NCBI GenBank assembly: GCA_035048485.1
Contig: CM068590.1
Coordinates: 3,880,093-3,944,092 of the forward strand
From: Pteria penguin
Taxonomy: Eukaryota; Mollusca; Bivalvia; Pterioida; Pteriidae
Direction: 5' to 3'
DNA length: 64,000 nt
Each line of letters starts with the position of its first letter. Position 1 is the stretch's first letter. The notes beneath the pieces are model-generated. The model saw nothing but the letters and a program-made list of their open reading frames with translations, was not told where the DNA came from and made no database searches. Made by a program: the position numbers and the translations under genes. Positions 1-64,000 of the stretch are shown in pieces.

Positions 1-424
1 CATGAAATTTATTGATGCCCAAATTATTTTCCATCTGTTCACAAGTAGATAGTCATGCATTGTCTAAACTAAAATGAATCTAAATAATTCAGGTATTTGA
101 TAGCATGTGACTTGTACTGCGTGGTAACATAATGTTCTATCGACAATTCGCCCTTCCACGGTTCGTAAAAGAACGTGACATTCAGTCCTTTTAATTGTTC
201 TATCTATGACGTTCTAAACAAATGCGCTGTTTGTTGGAGTTTTGTCGGACCTCAGTTGACGTCATCACAATAAAAAATTGTGTGTTGTGGAAGGGTGAAT
301 TTTATCAATCTATCTACATTATATCTTTGCTCTTCGTTTGTCATCCATGCTGTGATCCACTGATAAATTATATCTCCTGTTTCTCAACATTTATTAAAAA
401 TAATATAGTGTACGTAGACAGCAG
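1..424. other. left-edge sequence, no gene seen
   Basis: AT-rich DNA with no recognisable coding domain, RNA gene or repeat array. The short open frame at 222-428 has no family features. Homology to the duplicated units starts only near 425. Confidence 0.5.
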
Positions 425-1212
425 ATGATGTTTTACAGATAAGATAATATTGCATAGCCGTCAATCGGACAAAATTTGAAAACAGTGATTGTGGAAATAT
501 TTTTGAAGCAGAATTAGTACACATAGACTGACGGACAGACGGAGAAGTAATCTAAAGTATAATCGAGATACTGAGATATGGATGAATGTATAGAAAGTAT
601 ACAGAGCTGTTTCTCACATGGGAGCATAGGACTGAAATATACAATGATTAAGAACAATAGTGTACATTATTTATATGGATTATAAATCATGACACCCCTA
701 AACCTGCTCCCCCGCACCCATCCCTTCTAGATCCGCTTTATCTTTCGTTGCAAAATTATTTTTGAAATCTGTTGTTTACAATTTCTTCTAATACGTATCA
801 CAAGTAAAACCACTGTATTTATATTTCTTCTTTTTATGGGAGTTTAATTTCTCTAATTGCCCTCATGGCCTCCATTCTGCAATTTCATAATCGACTACAT
901 GATGTTTCTTACGGGGCAACCATTTGATTTTATGGGAGGGGTGTGGACTTTGTCTATTTTCAGAGGTGCAATACCCAAAAAGTTACATTATTTTCTTACA
1001 TCGCATGCCGGATTTTTTTTTTTTACAAAATCTTCCTCCTCCCCCCTCTCCTTTCCCAATCCCGATAAAAATCAATCATTGCTACTTTATCATTACATAT
1101 ATGGAAACCGAATGTGAAATGATGAAGTCTCGTGTCAATGTTGATGCGTATTTCATACACATTTATATCGGGTATATTATAGTTAGAAAATTTTAAGGAA
1201 ATAATGTAATCC
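425..1212. repeat. unit A left arm of segmental duplication
   Basis: This stretch matches 15,285-15,745 (unit B) almost base for base, and matches 54,775-55,065 (unit C) more loosely. Shared landmarks are the 'cgtcaatcggacaaaa' stretch, a run of agacggacagac-type sequence, and 'gtataatcgagacactgag'. The part at 895-1045 reappears at 20,335-20,480, and 1055-1210 reappears at 22,375-22,530, because unit B is interrupted between these pieces. No protein or RNA gene is supported. Confidence 0.8.
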
Positions 1213-1597
1213 GGCAATATCCTGTTATCTACCCCCACAGCTTTCAATCGTTGTCTATATATACTTTATGACTTCAAACATTGTTCACTGTAAGAAAGCT
1301 TGTTTATTGTTGTCAACGTATTGTGATGTACATTACCAATCATATATGTTATGTGTCATGCCCACAAGGGCCCTAATTTGGTCAATAAATTCTATTTTAT
1401 TCTATTCTATTCTATGGAATATAAATACGCATTTTTGTATGTAATAATTGAAGTCTATTTGACTAAGGTAACATATTGGAGTGTTTCTATTAAATTCCAT
1501 TTGCTTTATTCCGTATTTTACAGAATAAATCGAGACATTGCAAAACATTTTGAAGACAACAGGGCAAATAACAAGATACTGCCTGTAATCCTCTTAA
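1213..1597 (+). mobile_element. insert in unit A with LINE-like 3' tail
   Basis: The sequence is present in unit A but absent at the matching places in B (near 22,520) and C (near 55,175). Its left half ends at about 1,417 in 'ggtcaataaattcta' followed by a short (ttcta)n run. That layout is typical of the 3' end of an invertebrate non-LTR retrotransposon. No coding part is left, so this is a 5'-truncated tail at most. The remaining ~180 bases, 1,418-1,597, are unassigned. Confidence 0.5.
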
Positions 1598-1749
1598 TTT
1601 AAAAATTAACTAATCTCACTAACTATTGAAGACAAAATTAAAATATAGAGCTCTATGTACAGCAATGAATGCACAACCCATTCGCAATGATTTTCCAAAA
1701 ATGTGATGTTACATTACTTTTATCTTATATCAGTCGTCGGCAATCTGCG

Positions 1750-2255
1750 ATTTAAATCAGTAGATTAACCAGTGCAGGGTAAAAGTGAGGGTAAATGGGA
1801 AGAGGGTGTGAGAGATCGTGGAGTGGTTAACCAGATGTATATGGTAGAGGGTAGAAATGAAGTTAAATGGGGAAGAGGGTGTGAGAGATCTTGGAATGGT
1901 TAACCAGATGTATGCGGTACAGGGTAGAAGTGAGGGTAAATGAGGAAAAGGGTATGAGAGATCGGCGAGTAGTTAACCAGATATATGTGGTACAGGATAG
2001 AAGTGAGGGTAAATGGAGAAAAGTGTATGAGAGATCATGGAGTGGTTAACCAGATGTTTGTGGTACAGGGCAGAAGTGATGGGAAAATGGGGAAGAGGGT
2101 TTGAGAGATCATGGAGTGGTTAACCATATAAATGAGGTACAGGGTAGAAATGGGGTTAAATGGGGAAGATGGTATGAGAGATCTAGGAGTGGTTAACCAG
2201 ATGTATGTGGTACAAGGTAGAAGTGAGGGTAAATGGGGAAGAGGGTATGGAAGCC
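1750..2255. repeat. ~73-bp minisatellite, unit A (about 7 copies)
   Basis: Tandem array whose unit contains 'gtggttaaccagatgtatgt' and 'gtagaagtgagggtaaatgg' followed by a gagagatcatgga-type segment. The same array lies at 22,705-23,800 and 55,360-57,880. It is least expanded and most diverged here. Open frames reading through it on both strands are artefacts of the repeat. Confidence 0.9.
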
Positions 2256-2385
2256 CCCTCCTTTCCCTTTTCGCCACATATTTATTAATAAGAATTAAAA
2301 TTTGGCACCAAAAATGGCTGAGTAGTTTGGCTAATACACATGTGCTCCCCTTCTTTTTCGGAAATCCTAGATCCGCCACTGATAA
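2255..2385. mobile_element. MITE-like terminal segment abutting the minisatellite
   Basis: The last repeat unit runs into 'gaagccccctcctttccc', then an AT-rich spacer, and ends in 'atcctagatccgccactg'. The reverse complement of that end, CAGTGGCGGATCTAGGAT, resembles the terminus of a short non-autonomous DNA transposon. A compact relative with both ends lies at 45,446-45,616. The counterpart at the left of the array may be 'cagtcgtcggcaa' near 1,731. Superfamily is not determined. Confidence 0.5.
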
Positions 2386-2425
2386 ATATTGTATACTTGT
2401 TACATTGTTCTAAAATTAATGAGTG

Positions 2426-2428
<3 letters not shown>

Positions 2429-2460
<32 letters not shown>
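2429..2460. repeat. (CT)n microsatellite
   Basis: An uninterrupted CT run of about 30 bases. The orthologous place in unit C (58,008-58,070) has a longer TCTG/CT run, and in B (23,945-23,975) it is eroded. Confidence 0.95.
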
Positions 2461-2461
<1 letters not shown>

Positions 2462-2479
2462 GCACAGATCTGTCATTAA

Positions 2480-4600
2480 ATCTGTTCCTCTGTTCTTACT
2501 TTTATGTCACTCAATCGGAAAAGCGTAAGGGGGAGGAGGAGGGTCATTACAACAAAATATTTTGCCCTAAGCTGGTTTTAAATTTTAGAATCTATCCAAA
2601 TTTGCCAACATCAATTAAGAGTTAAATGGGATCTTCTACACATACATATACTATCTACCACTACATTAGTTATCAGAATGGAATAGCCCTAATAGCCATA
2701 TTAATACCTTGATACTGGAATTTAAGAACACAGATATAATTTAATACGTGAATACACCTCAACCCTTTTATCATTTGGTCTAATGTAAATATATGGCGCT
2801 CTTTACTCGTACCTATAACGTAAAGCTCTATCGGCAATATTATCTACTTATCTACATTATATATTTCCTCCTAGTTTTGTGTGTCATCAATGCTATGAGC
2901 CACTGATAAGTTGTACGTCAGCAAGGTAAACCGAAACTAAGAACAATATCTAGATTTGATCACGACAAACACCTTATTAAAGAAATGTTTGCCTTGTAGT
3001 TATAAGATATTCCACTTACCCAGGGTTCAATTCATATTTAGTAATATGTGTCCTTCATCGTTGTTTATTTATTATTCAAAACATACGTCTTAATTACATT
3101 GGCGGAATTTGGGGTATTGGGGTGGGGATAAGGGATTAGTTTGCTACCCCGGCAACCCCGTCTCTCCCTCTCACCCTCGTGATGGTCCGAAAATATTACC
3201 AAAAAGTTTATTTATAACCATTTTTAGGACTGCACTCCCCTTTTTCCACACCAAATTGTATAAAACATTAGTCATTCGAGACTGCAAATCCCCCCCCCCC
3301 CCTTCCCCAGTTTTTGAAATATTTCTAAATGGCATATGGATTATGGTTTGATTCAGTTATATCTATGTGCATATTTCATTTTCACTTTTTCTGCTGAAGT
3401 CCATTCTTTGTGAATAGTAAACAAGAGTTATCCTTCTTTTATTTCAATGACAGTGTAAACATATTAGTACAGTTTACCTCCGTGTTATTGTTTATGATAT
3501 GTTAATCATTAAATGCCACGCAACTTATGTAGTGAAAATTATTATAACGCCTGTCTTACTTAACATGCTATTTTGAAGTAACCTCAAAGGACTGTTCAAA
3601 CCCTAGATTTTTAATATTTTTTATTCTGATTAATGATTATATTAATTATTATGCTATCAATTAATATATGATTTTAATATCCACCGTGAATAAATATTAA
3701 TCTTAATCGATGGCTATTGTTTGTTAGTTGATTTTGCATTCACGTGCTTCTGACATAGTCAGTGAAGGATTTTCAGATGTTTGAATAACAACAAAACATG
3801 TTTAATCTCGCTCTTGTTGTCTCCAGGAATTAAGGCAGAATGCGAACAACAGGTGGCCCATTATCCGGTTTCCAGGATCGTGTGCGTCACAATCAACGTG
3901 CTGAAGGAGGTGTGGCCGATAAGATAAAGAACAAAGAAAGAAACAAACAAACAAATCAAAAGAAAAGAAAAGAAAAAAGTAAAAGAAACAGAAAATGAGA
4001 TAAAACAAAAATATAATATATGAAATAAAGAAATGAATAAAGGAAAATATGTAACTTTTGATACGAATGCAAACAGACTGACGTATATCCTGTACTCTTT
4101 CTAACAAAGAAATTCCATCTATATCAGCCCATTTGCCATTTATAGTCAATCCGTTTGATGACATTGGTTATAAATTGTCATATGTAAGATTTTTGGCATA
4201 TCCATATCTCAAGTGTGGCATGTTTTCTACCACTGAAAATGTCGCGTTTTAACCTTACAGTTACAGACGCATACATCAAAGACTTCAATAACTACAGGTT
4301 AACATCTTTGGATCTTTAAAGATTCCATACACACCTGAGTTTTATTGGTGTTTGTAATACCACGCTTGAAAACCTTGAATGATGTATATCTAGATTTACG
4401 TTGTAACGCTGGTGTCGATACAAAGAATGACGCCATTATATGACGTCCTGAAATATGGCAAGAGAAATGGGGTAACCGCCTTTACGTGTATGCGTAGAGT
4501 TAATTCCCGATCCTTTAATTAGAAGAGGTTGAAGACATTTCGAATGGATGATGGGATATGACTTTGGTTTTATCGTAAGCAATAATGCAAATTTTCAGTC
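2480..4600. repeat. unit A common body, part 1
   Basis: Matches 23,985-26,060 in unit B and 58,075-60,050 in unit C with only small indels. It includes a poly-C tract near 3,292, an A-rich stretch at 3,930-4,030, and non-coding sequence. Minus-strand open frames at 3,802-4,164 and their counterparts in B and C are F/L-rich translations of the A-rich stretch. I do not regard them as genes. Confidence 0.75.
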
Positions 4601-4603
4601 AAA

Positions 4604-4875
4604 TATGTGCCTAGTGGTATCGCGCTCTCCTCCTATTCAGGAGGCCGGGGTTCCAGTCCCGCTCTGGTTATGCTGGTGTTCCGTCCTTCAGATGAAACAG
4701 TAAAAACCGAGGCCCCGTGTCGTGGTATGCATGGCACGTTAAAGATCCCTCAATGCTTCGGGACGGTCCCTTGCAAAGGTCAAAGTGTGTATGCCCCGCA
4801 TCAGGCAGATGCTGTCACTATACACACGAAATATTGGTGGTGTGACGTTAAACAATAATCAATCAATCAATCAAT
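4604..4875 (+). mobile_element. tRNA-derived SINE, unit A copy
   Basis: The head contains an A-box-like 'tgcctagtggtatcgcg' and a B-box-like 'ggttccagtcc' near 4,649. A core follows with 'gatgaaacagtaaaaaccga' and 'ggcacgttaaagatccct', and the element ends in an (atca)n tail at 4,856-4,875. The first bases of the tRNA head are missing compared with the copy at 44,147. It lies at the same place in units B and C, so it was inserted before the duplication. Confidence 0.85.
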
Positions 4876-4879
4876 ATAA

Positions 4880-5910
4880 ACATTTTCAAATCCGCATTTG
4901 AATTCAATGAAGAATTATACATAGATTATATATATTTCAATATTTCCTCTTTGAAGAAAATAGTCTTGGTAAACAAAAGATTAAAAAATAAGATTTTACT
5001 TAGAAATTGAAGATAAATGAAAAGGACGACAATTATGCTGTTGTTCAGGATGATGTTAGTGCATACCAAGTGCAGAGTGTTGCTAACTAGCCTTTATTTA
5101 GGATTTATCTTGCTGTTGTTATAATATAAGTTCTACCTTTATTGTGTATATTATTATGATGTGTATAGACATCTGCATTTTCACCAGTTAAAAATCTCGC
5201 GAAATTTCACCACGAAAAAGGCAGTGTAGTGTTTAATACAATATTTTACTCTTTGTTTGTTTATAATAATCTCCTTTTTAAAAAGGTTTTCTATTCAAAT
5301 CTCCTTAACTGAAGATTCTGATTTTTTGTAGAAATGCAAAACGTAGTAATGATTAGTGCAGATGGTTAATTGGAAAAAGTGCCAGTCTTGTATTCTGACG
5401 GATTCGCTAGCTACGAGTTTCACAAAAAGTTAAAAGTCAATTTACAATTACATGTATAATGTATAAATTCAATTCTTGCAGAACAAAATTATGATCAGTT
5501 TTAATTTTTTGATTGCAAATATTCAGATATATACTGACCAAATTATATATGTACAAATTCATTGGAAAGTATTGTGCACAAGTTTAATTATAAGAAAGTA
5601 AATAATTCTCTTTTCAATCAATGCATTTCTACATACTTCAAGATGATTGTAGTGTCAGTTGCAAAATCTAAATAAATCTTACACTTTTTCTGGTGTTTCC
5701 AACAATTGTTTTCATGGCTGAATCATATACAAGTAAGTATATACATGAGTAAGGGATAAAGAATTAAACTTTTCTTCTCAAAAATTTATGCCAAACATTT
5801 ATTGACTTAACATAAGATAATTATGATCGTAATATATGAGATCAGATATTCAAGTCATATAATTAAATATATGTATCACACTATATTCAAGTAATATTGT
5901 AATTGTATTT
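4880..5910. repeat. unit A common body, part 2
   Basis: AT-rich non-coding sequence that matches 26,335-27,720 (B) and 60,330-61,434 (C). No domain, RNA gene or array is visible. B carries an extra ~270-bp block at about 26,568-26,838 that A and C lack. Confidence 0.7.
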
Positions 5911-7120
5911 TATACTTGCAGATATCTGGATGACATTTTGGTTATCGACAACCCTGAATTCGAGCAATTTATATAAGAAATTTATCCACCAGAGCTCACA
6001 TTGAATAAAACTAATACTTGTGATAAATCTACAACTTTCTTAGATTTAAACATCAAAATTATCAACCACCTAATATATACCAATATTTATGATAAACGTG
6101 AGGATTTTGGATTTCCTATTGTAAATTTCCCTTACTTGGATGGCGATGTCCCTCGACTCCCATCATATGGTATCTATATATCTCAATTAGTTCGGTTTGT
6201 CAGAGGCTGCACCGATGTTTTGGACTTTCATAAACGAAATTTACAAATTACTACGAAACTTTTAACTCAGGCTTACAGATATCACAAGCTAAGAAAAACA
6301 TTCGGCAAATTCTTCAGATCTTATTCAGAACTTCTATCTAAATTTGGAAATATTTCTTTTCAACAGTATGTATCCAATGGAATTTCCCATCCTTACTTTT
6401 ACGGTGATCTCGTATATAAACTAAGGAAAGAAAAGGCTCCGATAACGTTATTCTATCATGTAATAAAATACTCAAACGTCTTCTAAATAGACAATATGAT
6501 ATTGAGATCATTAAAAAGACTATAGGTCTTGTATTTGGCCCCTCTACAGCCTTATGCAGACTTTTACTTGAGCGTTGCACGCTGACTAACAGGGCGGTGG
6601 GGACTATATGGCGGGCCTTGTCCAAACCTCTTTCAGAGGAGACATGGTCCTGAACCTCGTCCCCTCTGACTGTTAGTCGGGACTCCTACAGATCTAGGGT
6701 CTTAGCTCACTTTCAGATTGGCAGAGCACAGTTATCATGTTGGTGTCGCATATATTTTTATACCATTATGTATTTTACAATACCTTACGTGTTTATATTT
6801 TTATGACCTCTCAATATGCGATACCTGTTGACCCTTGTTCTTTACGTGGAGGATTATTTGTAAATTTTTAATTGTACTTTCTTTGATTGTTCTGCTGTTA
6901 CGGTGAGTGGGAAGGTGGGCCCGTAAACCGGTTAACCACACCATTTGTTTGGCTTTTGTCAAATTAAATGACCGTCCTAAGTCGGTATCGTAATTGCACT
7001 ACAATCAAATATTTCTGTAATGTGATATATGTTCTAATATATTATTTATATTCATGTATTGTATATCTCTATGGTGACTTCTGCCACATAACTGAGCCAG
7101 TAACTCCTCTGTTTTCTCTT
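5911..7120 (+). mobile_element. 5'-truncated reverse-transcriptase element, unit A
   Basis: Begins near 'tatacttgcag' and reads straight into a reverse-transcriptase active-site motif, YLDDIL (about 5,922). Then come FLDLNIKI and the long segment translated at 6,001-6,486, with the markers DKREDFGFPIVNFPY, GIYISQLVRFVRGC and KLRKTFGKFFRSYSELL. An in-frame TAA after EQFI and a one-base frameshift near 6,430 (shared with unit C) break the frame. The 3' part contains 'cgtaaaccggttaaccac'. The empty site is preserved in unit B at 27,721. The family may be Penelope-like or another non-LTR lineage; I could not decide from motifs. Confidence 0.8.
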
Positions 7121-9235
7121 GAATTTACATGTATTCTGGTAGCTAACTCTTATATTGTTATTGATGAATAAATCGAAGTAAACCTATGACTTTTATATGG
7201 TATTTGTGATAGTTTTTCGATAAAGAAAACCCGTTTTCACAATGTCAGGGTTTTGCAATTCCGTGTCTCCATACAAACTCCAGACAAAATTTGTTTCAAT
7301 ATTCCAAAGTTGGTGTATCTTGTCATTATTTTATTGGTTCTATGTGATACCATGGATTCAATCGGGACGCAGCTTGCAATAAAACACATTTATGTGAATA
7401 ACGACTTTTGACTCAAGGGTCGCATGGAAAAATGACGTCGCAAAATCTTGACACAGCCTTTGAATTACTTAAGCAGATTTGACCATACTACATCTTTAGG
7501 GAATTAAAAACAGAATTACCTATATATAGTTTGAGAAAAACTTTTACCAATATAGTCAAAATACAATGTAGTAGATGCCAGTGTGGTGGAAATTCCAAAC
7601 CTGCCTACAAGAACTTAAAAAAGGAGACGCAACTTCGTTAAAACAGGATTATGTTTCAGGGTCAATTTCTGACGAAGTAACATAGTAACAAATTTTCAAA
7701 CCACTCTTTTATAGTTTAGTGGATTGTACAAACAATTTGGCCCTTTCCATTGTTTCATACGCGTATCCGTACCCTGCAATACTCTAAAATATCATTAAAA
7801 GACTGGAGTGTACTAGTAATGTATTCCAGTATAGAACTTGACTTTCTAATCATTTTTCCAAATGTTTAAAAGGTTTAAGGGCAGTCATTGCCCATGTCGC
7901 TTCAACAAATATTTCCAATTTGTATTTTTCTTTTACTTTGTGAGTAAGTTTCATTTCCAAGACATACCCATCACCTGACTGTGAAAATGTATAAAAAATG
8001 ATAACATGAAATTTCATTTTAAACCAAATAACTCTTAGCTTGCTCATAAAATTCATAAAGCACGGGTATGGTGTTTTGGTATTCATCATGCTCAAGCAAA
8101 TGCATCTCACATTACCGTTCCCTCTCCGGTAGTGTACATGTTTAATACCTTTGTGAGATAATACACAAATCCAGAAGTTGGTTTCAACATGGGAAAACCT
8201 AGAGTCCCTAATTCATTTGGAATTTTAACCAAAAACATTAATGTCATTGCACACCCTCCCCGCCCCCATTTCCCCCACACACCAACACATGTATACACTT
8301 CTACATTCCACCTTTCCTGCCTGGGACTTCCTTAAAAACATGTTGTAACCCCTTACAAAGTAAATGGGACCTACCGTTATAACAATATCCAATGTTATAA
8401 TTCTTTGATACAAATGTTCATACCGGCCCACATGTGATGTTGACACTGTCACTGGCTACTTTGACAGTAGTACTACATTAAATCTACATATTTCTATTAC
8501 ATTGAATAAAACTAACCTAAAATCTATTTAAAATTATTATTTATACTAACCTCTACAGGGTTATAATATTTTTTTCTTAATGTTGCAGCGTTTGATTTAA
8601 TAATTTGGCACATTTTTATCATCGCTAAAGGGGCTTTTCCCCCATTGACCTTTGACACGTTACGCAAAGCGTGGATTCAACTATTAACTTCAACTGTTCA
8701 ACTGAAATCTAATTCACAATATATTAAAGATGATTACTCCTGACGCAAAATGCACACACCGCAAGCGGAAAAACCTCTACATCTAGGTATGTACATGGTT
8801 ATCGTATAATAATACCCGACAATATTTTCATGAATTTTATTGTATTGCATAACCACCTAGCTGTACCATGGAATGTTCGATCCGGATTATCAAGCACTTA
8901 TCTGTGATTAAATTTGTCACCAAATACACGTTCCCCATACCGGGTATTTACATCTTATGTTTTGATTATTTGACACCATACAAAATCACAGTTAGGTACC
9001 TTTGCTTGTCCGTCTGGATTTTCTAGACGATCGTATATTAGTTACTGTGAAATATATGTATACAATCTACTGCATAATAGATTCCTTGTAGTCGTTGTCT
9101 ATTGTTAATTTTAGAATAAATAAATCAGAGGCTCTGACTAAGCTAAAGCTCTCTTGGTCATATTTACTGTATCGTTTTCGTTCTTTCCTTGTCTCGCCTT
9201 ATTCCATAAAACACTAATCCTAACAGCACTGTGAA
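7121..9235. repeat. unit A right arm
   Basis: Matches 27,722-29,325 plus 29,976-30,102 in B and 62,652-64,000 in C. The piece at 7,850-8,460 is open on the minus strand over two short overlapping frames and is nearly identical in all three units. However, B carries a stop in the same frame and no domain is recognisable, so I leave it uncalled. Nothing else stands out. Confidence 0.7.
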
Positions 9236-9241
9236 GTACCC

Positions 9242-9895
9242 GGAGACCAAAGTAGACAGCAACCCATAGAAAGAAGAAGACCGAAGTAGGAAGCAACTCA
9301 TAGAAAGGAGAAGACCGAAGTCGGAAGCAACTCATAGAAAGGAGAAGACCGAAGTAAGTAGCAACTCATAGAAAGGAGAAGACCGAAGTAGGTTACAACT
9401 CATAGAAAGGAGAAGACTGCAGTAGACAGCAACTCATAAAAAGGAGAAGACCGATGGAGGAAACAACTCATAGAAAGGAAAAGACCGAAATAGGTAGCAA
9501 TTCATAGAAAGGAGAAGACTAAAGTAGACAGCAACTCATAGAAAGAGGAAGACCGAAGTAGGAAGCGACTCATAGAAAGGAGAAGACCGAAGTAGGCAGC
9601 AACTAATAGAAAGGAGAGACCGAAGTAGACAGCAACTCATAGAAAGAATAAGACCGAAGTAGGTAGCAACTCATAGAAAGGAGAAGACCGAAGTAGGCAG
9701 CAACTCATAGAAAGGAGAAGACCGAAGTAGGAAGCGACTCATAGAAAGGAGAGGACCGAAGTAGGTAGCAACTCATAGAAAGGGGAAGACTAAAGTAGAC
9801 AGCAACTCATAGAAAGAAGAAGACCGAAATAGGTAGCAACTCATAGAAAGGAGAAGACCGAAGTAGGAAGCACCTCATAGAAAAGAGAAGACCAC
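9242..9895. repeat. 34-bp tandem repeat
   Basis: About 19 imperfect copies of a 34-bp purine-rich unit containing 'catagaaaggagaagaccga' and 'agtaggtagcaac'. It occurs only in unit A; the matching place in B (44,600-45,220) holds unrelated sequence. The open frames through it are spurious. Confidence 0.95.
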
Positions 9896-9897
9896 AA

Positions 9898-9900
9898 ATG

Positions 9901-9956
<56 letters not shown>

Positions 9957-9999
9957 TGTTATTATTATTATTATTATATTTTATTACTATTATTATTTT
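9898..9999. repeat. (ATT)n microsatellite
   Basis: About 90 bases of ATT triplets with one short interruption, directly after the 34-bp array. Confidence 0.95.
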
Positions 10000-10205
10000 A
10001 TTTCTGAGCTCGAGTCTCCCAGAAAAGCTGTCAAATGGTAACGAAAACTCCATTATGGTAAGATAATATTGCCTTCTTCAACTAAGATACCGACTCTTAG
10101 GACTTTCAATCCTTTGATTTTGATTTTAATTTATTTATTTATTATTTAAGCATAATTATTGCCATTGTTGTTCATACCTCACCTTGACGATGAAGTACTG
10201 TTGTT

Positions 10206-10520
10206 TTCCCGTTTATAGGAGACGGTGTTACTCTATCCATTGAGTGCCTAGCTCGTGACAGGAAGGTCATTTATTAGAATCCTACCGGTGGCTCCTCAGT
10301 ATCGTAGATACGAGACAATACAAACCGAGATCTCGTGTCACAATAGACCTAACACGTCAACCCTCACCACTTCCGGGTGGTCCGCTGCATAGATATCCGG
10401 CTGTTTTGGTTTACGCCGTTACCATATAAATGAAACACACTTAGTGTAATACAAACAAACAAACAAAAAAAAACAAAAAAACAAAACAAAAAAAAAAACA
10501 AAAACAAAAAAAAAACCGCC
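10206..10520 (+). mobile_element. diverged tRNA-type SINE with A-rich tail
   Basis: Contains a tRNA-head-like 'gagtgcctagctcgtgac', then a core segment 'aaaccgagatctcgtgtca' that matches the core of the other SINEs here. It ends in caaacaaacaaac and poly-A runs. Box elements are eroded, so the start is approximate. Confidence 0.5.
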
Positions 10521-10559
10521 ACCATCATCATCATCGACGACAACAACAACAACAACAAC

Positions 10560-10599
<40 letters not shown>

Positions 10600-10618
10600 T
10601 ATATATATATATATACAT
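10517..10618. repeat. compound (CAT)n (CAA)n (TAA)n (TA)n microsatellite
   Basis: Successive short runs of CAT, CAA/CGA, TAA and TA repeats at the SINE tail. Unit B has only a reduced version near 45,310-45,355. Confidence 0.9.
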
Positions 10619-11170
10619 AGGTAATGTGGAAACCTCTTCACCATGTTATACGAGTTATCCGTCTTTAAGTATAGTATACGTTCAGCTGAATATATTTGAT
10701 TCTTTATAACAAAATATTTAGCTTTTCCTCACTCGAAAATAGATGCATAAATATAATACTAAACGACAAGTTCTTCCACAATAAAAATAAAAAGTCGTAT
10801 ACTCTCTGTTCATGAAATCAGAAAACAAAGGACTGTAAATGTGTTTTTATGTCGCTTTAGACAGCTTTACAGTAATATCATGACATGGAGGCAGGCTGTT
10901 AAAGCTCTAAAACATAGCGGCACAATCCGAGAATCGAACCCGAATCGTCTCTGCTGAAGAGCATAAAGGCAGAGAAAGTAATGCACAAGAGGTTGCATAT
11001 GATTCCGATTTCAATCAAATCAGATTGTAAACACCGCCATGTTTATGTCTTGATATCCTCATTAAATGAAAAATACACAGACGTCCATAATATCGGTGTA
11101 ACACATGTATATGTTTATCTTCTATAGAGATAAATAGAAATAGTTAAAATATCACCAGTAAAACATTCAC
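10619..11170 (-). other. TRIM-flank region with a tRNA-like SINE
   Basis: The first ~90 bases match 45,358-45,440 and mark the start of the duplicated TRIM flank. On the minus strand, 10,990 to 10,830 reads as a SINE. It has a B-box-like 'gggttcgattctcgg' near 10,935 preceded by 'tgcattactttctctgcc', and ends in 'cgacataaaaacac'. The A-box is not clear. The remainder has no recognisable content. Confidence 0.45.
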
Positions 11171-11174
11171 ATAG

Positions 11175-11545
11175 GTACGATATCCATTGTAAGGTGATCG
11201 TGTCATTGATATAATGTTGATTTGGAAAGATGATCTTTGAATACAAAAGTAGTTATGATGTTGAATGCTAAGGTGATCGCTTTAGAGTTATAATGTTAAT
11301 TGGTCAGGTGATAAAATATATTGTTATGATGTTGACTGGTAAAGTTATCGTTATATTGGTATAATGTTAATTAGTAAGGTGATCGTTATATTGTTATGAT
11401 GTTGATTGGTCAGGTGATCGTTATATTGTTATGATTTTGACTGGTAAGCTGATCATTACATTGTTATGATGTTAATTGTTGAAGTGGCCGTTATATTTTT
11501 ACGATGTTAATTTGTTAATTTCTTTGGTGATCTTGATATTGTTGA
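11175..11545. repeat. ~35-bp tandem repeat, unit A
   Basis: Degenerate copies of a unit containing 'ggtaaggtgatcgttatatt' and 'gttatgatgttgatt'. The paralogous array at 45,866-47,030 is about three times longer and partly homogenised. Confidence 0.9.
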
Positions 11546-12334
11546 GGCGATGATGATTTTGTTGGCTTCAGTTTAAGCAACAGTAACTTGAAAAAAAAAT
11601 AAATAAAAAAACAAAACAAAACAAAACAAAACAAGAAGATGCCTGAGTGGGTCTATGTAGCTCACCCGAGAACAATTTGCTCATTCGCAAACAATTGTCT
11701 GCTTATTCGCCATAAATTTATTGCATATTGATTTTGAAACTAATAAAATACTGCACACTTGTTCATCTACATTAAATAATCAAGACATGATAAAGAATAT
11801 ATAAAACAAACAAACAAACAAACTAAAACTAAATAAAAAAACCTCCATAAAACAAACAACAAACAAACATACAAACAATCAATTTCCCCTTCAAACAGAT
11901 ATTTCCAGAAAAAGTTGAAGACAGCTACAAGGCTTCTCTCTGCAATATAACTTGGTATCCATCAATATCAATATCTTCCAATTAGTTCTAAGTAGACCAA
12001 AGTTTATTGTTACATACTGACATTACAAACATCACATTTATTAATCCGGGAAAAATTATTTTGCAATAGGACAGCAACTCATCTTAGAGCATCCTTCTAT
12101 ATCAATCTTATACATTTGTTTTATGATCCCTGCAACCAGTCTGAATAAGTTTGTAAACGGAAGATCATCTCTGAGACTACGTCGCCCCGCCCTGAATCCG
12201 CATCAGGATCCAGTAAAACACACTTCTATGGAACCTTTAGTACCTCATATCAACCAAGTTTCATTGAACTCCACGCAACAGTTGAGAAAAAGTCGTAAGT
12301 ATGAACTCTTTCAACAGACAGACGTCAACCTATA
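11546..12334. other. TRIM downstream flank, unit A
   Basis: Matches 47,035-47,640 in unit B and includes an A-rich (aaaac)n run near 11,590-11,635. No gene is supported. The plus-strand frame at 12,123-12,335 has a frame-shifted counterpart in B and no domain. Confidence 0.5.
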
Positions 12335-12965
12335 ACAATAGGTCACTTAAGCTTTTGGGTTAGGTGGGTTAGGAGGTCATGTTATAACAAAAGATCAATT
12401 GAGACTTTGGGTTAGGTGGGTTACGAGGTCACGCTATAACAATAGGTGATTTGTGCCTTTGGGTTATGTAGGTTAGGAGGCCACGCTATAACAATAGGTC
12501 ACTTCTGCCTTTGGCTTAGGTGAGATACAACGTGACGCTATAACAACAGGTCACTGAAGCCTTTAGGTTAGGTGGGTTAAGAAGTCACTCTATTACAATA
12601 GGTCACTTGAGCCTTTGGGTTAGGTGGGTTAAGAGGTCACGCTATAACAATAGGTCAATTGAGCCTTTGGGTTATGTGGGTTACGACGTCACACTATAAC
12701 ACTGGTTCACTTCAGCCTTTGGTTTAAACATTATTTATTGAGGCAAATGCAAGAAATATCGATTTTCAGACTAATAAAATTTAGGATCAAGCAACAAGTA
12801 TAGAATACTTATGTTAAGCTCTCGCTCAGCCTTTAGCTTATGTTAGTGAGAACGACAGGCCATAACAATAGGTAACTTGAGTAAGTGGCTTAGGTGAGTT
12901 AGGACAAAGGCTCAGGTGAGTAAGAAGGGCACGCTTTAACAATAGATCACTTGAGCCTTTGTATT
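12335..12965. repeat. ~52-bp tandem repeat, unit A
   Basis: Imperfect copies of a unit containing 'gctataacaataggtcactt' and 'gagcctttgggttaggtggg'. It is interrupted at 12,722-12,820 by AT-rich sequence. The same array lies downstream of the second TRIM-like gene at 47,650-48,335. Confidence 0.9.
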
Positions 12966-13342
12966 TATCTGTTGTTAAAAGCATATTATTTTGACTCTGA
13001 CAAGATTCGAATCTACGACCTGTTTATCCATCCATCCAAATCGGAATTCCCATGAATATCAAGTGCAACGAATTTGTTCATGAGTAGAAAGAAGTAAAAA
13101 TATTTAATGATTTCATTATTTAATCATTCAAGAATAATAGAAATCAAAACTCCAACCTGCCTTCTCTAAACAATTTACCAATTCAGCATTCTGTACTATG
13201 AAGTGTTTATCATAAATAAGTAACTTCACATGTACACTATATAGTACGTCGTTTTTCACTTTCGGGAATGCTTCAGAAAATGGAGTATTTACATAACATA
13301 ATGAAACGAATGAATCAAGTTTATAGAATTAAAATGATAAGG

Positions 13343-15058
13343 TCACTGTAAGTATCTGATAATCTTCACCTTGCATGACCCCCACCCTCCCACCCAGGTG
13401 TGTCCATGATCGTCTGCGTCTATAGACACAGGATACTGGATCCGATCCTTCTGTGTAGCCAGGTACTGTATAAACCGACCATCCTGGTCCACTATGTGTA
13501 TACGGTGGTTATTATAATCTGTGATAAGGAGACGACCCTGACGGTCAGAGCACAGGTCACGAGGATCAAACCTAGAATCACTGCCGTGCCCGGTATATGT
13601 GAATCGATGGTCCCCATTCTTCTTAAGTACTACGATCTTCTTATTGCCATCCGACACGCAGATATCCTCGGTCTGTTTGTTGAATGTAATATAGTAAGGC
13701 TTATTCACGTGTTTACTCTTTATCTCTCTGACTATCCGCCAGTCAGCATTGTATAACCTTATAACTCCCCCCTCCATACCGACCACCAGCTCCCCACTCA
13801 TTAGCCGGCATAGACCTCGTGGTGTGGAACCCTCCGTGGTGAAGAGTGTGCTGACCTGACCACGTGGAGATAATGACCTGATACATCGATTGCTGTAATC
13901 ACTGTACACTAGTCCACCATCATCTGTTACACACATACCGGACCAGTAATTCAGTCCACATCCAGCATCCACAGTACGGACCAAGTTACCACTCCTCTCC
14001 AATAAATCAAACTCTGTGGTACCATAACCATGTACCCAGGCTTCATTTGGTGATCGTAGTCTTAGTCCCCATACGCTGTGCTTCATAGTGAGCTTAGTCT
14101 CACACACTGGATTCGGGATCAGTTTTAATGCTGTGCTATCCTGCTCGTGTTTTGTATACAATGTTTTTACATTACCATCCCTGTTTGAGTTGTCTGTTTC
14201 AATGTCCCCTGACTCTGATTTACTACTGGTTGTATGTGGAGGCTTTGTATGATCCATAGTAACTAGTTTTCCAAACTGTTGTCGTAGGTTTTCTCTTGAT
14301 ATGCGGCCTGGCGTAAATGATGGAAGAAGCTGAGTAGCATCAACCTGGTTCGTAGACATATCCACTGGGTCATGCCGTTGTTTCATGAATTTCAGTAAGT
14401 CAACGGGGTCAGCTGATCGTAGATGCATGTCATACGAGAGAATTTCCTCGGCAAAGTGGTCTAACTTTTCCTTGGTTTTCCTGACTCCTTCCTGTAACAG
14501 TGGAATAATGGTACCATCCTTGATCTTCTGTATTTCCTTCATGTTCCTTGCCAGTATGTCATCTACCTCTTTATGGATATGTTGTGCTCTGTCTTTCATT
14601 CTCTGTTCGATATCAGCAATGGCATTAAGGATTTCCTCTTGTGAATTACTTAATCCTTCCAATTCCTTCTGCAGACGTGGTCGGATTGTCTGAGACATTG
14701 TCTGCAGTTGGGACATGGCTGTAGGTTTGATGGCCTCGTAGGCATCAGTAATGTTCATGAGATTGTGCTGCACGTTGTGATTCTCCACTATACATGTAAG
14801 ACACACAGGAACTTCACATGGTTTGCAGTAAAGTTGATAACGCTTTCCAGGATGATTGGAACACTCGGTCTGTGTCTCCGTTGTCTGTCCTACTCCGGAC
14901 GTGTATGGCACAGCTTCATGGTGTCGGTAAAGTTTCTTGGATAAGTGGTCGTCTTTACAGGGTGAGCAGAGTTTGATCTCGCATGTCTTACAGTAGTGTT
15001 CTGCTGTATTGTCACAGAAATCGCAAACGGCTGACCACTGCGCATGCGCGTCATCCAT
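13343..15058 (-). CDS. RING-less B-box / coiled-coil / NHL-propeller protein (TRIM-like), paralogue 1
   Basis: A 571-residue uninterrupted frame. Residues 12-47 form a first B-box (Cys 12, 15, 23, 26, 31, 34 plus C-terminal His). Residues 66-98 form a second (C66, H69, C78, C81, C86, C89, H94, H98). Residues ~105-235 are charged and heptad-like, as in a coiled coil, and a Ser/Thr-rich linker follows. The last ~245 residues carry NHL-type blades, for example CSDRQGRLLITDYNNHRIHI. There is no RING, so I would not assume ubiquitin-ligase activity; members of this family usually bind proteins or RNA through the propeller. I chose the ATG at 15,058. The frame stays open upstream to 15,082, but only from a GTG. 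A likely 5'-UTR intron acceptor (tctattacatttcag) lies just upstream at 15,108-15,122. The nearest relative is paralogue 2 at 48,761. Confidence 0.87.
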   Translation of the reverse strand: MDDAHAQWSAVCDFCDNTAEHYCKTCEIKLCSPCKDDHLSKKLYRHHEAVPYTSGVGQTTETQTECSNHPGKRYQLYCKPCEVPVCLTCIVENHNVQHNLMNITDAYEAIKPTAMSQLQTMSQTIRPRLQKELEGLSNSQEEILNAIADIEQRMKDRAQHIHKEVDDILARNMKEIQKIKDGTIIPLLQEGVRKTKEKLDHFAEEILSYDMHLRSADPVDLLKFMKQRHDPVDMSTNQVDATQLLPSFTPGRISRENLRQQFGKLVTMDHTKPPHTTSSKSESGDIETDNSNRDGNVKTLYTKHEQDSTALKLIPNPVCETKLTMKHSVWGLRLRSPNEAWVHGYGTTEFDLLERSGNLVRTVDAGCGLNYWSGMCVTDDGGLVYSDYSNRCIRSLSPRGQVSTLFTTEGSTPRGLCRLMSGELVVGMEGGVIRLYNADWRIVREIKSKHVNKPYYITFNKQTEDICVSDGNKKIVVLKKNGDHRFTYTGHGSDSRFDPRDLCSDRQGRLLITDYNNHRIHIVDQDGRFIQYLATQKDRIQYPVSIDADDHGHTWVGGWGSCKVKIIRYLQ

Positions 15059-15107
15059 GACGTCAGCATCTGCCTTAGGCACCTTTTAATGGCGTATGGA
15101 GTATTTT

Positions 15108-15122
15108 CTGAAATGTAATAGA
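15108..15122 (-). promoter_or_regulatory. putative 3' splice site of a 5'-UTR intron
   Basis: On the minus strand, 'tctattacatttcag' precedes the start codon of the TRIM-like gene by about 50 bases. The same position before paralogue 2 (50,509-50,523) reads 'tctattgaatttcag'. Conservation of the pyrimidine/AG pattern suggests a spliced leader exon upstream. The matching donor was not found. Confidence 0.45.
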
Positions 15123-15239
15123 AATATAAAATAATATCTATGAACATAACAATTAGCTTATTAAATCATATTGCTTATAAAACAGAATATAAAGATACTT
15201 ATATTAAGTACATTGAGTACATACTGCCATATAGTGTCC

Positions 15240-15750
15240 GTAGACAGCACCTGACTATTCGCATTAGGATGCTACTAGCAAGAGATGTTTATAGATAAGA
15301 TGATATAGTATAACCGTCAATCGGACAAAACTTGAAAACTGAATATATACAATAAGTGTGGAAATATTTCTGAAGCAGTATTAGTACATATAGACGGACG
15401 GACAGGCGGGGAAGTAATCCACAGTATAATCGAGACACTGAGATATGGATGAATTTATAGATAGTATACAGAGCTGTTTGTCACATGGGAGCGTAGGACT
15501 GAAATATACAATGATTAATAACAATAGTGTACATTATTTATATGGATTATAAATTAGACACCCGTAACCCTCCCCACCCCCCTCTTCCAGATCCGCTTTA
15601 TCTTTCGTTCCAAAATTATTTTTAAAATCCGTTGTTTACAAGTTCTTGTAGTACATATCTCAAGTAAAACCAATGTATTCATATTTCTTCTTTTTATGGG
15701 AGTTTAATTTCTCTAATTGCCTTCATGGCCTTTAATCGGCAATCTCATAA
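15240..15750. repeat. unit B left arm, first piece
   Basis: Very similar to 410-895 of unit A, including 'cacatgggagcgtaggactg' and the poorly coding AT-rich stretch that follows. Homology stops abruptly at about 15,750 ('ctcataat') and resumes at 20,330. Confidence 0.85.
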
Positions 15751-17590
15751 TACTTGAATCAACACTTAGCGGCGGCCATTTTTTTTTCCTCTTGAACGTA
15801 AGTGGCCTTCGGTTAAAACAACATGGCGGCAAATACAAAAACGCAAAAAGTGAGTTTGATTTTGAGCGACGTTCACGGCAAATAGAAAGTGTTTTATCAC
15901 ATACAGTGAATGAAATTTACTTCCGATGCATTACCTTTACATGATCTCGTTCTTATGCGTGCAATATTAACACATGAATCATTGTTATTAGTACTAAAAT
16001 AAACAAGTGGCAAAAGGGGGCGTGTCCAATATATCTTAACGGATACATATATTAATATATATCAAGTGTCTTACTCGGCATTATTGTCAATAAACTTGTT
16101 AAATGTATAGACCTCAGATAAATGACTGACCGTACAGAAAGTACAAAGTCCATGATATGCAGAGTAAAACCAGTGGGGTGGGGGGATTTATTTACCCTAT
16201 CCATTCCTTCGTTTATTTTGAAACTTTTTGTTACCAGTTTACTTTATAGTTGATATGATATTGTGTCCTAATCCATTCTCACAGGTCAACATAGAATTAT
16301 GTGTATAATGTACATGCATATACACTCCAGTATAGAGATAGTAAAATTATTAACTCCATCAGTCTCGAAGGCAATTAACACTTTACTGAATCCACGACGT
16401 AGACTTGTGGTCGTTCAAAGCACCTGTATCCAAATTCTGCTTATATGGCCAAATTGCGAGGTCACTAAAGAGATAATAACCTTTATGTACATGCAGTTGA
16501 TCCTCACAATGACTTATAGATCTATATAGTGAAGGTACATGTAAATGTGACTTAATTGAACAAACTTGGTCTACCGCTGTGGATTCAATACAGCGATTTA
16601 TCAACACTCGATGTTCAGAGATCTAGTACCTTTACATATCAAAATTTCAAGTCATTACTAAAATGTATTGCCTTTGTATTATTGTGCCACCTGTGTTTAT
16701 TGTTGATGAAGTTTTCTCAAAATTTAATTAACTGCACTGCAAGTGTTTCTGTCACAGAATGTGTCCATAGTAGGCCCCTACCCCTTTCAAATACAAAACC
16801 AGAGTGTTCATCGCACGGATGTCGCCCGAGGTAGCTTTGATAGTAAAATGTGACTACATGTACCAAAGTGTGATTACCGGACAGACAGACAGACAGATGC
16901 TGGACAAAGTGATCCCTACAAGTCACTCTAAGTCACTGCTAAGCGCAGCTAGGTGACATAAAAAGGTATATTAAAATTGAACATCTAGCCAACCTTTTCT
17001 TTATGTACATGTAATACTATTATTAGCAACACTAGCTTGCATGGTTGATTTTTACCTACATTTCCTTCAGTGACAGATCCAGAAGATTGTGAATTATATA
17101 TAGTCCCTTCTCCATATAACACTCATTGCTAACTTTGATATTCTTTAGTCGAAATGAAACACTAGCTGTAGTGTTCCAAGTGCATCATCTTTGGTAGCAT
17201 TAAATAATATAGTAAGTTTGACACACAGACGAAATGAAAACTTTACTATGCACCAAAGGTGATAAAAAAACTCATACCCCACCCCAATTGTACCAGACAG
17301 CCGCAATGGATGCACTCACAGTATCTGTCACTGATATTAGTAATAATTATTTGTTTGTTTACCAAGCCATCTAAGGGTGCACAATAAACAATTTCAATGC
17401 ATTTTGCACAGTATTAAATTGTTTGAATTTGCTATCTATACTGGGATTTGTATATACTTGAGCTGCATGCATGCATGTTATTGATTACTGCTTCAAATCT
17501 AGATTATACTAATTTGGTGACTGTTGAATGCATTTCAGTGGATAAGGTTGCTGTAGTGGGTAAATTATATCGATTTCTTGACTTTTTTCG
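15751..17590. other. B-specific insert, left part, no gene recognised
   Basis: The sequence is absent from unit A between 890 and 895. It begins with 'gcggcggccatt' and an ATGG-rich stretch near 15,820. An imperfect hairpin-forming segment lies around 17,185-17,270. Open frames are short and without domains. Confidence 0.4.
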
Positions 17591-17620
17591 CCATGTTCTT
17601 TAAGCATGATTTGAACAAGC

Positions 17621-17870
17621 ATGTCCAACCGAGTTTGTGCAATTGCTGCTTGTAAAAACAACGGTTACAAATTGAAAAAATTTGAAAAATCATTTTGTGA
17701 ACAACATCAATGTGAAAAGAAGAAATGTAGCTGTCCCAGACCTTTTCAGCTGTTTACATTTCCAGCTGAAAAAAAGACACTGCAGGTCGCTTAAAGTGGA
17801 CAAGCTTAGTACAACGTGAAACTGGTTCATATATGTTTGCCTACCTGAAACTTGTGTTTATAACTTTCAA
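17621..17870 (+). pseudogene. THAP-type zinc finger relic (N-terminal part)
   Basis: The ATG at 17,621 starts MSNRVCAIAACKNN, with closely spaced cysteines, basic residues and then LFTFPAEKK. After a one-base shift near 17,772 the frame reads GRLKWTSLVQRE. This order (N-terminal C-x4-C, later 'FP..K.R...W') resembles the start of a THAP DNA-binding domain, although extra cysteines sit between. No downstream exons are recognised before the opposing YqaJ pseudogene, so it looks truncated. THAP domains occur both in host regulators and in some DNA transposases; I infer the latter from the context of a B-specific insert. Confidence 0.5.
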
Positions 17871-19320
17871 ACATACATACTTATGATATGAAAAAACATG
17901 TGAAATTCTACTAAGAATGTACATTTTATACTTCTGCACAGGAATAGGGACATTATATAAGACAATTATAAGCTACCAGTAACAAGTATAAGTTATTGAA
18001 CAGTATGTTTGCATATGCATGAACTGCATATATGAATCTTTTGTATAAGTCCATGCTACAAACAGTTATGGTATTGGACAATGCACTGAAGCTGGCAAAT
18101 CTAGCTTAAGTGGCTGTGTAATCAGTATTTAAATATTTATGAAACACATTCTAATATTAATATTTATATTTACATATTTTCAAAGATAATTGTTATGCCC
18201 TGATCTGAACTATAGCATTTGGATCACCTGTTCGTCTGTCTGCCAGTCTATAATTCGGTTGGGCTTTTAAACTGCCATAAATTTTGAACTAAAAGAGATA
18301 TAGACTTCATACTTGGCATGCATGCATACTCCAATAATGAAGTTTTTTCAAATGAAACTAAGATTTGTGACCTTGACCATGACCTTGGACTTTGCTGCCA
18401 TTTGGGGCATTCATGTTTCACAAACACATTTTGTTCATTTTCTGATGCTTTGAATTAAAGCATTTTCATATTTCCAAATATAATCTACAAGTTTGTGAAA
18501 CAAACAGATGAGCACAAGCTGTGGTGTGAAATAGTTTCAAATCAAAAATAGTGCTTTCTGATCAAAAGTAGTGCAAGATGCAGAATTGAAGCTTGTTTCA
18601 AAATTCAAGCAAGTTTTCTTGATCAAGTCATTTCATTGTTGTCATAGAATCATCATATCTTTACAGTCTGTGTACATTCAACCTTATTTCTGCAACAGGT
18701 AAATCGTAATATGGCGACTCAATATCACACACAGACATGAACAGTCACCTGTCAAAGTTACATGTACCAAATTAATATGAATAATCTTGTCTGCATGTGA
18801 CATGGAGCTGCCAGATTACCCTTTACAGTAAAGTTTACTTGATGTGGTTACAAGGCTAAACAAACACAAGCTGTGATGATTCTGTCACAACAATTAAATG
18901 ACTCAATCAAGGAAACTTGCTCGAATTTTTAAACAATTTCTATGAAAGAATAGTTTAATATGTCATTAATGCAAAGACAACAAAAGTAATAAATCTTTTC
19001 ACTATGTTAATAATAACATCATGGACTCATACATTAATCATTTCCATATTTTGCATGAAATATGTTCAATATCTTTTTTATTATACATGTATATATGTAT
19101 GTACAGTGTTCATAGTTTAAAATTTGAATTACAAACCATGTGAAATGGCTGACTGAGAGTCACATTTGTTTTCTGTTGCCAATTATAATGATATGATATT
19201 GGCACAGGAGCGTTACTATATCCCGGTTGCAACGCATTGCATTGTGACAGGGATAAAATGTCACCTTCTGTAAACCCATGTCATGTCAACAACATCTTAT
19301 GCACTTGAAAATTTACACAC
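17871..19320. other. B-specific insert, middle part
   Basis: AT-rich sequence without a recognised gene. A segment near 18,360-18,395 with 'gtgaccttgaccatgacctt' looks like a dispersed non-autonomous repeat type of marine invertebrates. It is the only copy here, so the call is weak. Confidence 0.35.
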
Positions 19321-19326
19321 AATTCT

Positions 19327-20328
19327 CTATTTACATTTTTCACAACACCATGTTTGGATTTTCGACAGTGATGCATTTGTAACTTTTACACAGGCAAAAT
19401 GGTACCACTTTTGGCAAACGTCACAACACACACTCTGGTCTTTTAAAGCTGTAATATCATTTTCCTCCTTTATAACATATCTGCAAACAGGACAGAATGA
19501 GATGGTACCAGTAGGAGAAGCAACATTGTCACCTTCAATACACATTGGCTCTTCTACTCTGTCATTTTGCAAAGAAGACTGCAAATTTCTGTACAAAATT
19601 TCTGGTATCATGTACTTTTTGAAAAAAAAGAACCAAATTGTTCAAAATTTTACTAAAGTATTCACTGTTGAAAACAATTCTTTGTAAGAAGTGGCCATTT
19701 ACAGTGTACACAAAGAAGTCAGACCACTTCCTTCCTGTTATGGCCATCTGTCCCTGCACTTGTGCAAGGTACATAGTATTCTCCTTCAAAACTAAATTCT
19801 CACCAGATTTCATAGTAAGGTACGACAGAATTTGACAAGTACAGAATGAAGTACACTTGTCACATTTCCCTATCAATGGGCATTTTACTTCTAACAAACC
19901 AAGCCCACAGCATGAACAAGAAACTAGTTAATCGGGTGATGCTGACAAAAATGGGTACGTTTTGTCTACAAAAAGGCCACACTCTGAATGGAAAACACTA
20001 ACATGCCTTTTACAGTACTGATCCAAGTACACTTTCTTTGCTTCAGGTTCAGTCTCTAACCCATGTTTAGTAGCTCTGACATGGACTGGCTTTGAGTAAC
20101 CCATTAAATATGACAATATTTGGAGGGGGTCTTTTATTTGTTTACCATCTATTTTGAGAAGATTTTGATAGTCACATTTGTTTTGCTCGGAAATTTGCTT
20201 GGCTGACAACACTTTATCAATTTTAAGCTGCTGTGCTGCAAAGCATAGGGCTGCAAGTTCAGATTTAGTGCCTTTGGTTGCCATTCCCCTTTCAGATAAA
20301 AATTCTCGCATTGCCTCTATATTCATGA
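19327..20328 (-). pseudogene. SAP - YqaJ-type nuclease - PHD finger protein, broken
   Basis: Read on the minus strand, this begins with a SAP-like segment (MREFLSERGMATKGTKSEL). A YqaJ/lambda-exonuclease-like PD-(D/E)XK domain follows, with GLETEPEA, then SASPD, then LEVKCP as the D...ExK active-site pattern, and YLAQVQGQMAITG. At the C-terminus is a PHD-like C4HC3 finger (CPVC...CCDVC, WYHFAC, CCEKC). The frame is broken by a TAA at 19,928-19,930, where a glycine codon is expected after SASPD. It is broken again by a one-base shift at the A-run 19,621-19,628. Homology to unit A resumes immediately upstream, so the nine residues preceding MNIEAM in the longer frame come from the duplicated unit and the 5' end of this gene is cut off. 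YqaJ nucleases process DNA ends in phages. In animals such genes are often linked to mobile elements, which is my inference here. Confidence 0.7.
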
Positions 20329-20329
20329 C

Positions 20330-20487
20330 TACATGATGTTTGTTACGGGACAACCATTTGATTTTATGTGAGGGGGTGTGAACTTTGTGTATTTTCAGAC
20401 GCGCAATACGAAATAATTTACAAGATTTTATTACATCGCATGCCGGTTTTTGTTTACAAAGTCATCCTGTTACCCCCCCCCCCCCCT
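20330..20487. repeat. unit B left arm, second piece
   Basis: Matches 890-1045 of unit A ('gactacatgatgtt', 'catcgcatgccgg') and ends in a poly-C run at 20,474-20,487, where the next B-specific insert begins. Confidence 0.85.
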
Positions 20488-20489
20488 TT

Positions 20490-20660
20490 CCACCTTTCGT
20501 GAGAACACAACGCAAATTCTTATTCAGAATATTATTCAAATAAGAAGAGCACAAAAAATTATCTTTAATTTGAGAAAAGACTTGTAGTTTTGGTGACATT
20601 CTAATTTCATGACTCCAGTTTTGTATAAAAATATCCAAAATTCGTCCTATTACAAGTAAT
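20490..20660 (-). pseudogene. LINE C-terminal relic (1)
   Basis: The minus-strand frame reads IQNWSHEIRMSPKLQVFSQI followed by a YLNNI and RCVLTK pattern. This resembles the region just after the reverse transcriptase in mollusc CR1/RTE-type LINEs, where 'W...I..SPKL..Y' precedes 'LT+.R.S.H'. It is cut at LTK by the poly-C junction. About 55 residues remain. Confidence 0.5.
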
Positions 20661-21043
20661 ATATAGATAGCCGAGAATAAAGAATTATCATTATCAAATT
20701 TGTGTTTGTTGTTTAATAAATAACTTAATAATAAAATGAAGAAGAAAACAAAACAAAACAAATTAAGAGGTTGTTCGCGGCTGTTTCTAAAATAGACACA
20801 ATTAATGACATGTAAAGTGGAATATTCTACATGTTCATAATGGATCCGGGTTATTACACATACAAATATAATGGCACTCAGTACTTCTCTGTCAAAGTAT
20901 GCTTCTATTTATCTGATATCATTCATTGTATATTATAACTATATATACCTTTGCTTGTTCCTGGGGTGTTTTTTCTCTCTCTCTTCTTTTTTCAATGTGG
21001 TCTAATTTGTATTTTTCTTAGTAATATTTACCAATTTCATTTA

Positions 21044-21286
21044 TTAACAGTGTGCATTTTCGCTATGATCAACTGAGGGACGTATCTTACTGATAGGTTT
21101 CTTATATTCATCATATATAGGTTTTGTTAAATATGATTGTAGCGTGACTTTATCAATTAGTTGTTTATACAAAACAACTTTTGATGATGCATTAATTTCT
21201 GACATAAGTGATTGTTTATGAATATCAATTAATCTTTCTTTTACAGTAGATAAAATGTAGTTGTCCTCAAGTGTTTCATGATTCAT
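21044..21286 (-). pseudogene. LINE C-terminal relic (2)
   Basis: An 80-residue minus-strand frame with MSEINASSKVVLYKQL and then ISKIRPS. This is the same kind of LINE tail region as relic 1, and it also stops soon after the 'R.S.' position. No reverse-transcriptase core is attached. Family assignment is by resemblance only. Confidence 0.45.
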
Positions 21287-21299
21287 CTAAATATTCTTA

Positions 21300-22284
21300 G
21301 CATTATTTTTTAATACCCCGACCGTCGGAAGTGTCGCTAATTAATACCTTTAAATGACACAAGGTGTGATAATTCATCCATTCATTTAACCCGTGGTCGT
21401 AATATTACGCAATACTATAGACAAGTACTTGGTCGATAATCTACTCTCGACCATTCAGTTTAGTTTTGTTTCATTTATTTCTTTATGTCATTTGGTACAT
21501 CAGATAATGCAAATATAAAGTAATAATTTAACTTCAAGATGAACACAATATATATCATACATTAATTGACATATATTTATCTGAATTTTAGAACTTCACC
21601 CAGAACGTATATGGACCCTCCTTATTTTGTAAATATAACCAACTACTACAAAATAATACGCTTTCTATGTTTTAAATCCAAATTCAAATTTAAATTCAAA
21701 ATGACACAACTTTTGAGCAGCAATAACATTCGCGAATTGTGTAACTTTGGTAAATATATCCGTGAGGCATTCAAAGTACGTGATAGTTTTCAAGTTGTTT
21801 AGTAAATGTACTTGTTCTTATTTTCTATACTCTGTATTTATATATATTTAATTTATTTTATATATATATATTTTATTGAGCTTTAAGCAAATACATGCTT
21901 TTAGCATAACATTAATATAATTATAGTTATATCGTAATTTGGAAACGTTAATTTGTAATATTTATATCTTCATCCAGTTGTAATATTTTCAACTTGACTT
22001 GTATTGACTTGATATATTTGAAACCTGCAAATAAAATGACATTAAATAATTAAATTCATATTCATGTAATTTGGTCAATGTAAATTAAGCTATGTACACA
22101 AATTCATATTCCCGATTCATACCACTAAGAAACTAGAGTTATCTCTCTTTACGCCGCGGTGCAAACGGAGGAAATTCCAACTATTACTACAACTTCCCGG
22201 AATGCGTTTTTTGCCTAAAAAGTCGCGTAATACCTGTAACTAAAATCACTCGATCCATATCTGCAAAAAAAATTGAAAAAAACT
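21300..22284. other. B-specific insert, AT-rich, no gene recognised
   Basis: Strongly AT-rich sequence (for example 21,835-21,880 is nearly pure A/T). The plus-strand frame at 21,566-21,802 has no recognisable features. Confidence 0.4.
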
Positions 22285-22360
22285 GGTCAATCCGGTAACT
22301 TTTTTGGTCAATCCGGTAATTCCGTAGTCAATCCGGTAATTCCGCAGTCAATCCGGTAAG
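22285..22360. repeat. 20-bp tandem repeat, 3-4 copies
   Basis: Copies of 'gtcaatccggtaattccgca' lie at the right end of the B-specific insert, just before homology with unit A resumes at 22,374. Confidence 0.85.
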
Positions 22361-22373
22361 TAGTAGGACCGCT

Positions 22374-22704
22374 TTTCCAACCCCGATAAAAGTCAATCAT
22401 TGCTACTTTATCATTAGGTATGTAAACCGAAAGTAAAAGTCCCGTGTCAATGTTGATGTCTATTTCATACACATGTATATCAGGTATATTATAGGTATAA
22501 CATTTCAAGAAATAATGTAATCCTCCTATAAATAATAGTACTTTAAAAATAAACTCACCTCACTAACAATGAAGACAAAATTCAAATATATAGCTCTATG
22601 TCCAAAACACACACCCCATTCGCAATGATTTTCCGAAAATGTGACGTCAGTAACCTACTTTTCTCTTATATCAGTCGTCGGCAAGCTGAGGTTTAAATCA
22701 GTAG
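22374..22704. repeat. unit B left arm, third piece
   Basis: Matches 1,055-1,212 and 1,598-1,755 of unit A and 55,067-55,355 of unit C. It lacks the ~385-bp insert seen in A. It contains a TGACGTCA-type site near 22,642 that is shared with C. Confidence 0.8.
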
Positions 22705-23800
22705 ATTAACCAGATGTATGTGGTACAAGATAGAAGTGAGGGTAAATGGGGAGGAGTTTGTGAGAGATCATGGATTGGTTAACCAGATGTATGTGGTACA
22801 GGGTAGAAGTGAGGGTAAATGGGGTGGGGGGAGGGTATGAGAGATCATGGAGTGGTTAACCAGATGTATGTGGTACATGATAGAAGTAAATAAATAAAGA
22901 AATAATTATATATAAGTGGCGAAGAGTGTATCAGAAATCGAGGAGTTGTTAACTAGATGTATGTAGTACAGGATACAAATGAGTTTAAATGGTATCAGAG
23001 ATTGTTGTGTGGTTAATCAGATGTATGTGGTACAAGGTAGAGGTGATGGTAAATGGGGAAAAGGGTATGGGAGATCATGGAGTGGTTAACCAGATGCATG
23101 TGGTACATGGTAGAAGTGAGGGTAAATGGGGAAGAGGGTATGAGAGATGGTGGAGTGGTTAACCAGATGCATGTGGTACAGGGTAGAAGTGAGGATAAAT
23201 GCGGAAGATGGTATGAGAGATCATGGAGTGGTTAAGCAGATGTATGTGGTACAAGGTAGAAGTGAGTGTAAGTGGTGAAGCGGGTGTGAGAGATCATGGA
23301 GTGGTTAACCAGATGTATGTGGTACAGGGTAGAAATAAGGGTAATTGGGGAAGAGGGTAAGAGAGATCGGCGAGTGGTTAACCAGATGTATGTGGTACAG
23401 GGATAGAAGTGACGGTAAATGCGGAAGATGGCATGCGAGACCATGGAGTGGTTAACCAGATGTATGTGGTACAGGGTAGAAATATGTGTAAATGGGGAAG
23501 AGGGTATGAGAGATCATGGAGTGGTTAACCAGATGTATGTTGTACATGGTAGAAGTGAGGGTAAATGGGGAGGAGGGTGTGAGAGATCATGGAGTGGTTA
23601 ATCAGATGTATGTGGTACAGGGTAGAAGTGAGGTTAAATTGGGAAGAGGGTATGAGAGATCGTGGAGTGGTTAACCAGATGTATGTGGTACAGGGTAGTA
23701 GTGAGGGTAAATGGGGAGGAGGGTGTGAGAGATGATGGAGTGGTTAATCAGATGTATGTGGTACAGGGTAGAAGTGAGGGTAAATGGGGAAGAGGGTATG
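22705..23800. repeat. ~73-bp minisatellite, unit B (about 15 copies)
   Basis: The same array as at 1,750 and 55,360, with the 'gtggttaaccagatgtatgt' landmark. It is interrupted near 22,885-22,920 by an AT-rich piece. Open frames through it, such as those at 23,053-23,601, repeat the same 24-residue pattern and are artefacts. Confidence 0.95.
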
Positions 23801-23935
23801 AAAGCCCCCTCCCTCCCCTTTTCGCCACAAATTTATTAGTAAAAATTAAAATTTGGCACCAAAAATGGCTGAGTAGTTTGGCTAATACACATGTGCTCCC
23901 CTTCTCTTTCGGAAATCATGGATCCGCCACTGATC
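23800..23935. mobile_element. MITE-like terminal segment, unit B
   Basis: Counterpart of 2,255-2,385. 'gaaagccccctccctcccct' is followed by the AT-rich spacer and the end 'atggatccgccactg'. Confidence 0.5.
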
Positions 23936-26062
23936 TAAAATTAACGATTGTCCCTCTGTCTCTCTTTCTCTTTCTCCCATACACAGATCTGTCATTAAAT
24001 CTGTTCCTCTGTTCTTACTTTTATATCACTCAATCGGAACAAGCGGAAGGGGGAGGAGGCGGGTCATGACAAAAAAATATTTTGCCCTAAGCTTATTTTA
24101 AATTTTAGAATCTATCCAAATTTGCCAACACCACTTAAGAATTAAATGGTATCTTCTACACATACATATACCATCTACCACTACATTAATTATCAGAATG
24201 GAATAGCCCTAATAGCCATATTAATACCTTGCTACTGGAATTTAAGAACACAGATGAAATTTAATACGTGAATACACCTCTTCCCTTTTATCATTTGGTC
24301 TTATGTAAACATATGGCGGTCTTTACTCGTACCTATAACGTAAAGCTCTATCAGTAATATTATCAACTTATCCACATTATATATTTGCTCATAGTTTGTG
24401 TGTCATCAATGCTATGAGCCACTGATAAGTTGTACGTCAGCAAGGTAAACCGAAAGTAAGAACAAAATCTAGATTATATCATGACAAACACCTTACGTCA
24501 GCAAGGTAAACCGAAAGTAAGAACAAAATCTAGATTTGATCACGACAAACACCTTATTGAGGAAATGTTTGCCTTGTAGTTATAAGATATTCCACTTACC
24601 CAGGGTTCATTTCATATTTAGTCATATGTGTCCTTCATCCTTGTTTATTCATTATTCAAAACATGCGACTTAATTACATTGGCGGAATTTGGGGTATTGG
24701 GATGGGGGTGGGGATAAGTGATTGGTTTGCTACCCCCGGCAACCCCGTCCCCCCCCTCTCCCTCTCGTGGTCGGAAAATGTTACCAAAAAGTTTATGTAC
24801 GACCATTTTTAGGACTGCACTCCCCTCTTTCCAGACCAAATTGTGTAAAACATTAGTCATTCGAGACTGCAACTCCCCCCCCCCCCCCTACTTTGTGAAT
24901 AGTAAACAAGAGTTATCCTTCTTTTATTTCAAAGACAGTGTAAACATATTAGTAGAGTTTACCTCCGTGTTATTGTTTATGATATGTTAATCATTAAATG
25001 CCACGCAACTTATGTAGTAAAAATTATTATAACGCCTGTCTTACTTAACATGCTATTTTGAAGTAAAAGGACTGTTCAAACCCTAGATGTTTAATATTTT
25101 TTATTTTGATTAATGATTATATGAATTATTAAGCTATCAATAAATATATGATTTTAATATCCACTGTGAATAAATATTAATCTTGGCTATTGTTTGATAG
25201 TTGATTTTGCATTCATATGCTTCTGACATAGTCGGTGAAGTGTTGTCAGATATTTGAACAACAACAAAACATGCTTTAATCTCTCTCCTGTTGTCTCCAG
25301 GAATTAAGGCAGAATGCGAACAACAGGTGGCGCATTATCCGGGATCCAGGATCGTGTGTGTCACAATCAACGTGCTGAAAGAGGGGTGGTCGATAAGATA
25401 AAACAAACAAACAAACAAAAAGAAAAGAAAAAAAGTAAAAGAAAATGAAATGAAATAAAACAAAAATATATAAAATAAAATAAAGAAATGAAAAAAAAAA
25501 AAACCAATAAACTTGTGATACCAATGCAAACACACTGACGTATATCTTGTACTATTTCTAATAAAGAAATTCCATTCAGGTCAGCCCCATTGCCATCAAT
25601 AGTTAATCCGTTTTTTGACATTAGTTATAGATTGTCATATGTAAGATTTTGTGGCATGTCCATATCTCGAGTGTGGCATGTTTTCTACCACTGACAATGT
25701 TGCGTTTTAAACTTACAGTTACAGATACAAACATCAAAGACTTTAATAACTACAGGTAAAAATCTTTCCATCTTTAAAGATTCCATACACACCTGAGTTT
25801 TATTGGTGTTTATAATACCACGCTTGAAAATCTTGTATGATGTATATCTAGATTGACGTTGTAACGTGGGCGTCGATACAAAGAATGACGCCATTATATG
25901 ACGTCCTCAAATATGACAAGAGCAATGGGGTTAACCACCTTTACGTGTATGCGTATGGTTAATCCCCGATCGTTTAATAAGAAGAGGTGGGAGAAATTCC
26001 GAATGCATTATGGGATATGACTTTGGTTTTATCGTAAGCAATAATGCAAATTTTCAGTCCAA
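23936..26062. repeat. unit B common body, part 1
   Basis: Matches 2,400-4,600 of unit A. It has a local direct duplication around 24,440-24,540 ('cgtcagcaaggtaaaccgaa' twice), a poly-C tract at 24,875-24,888, and a ~95-base deletion relative to A after that tract. No gene is supported. Confidence 0.75.
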
Positions 26063-26065
26063 TAT

Positions 26066-26332
26066 GTGCCTAGTGGTATCGCGCTCGCCTCCTGTTCGGG
26101 AGGCCGGGATTTAAGTCCCGCTCTGGTCATGCTGGTGTTACTTCCTTCAGATGAAACAGTAAAAACGAGGCCCCGTGTCGTGGTATGCATGGCACGTTAA
26201 AGATCCCTCAATGTTTCGGGAGGGTCCCTTGCAAAGGTCAAAATGGTTATGCCCCTCATCAGGCAGATGCGACACTATATACGCGAAATATTCGTGGTGT
26301 GACGTTAAACAAAAATCAATCAATCAATCAAT
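26066..26332 (+). mobile_element. tRNA-derived SINE, unit B copy
   Basis: Orthologue of the SINE at 4,604. The A-box region is intact, while the B-box has decayed to 'gggatttaagtcccg'. The (atca)n tail is at 26,314-26,332. The head is truncated at the same base as in A and C. Confidence 0.85.
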
Positions 26333-27721
26333 ATAAATATTTTGAAATCCGCATTTGAATTCATGAAGAAGTATACATAGATTATATATATTTCAATATT
26401 TTCTCTTTGAAGAAAATAGTCCTGGTAAACAAAAGATTAAAAAAATAAGATTTTACTTCTTAGAAATTGAAGATAAATCTCGAGTAGTATACCTTATAAC
26501 CAATCACGAATCTGGATCATCTAAGCGTTTGTGAAATAGTCTCATTAATCACATAAGAAAAGGACGACGAAGGCGAAGTTGAAATAGGAAACTTCTGCAA
26601 AAATAACGTCACAAATCAGTCCCACAGCGATGTATGTATAGACCCATCCACACCCACGTCATAGCAGCAATATGACGTCACGGGTCAAGGGTCAATGGGG
26701 AAAACTTTCGCGTTGTTTACAATGGAAACAATGGCGGAGTACATCGTTCAGTGAAGATATTCGATGTTTAAAAAAAAAAAAGAACTACTGTAGCGCAAAT
26801 GACATCATAGAGAAAAGTTTATTTTTGTCCTGTCTACAATTATGTTGTTATTCAGGATGATGAGAGTGCATACCAAAGAGCAGAGTGTTGCTAACTAGAC
26901 TTTATTTAGGATTTATCTTGCTGTTGTTATACTATAAGTTCTACCTTTATTGTGTATATTATTATGATGTGTATAGACATCTGCATTTTCAGCAGTTAAA
27001 AATCTCGCGAAATTTCACCATGAAAAAGGCAGTGTAGTGTTTAATACAATATCTTACCCTTTGTTTGTTTATACTAATCTCCTTTTTAAAAAGTTTTCTT
27101 TTCAAATCTCCTTAACTGAAGATTCTGATTTTATGTAGAAATGCAAAACACCTTATCACAGTTATGATTAGTACAGATGGTTAAGTAGAAAAGGTGCCAG
27201 TCTTGCATTCTGATGGTTTTGCTAGCTACGAGATTCACAAAGGTTAAAGTCAATTTACAATTACATGTATAATGTATAAATCCAGTTCTTGCAGAACAAA
27301 ATTATGATGAATGTTATTCAATTATGCAATTATTCAGATATATACTGACCAAATTATATATGAGCAAATTTATGGGAAATTATTGTGCACAAGTTTAATT
27401 ATAAGAAAGTAAATAATCTCTTTTCAATCAATGTACTATAACATACTTCAATATGATTGTAGTGTCAGTTGCAAAATCTAAATAAATCTTACAATTTTTT
27501 TTCTGGTGTTTTTAACAATTGTTTTTATGGCTGAATAATATACAAGTAAGTATATACATGAGTAAGGGATACAGAACTAAACATTTTTTCTCAAAAATTT
27601 ATGCCAAACATTTATTGACTTAACATAAGATAATTATGATCGTAATAAATGAAATCAGATATTCAAGCCATATAATTAAATATAGGTATCACACTATATT
27701 CAAGTAATATTGTAATTGTAT
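26333..27721. repeat. unit B common body, part 2, with a B-only block
   Basis: Matches A and C except for about 26,568-26,838. That extra block contains an 'aatatgacgtcacggg' palindrome, 'acaatggaaacaatggcgg' and an A-run. The position 27,721 is the unoccupied target of the reverse-transcriptase insertion found in A and C. Confidence 0.7.
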
Positions 27722-29325
27722 TTGAATTTACATGTATTCTGGTAGTTAACTCTTATATTGTTATTGATGAATAAATTGAAGTAAAACTATGACTTTTATA
27801 TGGTATTTGTGATAGTTTTTCGATAATGAAAACCCGTCTTCACAATGTCAGGGTTTTGCGATTCCGTGTCTCCATGCAATCTCCAGACAAAAATTGTTTA
27901 AATATTCCGAAGTTGGTGTAGCTTGTCATTATTTTATTTGTTCCATGTGATACCATGGACTCAATCAGGACGCAGTTTGCAATAAAAACACATGTATGTG
28001 AATAACGACATTTGACTCAAGGGTCGCATGGAGAAATGACGTCGCAAAATTTTAACACAGCCTTTGAATTACGAAAGGAGATTTGAACATACTACATCTT
28101 TAGGGAATTAAAAACAAAATTACCTATATATAGTTTGAGAAAGAAGTCAAAATACATTGAAGTAGATGCCAGTGTGTAGGAAATTCCAAACCCTGCAATA
28201 CTCTAAAATATCATTAAAAGACTGGAGTGTACTAGTAATGTATTCCAGTATAGAACTTGAATTTCTAATCATTTTTCCAAATGTTTAAAAGGTTTAAGGA
28301 CAGTCATTGCCCATGTCGCTTCAACAAATATTTCCAATTTGTATTTTTCTTTTACTTTGTGAGTAAGTTTCATTTCCAAGACATACCCATCACCAGACTG
28401 TGAAAATGTGTAAAAAATGATAACATGAAATTTCATTTTAAACCAAATAACTCTTAGCTTGCTCAAAAAATTCATAAATTACGGGTATGGTGTTTTGGTA
28501 TTCATCATGCTCAAGCAAATGCATCTCACATTACCGTTCCCTCTCCAGTAGTGTACATGTATAATACCATTGTGAGATAATACACCAATCCAGAAGTTGG
28601 TTTCAACATGGGAAAACCTAGAGTCCCTAATTCATTTGGAATTTTAACCAAAAACATTAATGTCATTGCACACCCTCCCCGCCCCCATTTCCCCCACACA
28701 CCAACACATGTGTACACTTCTACATTCCACCTTTCCTGCCTGGGACTTCCTTAAAGCATGTTGTAACCTCTTTCAAAGTAAATGGGACCTACCGTTATAA
28801 CAATATCTAATGTTATAATTCATTGATACAAATGTTCATACCGGCCCACATGTGATGTTGGCACTGTCACTGGCTACTTTGACAGTAGTACTACATTAAA
28901 ACTACATATTTCTAATACATTGAATGAAACTAATCTAAATTCTATTCAAAATTATTATTTAAACTAACCTCTACAGGGTTATGATATTTTTTTCTTAATG
29001 TTGCAGCGTTTGATTTAATAATTTGGCACATTTTGATTATCGGTTTTGCTAAAGGGGCATTTCCCCCATTGACCTTTGACCCGTTACGCAAAGTGTGGAT
29101 TCAACTATTAACTTCAACTTTTCAACTGAAATCTAATGTACAACATATTAAAGATGATCACTCCTGACGCAAAATGCACACACCGCAAGCGGAAAAACCT
29201 CTACATCTACTTATGTACATAGTTATCACATAAAACTACCCGACAATATTTTCATGAAATTATTGTATTGCATAACCACCCAGCTGTACCATGGAATGTT
29301 CGATCCGGAGATAAGCAATTATCAT
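27722..29325. repeat. unit B right arm, first piece
   Basis: Matches 7,121-8,888 of unit A, with an internal deletion of ~200 bases near 28,190. No gene is supported. Confidence 0.75.
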
Positions 29326-29339
29326 CGCTGGACAGCGAA

Positions 29340-29415
29340 ATATGTTTGTTTTTGTTTGTTTGTTTGTTTGGTTTTTTGTTCTTTTTTTTTTTTTTGTTTT
29401 CTTAGAGGCGATTTT
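29340..29415. repeat. (GTTT)n / poly-T low-complexity tract
   Basis: tttgtttg repeats followed by a T-run, at the left end of a B-specific insertion of ~650 bases. Confidence 0.9.
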
Positions 29416-29629
29416 CAGTTTCTTTTTTTCTGGGAAGTGAATTTATACTGCTTATAAAGTGACGTCAAGTACTGTAAACGTAGTTATTTCTGCTGGAGTA
29501 GATTTTGCGAAAATACAAATCTGACATTTCGCACAATTCAGTAATTTTTGCGGTATCGGGAACTTCCATTTGTTTTAATAAATGTTAATCAGAAACGCAA
29601 TTTTGTGTGCCGCTGTTAAATATTAACAA

Positions 29630-29932
29630 GAGCCAATGCAGCGCAGTGGATGAGGTGCTAGGCTTGTGACTGTGAGGCCTGGCTTTGACTTTCGCCATTT
29701 TGTGCATCGGTGTCTTGTCCTTTTGATGAGACATTAAAAACCGAAGTCTCGTGTCATGGTAGGCGTGGTACGTAAAAGATCCCTCACTGCTTCGGATGGT
29801 TCATTGCAAAGCTATGAAATGTCTATGCAATGCATCAGGAAGTTGCTGTCACTAATGATATACATGTATTTAACCTGAAGTGACGTATAATGATAATGAA
29901 TTTACTGGTCAGTCAATCAATCACGGTTAAAA
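29630..29932 (+). mobile_element. tRNA-derived SINE, diverged subfamily
   Basis: The head has 'gcgcagtggatgaggtgcta' (A-box region) and a weak B-box 'ggctttgactttc'. The core has 'gatgagacattaaaaaccga' and 'gatccctcactgcttcgg', and the end is 'cagtcaatcaatca'. The core is shared with the SINE at 44,147 but the head differs, so it is probably an older or separate subfamily. Confidence 0.75.
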
Positions 29933-29975
29933 TCACCACCATCAAACATTGAGTTACTCTCTAGATAAGATGTGA

Positions 29976-30102
29976 TTACTTATCTGTGATTAAATTTGTC
30001 ACCAAATACACACGCTCCCCATACCCGGTATTGACTTCTTATGTTTTGATTATTTGACACCGTTAGGTAACTTTGCTTGTCCGTCTGAATTCTCTAGACG
30101 AT
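29976..30102. repeat. unit B right arm, second piece
   Basis: Matches 8,900-9,034 of unit A ('acttatctgtgattaaattt', 'ttgcttgtccgtctg'). Homology breaks at 'gacgat' (about 30,102) and resumes only at 44,548. Confidence 0.8.
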
Positions 30103-31130
30103 TATGGTAATGGAAACCCTATTTTTTGTCGTCCGTCGTCTGTCCATCTTCTGTGTTTTACAGTCAGTCCTTCTTTGACGTAACTTAGCATGTATGAAGT
30201 TTTATTCTTACAAAACAATTTTAAAACAAAACATAAACAGTCGAAGTAAACTAGCTCTAAGGATGTCAGAGTGGGTTTTATTTTCATTGAAAATTTCTGA
30301 CGACATAATTTAACGTTATTGTGACGTAATTTGTTACGTCTCGATCACGTTATGATGCGTTCGAATAGGAAACATTCGTTGATAAACAATACAGACATAG
30401 AAATGATGTCCAAGCTTTATTTCTTTACTTACCTTCATGCAAAATGAAAGTATGTAAGGTGGCTTACAGCAATAACAATAGGCGATTTTCAAGTAAACGG
30501 AAAAAACCGTTAAAAACTTAGATTTTACATGTCAAACTACTGATTGTTACGTCTTTCTTTTCACAAATCTCAGTTGAGCAAAATTATTTAACACTGTCAA
30601 AATATTCCGTAGGGAATGACTTGATATATCTGTTGGTTAAAGCTCTTTATGACGTTTCGGCCAATGGCCTTTATCAAGATGATTCACATGAACGATTATT
30701 CACATTCCATTTCTTTCTACACCTACACAACCGAAACATGAAAATTGAAATTTAAAAACTGAAAAATTAAAAATTGAATGAAATATTTTTTGAAAAAAGT
30801 AAAGACGTTAAACGGACGTAGTACAAAAGGGTACGTAGTTTACGGTATTCTTATAAATAGTTTAGATTCGGAAATTTCGCACACAGGGAAGATTGAAACA
30901 AGAGTAAATAAACTTTTTTTCCAATTTTACATGATGTAAGGGGAAATACCCGCTTAGATTTGATGTAAGGGGAAATTGACGCTTAGATTTGCATTAAATT
31001 ACTGTCACATTCCAAGCTTTAACCTCAGGGTGAAAATTTCGGCAAAAAGTGATTTGTCCGATATGAGACCCCTTACATCATTTAAAATTGGGAAAAGGTC
31101 TATTGCAAATCAATCAATGTTGTATATGGG
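30103..31130. other. B-specific 14.4-kb block, left part with a PLE-like minus-strand piece
   Basis: Mostly unassigned AT-rich sequence. On the minus strand at about 30,700-30,640 a frame reads HLDKGHWPKRHKEL. That resembles the 'DEGHWPKRH' linker I associate with Penelope-like elements. Its orientation is opposite to the GIY-YIG relic at 31,137. No complete gene is present. Confidence 0.4.
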
Positions 31131-31136
31131 CTAAGG

Positions 31137-31418
31137 TGTGATAAATATGATAAGGTTGTATACTTCGGAAAAACGGAAAGGACGGTTGGCGAACGTGTAA
31201 AAGAACACCTAACAGACATCAGACACAAAAGAAATAAGGCAGTTTCAATACATTTTAATTCTATAGAATAGTATATCAAATCTAAAATTAATTATCATAG
31301 AAATGTGCATGATGAATTCTAACTACTAGATGAGACGAGATAAGTACATTGGACTGAGACTTTAAATACCACGATACCGTTCGGGAAAGAAATCCAAATT
31401 AGGAATGATATGGTCTGA
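31137..31418 (+). pseudogene. GIY-YIG endonuclease relic, probably from a Penelope-like element
   Basis: The plus-strand frame reads KVVYFGKTERTVGERVKEHL followed by a TDIRHKRNKAVSIHFNS pattern and, further on, WTETLNTTIPFG. This has the spacing of a GIY-YIG domain: 'vYfGkT...l..R..eH' with the conserved Arg and a 'v..HF' end. The second Tyr of the signature is Phe. In-frame stops after HFNSIE, after HDEF and after DETR break it. GIY-YIG nucleases form the C-terminus of Penelope-like retroelements, cutting target DNA. No reverse-transcriptase part is attached here. Confidence 0.6.
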
Positions 31419-31869
31419 TAATTAAATAGAAATAGAAACAACAGCAGTGTTTTTCGCAATGAATTTTAATTTCTCATTGTCTATACCTTGCTAGGTTAGA
31501 CGGTCTGTAGTTCATCGCTGGGTAAAATACAATTCAGTTGATGTTTTCCCCATTTTATAACATGATATAAAGGACTTACATGCTATTTTTGCCGGGATTT
31601 TCATTTTGACGTAACTGCTAACACAGTGACGTCAGAATACAATGACGTAAAGTTTTACTGCATATTGTCGTAGTTCTGTCATTGAATGAAATATAAGATC
31701 AATAGGAAACAATGTTGAATTGTGAGAATTGTATGTCGATACTTCTGCTGCCGGACAGCCACTATATGGACTTCAGAAATTTTATAACACAAAATGATTT
31801 CAAATATAATGAGTTTGGTCATGTCTTCCATTTAAAAAATTACTGCATGTTATACATGTTACTGCAAGT
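31419..31869. other. no gene recognised
   Basis: AT-rich sequence with a TGACGTCA palindrome at 31,627-31,634 and a nearby TGACGTAA. The plus-strand frame 31,712-31,939 overlaps the minus-strand SINE body and has no domain. Confidence 0.35.
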
Positions 31870-32085
31870 TATACAACTTGTATCAATACTTTACATTGAC
31901 ATTCCGGAGAAACAGAAGCACCGGAGAAAACCGATGTAGCTGAACGGCCGACCTACCGCCCTACTGAACAAAACCTTGGCCTTGATTTTTCATTGTCTTA
32001 CGACGGGAGTCGATCTCGAAACCTTTCGGTCAAGAGTTAAGCATCTCATCTACTGAGACACAAGGGCTTAAACGAGAAGAATAAG
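31870..32085 (-). mobile_element. tRNA-derived SINE, minus strand
   Basis: On the minus strand, a head reads 'gtgtctcagtagatgagatg' and then a B-box-like 'ggtttcgagatcgactccc'. The body that follows contains 'cggttttctccggtgcttct', a motif I associate with an invertebrate SINE family. Ends are approximate. Confidence 0.55.
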
Positions 32086-33360
32086 CCACAATTTGATATA
32101 TGTTCATGAAAGCATTATATCCCCCTTCAATCATTTCAATCCTGCATACACCATCATTTTTTTCTTTTTTTTTCTTCTACAGCAGCTAATCTCATTGTGG
32201 CATTAACTGTAAATGATTACCATGATGCAAACGATGACATCCATTTTAATTAGCCGCTGAAATGCATAACCCAAAAAGAGGCGTTTTTATCGTTTGATTT
32301 CAATTTGAGCCCGTACGTCATTCATGTGCGACGTAATTCAAAGATTTCAATGCACGAGGAAGACATTGAGTAGAAACGCATGGTAGAGCACAATGAATTA
32401 TGCATTTTTCCTATTGTAAATGATCCTTTTTTCCGTCAGATAGCACTTTTTGCAGTGCATATTCATTATGGTGTAATGTGTACGATTTAAAAATATAAGG
32501 CTTTTTGGAGTTGCATATCCCGGAAGTGGGTCACAACTTTTCAGAATATTGATAGGAAAGAAAAATAAAACATCGACGGCCGTGTACACGTTTTAGTATT
32601 AAAGTAGGTCAATTCATTTACGCCATAATTGCAAACAAAAACAAAAACAAAACCATGACTTCAAATATACACAGAGCTTTACAATTTGGCACGATATCAC
32701 CCAAAGTCTTTCATCAATGTATACGCTAACTAGTATTATAATTCAATGAAATGCATTACACCGTTTCGTTTGTCATTAATGACACAACATTTAGCTCTGG
32801 AATTTCATTGTTATGACGTCATATTAGGTCGGACATTTGATCGTGACATCACAGGGATAACAATCAATAGTCTGCTAAATGTCACGTTGTAACTGAAAAT
32901 CGGATTGGTGTATTCTAAAAGAAGTGATTGCAAGTGCAACTAGAAAAAATGTCCCAATTGCATTTTTCTTATTTCTAAATATGGCACTTCTGGATATCGT
33001 GTTAAATGTTGTCAATGTAAACATAAAATTTGAAATATACTAATAAGCATATGATATCTTCAAACTTAATTATATGGATTAATCTCAATGTTGCCGTCAC
33101 TCAAACTTTTAATTCTAATATCCAGATTCCATTATTAATCTGATTTTTTTATTTTTTCTCTTGTTCCCACATAATGACGTCAGAGACAATCCATTTTTTT
33201 TCTATTATGACGTCATAAATTCTATAGAAAATAACATCATTTGCCAAACAAATTTTGGTCCGCAAAACAATAACTGTTTCCGCACTTTTTTTTAAGTGGG
33301 GGGTTGTGTGTCTGTTCGCTTGTTTGGGTTTTTTTATTGGTAAGCCATATAGACCACTTT
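32086..33360. other. no gene recognised; several TGACGTCA palindromes
   Basis: AT-rich sequence with no coding domain. TGACGTCA palindromes lie at 32,814-32,821, 33,175-33,182 and 33,208-33,215. Low-complexity T-runs precede the LINE. Confidence 0.4.
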
Positions 33361-33426
33361 CCATTTTTCTTTTTTTCTTTCGTTTTATAGATTTATACTT
33401 ATTTTCTGGGTGGTTTTCTTTTTTGG

Positions 33427-33428
<2 letters not shown>

Positions 33429-33474
<46 letters not shown>
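33429..33474. repeat. (GT)n microsatellite
   Basis: About 22 uninterrupted GT dinucleotides within a T/G-rich stretch just upstream of the LINE. Confidence 0.97.
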
Positions 33475-33476
<2 letters not shown>

Positions 33477-33571
33477 CGGCTTGTTTAGTTTAGTTTTTCT
33501 TTTCTTTTCTTTTTTTTTTATTTATTTATATACTGCAGAGATTTCTTTTTGTGTTTTTACTTTGCTTTTGA

Positions 33572-34191
33572 ATATGTCTTCAGTGTTGAAAGACATAAAG
33601 GAAGCGAGAGTATCATATGATTTCTCAAAAACTGTGCGTGACAAGCGGAAACAACTTATACCGTCAATGATAAACGCAAATGCAAGGAATGAAGGAAAAG
33701 GGCGTTCTTTCATGGAGACAAACTTATTATGGATAGAGATGTGTACACATGTGGCGGGACAAGGGGAATAGTGAACATGCGGACTGAGAGATAGGGATAC
33801 AGCCGGGCCAAGAGTACAGGCAATGTAAATAATGTATACCTGTATAATGATGAGGTGAACTTGAAATGTGCTGCATGGAATGTAGGTGGACTTAAGAGAC
33901 ATTTTCAGAATCAATCATGTATCGATATGTTGAGAACATTTGATATCATTGGTATATTTGAAACATGGGCTAAAAATTGTGATGACTTTCTAGACCTTTG
34001 CCAAACTATGATATGTATTCATGCATACAGAAGGGTAAGGATAAAAGAAGAGGGGTATGTGGTATTGCTGTATATGTCAAACAGTTACTTATCTCAGGTA
34101 TTGAACGCATTGAAGCAGAGATAGATTGTATGATATTTCTTAGATTGAAAAGGCAATTTTTCAGTTGAGTAAAGACATTATTTTGGGATTG
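33572..34191 (+). pseudogene. LINE ORF1-like end and N-terminal endonuclease part
   Basis: From MSSVLKDIKEARVSYDFSKT the frame runs to NARNEGKG. After a shift it runs on as FHGDKLIMDRDVYTCGG with one in-frame TAG near 33,792. It then enters the endonuclease at CAAWNVGGLKRHF (the WN motif). IIGIFETWAKN follows (the catalytic-glutamate region, 'ETW'). The reading frame breaks again around 34,040. The domain is cut at about 34,191 by a foreign insertion and resumes at 35,362. Confidence 0.7.
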
Positions 34192-35361
34192 CCTGAATTC
34201 GAACAATGTATATCAAATATTTATCCACCAGAGCTCACATTGAATAAAGCTAATACTTGAGATAAATCTACACCTTTCTTAGATTTAAACATCAAAATTA
34301 TCAACCACCTAATATATACTAATATTTATGATAAACGTGAGGATTTTGGATTTCCTATTGTAAATTTCCCTTACTTGGATGGCGATGTCCCTCGACTCCC
34401 ATCATATGGTATCTATATATCTCAATTAGTTCGATTTGTCAGAGGCTGCACCGATGTTTTGGACTTTCATAAACGAAATTTACATATTACTACTAAACTT
34501 TTAACTCAGGGTTACAGATATCACAAGCTAAGAAAAACATTCGGCAAATTCTTCAGATCTTATTCAGAACTTCTATCTAAATTTGGAAATATTTCTTTTC
34601 AACAGTATGTATCCAATGGAATTTCCCATCCTTATTTTTACGGTGATCTCGTATATAAACTAAGGAAAGTAAAAGGCTCCGATAACGTTATTTTATCATG
34701 TAATAAAATAATCAAACGTCTTATAGATAGACAATATGATATTGAGATCATCAAAAAGACTATAGGTCTTGTATTTGGCCCCTCGACAGCCTTATGCAGA
34801 CTTTTACTTGAACGTTGCACGCTGACTAACAGGGCGGTGGGGACTATATGACGGGCCTTGTCCAAACCTCTTTCAGAGGAGACATGGTCCTGAGACCTCG
34901 TCCCCTCTGACTGTTAGTCGGGACTCCTACAGATCTAGGGTCTTAGCTCGCTTTCAGACTGGCAGAGCACGGTTTATCATGTTGATGTCGCATATATTTT
35001 TATACCATTATGTATTTTACAATACCTTACGTGTTTATATTTTTATGACCTCTCAGTATGCGATACCTGTTGACCCTTGTTCTTTACATGGAGGTTTATT
35101 TATAAATTTTTAAATGTACGTCCGTTGATTGTTCTGCTGTTACGGTGAGTGGGAAGGTGGGCCCATAAACCGGTTAACCACACCATTTGTTTGGCTTTTG
35201 TCAAATTAAATGACCGTCCTAAGTCGGTATCGTAATTGCACTACAATCAAATATTTTTGTAATGTGATATATATTCTAGTATATTATTTATATTCATTTA
35301 TTGTATAGCTCTATGGTGACTTCTGTCACATAACTGAGCCAGTAACTCCTCTTTTTTCTTT
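34192..35361 (+). mobile_element. 5'-truncated reverse-transcriptase element nested in the LINE
   Basis: Starts inside the same reverse-transcriptase coding sequence as the element at 5,911, but further 3' (at PEFEQ). It ends at the same 3' terminus, 'actcctcttttttctttt'. It keeps the segment DKREDFGFPIVNFPY through KLLTQGYRYHKLRKTFGKFF in one frame to 34,851. It lacks the one-base deletion that units A and C share near KLRK, but has an in-frame TGA at about 34,258 in common with C. The 5' truncation and fixed 3' end are typical of target-primed integration. It splits the LINE endonuclease between strands of its first half and the YIPPQG segment. Confidence 0.85.
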
Positions 35362-36032
35362 TGTATACATACCCCCTCAAGGTTCACCTTTTTATAGCCC
35401 AGATGAGAGTAATGGTATTGATATGTTATACAATGCTGTAGAAAACATTATGTTAATGTATGATGATTTTGATATAATTTTGACAGGTGATTTTAATGCA
35501 AGAACAGGAAATCTAGAATACTTTGTAGTTGATGATGATGCAACTTATTTAGATATAAGTGATTGGTATATATCTGATACTTTCAAGGTTCCAAGAAACA
35601 ATCAGGATCTTGTCGTGAATGCTTTTGATTCAAGTCTAATAGACTTGTGCTGTGAATATGGTATACACTTCATGAATGGTAGGTCGCCAGAAGATTACGA
35701 GGGAAAGTTTACTTGTGTTACGAATGATGGAGCTAACGTAGTAGATTATACTATAGTATACACAGAATTTTTTGACAATATTGTATATTTTGAAATTCTA
35801 AATGAAGATTTCGCAGATCACTTCCCTATGTCATCTGAGTTGCAGTGTGAGAAACATACAGAGCAAAATAACACATGCGATAATCCTGTTGAGATCGTTG
35901 AAGGGCAAAAATTCAAATGGGACATGTATGAAATAGAAGATTTCAAAGAAAAACTAAATGATGAAGTGAGAAGCGCTATGATAGATGAGTGTTCATGCTT
36001 ATTATGTTCTAAATCGCTTCACTTAAACGAAC
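35362..36032 (+). pseudogene. LINE endonuclease, C-terminal part
   Basis: Resumes the endonuclease at YIPPQGSPFYSP. Landmarks are ILTGDFNARTG (the GDFN active-site motif), VVDYTIVY (the 'DY' substrate-binding region) and FADHFPM (catalytic Asp-His). A variable linker follows to NEHK. This part is an uninterrupted frame (35,423-36,040), so its loss of function comes mainly from the split at 34,192 and the later lesions. Confidence 0.8.
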
Positions 36033-36038
36033 ATAAAT

Positions 36039-36390
36039 AGTTTATAATATAAACATAAGAACTCATTAGGAATGACGCGCTCTATGGAGTGCGTTTAATG
36101 TGCATTATATTACATATAGCAAAATTGGCAATTTTCATTTTCATGCCTTCGATGATCGATTGATCTGAAAATACAAACATATCTTAATAATATCTTAATC
36201 TTGATAAGCATATCAGTACCAGATATGTATACAACGGAATTAATAAAAACAGAACTTAATAACTTGAAGGGGATGGGCGGGCGGGAAAACAACATACGAC
36301 TGCACGCACCGTGAAAGAGCCTTCGAATCACTATTCGAACATTCTTTTCACAAATGACCAATCACATCACATGATTGGATATTATAAACT
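36039..36390. mobile_element. 352-bp MITE inside the LINE
   Basis: Perfect 12-bp terminal inverted repeats AGTTTATAATAT (36,039-36,050) and ATATTATAAACT (36,379-36,390). Both sides are flanked by the direct repeat ATAAAT (36,033-36,038 and 36,391-36,396). It has no coding content. LINE homology continues on both sides. The direct repeat could instead be read as a shorter TA duplication with longer inverted repeats, which would point to a mariner-like family. Confidence 0.85.
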
Positions 36391-36396
36391 ATAAAT

Positions 36397-38010
36397 AGAA
36401 AACCTGAAGAACAGGTTATCTGTTATGAAACTATGATAAATATATTTACAAACTGACATAGATGACTCTGTGTTGCACCTTAATAAAATCTTCTATAGGG
36501 CAGCTGATAATATGAAACCTACAAAGAGTAGCGGTCGACAGGTGAACAAACAGCCGGATTGGTGGGATGTTGACTGTCAATTGGCAAAGCAGTTAAGATA
36601 TCGCAGTTTAAATAAAATGCGTATAGTGGCAAATGCAGTTAACGTTCAAACTTATATTGAAAGTAAGAAGCGATTTAAACAACTATTTCGAGAAAAGCAG
36701 GAATGTTTCAACGTAGCAACCAAACATAAGGTGGCAGTTAGCTGTAATGACGGGAACTCCTTCTGGACAAATGTGGAGAGACTCACAAGGTCGACAGGAA
36801 ATTTCTTCTACACAGTGTTATGAATATTTTTCAAAACCTATTAAGCAGTTGCAATCCAACACTAGGCAATGTTTTTCATGAAAACTTGTTATCTGAAATA
36901 AGCATGCATGAAGATTTATGTGACAAGTGTGAAAAAAAATGAACCTTAAACGCTAAATGCATTGATCGGTTTGGAGGACATACAAAAATCAATCTCACAA
37001 GTGCCTAACGGCAAGACAGCTGGGATGGATGCTGTAATCATTGAGTTTTTGAAGCACGCAAACTATAAACTCGTATTCTACATCTGTGATATTTTTAATA
37101 AAGTATTCAATTCGGGAACATTCCCTGAATCATGGTCCGTAGCAGCCATATGTCCGTTACATAAAAAAGGAAATATAAATGATCCAAATAATTATCATGG
37201 AATATCACTACTTGGTGTTCTTAGTATGGTGTTCACTTAAGTATTAAGCAACAGTCTTACACTATGGGCTGAAGAAGAAAATATTACACATCAGTGTCAA
37301 GCTGGAATTAGGAAGGGATATTCAACCCAAGACCAAATATTCTCCCTGCAGGCGATGTTCCAAAAATATCTTTCACGTAAAGAAGGCCGTTTTTATTGTA
37401 TGTTTGTCGACTTCCAAAAGTCATTCGACTGTGTTGATCATCAGTATTTGTTGCATAAAATAAGTAATAAAGGCATTCATGGCAAGATACTGCAGGTTCT
37501 TAAGTCTATGTACTCACAAATGAAATCTTGTAAGGTTACCAAAATCTGCACATTATACCAAAACATTAGCTTGTAAGGTTGGAACAAGACAGGGATGTAT
37601 GGTTAGTCCATATTTGTTTTGTATGTACATAACTGACCTTGTATATTTATATGAGGATAATACATGTCAAGGTTTATATATTGATGAACAATTTAGTAAT
37701 GTTACATCACTTTTTTATGCGTATTATCTTGCAAACTGTGGAGACACTGTCCGTAACTTGCAAAAACTTGCTGACCACTTGTCATTATTTTGCAAACGTT
37801 GGAAATGAAAGTAAATATTGACAAAACAAAAGTGATTATTTTTAGAAATGTTGGTTACCTCAGACACTATGAGAAATGGATTTGTGATGAAGTACAGATT
37901 GAAGTAGTGTCTTTTTATAAGTACTTGGTAATTGTATTCACCCCGAAATTGTCCTGGTCAAAAACAAAGCGTACATTAGCATCACAAGGCCCTGGGAATG
38001 TCTTATAAAC
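36397..38010 (+). pseudogene. LINE reverse transcriptase, broken
   Basis: After a linker (DDSVLHLNKIFYRAADNM) the reverse transcriptase reads NGKTAGMDAVIIEFLK, then SWSVAAICPLHKKG and NYHGISLL. An in-frame TAA follows at about 37,238, and then AGIRKGYSTQDQIFSLQ. Motif A (MFVDFQKSFD) and, after a frameshift, motif B (GTRQGCMVSP) follow. The motif C position is FYAYYLANCGD instead of YADD at 37,716-37,727, with both catalytic aspartates lost. Another shift near 37,805 leads to VNIDKTKVIIF and FYKYLVIVFTPKLSWSK. Confidence 0.85.
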
Positions 38011-38731
38011 TTTACAAAAAAATTGGACATCTAGCACATGTTGGGTTGTTTTAGATATTTGACACTCTGATTAAGCCAATTATTACCTACGGTTCAGAAA
38101 TTTAGGGATATGAAGTGTCGGATATAGTAAAAGCATACCCACGGTGTCAAATAGTGCTTGTACAAGTGCAGTATTGGGAGAATGTGGTCGATTTCGCATT
38201 TGTATTGACTATCATACCAGATGTATAAAATATTGTTCAGATTGTTGACTATGAGTTGTGACAGGCTACCTAGATCCTGCTATAATATGTTGTTAGAGTT
38301 GGATAGAAATGGTAGGAAAACATGGGCTAGCAGTGTTACGGACTTACTCTATATGTATGGATTTGGTGAAGTATGGGAGAATCAAGGATGTGGAAATATA
38401 GAAATATTCATAGATGTATTTAAGCAGACTTATTGATACTTGTAAACGAAATTGGAGCAATAGCATTCATTTATCAGACAAACTTGGTACATATTGCACT
38501 TTTAAGTCTGAGCTTTTGTATGAGAAATATTTCTCAGTTGTTACAACTTCTGAACAGAGGAGATATATGTGTAAATTTCGTATTTCAAACCATGATTTCC
38601 ACATAGAAAAAGGTCAATATAATAGTATTGATGTACAACAGAGACAGTATTTATTGTGTTTCAACAAAGGTTATACATATACAGAAAACGAAGAGCATGT
38701 GTTGAAAATGTGTAGTCAGTATGAGAACTAA
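38011..38731 (+). pseudogene. LINE C-terminal domain, frameshifted
   Basis: Three overlapping frames continue the LINE protein: LIKPIITYGSEI, then WASSVTDLLYMYGFGEVWE with the invariant 'WENQG', and then NWSNSIHLSDKLGTYCTFKS to EEHVLKMCSQY. The last segment keeps the Cys/His spacing of the LINE C-terminal region only in part. Confidence 0.7.
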
Positions 38732-39200
38732 AGACATCAATATATACCAGACATATTCAAATTGACTTTAGGATTATGTATGTCATCGGTAAATGCAGAT
38801 CTCCTCCAGAGGTTGGCTACTTACATTTATCACTGTAATAAAGTTCGGCATACTCTCCTTAAGCAGATAATAGTATGATATAATATTATTGATATTAAGA
38901 CCATGATATCTATTTAGAATGTGTACATATATTCTACTCACATTATATGATACAGATGTACCTGCTGTACATCATGACTTATCTGTGTATGATGACAATA
39001 ATATGTAAATGTGTTAATGTTAGAATTAACTACCTTGAATAAATTGTTTGCACTTTTATATTATACTCTGTCGGGATACTGACACATGCTTGTACTCTTG
39101 GCATGTATGCCTTAAACACTGAATAAATGAACCTGAACTTGAACCTGAATATGTCTTCCTTACCCAAATTAATATAAATGTCCCTTTGAAGTGTTAATGT
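38732..39200 (+). other. LINE 3' UTR and end
   Basis: Non-coding. It ends with 'ctgaataaatgaacctgaac' and two to three degenerate 'ttgaacctga' copies at about 39,128-39,150, which I take as the LINE 3' terminus. Confidence 0.6.
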
Positions 39201-39349
39201 TATGCCTTATTTGATCTTTAGAATTCCTGTGACTATTTTATGTATAGCAAATCTTGGCACCCTACTTGAAAGTTGTTTCAGGATTTTCTATAAGCACACA
39301 TGTCTGCTGATCATCAAGTTATGCTGCCCTTCACAAGGAAAGTGGTCAT

Positions 39350-39495
39350 CGGTCAAAAAAAAAAAAAAAAAACAAACAAAACAAAACAAAAAAAAAAAAA
39401 AAAAAAAAAACCCCAAACAAACAAAAACAAACAAAAGAACAAACAAACAAACAAAAACAAACAAAAGAACAAACAAACAAACAAACAAAAACAAA
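39350..39495. repeat. A-rich (AAAC)n low-complexity tract
   Basis: Poly-A runs and 'acaaacaaaca' repeats immediately upstream of the K2P exon. It has no pyrimidine tract. Confidence 0.95.
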
Positions 39496-39507
39496 ACGCA
39501 ATCAGAG

Positions 39508-39912
39508 ATGGAGGCTGTACCAATGACGTCAGTGAAAGCTGTTGCTGTAGATGACGTAGATAATGACGTAGACAAAAATATAAAACGTGACGTAAGAATG
39601 CTATTGTCTACGAAAGTTAGCGTGCTTATGATATTATTGTATATTTTGACTGGAGCCGTCCTGTTCTCCCAGTGGGAGAAAGGTTGGGCGCTTCTAGATG
39701 GCGCTTACTTCTGTTTCATCACATTGACGACCATTGGATTCGGAGATCTTGTGCCTGGGACGGGAGACGCGTCACAGAAGGAGAAGCTGGTCATTTGCAG
39801 TTTCTATCTCTTCTTCGGCCTTGCTATTGTCGCGATGTGTTTTAATCTAATGCAGGACGAGGTGCGGAAGAAAATCAAATGGTTGGTAAAGAAAATGGGT
39901 ATCATTGATTAA
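39508..39912 (+). CDS. two-pore-domain potassium channel (K2P), C-terminal half / terminal exon
   Basis: A 134-residue frame from the ATG at 39,508. A charged N-terminal segment precedes a membrane helix (~36-54, VSVLMILLYILTGAVLF). The pore loop follows with the selectivity filter TTIGFGD (74-80), then a second helix (~93-113) and MQDEVRKKIKWLVKKMGIID. In K2P channels this is TM3 - second pore - TM4, which carries K+ leak current. The first pore (TM1-P1-TM2) is not found anywhere in the window, so this is either the last exon of a longer gene or a stranded fragment. The frame is intact. The frame is also open upstream through the A-rich tract, but that part is low complexity. 'caatcag' at 39,498-39,504 is a possible but weak splice acceptor because the sequence before it is purine/A-rich. 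It sits between a dead LINE and a large repeat array. Confidence 0.72.
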   Translation: MEAVPMTSVKAVAVDDVDNDVDKNIKRDVRMLLSTKVSVLMILLYILTGAVLFSQWEKGWALLDGAYFCFITLTTIGFGDLVPGTGDASQKEKLVICSFYLFFGLAIVAMCFNLMQDEVRKKIKWLVKKMGIID

Positions 39913-40130
39913 TAAATCAAAATACCATTAAACTTTAAGATGATTTGGTAAACCTAGAACACTCTATTTTATGGAGCCCAAAATATAAAAATTGAAAAGA
40001 ATGTATCATATTTCTCAAACAATGTTAAAATGCCACATGGAATAAAATCAAAATTCATCATCAGGGAGTATAAACGTATCGAAATGTGAATAGAGAGCAC
40101 AGGGTGTGTATATCAGTAACAGGTTAAACA
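39913..40130. other. K2P downstream sequence
   Basis: Short AT-rich sequence between the stop codon and the repeat array. 'aataaatcaaaat' follows the stop directly and 'ggaataaaatcaaaattc' occurs near 40,039; either could serve as a polyadenylation signal. Confidence 0.35.
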
Positions 40131-43100
40131 AAAACAATATCAGAAACAAAAAAGCAAGCACACAGGTAATACAAACAACAAGCAAGCAAACAAGTAATGC
40201 AAAGAACAAGCAAGCAAATAATAGAAACAAGAAGCAAACGAACAGGTAATACATACAACAAACAAGCAAGCACATGATACAAACAACATGCAAGCACACA
40301 AATAATATAAACAACAAGCAAAGAAACAAGTAATACAAACAGCAAACAAACAAACAAGTATTACAAACAACAAGCATACAAACAAGTATTACAAAGAAGA
40401 AGCAAGCAAACAAATAATATAAACAACAAGCAAACAAACAAGTAATACAAACAGCAAACAAACAAACAAGAATTACAAACAACAAGCATACAAACATGTA
40501 TTACAAAGAAGAAGCAAGCAAACAAATAATATAAACAACAAGCAAACAAACAAATAATAAAAACAGCAAACAAACAAACAAGAATTACAAACAACAAGCA
40601 TACAAACAAGTAATACAAACAACAAGCAAGCAAAGGAGTAATAGATACAAAAGCAAGCAAGCACAAAAATAATAGAAACAGCATGCAAACCAAAACAAAA
40701 AAACCCCAAAAAACAAAAAACAAAAAACGGAAAATAGAAACAACAAGCAATTAAATAAATATTACAAACAACAAGACATCAAACAAGTAATACAAAGAAT
40801 AAGCAAACACACAAGTAATACAAACTACATGCAAGCAAACAAGTAATACAAACAAGAAGCAAGCATGCAAATTATAGAAACAACAAGCAAGCAAGAAAGG
40901 AATCCAAACAACAAGCAAACAAACAAGTAGTAAATACAATAAGCAAGCACACCAACAATACAAACAACAAGCAAAAAAAGAAAGGAATTCAAGCAACAAG
41001 CAAATAAACAAGTAATAAAAACAAAAAGAATCCACCCAAGTACTAAGAAGAACAAGCAAGTAAACGAGTAATACAAACAACAAGCAATCACAGAAGTAAT
41101 AAAAACAACAACAAACAAGTAATACAAATAACCAGCAAGCAAACAAGTAATGCAAACAACAAGCAACAAACAAGTATTACAATCAACAAGAAAAGAAACA
41201 AATAATACAAACAACAAGCAAAGCACAAACGTACTTCAACTAACCAGCAAGAAAAGAAGTAATGCAAACAATAATCAAGAACACAAGTAATAGAAACAAG
41301 AGCAAACAAACAAGTATTATAAACAACAAGCAAGTTGTACATTCAACAAGCAAACAATCAGGTAATACAAACAACAAGCCAGAATGAAATACAAGCAGCA
41401 AGCTAACAAGTACTACAACAACAACCACACAAATGATACAAACAACAAGCAAGCGTATAAGTACTACAAACAACACGCAATCACACAAAAAATATAAACA
41501 ACAAGCAAAGAAACAAGTATTACAAACAGCAAACAAATAAACAAGTATTACAAACAACAAGCATACAAACAAGTATTACAAAGAAGAAGCAAGCAAACAA
41601 ATAATATAAACAACAAGCAAACAAACAAGTAATGCAAGCAGCAAACAAAGAAACAAGAATTACAAACAACAAGCATACAAACATGTATTACAAAGAAGAA
41701 GCAAGCAAACAAATAATATAAACAACAAGCAAACAAACAAATAATAAAAACAGCAAACAAACAAACAAGAATTACAAACAACAAGCATACAAACAAGTAA
41801 TACAAACAACAAGCAAGCAAAGGATTAATAGATACAAAAGCAAGCAAGCACAAAAATAATAGAAACAGCAAGCAAACCAAAACAAACCCCCCCCCCCCCA
41901 AAAAAAAAACAAAAAACAAAAAACGGAAAATAGAAACAACAAGCAATTAAATAAATATTACAAACAACAAGACATCAAACAAGTAATACAAAGAATAAGC
42001 AAACACACAAGTAATACAAACTACATGCAAGCAAACAAGTAATACAAACAAGAAGCAAGCATGCAAATTATAAAAACAACAAGCAAGCAAGAAAGGAATC
42101 CAAACAACAAGCAAACAAACAAGTAGTAAATACAATAAGCAAGCACACCAACAATACAAACAACAAGCAAAAAAGAAAGGAATTCAAGCAACAAGCAAAG
42201 AAACAAGTAATAAAAACAACAAGAATCCACCCAAGTACTAAGAAGAACAAGCAAGGAAACGAGTAATACAAACAACAAGCAATCACAGAAGTAATAAAAA
42301 CAACAACAAACAAGTAATACAAATAACCAGCAAGCAAACAAGTAATGCAAACAACAAGCAACAAACAAGTATTACAATCAACAAGAAAAGAAACAAATAA
42401 TACAAACAACAAGCAAAGCACAAACGTACTTCAACTAACCAGCAAGAAAAGAAGTAATGCAAACAATAATCAAGAACACAAGTAATAGAAACAAGAGCAA
42501 ACAAACAAGTATTATAAACAACAAGCAAGTTGTACATTCAACACGCAAACAATCAGGTAATACAAACAACAAGCCAGAATGAAATACAAGCAGCAAGCTA
42601 ACAAGTACTACAACAACAACCACACAAATGATACAAACAACAAGCAAGCGTATAAGTACTACAAACAACAAGCAATCACACAAATAATATAAACAACAAG
42701 CAAAGAAACAAGTAATACAAACACAAACAAACAAACAAGTATTACAAACAACAAGCATACAAACAAGTATTACAAAGAAGAAGCAAGCAAACAAATAATA
42801 TAAACAACAAGCAAACAAACAAGTAATACAAACAGCAAACAAACAAACAAGAATTACAAACAACAAGCATACAAACATGTATTACAAAGAAGAAGCAAGC
42901 AAACAAATAATATAAACAACAAGCAAACAAACAAATAATAAAAACAGCAAACAAACAAACAAGAATTACAAACAACAAGCATACAAACAAGTAATACAAA
43001 CAACAAGCAAGCAAAGGAGTAATAGATACAAAAGCAAGCAAGCACAAAAATAATAGAAACAGCAAGCAAACCAAAACAAAAAAAAAACCCCCAAAAAACA

Positions 43101-44140
43101 AAAAACAAAAAACGGAAAATAGAAACAACAAGCAATTAAATAAATATTACAAACAACAAGACATCAAACAAGTAATACAAAGAATAAGCAAACACACAAG
43201 TAATACAAACAACATGCAAGCAAACAAGTAGTACAAACAAGAAGCAAGCATGCAAATTATAGAAACAACAAGCAAGCAAGAAAGGAATCCAAACAACAAG
43301 CAAACAAACAAGTAGTAAATACAATAAGCAAGCACACCAACAATACAAACAACAAGCAAAAAAGAAAGGAATTCAAGCAACAAGCAAAGAAACAAGTAAT
43401 AAAAACAACAAGAATCCACCCAAGTACTAAGAAGAACAAGCAAGGAAACGAGTAATACAAACAACAAGCAATCACAGAAGTAATAAAAACAACAACAAAC
43501 AAGTAATACAAATAACCAGCAAGCAAACAAGTAATGCAAACAACAAACAACAAACAAGTATTACAATCAACAAGAAAAGAAACAAATAATACAAACAACA
43601 AGCAAAGCACAAACGTACTTCAACTAACCAGCAAGAAAAGAAGTAATGCAAACAATAAATAAGAACACAAGTAATAGAAACAAGAGCAAACAAGCAAGTA
43701 TTATAAACAACAAGCAAGTTGTACATTCAACAAGCAAACAATCAGGTAATACAAACAACAAGCCAGAATGAAATACAAGCAGCAAGCTAACAAGTACTAC
43801 AACAACAACCACACAAATGATACAAACAACAAGCAAGCGTATAAGTACTACAAACAACAAGCAATCACACAAATAATACAAACAATAAACATGCAGGCAA
43901 ATAATACAAACAACAAGGAAAAAAAGAAAATAGAATAAAAACAACAAGAAACCAATCAAGTAACACAAAGAACAAGCAAGGAAACAAGTAATACAAATAA
44001 CATGCAAGCACACCACACAGGTAATACATACAACTAACCAGCTAGAAAACACGTATTGCAAACAACAAGCAAGCACACAAGTAAAACAAACAACAAGCAA
44101 GCACACAAGTTATACATAGAATTTGCAAATACACTAGTAA
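40130..44140. repeat. 28-bp satellite-like array with ~1.19-kb higher-order repeat
   Basis: The basic unit is about 28 bp, containing 'tacaaacaacaagcaagcaa' and 'acaagtaa'. The plus strand is rich in A and C and poor in T. A larger period is visible: the marker 'cacacaaataatat' recurs at 40,295, 41,482, 42,677 and 43,866, giving three copies of 1,187, 1,195 and 1,189 bp. Each copy carries the same A/C homopolymer block (40,690, 41,876 and 43,072) with a variable C-run. The minus strand is open for long distances as Cys/Leu/Val/Phe-rich translation because the repeat lacks stops; I do not consider these proteins. Confidence 0.95.
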
Positions 44141-44146
44141 TACTAA

Positions 44147-44420
44147 GCCGGCGTGGCCTAGTGGTATCGCGCTTGACTCCTGATCGGGAAGCCGGGGTTC
44201 GATTCCCGCTCTGGTCATTCCGGTGTCCTGTCTTTCGGATGAGACAGTAAAAACCGAGGCCCCGTGTCGTAAGATGCATGGCACGTTAAAGATCCCTCAC
44301 TGGGTCTGGTGTGTCCGTTGCATAGGTCAAAATTTGTATGCCCAGCATCAGGCAGATGCCGTCACCATATACGTGAAATATTCGTGGTGTGACGTTAAAC
44401 AAAACTCAATCAATCAACAA
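44147..44420 (+). mobile_element. tRNA-derived SINE, full-length head
   Basis: The best SINE copy. It starts 'gccggcgtggcctagtggta' (A-box), with B-box 'ggttcgattcc' near 44,197. The core has 'cggatgagacagtaaaaacc' and 'ggcacgttaaagatccctca', and the tail is 'aactcaatcaatcaa'. The 28-bp repeat resumes right after the tail, so the SINE inserted into the array. A tRNA gene is excluded because the acceptor stem does not close and a SINE core follows. Confidence 0.9.
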
Positions 44421-44547
44421 GCAAGCAAAGAAAGAGAATTGATAGAGAAAGCATACAGCAAGGAATACAGCAAATGGAACTACGCTTAAGCATACAGCGG
44501 GGTATATTGATCTTTCATATTTTGACCTTTGTTAATTTTTGCTACTA
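44421..44547. repeat. end of the 28-bp array and of the B-specific block
   Basis: A few degraded repeat copies ('aacaagcaagcaaag') and short unique sequence. Unit A homology resumes at 44,548 with 'attagttactgtgaaatata'. Confidence 0.6.
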
Positions 44548-45440
44548 GCTATTAGTTACTGTGAAATATATGTATACAATTCACTGCATTATTGATTGCC
44601 TGTAGTTGTTGCTGATGTTTCGGGAACAGATTTAACTCTTTCCTGTACGACAGATGTGAACAAATTCTATCAGCATTTTGTACCTAGGTGCAACGGTTAT
44701 GTAAGTGCGACAAATTTCCAATGACGACATGATGTTTTTGTACTTGAGAGAATAAAACGATACTACCCCAAATTTTCTTTTTGTTACTTTGAAATGCATC
44801 ATTGTTTAAACATAACAACTGTTAGCTTACATTAGGTATGTTACTATATTGTGTCATATACTTTTAAGTGGAAGCGCGGGAGGTATTAAAACTCGTCTCT
44901 ATGTCCGTCTCTTACAAAAATTTGAACTTTGAACTGCAAGCAATATAATTTTCACATCTAGCAGATTCCTCATAATCAACGCTTTCATTCTCAATTTTGA
45001 CCTAAATACTTTACTTACTTTTCCAAATATTAGCCATACAAACAAGGGTTCTCGATTCTGTGAATCTGCTTGTTTTAATAATTGAATTCAAAATCCACAT
45101 CGTAGCTTAACCACCTTTAATAAGTCTTAACATGTAAAAGACCCCCATGTCAGTACGTCTTTCCATCAATATGAAGATAACAGAAACATCATGATATAAA
45201 ATTGCTTACTCCAATCAAGTCTTTTAATTTTTATATTTATTCATTTATTTCCCATCTAAGCATAAATGTTGCCACTGTTTTTATACATCACCTTCACAAT
45301 GAAGTACTATTAACACCAACAACAATAATAATATAAATAGTATATAATATATACATAGGTGATGTGAAAACCTCTTCATCATGTTATACGAGTTATCCCT
45401 CTTTGAATAAAGTATACTTTCAACTGACTATATTTGATTT
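44548..45440. repeat. unit B, return to unit A homology
   Basis: 44,548-44,605 matches 9,038-9,095, 45,215-45,300 matches 10,120-10,200, and 45,358-45,440 matches 10,619-10,705. The middle (44,610-45,210) is unrelated to A, where the 34-bp array lies instead, and contains no recognised gene. Confidence 0.65.
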
Positions 45441-45445
45441 TAAAT

Positions 45446-45616
45446 CAGCGACGGATTTAGAGGGGGCCCGGAGCCCTCCCTCCCATTTTCGCCGCATATT
45501 TACAAGTAACAGTCCAGATTTTGGCCAAAAAAAAAAAAAAAAATAGCGAGAGGGTATGTATATACATATGTGCCCCCCCCTTTTTTTTTCTTTTCAGAAA
45601 TCCTATATTCGCCACT
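45446..45616. mobile_element. short MITE-like element with 'cagtggcgga' type ends
   Basis: The left end is 'cagcgacggatttagagg' and the right end 'cctatattcgccacta'. These form imperfect inverted termini of about 15 bases, flanked by a possible 'tttaaat'/'tataaat' duplication. The interior has 'gagccctccctcccattttc' and AT-rich sequence that matches the segment ending the 73-bp minisatellite in each unit. Absent from the paralogous place in unit A. Confidence 0.55.
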
Positions 45617-45865
45617 ATAAATTACAAATTATTTTAGCTTTTGCATACTCGAAAATGATGGCAAGAATATAATGCTGAACGTCAAATGTAAATAGTAAAA
45701 TTTTCACGAATTCTTCCACAATGGAAATATTAAATTGTTCATACTCGCAGTTGACGAATTCTGCCGAACAGAAAGGTTTAATAATTTTTGACTTTTGTTT
45801 TGTTTTGGTTTGTTTTTTTTTTTTTGTTCCCTCTCAACAATGTTTTGTAATATCACAAATGAAAG

Positions 45866-47030
45866 GTGATCGTTATATTGTTATGCTGTTGATTGGTAAG
45901 GTGATCTTTATAGTGTTATGCTGTTGATAGTTAAGGTGATAGTTATATATTTTGATGTTGATTGGTAAGGTGATCGTTATATTGTTATGATGTTGATTGG
46001 TAAGGTGATCGTTATAGTGTTATGCTGTTGATTGTTAAGGTGATTGTTATATATTTTGATGTTGATTGGTAAGGTGATCGTTATACTGTATGATGTGAAT
46101 TGGTAAGGTGATCGTTATATTGTTATAATGTTGATTGGTAAGGTGACCGTTATAGTGTTATGCTGTTGATTGGTAAGGTGATCGTTATATTGTTATAATG
46201 TTGATTGGTAAGGTGATCGTTATACTGTATGATATGAATTGGTAAGATGATCGTTATATTGTTATAATGTTGATTGGTAAGGTGATCGTTATACTGTATG
46301 ATATGAATTGGTAAGATGATCGTTATATTGTTATAATGTTGATTGGTAAGGTGATCGTTATACTGTATGATATGAATTGGTAAGATGATCGTTATATTGT
46401 TATAATGTTGATTGGTAAGGTGATCGTTATACTGTATGATATGAATTGGTAAGATGATCGTTATATTGTTATAATGTTGATTGGTAAGGTGATCGTTATA
46501 CTGTATGATATGAATTGGTAAGGTGATCGTTATATTGTTATAATGTTGATTGGTAAGGTGATCGTTATACTGTATGATATGAATTGGTAAGATGATCGTT
46601 ATATTGTTATAATGTTGATTGGTAAGGTGATCGTTATACTGTATGATATGAATTGGTAAGATGATCGTTATATTGTTATAATGTTGATTGGTAAGGTGAT
46701 CGTTATACTGTATGATATGAATTGGTAAGGTGATTGTTATATTGCCATGTTGTTGAATGCTGAGGTTATCGTTAAACTATTATGATGTTAATTGGTAAGG
46801 TGATTATCATATTGTTATAATGTACATTGGTAAAGTGATTGTTCTACTGTTATGATGTTAATTGGTAAGGTGATCGACTTTTGATATGATGTTGACTGGT
46901 AAGGTGATCGTTGTATTGTTATGATTTTATTTGGTAAAGTAATCGTTATACTATTATGATAATATTATACCGTTATTATGTTAATTGGTAAGGAAATCAT
47001 TATTTTGTTATGATGTTAGTTTGTTAATTA
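45866..47030. repeat. ~35-bp tandem repeat, unit B, with 69-bp dimer core
   Basis: Same unit as at 11,175. Between about 46,180 and 46,740 it is homogenised into about eight near-identical 69-bp dimers, whose two halves differ by 'gttatactgtatgatatg' versus 'gttatattgttataatg'. The outer copies are diverged monomers. Confidence 0.95.
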
Positions 47031-47034
47031 CTAA

Positions 47035-47645
47035 GGAGACGTTGATATTATTAAGCCGAGTATAAATTTGTTTGCTTCAGCTGAAAGTTACAGTTACTTA
47101 ATTAGAAGCCTAAGAGGTCTATGACACTAACCTGAATTAACTGTTTGAAAAAATTCGCCATCAATATATTGCATATTGATTTTAAATCTGATGAAAGACT
47201 TTCAAATTGTCTTTCAAATAGATGTTTCCAGTAAAAGTTCAAGGCAGCTACAACGCTTCTCTCTATAATATAACTTGGTATCAATCAATATCAATATGTT
47301 CAGTTTAGTCCTAAGTAGATCAAAGTTTATTAGTACACACTAACATTACAAACATCACTTTTCTCGCCGGAAAAATATTTTGCAATGGAACAAAAAACAA
47401 CAACCCATCTTAGGGCACCCTTCTATATCAGTCTTATACATTCGTTTTGATGATGTATGCAACCGGTCTGAAGAATTTCGTAAAAGGAAGGTCATCTCTG
47501 AGACTACGTCGTCCCACTCTGAGTCCGCCTCAGGGTCCAGTAAAACACTTTTGTACGGAACATTTAGTCATTTATATCTACGTGTTTTATTAAACTCCAC
47601 GCAGCAGTACCGGAAAATGTCGTAGGTATGAAGTTTCAAAAGACA
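47035..47645. other. TRIM downstream flank, unit B
   Basis: Matches 11,546-12,335. No gene is recognised; the short frames differ between the two copies by frameshifts. Confidence 0.5.
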
Positions 47646-47649
47646 GATG

Positions 47650-48335
47650 TCACGCTATAACATAGCTCACTTGAGCATTTGGTTTAGGTGAGGTAGGAAG
47701 TGAAGCTTTAACATTAGGTCACTTTAGCCTTTGGCTAGGCTAGTTTAAGACGTCACGTTATGACAAAAGATCACATAAGCCTTTGGATTAGGTGAGGTAG
47801 GACGGCACGCTAGGCAGGACGTCACGCTATAACAATATGTCACTTGAACCTCTGGCTGGCTTAGGTGAGTTAGGAAGTCAAGCTGAAACATTAGGTCACT
47901 TGAGTCGTTGGCTCTGGTGAGTAAAAACGTCACGCTATAACAATAGGTCACTAGAGCCTTTGGCTCTGGTAAGGTAGAACGTCATGTTATAGCAATAGGT
48001 CACTGGAGCCTTTGACTGTGTTGAGTTAGAACGTCAATTTATAACAATTGGTCATTTGAGTCTTTGGCTTAAGTGAGTTAAAACTTCACGCTATAACATT
48101 TATTCACTTGAGCCTTTGGATTTGGTGAGTAACGAAGTCACGCTATAACAATACGTCTCTTGAGCCTTTGGATTATGTGAGTTAAGACGTCACGCTATAA
48201 CATTAGCTTACTTGAGCTTTTGGTTCTGGTGAGGAAGAACGTCACACTATAACAATAGGTCATTGGAGCATTTCGTTTGGTTGAGTTAGAATTTCACGCT
48301 ATAACATTTGGTCACTGGAGCCTTTGCCTTATCTG
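47650..48335. repeat. ~52-bp tandem repeat, unit B
   Basis: About 13 imperfect copies with 'gtcacgctataacaataggt' and 'cacttgagcctttgg'. Paralogous to 12,335-12,965. Between its end and the gene, 48,345-48,400 repeats the 'tcgaatct...gacctgttta' segment found at 13,000-13,040. Confidence 0.9.
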
Positions 48336-48760
48336 ATGTTAAAACCACATTATTTTGACTCCGACGAAATTCGAATCTCTGACCTGTTTATCCATCAAAC
48401 CAAATCGGATGATCCAAGGGTGAGCGTTTCATGCATTAAATTCCAGGAAAACACAGAATCCCTATGAATATCATTATAACGGTATGTAACTGGGCGAGTG
48501 CTATGAATTTGTTCCTCGGCAGAATGAAACAAAAATATTTCGTGAATTCATAATTCAACCTTTCAACAATAATACAAATTTAATTTGGAAACTGCTTTCT
48601 CTAAACAATTTACCAACATTTGGTATTAAAAAGTGTTTCTCATGAATAATTTGCTTCACTTGAACAGTAGAGAACTTCGTTTTTCCTTTAACAGAAAATG
48701 GAGTATTTACACAACATAATGAAAAGAATGAACCAAGTTCATAGAATGAAAATGATAAGT

Positions 48761-50470
48761 TCATTGTAAGTATTTGATAATTTTCACCTTATTGGATAGC
48801 CAGTCCTCTCCCACCCAGGCATGTCCATCATCGTCAACATCTACAGACACAGGATACCGGATCCCATCCTTCTGTGTAGCCAGGTACTGTATAAAATGGC
48901 CATCCTGGTCCACTATGTGAATACGGTGGTTTTCACAATCTGTGATAAGGAGACGACCCTGACGGTCAGAACACAGGTCGTGAGGATTAAACCGAGAGTT
49001 ATTGCCATGTCCAGTATATTTGAACCGGTGGTCGCCATTTTTCTTAAACACCACGGCCAGCTCATTGTTATCCGACACGCAAATGTCTTCTGTTAGCTTG
49101 TTAATGGTAATATAGTAGGGATTTCTCACGTGTTTACTCTTTATCTCTCCGACCACCCGCCCTTCAGCATTGTAGATCCTTATATTTCTTCCATTTATAC
49201 CGATCACCAGCTCTCCACTCATTAGGCGGCCTAGACTTCGTGGATAGATACCCTTCGTCGTGAAGACTGTGCTGAGCTGACCACGTGGAGATAATGACCT
49301 GATACATTGGTTGACGATATCACTGTACACCAGTCCACCATCATCTGTTACACACTTACCTGACCAGTCATAGAGTTTACATCCAGCATCCACAGTACGG
49401 ACCACGTAACCACTCCTTTCCAATACATCAATCTTTGTGGTACAATTACCATGTACCCAGGCCTCATTTGGTGATCGTAGTCTTAGTCCAAATACCCTGT
49501 ACTTCATAGTAAGCTCAGTCTCACATACTGGATTCGGGATCAGTTTTAATGTTGTGCTATCCTGCTCGTGTTTTGTATACAATGTGTCTACATTACCATC
49601 CCTGTTTGAGTTGTCTGTTTTAATGTCCCCTGACTCTGATGTACTACCGGTTGTAGTTGGAGACTTGGTATGATCCATAGTGACTAGTTTTTCAAACTGT
49701 TTATGTAGGTTTTCTCTATATATACGACTTGGGGTAAATACTGGAAGATGCTGAGTAGCATCAATATGGTTCTTAGGCATATCCACTGAATCATGTCGTT
49801 GTTTCATGAATTTCAGCAAGTCAATTGGGTCAGCTGATCGTAGATGTTTGTCATATGAGAGAATTTCCTCATCAAAATGGTCTAAGCTCTCCTTGGTTTT
49901 TCTTATTTCTTCCTGTAAAAATGGCATAATAGTTTCATCCCTTATCTTCTGTACTTGCTTCATATTTTCTTTCAGTACATGTATGTCGTCTACCTTTCGA
50001 TGGATATGTTGTGCGTTATTTTTCATTCTTTGTTCGATATCAGCAATGGCGCTAAGGATATCCACCTGTGACTTATTTAATCCCTCCAATTCCTTTTGTA
50101 GACGGGGTCGGATTGTCTGAGACATTGTCTGGAGTTTTGTCATGGCTGTAGGTTTGATAGCCTCGTAAGCATCAGTAATGTTTATGTGGTTGTGGTGAAA
50201 GTGATTCTCCACTATACATGTCAGACATACAGGAATTTGGCATGGCTTGCAGTAAAGGTGATAACGCTCTCCAGGATGTTCTAAACACTCGGTCGGTGCC
50301 TCGCTTTCATGCCCTACTTCAAACGTGTATGGCACAGCTTCATGGTGTCGGTAAATCCTCTTAGATAAATGGTCGTCTTTACAGGGGGAGCAGAGTTTGA
50401 TCCCGCAATATTTACAGTATTGTTCTGCTGTATTGTCACAGAAAACGCAAACGGCTGACCACTGCGCCAT
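48761..50470 (-). CDS. RING-less B-box / coiled-coil / NHL-propeller protein (TRIM-like), paralogue 2
   Basis: A 569-residue uninterrupted frame starting MAQWSAVC. The domain order is the same as in paralogue 1: B-box 1 (Cys 8, 11, 19, 22, 27, 30), B-box 2 (ECLEHPGERYHLYCKPC and following), a coiled coil with a two-residue insertion relative to paralogue 1, a linker with repeated Ser/Thr, and a C-terminal NHL propeller (CSDRQGRLLITDCENHRIHI). About four residues in five agree with paralogue 1 in the parts I aligned by eye, most strongly in the B-boxes and NHL blades. The start lacks the 24-base segment that gives paralogue 1 its extra leader residues. The 5'-UTR acceptor, the downstream minisatellites and the AT-rich flank are shared, so both arose by the block duplication. 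Both appear intact and could be expressed. Confidence 0.87.
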   Translation of the reverse strand: MAQWSAVCVFCDNTAEQYCKYCGIKLCSPCKDDHLSKRIYRHHEAVPYTFEVGHESEAPTECLEHPGERYHLYCKPCQIPVCLTCIVENHFHHNHINITDAYEAIKPTAMTKLQTMSQTIRPRLQKELEGLNKSQVDILSAIADIEQRMKNNAQHIHRKVDDIHVLKENMKQVQKIRDETIMPFLQEEIRKTKESLDHFDEEILSYDKHLRSADPIDLLKFMKQRHDSVDMPKNHIDATQHLPVFTPSRIYRENLHKQFEKLVTMDHTKSPTTTGSTSESGDIKTDNSNRDGNVDTLYTKHEQDSTTLKLIPNPVCETELTMKYRVFGLRLRSPNEAWVHGNCTTKIDVLERSGYVVRTVDAGCKLYDWSGKCVTDDGGLVYSDIVNQCIRSLSPRGQLSTVFTTKGIYPRSLGRLMSGELVIGINGRNIRIYNAEGRVVGEIKSKHVRNPYYITINKLTEDICVSDNNELAVVFKKNGDHRFKYTGHGNNSRFNPHDLCSDRQGRLLITDCENHRIHIVDQDGHFIQYLATQKDGIRYPVSVDVDDDGHAWVGEDWLSNKVKIIKYLQ

Positions 50471-50508
50471 CTGCTATAGGCACTTTTTAGTAGCATACGT
50501 AGTACTTT

Positions 50509-50523
50509 CTGAAATTCAATAGA
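50509..50523 (-). promoter_or_regulatory. putative 3' splice site of a 5'-UTR intron, paralogue 2
   Basis: 'tctattgaatttcag' about 40 bases upstream of the ATG, conserved with the site at 15,108-15,122. Confidence 0.45.
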
Positions 50524-50564
50524 AATATAAAATAATATCTATTAGTAGAATGGTTAGCTTATTA

Positions 50565-51025
50565 AATCATATCACGTATGAAAATATTAACATATTTATA
50601 TCAAATAAATTTTACTATCAAATATTCATGTATGTGTTAAACATGAGACTTAAGGAATAAATCTGCAGGTTGTTAGTAAAATTTTCTCTGAAGAGATATT
50701 TTCAAAAATGAAAGAATGAATTTCATTTCGCAGCGGCTTTCAGAATATTCATAATTTCAAAATGATCTTTATTGTGTAATTTTGATATTCTAAAAAATGT
50801 TGCAAATGTGTCATGTTACGGTCTGGCGTTCTGGGCTGGGGTTAAATTTCGCGCTGAGGGGTATAACAGATAATCATAGTGTAATATATATAAAATCATA
50901 TCACTTATAAAAAGGCTTGAAATAAAATATGTAATTTTAATTTTACTATAATCAATTCGTATATATGTTAAACATGAGGCTCAAGGTCTGAGTCTGCAGA
51001 TTGGTATTAAAACTTTCTCTCAAAG
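50565..51025. repeat. local direct repeat of ~135 bp, copies ~320 bp apart
   Basis: 50,565-50,700 and 50,885-51,025 share 'aaatcatatcac', 'atgttaaacatgag' and 'aaactttctct'-type segments in the same order and orientation. They lie upstream of paralogue 2. No gene is present. Confidence 0.6.
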
Positions 51026-51600
51026 TGTTCAGGATTGAGCATATGCTCAGATTTTATTTTCAATACATTGCTCAAACCCATGCTCAAAACATCTATAACC
51101 TCTACCCAACTGAAACTCTAATATCGATCTTTACTAAGCACTTTTTCAGATTCTGAGTACAGAGTTTGCGTTGAGCACTTTTAAATATTATAATTTGGGG
51201 CAAGATTTACGTTGTGGCCACAAATGCGAAATTAAAGAATAATGTGTTCACTAGGAAGAATATTATTTAACGGAAAAATTACCTGTGGGGACAGACAGTT
51301 TTCAGTTTTGAGTACAAATTACTATAAACTATGAAAGCAACGTTAAAAATTCATTTGTTGTCTCTTTGAATTAATTAGAGGAGACTGTATATGATAAGGT
51401 GTTACCTGTAGGAAAGTTCAATAATAGAAAAACCTATCATATTTGTCTCTTGAACTGAATGGCAAGATTTATCAGCAGATAGTTGGGATTTCTATGGGCA
51501 CTAACTCTGCGCCTCTTATAGCATGTATTCCAATCAAACGATTCGACCTTACGGAGATCTTGGATGATACCTTTAGTTACATGTACATGTATCATGACAA
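51026..51600. other. no gene recognised
   Basis: AT-rich intergenic sequence between the TRIM-like gene and the retroelement relics. No repeat or domain was seen. Confidence 0.35.
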
Positions 51601-51614
51601 AATCTTAGTTATTA

Positions 51615-52260
51615 GTTAACCCTGACTTTGAAAGATATATAGCTAACATATACCCACCTGAACTTCATTTAAACAAAGACAATACAGAAATACTTTATAC
51701 AGAGAAATTTTGAACTTTCGACAATAATGGTCATTTGAACACCTCTCTATATGACAAACGTGACGATTTTAACTTCCAAATAACTAACTTTCCGTTTCTT
51801 TGCAGCAATATCCCGTCCTCACCTGCCTATGGAGTTTTTATATCTCAACTTATAAGGTACGCAAGAGCCTGTTCTCTATACGACGGTTTTATTCCAAGGG
51901 CCAAACGACTGGCCACTAAGTTGCTCATGCAGGGATATGTTAAAGAACGTTAGAAATCGTCACTGAGGAATTTCCACGGTCGCTATGGGGATCTTGTACG
52001 AAAATATGATGTGCCTCTTTCTAGAATGATTGATAATATTCTGGAATGCGACTAAATGACCTGTTCAGTGAACACCAAATATGACTTTGTATACCACTTT
52101 GTATTTTCGAATGTACAATTAGGAAAGCAAAACTCTTGATTCTGACATGTTTCTTAAGAACTGCTGTGACGGGTGATGCATGCAAACAGGAGACGCTTAC
52201 TCTCCCCGGGCACCTGGTCTCACCTCGGAATTTTTCAGTATTTCGGGTTTCACAACAGTT
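51615..52260 (+). pseudogene. reverse-transcriptase element relic, second family
   Basis: The frame 51,615-52,055 reads NPDFERYIANIYPPELHLNK, then YDKRDDFNFQITNFPFL and GVFISQLIRYARAC. Then come KRLATKLLMQGYVKER, a stop, FHGRYGDLVRKYDVPLSRM and a terminal stop. Two in-frame stops break it. It is the same superfamily as the element at 5,911 but a different lineage: the C-terminal part has 'GRYGDL.+KYDV'. The 3' part includes 'gcttactctccccgggcacc', which resembles the 3' UTR of mollusc copies. It has no counterpart in unit A. Confidence 0.7.
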
Positions 52261-52319
52261 CCTTTTTGAAACTTACACGATTTTGTATCTGTCCTTGGAC
52301 TTTCAGAATGATTAAAGGT

Positions 52320-53620
52320 TTGGTACTTCTTCGATATTGATTTTCTTGGACGTATACATTAAGACAATTAACAATAAAATTTATATCAATATTATGATAA
52401 ACATGACGAATTTAGATTTCCTGTTGTAAATTTTCCTCGTTCGTTTTACATTTTCAAAAAAAAAAAAATAATAATAATAATACTAATAAAAGAAAAAAAG
52501 AACCAAACCCAAAAATGGCCCCGGTCTTAAAAATAAATTATTTTTAGCATGAAGTCATTGTCAGGGTAAAAAGTCCTCATCTGAAAGGGCTTCATCTGAT
52601 TAGTTGAGCAGGCATGACAAATATGAAGTCTCTAACCCCCACGGTTCAAACGTTTTAGTCTAGGTTAAAGTTGACAAAAGACAGAACAAAACAATTTGCC
52701 TCCTAACTATCGACCCGGGTGCGTAAAAAGTACAAATAAAATTGGAACTTTTGACTCAGGGTTTCAAGTATCATGACTTAGAAAGTCTTCGGAAATTGGT
52801 TTAGGTCTTATTCAGAACTTTTATCAAAATTAAGAATATTACTTTGTATCCAATGGAATTTCTCATTGCAACTTCAACGGTGATCTTTTATACAAACTTA
52901 ATATAGGGTCTAAGATTCCAATAAGTTTATCTCGTCGAGTTCCAAAATAGAGAAAGGCTTTTCGTGATGTACAGTTTGACTCGGAGATATACAACAATAT
53001 ACCCGGGAAACTATCAAAAGGACAGTTATTCTTTTAATGATCAATTCAGCACTTTTATACAGAGATTTGTACTTGAACCTGGACGCTGACTAACAGGAAG
53101 GTGGGGCCTATATGGTGGACCTTGTTTGAACATTTTTAAAAGGAAAAATGGTCCAGAACAGCATTGCCTCTTACTATTATTTGGGAATCTGACAGATCAA
53201 GGGTCTGAGCTGGCTTCCAGATCGACAAAGCACAGTTCACTTATGTTAATGTCACTTTATGCATTTTTGATAACTTGGTCATACTCAGCATTACTATACA
53301 TGTTTATATTTTATGACCTCTCAACTTGAGAAAGTTGTTGATCATTGCTCTCTATGTGGAAGATCATTCATAGATTTTTAAATCGGTGTTCATTGATTAT
53401 ACAGCTTTGTGGAAAGTGGGTAGGAGTGCCCGTAAACCGGTTAACCACTCCAATTGATTGACTACTGCCATATCAATTCTCCGTCCGTATTACAACTACA
53501 CCTCAATCGATAGTCTTTTGTGATGTTATTGTAACAAGTTCTTTTTGTTTGGTTTTTTTTTTAATTATTTCATCATTAACAGTGCATTTCTATGGTGATT
53601 TCTGTCATATGGCAGAAACA
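52320..53620 (+). pseudogene. old reverse-transcriptase element relic, family of 5,911
   Basis: Fragments in order. 'tatgataaacatgacgaatt' gives YDKHDEFRFPVVNFPR. An A-rich interruption lies at 52,455-52,735. LELLTQGFKYHDL and VSNGISHCNFNGDLLYKL follow, and then the non-coding 'cccgtaaaccggttaaccac' that also marks the 3' part of the younger copies. Heavy substitution and frameshifts make it clearly older than the copies at 5,911, 34,192 and 61,435. Confidence 0.65.
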
Positions 53621-54735
53621 GATGTGTTTATCGTTTTCTTTGAGTACTGTAATTTTTGTAATAGATATATGCTAAAACGGCTCATGAGGGGTGGACAGGG
53701 GGTAGTAGCAACCCCAGGTGAATTTTGCAGTGTATACATATCTTAATGTGCTTAATGTGTATGGATAGAACCCAGAGAGACAAATTCAAAACAGCTTTCC
53801 TTTTGCTGATATCTCAGTACTATAAATGGGTACGGCAATGTCAAAATTCCCAATTTTCACATAAAAATTTTCCTTATATAATTCTTGATTGATTTCGCGA
53901 CCAAGACGGGACCAACATTTCTCAAAATTACAGAATTTTTGTCATTTCTATTTTTTATGCAGATTAGCCCTCTTTCTTTAACACCCCTATCCCCTCCTCT
54001 CCTTCCTCACCCTCCTGCGTCTAGACTCACCCTCATTTCACAATATGGCATCATTATGATGGACTAAAACGTATAACTTAGCTGAAATCGGTTTGGGCAG
54101 AATTTTGCCAAAAATAAAAGTGTTTATTGTCAAACTTGTGTTACTATACAACAATATGTTATTGATGGGAAAAACCGTCTTCCTTTCTGAAAAAAAAATA
54201 TTCTCTTGCCCCAAGTTTTGGGCAAAGAAAATTATATGACCGGGTTTGCACCCCCCTCCCTCCCCGATTATCAAATGGACGGTACTTTAAAAAAAAAACA
54301 ACATAGTGATGTGGGGATGTGTACGTAGACATCAATAAGTTTTTCTTTTCTTTTTCTTTTCTTTTCTTTCTTTCTTTCTTTTATTCTTTCTTTCTTTCTT
54401 TCTGTCTTTCGTTCTTTCTTTCTTTCTTTCTTTCTTGTTTCTTTTTTTTTTTTTTTTTTGAAAATAATGTAACACTGTGACTTTATTTCATGCTGATTAA
54501 ACACTCTTCCCCCAATTATATTTCATTATCTCCCAAATTAGCAAATAGACAATACCTTCAAACACAACATAGCGATAAGGGCATATGTAAGTAGACAGCA
54601 AAGGGGGAGGGGTTGTTGGCTTTTTTTTTTTTTATTTTCTTTTAATAAAATAATGAAACACTCTTAGGTTCATGCTGATACAACACCCCTCCCCAAATTA
54701 TATTTCCTAATTACCATGTGCCATCACGGTTTTCC
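53621..54735. other. spacer between units B and C
   Basis: No gene is recognised. It contains pyrimidine-rich stretches (53,960-54,020), T-runs, and a 'ccctccctccccgattat...' segment near 54,255 that recurs more weakly near 54,505 and 54,690 together with '...caaacacaacatag', suggesting a small local duplication. Confidence 0.4.
54340..54460. repeat. (TTTC)n microsatellite
   Basis: About 120 bases of TTTC/TTTCTT repeats ending in a T-run. The minus-strand frame 54,271-54,504 is its Lys/Glu/Arg translation. Confidence 0.95.
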
Positions 54736-54739
54736 TTAC

Positions 54740-55359
54740 TTCGCTGACTATGCGCAACAGGATGTAATTTGCAGCTAATGTTTATAGATACAATTAAATG
54801 CCATAACGGTCAATGGCACAAGAATTAAAAACAGTGAATATATGCAATAATTGTGGAAGTATTTCTGAGTATTAGTACATGTTCACATAGACAGACGGAC
54901 AGACAGAAAGATAATCTACAGTATAATCGAGACACTGTTAGTGAACTGAAAAGACGTGAATAAATTTATAGATAGAATACACGGCCTTTTCTCTCATGGG
55001 AGCGGAGAATTGAAATATACGTTAAGAACAGTAGTGTAATATTTATAAGAACTGTAAATCATGACACCCCTTTATCATTACATATGGAAACCGAAAGTGA
55101 AATGATAAATTCTCGTGTCATACACATTTATATCGGCTATATTATAATAAGGACATTTCAAGAACAATGATAATTCTGTTCTAATAATACTTTAAAACTG
55201 AACTAACCTCACTATCATCTGACGACAAAAGTATATATAGATAGCTCTATGTCTAGCAATAAAAGCACGGACTATTCGCAATGATTTTCCCCAAAAAGTG
55301 ACGTCAGTAACCTACTTTTATCTTATATCAGTGGTAGGCAAGCTGAGGTTTCAGACAGT
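54740..55359. repeat. unit C left arm
   Basis: Matches 425-700, 1,075-1,180 and 1,600-1,755 of unit A, with deletions and more substitutions than B. The shared 'gctgactatgcgcaacagga' near 54,741 is closer to B ('tgactattcgcattagga'). A TGACGTCA site lies near 55,300. Confidence 0.75.
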
Positions 55360-57880
55360 TTATTAACCAGAGTATGTACTACAAGGTAGAAGTGAGGGTA
55401 AATGGGGAAGAGTGTATGAGAGGTCGTGGTGTGGTTAACCAGATGATTGTGGTACTGGGTAGAAGTCATGGTAAACGGTGAAGAGGTTGTGAGAGATCAT
55501 GGAGTGGTTAACCAGATGTATGTGGTACAGGATAGAAGTGAGGGTAAACTTGGGGGGGGGGGAGGGTATGAGAAATCATGGAGTGGTTAACCAGATGTAT
55601 GTGGTACAGGGTAGAAGTAAGGGTAAATGAGGAAGAGTGTATGAGAGGTCGTGGAGTGGTTAACTAGATGTATGTGGTACAGGGTAGAAGTGAAGGTAAA
55701 TGAGGAAGAGTGTATGAGAGGTCGTGGAGTGGTTAACCAGATGTATGTGGTACAGGGTAGAAGCGAGGGTAAATGAGGAAGAGTGTATAAGAGGTCGTGG
55801 AATGCTTAACCAGATGTATGTGGTACAGGGTAGAAGTGAGGGTAAATGGGGAAGAGGGTATGAGAGGTCGTGAAGTGGTTAACCAGATGTATGTGGTACA
55901 GGGTAGAAGTAAGGGTAAATGAGGAAGAGTGTATGAGAGGTCGTGGAGTGGTTAACCAGATTTATGTGGTACAGGGTATAAGTGAGGGTAAATGGCGAAG
56001 AGGGTATGAGATATTTAGGAGTGTTTAACCAGATGTATGTGGTACAGGGTAGAAGTAAGGGTAAATGTGGAAGAGGGTATGAGAGGTCGTAGAGTGGTTA
56101 ACCAGATGTATGTGGTACAGGGTAGAAGTGAGGGTAAATGAGGAAGAGTGTATGAGAGGTTGTGGTGTGGTTAACCAGATGTATGTGGTACAGGGTAGAA
56201 GTAAGTGTAAATGGGGAAGAGGGTATGAGAAGTCGTAGAGTGGTTAACCAGATGTATGTGGTACAGGGTAGAAGTGAGGGTAAATGAGGAAGAGTGTATG
56301 AGAGGTCGTGGTGTGGTTAACCAGATGTATGTGGTACAGGTAGAAGTAAGGGTAAATGAGGAAGGGGGTATGAGAGGTCGTGGAGTAGTTAACCAGATGT
56401 ATGTGGTACAGGGTAGAAGTGAGGGTAAATGAGGAAGAGTGTATGAGAGTGTATGAGAGGTCGTGGAGTGGTTAACCAGATGTATGTGGTACAGGGTAGA
56501 AGTGAGGGTAAATGGGGAAGATGGTATGAGAGATCGTGCAGTGGTTAACCAGATGTATGTGGTACAGGGTAGAAGTGACGGTAAATGGGGAAGAGGGTAT
56601 GAGAGATCATAGTTAACGAGATGTATGTGGTAAATGGTAGAAATAAATGGCGAAGAGTGTATCAGAGATCGAGGAGTTGTTAACTATATGTATGTATTAC
56701 AGGATACAGGTGAGATTAAATGGTATCGGAGATGGTTGTGTGGTTAACCAGATGTGTGTGGTACAAGGTAGAGGTAATGGTAAATGGGGAAGAGGGTGTG
56801 AAAGATCATGGAGTGGTTAACCAGATGTATGTGGTACAGGGTAGAAGTGAGGGTAAATGGGAAAGAGGGTATCAGAGATCGTGGAGTGGTTAACCAGATG
56901 TATGTGGTACAGGGTAGAAGTGGGGTAAATGAGGAAGAGGGTATCAGAGGTCGTTGAGTGGTTAACCAGATGTATGTGGTACAGGGTAGAAGTGAGGGTA
57001 AATGAGGAAGAGTGTATGAGAGGTTGTGGTGTGGTTAACCAGATGTATGTGGTACAGGGTAGAAGTAAGTGTAAATGGGGAAGAGGGTATGAGAAGTCGT
57101 AGAGTGGTTAACCAGATGTATGTGGTACAGGGTAGAAGTGAGGGTAAATGAGGAAGAGTGTATGAGAGGTCGTGGTGTAGTTAACCAGATGTATGTGGTA
57201 CAGGTAGAAGTAAGGGTAAATTAGGAAGAGGGTATGAGAGGTCGTGGAGTAGTTAACCAGATGTATGTGGTACAGGGTAGAAGTGAGGGTAAATGAGGAA
57301 GAGTGTATGAGAGTGTATGAGAGGTCGTGGAGTGGTTAACCAGATGTGTGTGGTACAGGGTAGAAGTGAGGGTAAATGGGGAAGATGGTATGAGAGATCG
57401 TGCAGTGGTTAACCAGATGTATGTGGTACAGGGTAGAAGTGAAGGTAAATGGGGAAGAGGGTATGAGAGATCATAGTTAACGAGATGTATGTGGTAAATG
57501 GTAGAAATAAATGGCGAAGAGTGTATCAGAGATCGAAGAGTTGTTAACTGTATGTATGTATTACAGGATACAGGTGAGATTAAATGGTATCGGAGATGGT
57601 TGTGTGGTTAACCAGATGTATGTGGTACAAGGTAGAGGTAATGGTAAATGGGGAAGAGGGTGTGAAAGATCATGGAGTGGTTAACCAGATGTATGTGGTA
57701 CAGGGTAGAAGTGAGGGTAAATGGGAAAGAGGGTATCAGAGGTCGTGGAGTGGTTAACCAGATGTATGTGGTACAGGGTAGAAGTGGGGTAAATGGGGAA
57801 GAGGGTATCAGAGGTCGTTGAGTGGTTAACCAGATGTATGTGGTACAGGGTAGAAGTGAAGCTAAATGGGGAGGAGGGTA
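55360..57880. repeat. ~73-bp minisatellite, unit C (about 35 copies) with 864-bp sub-duplication
   Basis: The largest of the three arrays. A distinctive variant block ('gagagatcatagttaacgag', then 'ggagttgttaactatatg') occurs at 56,601 and again at 57,465. This shows that about twelve units (864 bp) were duplicated as a block. Minus-strand frames in it are repeat artefacts. Confidence 0.95.
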
Positions 57881-57965
57881 AGATTTGGCACCAAAATAGC
57901 TGAGTAGTTTGGCTAATACACATATGCTTCCCTTCCCTTTCGGAAATCCTGGATCAGCCACTGAT
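57881..57965. mobile_element. MITE-like terminal segment, unit C
   Basis: A shortened counterpart of 2,255-2,385. The pyrimidine-rich part is missing, and the end reads 'cctggatcagccactg'. Confidence 0.45.
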
Positions 57966-58007
57966 AAATCTTGTATCTTTCTTACATTGTTTTCAAAAAT
58001 TAACGAG

Positions 58008-58029
58008 TGTCCCTCTGTCTGTCTGTCTA

Positions 58030-58070
<41 letters not shown>
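58008..58070. repeat. (TCTG)n(CT)n microsatellite
   Basis: A TCTG/TCTA run followed by about 20 CT dinucleotides. Orthologous to 2,429-2,460. Confidence 0.95.
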
Positions 58071-58071
<1 letters not shown>

Positions 58072-60050
58072 AATATTTTGCCCTAAGCTTGTTTTGAATT
58101 CTAGAATCTGTCCAAATTTACCAACACCATTTAAGAATTAAATGGTATCTTCTACACATGCATATACCATCTACCACTCCAGATTATCAGAATATAATAG
58201 CGGTAATAGCCATATTAATACCTTGCTACTGGAATTTAAGAACACGGATGTAATTTAATACGTGAATACACCTCTTCCATTTTATCATTTGGTCTAATGT
58301 AAACATATGGCGCTCTTTACTCGTACCTATAACGCAAAGCTCTATCGGCAATATCATCAACTTATCTACATTATATATTTGCTCCTAGTTTGTGTGTCAT
58401 CAATGCTATGAGCCACTGATACGTCAGCAAGGTAAACCGAAAGTAAGAACAAAATCTAGATTTGATCAGGACAAACACCTTATTAAGGAAATGTTTGCCT
58501 TGTAGTTATAAGATATTCCCTTTACTCAGGGTTCAATTCATATTTAGTAATTTGTGTCCCTCATCCTTGTTTATTCATTATTCAATCATTTATTTAAGGT
58601 TGTCAAATTATGCGTCTTAATTACATTTTCATACTAGAGGAGTGGGATGGGGATGAGGGTAGGCGGTTGGTTTGTTACCCCCGCAACCCCGTCTCCCTCC
58701 CCCTCGAGGTCGGAAAATTTTACCCAATTGTGTAAAACAATAGTCATTCGAGACTGCAGCTCCCCCTCCCCCAGTTTTTGAAATATTTCTAGATTGCATA
58801 TGAATTATATCAATATGAGTTATATCTATGACCATATCTCATTTTCACTTTTTTCTGCTGAAGTCCATAATTTGTGAATAGTAAACAAGAGTTATCCTTC
58901 TTTTATTTCAATGACAGTGTAAACATATTAGTACAGTTTACCTCAGTGTTATTGTTTATGATATGTTAATCATTAAATATCATGCAACTTTTCTAATAAT
59001 AATTATTATAACCTACTTAATAGGCCATTTTCAAGTAACCGGAAAGGACTGTTCAAACCCTAGATTTTTAATATTTTGTTATTCTGATTAATGATTATAT
59101 TAATTATTATGCTATCAATGAATATATGATTTTAATATCCACCTTTGACAAATATTAATCTTAATCGATGGCTATTGTTTGTTAGTTGATTTTGCATTCA
59201 CGTGCTTCTGACATAGTCGGTGAAGGATTTGCAGATGTTTGAATAACAACAAAACATGTTTAATCTCGCGCTTTTTGTCTCCAGGAATTAAGGCAGAATG
59301 CGAACAACAGGTGGCCCATTATCCGGGATCCAGGATCGTGTGCGTCACAAGCAACGTGCTGAAGGAGGGGTGACCGATAAGATAAAAAACAAAGAAAGAA
59401 ACAAACAAACAAATCAAAAGAAAAGAAAAGAAAAAAGTAAAAGAAACAGAAAATGAAATAAAACAAAAATATATGATATGAAATAAAGAAATGAATAAAG
59501 GAAAATATGTAACTTTTGATACGAACGCAAACAGACTGACGGATATCCTGTACTGTTTCTAACAAAGAAATTCCATCTATATTAGCCCATTTGCCATTTA
59601 TAGTCAATCCGTTTGATGACATTGGTTATAAATTGTCATATGTAAGATTTTGTGGCATATCCATATCTCAAGTGTGGCAAGTTTTCTACCACTGAAGTTT
59701 TAACCTAACAGTTACAGACGCACACATCAAAGACTTCAATAACTACAGGTTAACATCTTTGGATCTTTAAAGATTCCATACACACCTGAGTTTTATTGGT
59801 GTTTGTAATACCACGCTTGAAAACCTTGAATGATGTATATCTAGATTTACGTTGTAACGCTGTTGTCGATACAAAGAATGACGCCTTTATATGACGTCCT
59901 GAAATATGGCAAGAGCAATGGTGTAACCGCCTTTACGTGTATGCGTAGAGTTAATTCCCGATCCTTTAATAAGAAGAGGTTGAAGACATTTCGAATGGAT
60001 AATGGGATATGACTTTGGTTTTATCGTAAGCAATAATGCAAATTTTCAGT
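58071..60050. repeat. unit C common body, part 1
   Basis: Closely matches 2,560-4,600 of unit A and is more similar to A than to B over the SINE-proximal part. No gene is supported. Confidence 0.75.
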
Positions 60051-60055
60051 CAAAT

Positions 60056-60327
60056 ATGTGCCTAGTGGTATCGCGCTCGCCTCCTATTCAGGAGGCCGGG
60101 GTTCCAGTCACGCTCTGGTTATGCTGGTGTTCCGTCCTTCAGATGAAACAGTAAAAACCGAGGCCCCGTGTCGTGGTATGCATGGTACGTTAAAGATCCC
60201 TCAATGCTTCGGGAGGGTCCCTTGCAAAAGTCAAAGTGTGTATGCCCCGCATCAGGCAGATGCCGTCACTATACACACGAAATATTGGTGGTGTGACGTT
60301 AAACAATAATCAATCAATCAATCAATA
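60056..60327 (+). mobile_element. tRNA-derived SINE, unit C copy
   Basis: Orthologue of the SINE at 4,604, with the same truncated head. The B-box is altered to 'ggttccagtca', and the (atca)n tail is intact. Confidence 0.85.
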
Positions 60328-61434
60328 TAAACATTTTCAAATCCGCATTTGAATTCAATGAAGACTTATACATAGATTATATATATTTCAATATTTTCTC
60401 TTTGAATAAAATAGTCTTGGTAAACAAAAGATTAAAAAATAAGATTTTACTTAGAAATTGAAGATAAATCTCGAGTAGTATACCTCATAACAAATCACGA
60501 ATCTGGATCATCTAAGCGTTTGTGAAATAGTATCATTAACCCCATATGAAAAGGACGACAATTATGCTGTTGTTCAGGAAGATGTTAGTGCATACCAAGT
60601 GCAGAGTGTTGCTAACTAGACTTTATTTAGGATTTATCTTGTAGTTGTTATACTATAAGTTTTACCTTTATTGTGTATATTATTATGATGTGTATAGACA
60701 TCTGCATTTTCAGCAGTTAAAAATCTCGCGAAATTTCACCATGAAAAAGGCAGTGTAGTGTTTAATACAATATTTTACTCTTTGTTTGTTTATAATAATC
60801 TCCATTTTAAAAAAGTTTTTCTATTCAAATCTCGAGCTCCTTTAATGAAGATTCTGATTTTTTTTTGTAGAAATGCAAAACGTAGTAATGATTAGTGCAG
60901 ATGGTTAATTGGAAAAAGTGCCAGTCTTGTATTCTGATGGTTTCGCTAGCTACGAGTTTCACAAAAGTTAAAAGTCAATTTACAATTACATGTATAATGT
61001 ATAAATTCAGTTCTTGCAGAACAAAATTATGATCAGTTTTAATTCTTTAATTGCAATTATTCAGATATATACTGACCAAATTATATATGAGCAAATTCGT
61101 GGGAAATTATTGTGCACAAGTTAATTATAAGAAAGTAAATAGTTCTCTTTTCAATCAATGCATTTCTACATACTTCAAGATGGTTGTAGTGTCAGTTGCA
61201 AAATCTAAATAAATCTTACACTTTTTTCTGGTGTTTCCAACAATTGTTTTTAAGGCTGAATCATATACAAGTAAGTATATACATGAGTAAGGGATACAGA
61301 ATTAAACTTTTCTTCTCAAAAATTTATGACTTAACATAAGATAATTATGATCGTAATATATGAGATCAGATATTCAAGTCATATAATTAAATATATGTAT
61401 CACACTATATTCAAGTAATATTGTAATTGTATTT
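60328..61434. repeat. unit C common body, part 2
   Basis: Non-coding sequence matching A and B. It retains the 'ctcgagtagtatacct' segment that A has lost, but lacks B's extra block. Confidence 0.7.
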
Positions 61435-62651
61435 TATACTTGCAGATATCTGGATGACATTTTGGTTATCGACAACCCTGAATTCGAACAATTTATATCA
61501 GAAATTTATCCACCAGAGCTCACATTGAATAAAGCTAATACTTGAGATAAATCTACACCTTTCTTAGATTTAAACATCAAAATTATCAACCACCTAATAT
61601 ATACTAATATTTATGATAAACGTGAGGATTTTGGATTTCCTATTGTAAATTTCCCTTACTTGGATTGCGATGTCCCTCGACTCCCATTATATGGTATCTA
61701 TATATCTCAATTAGTTCGATTTGTCAGAGGCTGCACCGATGTTTTGGGCTTTCATAAACGAAATTTACAAATTACTACGAAACTTTTAACTCAGGCTTAC
61801 AGATATCACAAGCTAAGAAAAACATTCGGCAAATTCTTCAGATCTTATTCAGAACTTCTATATAAATTTGGAAATATTTCTTTTCAACAGTATGTATCCA
61901 ATGGAATTTCCCATCCTTATTTTTACGGTGATCTCGTATATAAACTAAGGAAAGAAAAGGCTCCGATAACGTTATTTTATCATGTAATAAAATACTCAAA
62001 CGTCTTCTAAATAGACAATATGATATTGAGATCATCAAAAAGACTATAGGTCTTGTATTTGGCCCCTCTACAGCCTTATGCAGACTTTTACTTGAACGTT
62101 GCACGCTGACTAACAGGGCGGTGGGGACTATATGGCGGGCCTTGTCCAAACCTCTTTCAGAGGAGACATGGTCCTGAACCTCGTCCCCTCTGACTGTTAG
62201 TCGGGACTCCTACAGATCTAGGGTCTTAGCTCACTTTCAGACTGGCAGAGCACGGTTATCATGTTGGTGTCGCATATATTTTTATACCATTATGTATTTT
62301 ACCTTACGTGTTTATATTTTTATGACCTTTCAATATGCGATACCTGTTGACCCTTGTTCTTTACATGGAGGATTTTTTGTAAATTTTTAAATGTACTTTC
62401 TTTGATTGTTCTGCTGTTACGGTGAGTGGGAAGGTGGGCCCGTAAACCGGTTAACCACACCATTTGTTTGGCTTTTGTCAAATTAAATGACCGTCCTAAG
62501 TCGGTATCGTAATTGCACTACATTCAAATATTTTTGTAATGTGATATATGTTCTAGTATATTATTTATATTCATGTATTGTATAGCTCTATGTATGTATG
62601 TATATATGACTTCTGCCACATAACTGAGCCAGTAACTCCTCTGTTTTCTTT
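61435..62651 (+). mobile_element. 5'-truncated reverse-transcriptase element, unit C
   Basis: Same insertion site, 5' end and 3' end as the element at 5,911, including the YLDDIL start. It shares the one-base deletion near KLRKEK that ends the frame at 62,010. It differs by a TGA after KANT (shared with the nested copy at 34,192), whereas A reads TGT there. It is therefore the same ancestral insertion as A's, with later changes or conversion. Confidence 0.85.
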
Positions 62652-64000
62652 TGAATATACATGTATTCTGGTAGTTAACTCTTATATTGTTATTGATGAA
62701 TAAATCGAAGTAAACCTATGACTTTTATATGGTATTTGTGATAGTTTTTCGATAAAGAAAACCCGTTTTCACGATGTCAGGGTTTTGCAGTTCCGTGTCT
62801 CCATACAAACTCCAGACAAAAATTGTTTAAATATTCCAAAGTTGGTGTATCTTGTCATTATTTTATTGGTTCTATGTGATACCATGGACTCAATCGGGAC
62901 ACAGCTTGCAATAAAACGCATTTATGTGAATAACGACTTTTGACTCAAGGGTCGCATGGAAAAATGACGTCGCAAAATCTTGACACAGCCTTTGAATTAC
63001 TTAAGCAGATTTGACCATACTACATCTTTAGGGAATTAAAAACAAAATTACCTATATATAGTTTGAGAAAAACTTTTACCAATGTAGTCAAAATACAATG
63101 TAGTAGATGCCAGTGTGGTGGAAATTCCAAACCTGCCTACAAGAACTTCAAAAAGGAGACGCAACTTCGTTAAAACAGGATTATGTTTCAGGGTCAATTT
63201 CTGACGAAGTAACATAGTAACAAATTTTCAAACCACTCTTTTATAGTTTAGTGGATTGTACAAACAATTTGGCCCTTTCCATTGTTTCATACGCGTAACC
63301 GTACCCTGCAATACTCTAAAATATCATTAAAAGACTGGGGTGTACTAGTAATGTATTCCAGTATAGAACTTGACTTTCTATTCATTTTTCCAAATGTTTA
63401 AAAGGTTTAATGACAGTCATTGCCCGTGTCACTTCAACAAATATTTTCAATTTGTATTTTTTTTTTACTTTGTGAGTAAGTTTCATTTCCAAGACATACC
63501 CATCATCAGACTGTGAAAATGTGTAAAAGAATGATAACATGAAATTTCATTTTAAACCAAATAACTCTTAGCTTGCTCATAAAATTCATAAAGCACAGGT
63601 ATGGTGTTTTGGTATTCATTATGCTCAAGCAAATGCATCTCACATTACCGTTCCCTCTCCAGTAGTGTACATGTTTAATACCTTTGTGAGATAATACACA
63701 AATCCAGAAGTTGGTTTCAGCATGGGAAAACCTAGAGTCCCTAATTCATCTGGAATTTTAACCAAAAACATTAATGTCATTGCACACCCTCCCCGCCCCC
63801 ATTCCCCCACACACCAACACATGTATACACTTCTACATTCCGCCTTTCCTGCCTGGGACTTCCTTAAAAACATGTTGTAACCGCTTTCAAAGTAAATGGG
63901 ACCTACCGTTTTAACAATATCCAATGTTATTATTCATTGATACAAATGTTCATACCGGCCCACATGTGATGTTGACACTGCCACTGGCTTTTTTGACAGT
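62652..64000. repeat. unit C right arm, runs off the window
   Basis: Matches 7,121-8,465 of unit A up to the last base ('tttttgacagt' against 'ctttgacagt'). The minus-strand frame 63,640-63,924 is longer here than in A and B because of indels. Without a domain I do not call it. Confidence 0.75.

Follow-up and report, generated by a model that had tools for sequence, protein, structure and literature searches.

The window, a 64,000-nucleotide stretch of the Pteria penguin genome (C11:3880093-3944092; assembly of 838 Mb in 49 contigs), probably covers a small part of a large array of B-box/NHL genes without a RING that is shaped by block copying and exchange, and in which selection redraws one face of the encoded propeller, likely in the service of innate recognition. 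The sequence comparisons show that the array is enlarged by blocks copied regardless of unit borders and that the copies are then mixed, probably by gene conversion or unequal exchange, which appears to hold the propeller scaffold alike. Selection, shown statistically, alters chiefly a pair of loop positions in each blade, on a single face. Because this variable face is the counterpart of the one with which LIN41/TRIM71 contacts RNA, the copies may bind different ligands there; the B-box and helical part would oligomerise the proteins, and their likeliest role may be the innate sensing of non-self nucleic acids or proteins. The ligands, expression and immune role of the array proteins are presumed throughout.

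When the window was compared with itself by BLAST, with the tandem arrays located by TRF and masked beforehand, three collinear chains on the same strand were recovered (E-values down to 0; Table 1), the chain of unit A ending at about 15214. This self-comparison bears out the preliminary description's three-unit tandem duplication of constant order and orientation, including the recurrence of the first half at 54,740-64,000, and TRF found the 73-bp, 35/69-bp and 52-bp arrays where they had been described. Unit C runs on beyond the window to window-equivalent position 72395, and its start may be near 54580, allowing for an insert of ~140 bp. Unit B is enlarged by insertions, the largest of which is listed in Table 1 and the others of which lie at about 15752-20326 and 20492-22371, and at the point of the largest insertion it is without the 1.2-kb retroelement that units A and C have in common.

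Table 1. Features of the window (positions 1 to 64,000).
Feature	Position	Strand	Basis or remark
Unit A	about 402-15240	+	masked self-BLAST; TRF; left arm, 73-bp array, body, right arm with 34/35/52-bp arrays, gene
73-bp array of unit A	1775-2249		
Unit B	15230-50611	+	masked self-BLAST
Unit C, left half	54744-64000	+	masked self-BLAST
Gene A	13343-15058	-	ORF; single coding exon, ATG to stop; Pfam zf-B_box and NHL
Gene B	48761-50470	-	ORF; Pfam zf-B_box and NHL
NHL-propeller codons 337-571 of gene A	13373-14077	-	hold the positively selected sites; strands from structure model
Conserved stretch 5' of ORF	15090-15215	-	conserved among five aligned units (A, B, D, E, G)
Retroelement piece common to A and C	5911-7118 (A), 61435-62649 (C)	+	missing at this site in B
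SECIS-like hairpin in A retroelement	6600-6663		27.2 bits, below family cut-off
Insertion in B	30103-44550		~14.4 kb; masked self-BLAST
Retroelement in B insertion	34192-35370		SECIS_1 match 34840-34904
Ion-channel frame in B insertion	39190-39912		
28-bp array in B insertion	40144-44116		
tRNA-headed SINE in B insertion	44147-44417		

Both complete genes are intact, as had been claimed: A and B are open over 580 and 570 codons from stop to stop, the first ATG of gene A being codon 10 of its frame. They share 77% protein identity, with a dS of about 0.33. The third gene that had been predicted within ~20 kb of the right edge exists 6.4 kb past it (C11:3950517-3952487, window-equivalent 70425-72395), and is a broken copy, since its frame is split in two places into 145, 358 and 151 codons.

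Protein A consists of a B-box, a second B-box-like finger, a helical middle part and a six-bladed C-terminal NHL propeller. The zf-B_box matches score 43.2 and 29.0 bits (Pfam cut-off 24.1), and the second finger in A scores just below its threshold (25.2 versus 27), so that the proteins carry one or two B-boxes in the manner of TRIMs. As to a coiled coil, residues about 115-220 look helical by eye, and phmmer matches residues 73-187 to TRIM3 chain 8amr_A. No RING was found among the Pfam matches of either protein, and a pattern search of the gene-strand open frames in the 8 kb upstream of 8 genes found no RING consensus. The array genes encode RING-less B-box/NHL proteins; the earlier label 'TRIM-like' is correct, whereas strict TRIM (RBCC) membership fails on the N-terminal RING. 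TRIM-NHL proteins are the best TRIM matches by sequence and by structure. The WD-40 repeat protein 2ymu, the top PDB match by sequence, was set aside as propeller-repeat similarity because TRIM3 and TRIM2 lead by structure. A homologue search in 5.8 billion proteins returned two distant matches. Searches of the assembly itself found no match to COX1 and, in a run lacking a positive control, none to mollusc haemocyanin.

The conserved stretch 5' of the frame carries branch-point-like and acceptor-like signals, read by eye in the same five units (A, B, D, E and G), and is a putative splice branch point and acceptor; the frame opens past a stop situated between the acceptor-like site and the ATG. 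Because the genes point left, each unit's left arm sits 0.07 to 4 kb 5' of the preceding unit's gene, and may hold the promoter and a 5' exon of that gene.

The duplicated block is real, but 'three units' understates it: the window is a small slice of a ~4-Mb cluster of related genes. A six-frame search with protein A, in which the best 75 of 710 candidates were scored so that all counts are lower bounds, gave at least 81 matches, 72 of them on C11. Merged within 3 kb, the C11 matches form at least 58 loci over 3.018-7.116 Mb. Among the matches scored, at least 31 loci are full-length and open (at least 536 query residues without a stop) and 27 are partial or broken; some 'partial' loci are one open frame with an internal gap, so more loci may be intact. 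The window is followed on its right by additional units, and to its left lies the end of a unit carrying a frameshifted gene. B-box matches cluster on other chromosomes as well (best 150 of 779 candidates scored). Family expansion as such is not new, because a B-box orthogroup appears in a bivalve study's table of notable gene families (PMC8382680) and oyster immune families have been described as growing by tandem duplication (PMC4346834).

A separate observation concerns a run of G8 to G15 in the propeller of 6 of the 24 gene copies examined, out of frame in 4 of the 6. Frameshifting at such runs could be imagined as a switch; homopolymer assembly error or plain pseudogenes explain them equally well.

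Evidence for diversifying selection comes from 26 of the 31 full-length C11 copies, after removal of a divergent clade (4388k, 4413k, 4507k and 4520k) and of 4945k, which has an altered C terminus. The four divergent copies and two from C10 made up an outgroup set of six; a C9 copy was placed in neither set. Sites of highest variability cluster mainly at two places per blade. Sites picked in 14 copies gave a pN/pS of 1.74 in the other 12 (bootstrap 1.20-2.79), compared with 0.48 at other propeller sites, and the reverse split gave 1.31 (1.00-2.00) compared with 0.42. The top-24 lists of the two groups have 20 sites in common (2.3 expected), and the outgroup list shares 13 sites with that of the ingroup. 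Site models (M1a/M2a in our own implementation, with the trees fixed, and not in PAML) returned a 2dL of 368.8 for the propeller, with a site class of omega 5.9, and 2dL values of 135.0 and 166.5 when each of the two groups was analysed alone; the same models detected no positive selection in the N-terminal region (2dL 0.0). With a separate tree for each block, all six blades were significant (largest p 0.0073), as against none of four N-terminal blocks. Variation at first, second and third codon positions was 0.51, 0.466 and 0.314 at the 24 most variable sites, which were picked by variability in those very copies, and 0.099, 0.076 and 0.149 in the rest of the propeller. Positive selection is found in the propeller, mainly on its putative binding face, and not elsewhere in the protein, as expected of a diversifying recognition repertoire of finTRIM or NWD type.

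In beta-propellers, the loops before the first strand and between the second and third strands of each blade form one face. When the 19 sites with a posterior above 0.9 were mapped on the strands of the structure model, 15 fell in one or other of these loops, two (423 and 509) at the start of a first strand, and two (447 and 560) in loops of the opposite face. RNA contacts reported for zebrafish LIN41 include R564, R581, R611, K628, D629, Y658, R676, R707, R752 and R770 (PMC5908797). Most of them fit a simple rule, being either the residue before the P of a P-x-G motif or the residue 16 after that P; TRIM71 reads RPWGV...VADR at these positions, with D629 one residue further on. Applied to protein A, the rule gives residues 337, 354, 380, 397, 421, 438, 462, 480, 507, 524, 551 and 568, where 17 was used in place of 16 in blade 4 on account of one extra residue, and where blades 1 and 2 have another residue in place of the P. 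Ten of these 12 positions are among the top 24 of 249 (5.5e-10), and their mean entropy is 2.20 versus 0.56. The rule was framed once the variable sites were known, so the test was not blind, and for that reason a control was added in which the positions were slid by -7 to +8 residues; mean entropy then ranged from 0.28 to 1.21, and was highest at +1 and +2. The selected sites centre on the residues that correspond to the RNA contacts of LIN41/TRIM71.

These results bear on whether this is an ordinary birth-and-death array, in which relaxed constraint and drift have left variable residues in tolerant surface loops. The many broken copies would suit such an account, as would the whole-gene median pairwise dN/dS of 0.465 among 19 copies and the usual excess of variability in loops over strands. 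We nevertheless consider it unlikely, since pN/pS exceeds 1 at sites that were picked in one subset of copies and scored in another, the site class has an omega well above 1, variation is greater at first and second than at third codon positions among the top 24 sites and not elsewhere in the propeller, and much of the signal is lost when the 12 LIN41-equivalent positions are slid.

A second alternative accepts the diversification and assigns the proteins to gamete or self/non-self recognition, or to mRNA control, in place of pathogen sensing. Repertoire size and turnover are, as a matter of general knowledge, more usual for immune families, and we regard this alternative as doubtful, although the NHL relatives LIN41 and Brat are described as binding RNA (PMC5908797) and the fungal NWD propellers with a similar site pattern include incompatibility genes (PMC4986451).

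The preliminary description saw in these units a family growing by block duplication. That is supported, with the addition that the units are mosaics and not simple copies, for the closest relative changes along each unit. The left arm pairs A most closely with B (88-89%, as against 79-86% and 79-84% for the A-C and B-C pairs). Between about 4050 and 7600, in the body, the highest identity is that of A with C (97-98% versus 91-93%), and at 7771-8468 all three are 96-97% alike, A and B slightly more so. In between, single segments disagree, as at 2251-2428, where A and C are closest. A-C identity thus ranges from 79% to 98% inside one unit, with a body maximum of 97.7%. Within the 264 kb compared around the window, a ~12-kb block has a second copy 111 kb away, in segments of 97.3-99.0% identity; it opens close to the 3' side of a gene, spans a unit border and stops midway through unit A, and its flanks have other closest relatives. 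Gene trees of the N-terminal half and of the propeller reject each other. Taken together, the conflicting trees, the shifting closest relatives and the block across a border show that blocks are copied without regard to units and that sequence is exchanged between copies. Diversity at four-fold sites is mostly lower in propeller windows (0.069-0.249) than in N-terminal ones (0.149-0.308), with overlapping ranges, as gene conversion would give. Growth of the array by block copying and mixing of copies is what these comparisons show, by a recombination route whose exact form is conjectural. That haplotypes were assembled side by side as false tandem units is highly improbable: the similarity of the blocks 111 kb apart and of the A-C body is within the allelic range of many invertebrates, but A-C identity is only 79% in the left arm of those same units, insertions differ between units, the distant block falls to 92-94% on its right and, to its left, shows no match that reaches both 400 bp and 93% identity, and a mis-join of units A, B and C is unlikely because of the 77% protein identity and dS of about 0.33 between genes A and B and the range of A-C identity within the unit.

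Comparison with known systems suggests that the array may be a recognition repertoire working like finTRIM B30.2 domains or fungal NWD propellers, on an NHL scaffold. The finTRIMs of teleosts likewise form clusters of related genes with a recognition domain under positive selection, as tested by M1a/M2a; they differ in having a RING and using B30.2, whereas the array genes yielded no RING and selection falls on their NHL propeller (PMC2657112). Fungal NWD/HET WD40 NLRs resemble the array in their beta-propeller, in the few selected positions per repeat on an interaction face, and in concerted evolution, and differ in that shuffling of WD40 repeats goes on within as well as between their genes, which also carry NACHT and fungal effector domains (PMC4986451); the array shows exchange from one tandem gene to another, on a B-box/NHL scaffold. 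TRIM2, TRIM3, TRIM71/LIN41, Brat and Thin share with the array proteins a B-box and a six-bladed NHL propeller, the propellers being 14-24% identical. The array proteins differ from them in being without a RING, in showing no filamin domain among the Pfam matches of A and B, and in forming a large diversified array. Among titles and abstract openings, a scope with subscription papers mostly outside it, no description of a diversified NHL propeller was found. More tentatively, we propose that an animal lineage may have turned a TRIM-type NHL propeller into a hypervariable recognition domain, a germline-encoded repertoire of tens of tandem copies with a scaffold kept by conversion and a ring of about two loop residues per blade, equivalent to the RNA-gripping ring of LIN41, that selection would redraw continually. 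The diversified recognition domains compared here are finTRIM B30.2 and fungal WD40, and NHL would, if this is true, be a further scaffold reaching the same solution. About 20 residues per protein are singled out as targets for swaps that could affect binding, and the array offers a chromosome-scale view of how a repertoire of this kind can be fed jointly by block copying and exchange.

The retroelement family within these units was considered as a candidate for a conserved selenocysteine site. In 4 of 5 nearby copies a stop precedes the motif DKST; the codon is TGA in B and C, and TGT in A. Among 10 genomic copies that were fetched, the site aligns in three, where the codon is Ser, Ser and Phe, and a conserved site is therefore not supported. 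The SECIS-like hairpin of the family scores above the Rfam cut-off in at least 85 instances genome-wide.

In the retroelement family that carries a YLDD reverse transcriptase motif, the end of the element forms a hairpin scored as SECIS_1 in Rfam, both in the second duplication unit (B) and, at a score under the Rfam cut-off, in the first (A). In the unit B element the stop codon of the frame falls within the AUGA core of the SECIS. Scores reach 49 bits at other genomic sites, and at least 85 matches lie above the cut-off genome-wide, with 150 of 28,938 candidates scored; animals are not known to have as many selenoprotein genes. All ten SECIS_1 copies retrieved from the genome resemble the C-terminal part of the element's reverse transcriptase, the match spanning only 17-27 residues in three of them.

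A stop codon precedes the DKST motif in four of five nearby copies, and is TGA in both copies that were read (units B and C); the unit A copy has TGT at this site. It is possible that the element encodes a selenoprotein reverse transcriptase, but in three copies far from these the site codes for Ser or Phe. Among the papers listed in a literature search, none is, as judged by title, on a SECIS-bearing or selenoprotein reverse transcriptase retroelement.

Coordinates of the features (window positions unless a chromosome is named)
Feature	Position	Strand	Detail
SECIS_1 hairpin, unit B	34840-34904		37.8 bits
SECIS_1-like hairpin, unit A	6600-6663		27.2 bits
SINE-like repeat	44147-44417
SINE-like repeat	4609-4870
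SINE-like repeat	26068-26327
SINE-like repeat	60060-60321
Ion_trans_2 open frame	39190-39912	+	63 bits, Pfam
177-codon open frame	19928-20461	-
Dense B-box frames	C14:1.0-1.5 Mb
Dense B-box frames	C8:0.82-1.0 Mb
Dense B-box frames	C8:50.6-50.8 Mb
G run	C11:3874k		8
G run	C11:3951k		10
G run	C11:3985k		14
G run	C11:4260k		12
G run	C11:4281k		15
G run	C11:4291k		11

Six paralogues in the C11 array of B-box/NHL genes have an uninterrupted coding G run of 8 to 15 bases at about codon 440, in the NHL propeller; only the runs of 12 and 15 keep the frame. The run may be a slippage-prone site or a homopolymer error of the assembly. Beyond C11, dense groups of B-box open frames on C14 and C8 (150 of 779 candidates scored) are perhaps further arrays of this kind.

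The SINE-like repeat is about 262 bp long, and a tRNA-Arg (CCT) is still recognisable in the copy at 44147. Among the frames within the unit B insertions, that of 177 codons, without a match in a Pfam search at E 0.001, may resemble a YqaJ-like nuclease, judged by eye. The Ion_trans_2 frame, also within an insertion of unit B, adjoins a 4-kb array of 28-bp repeats; read by eye, it may be the final exon of a gene for a two-pore potassium channel.
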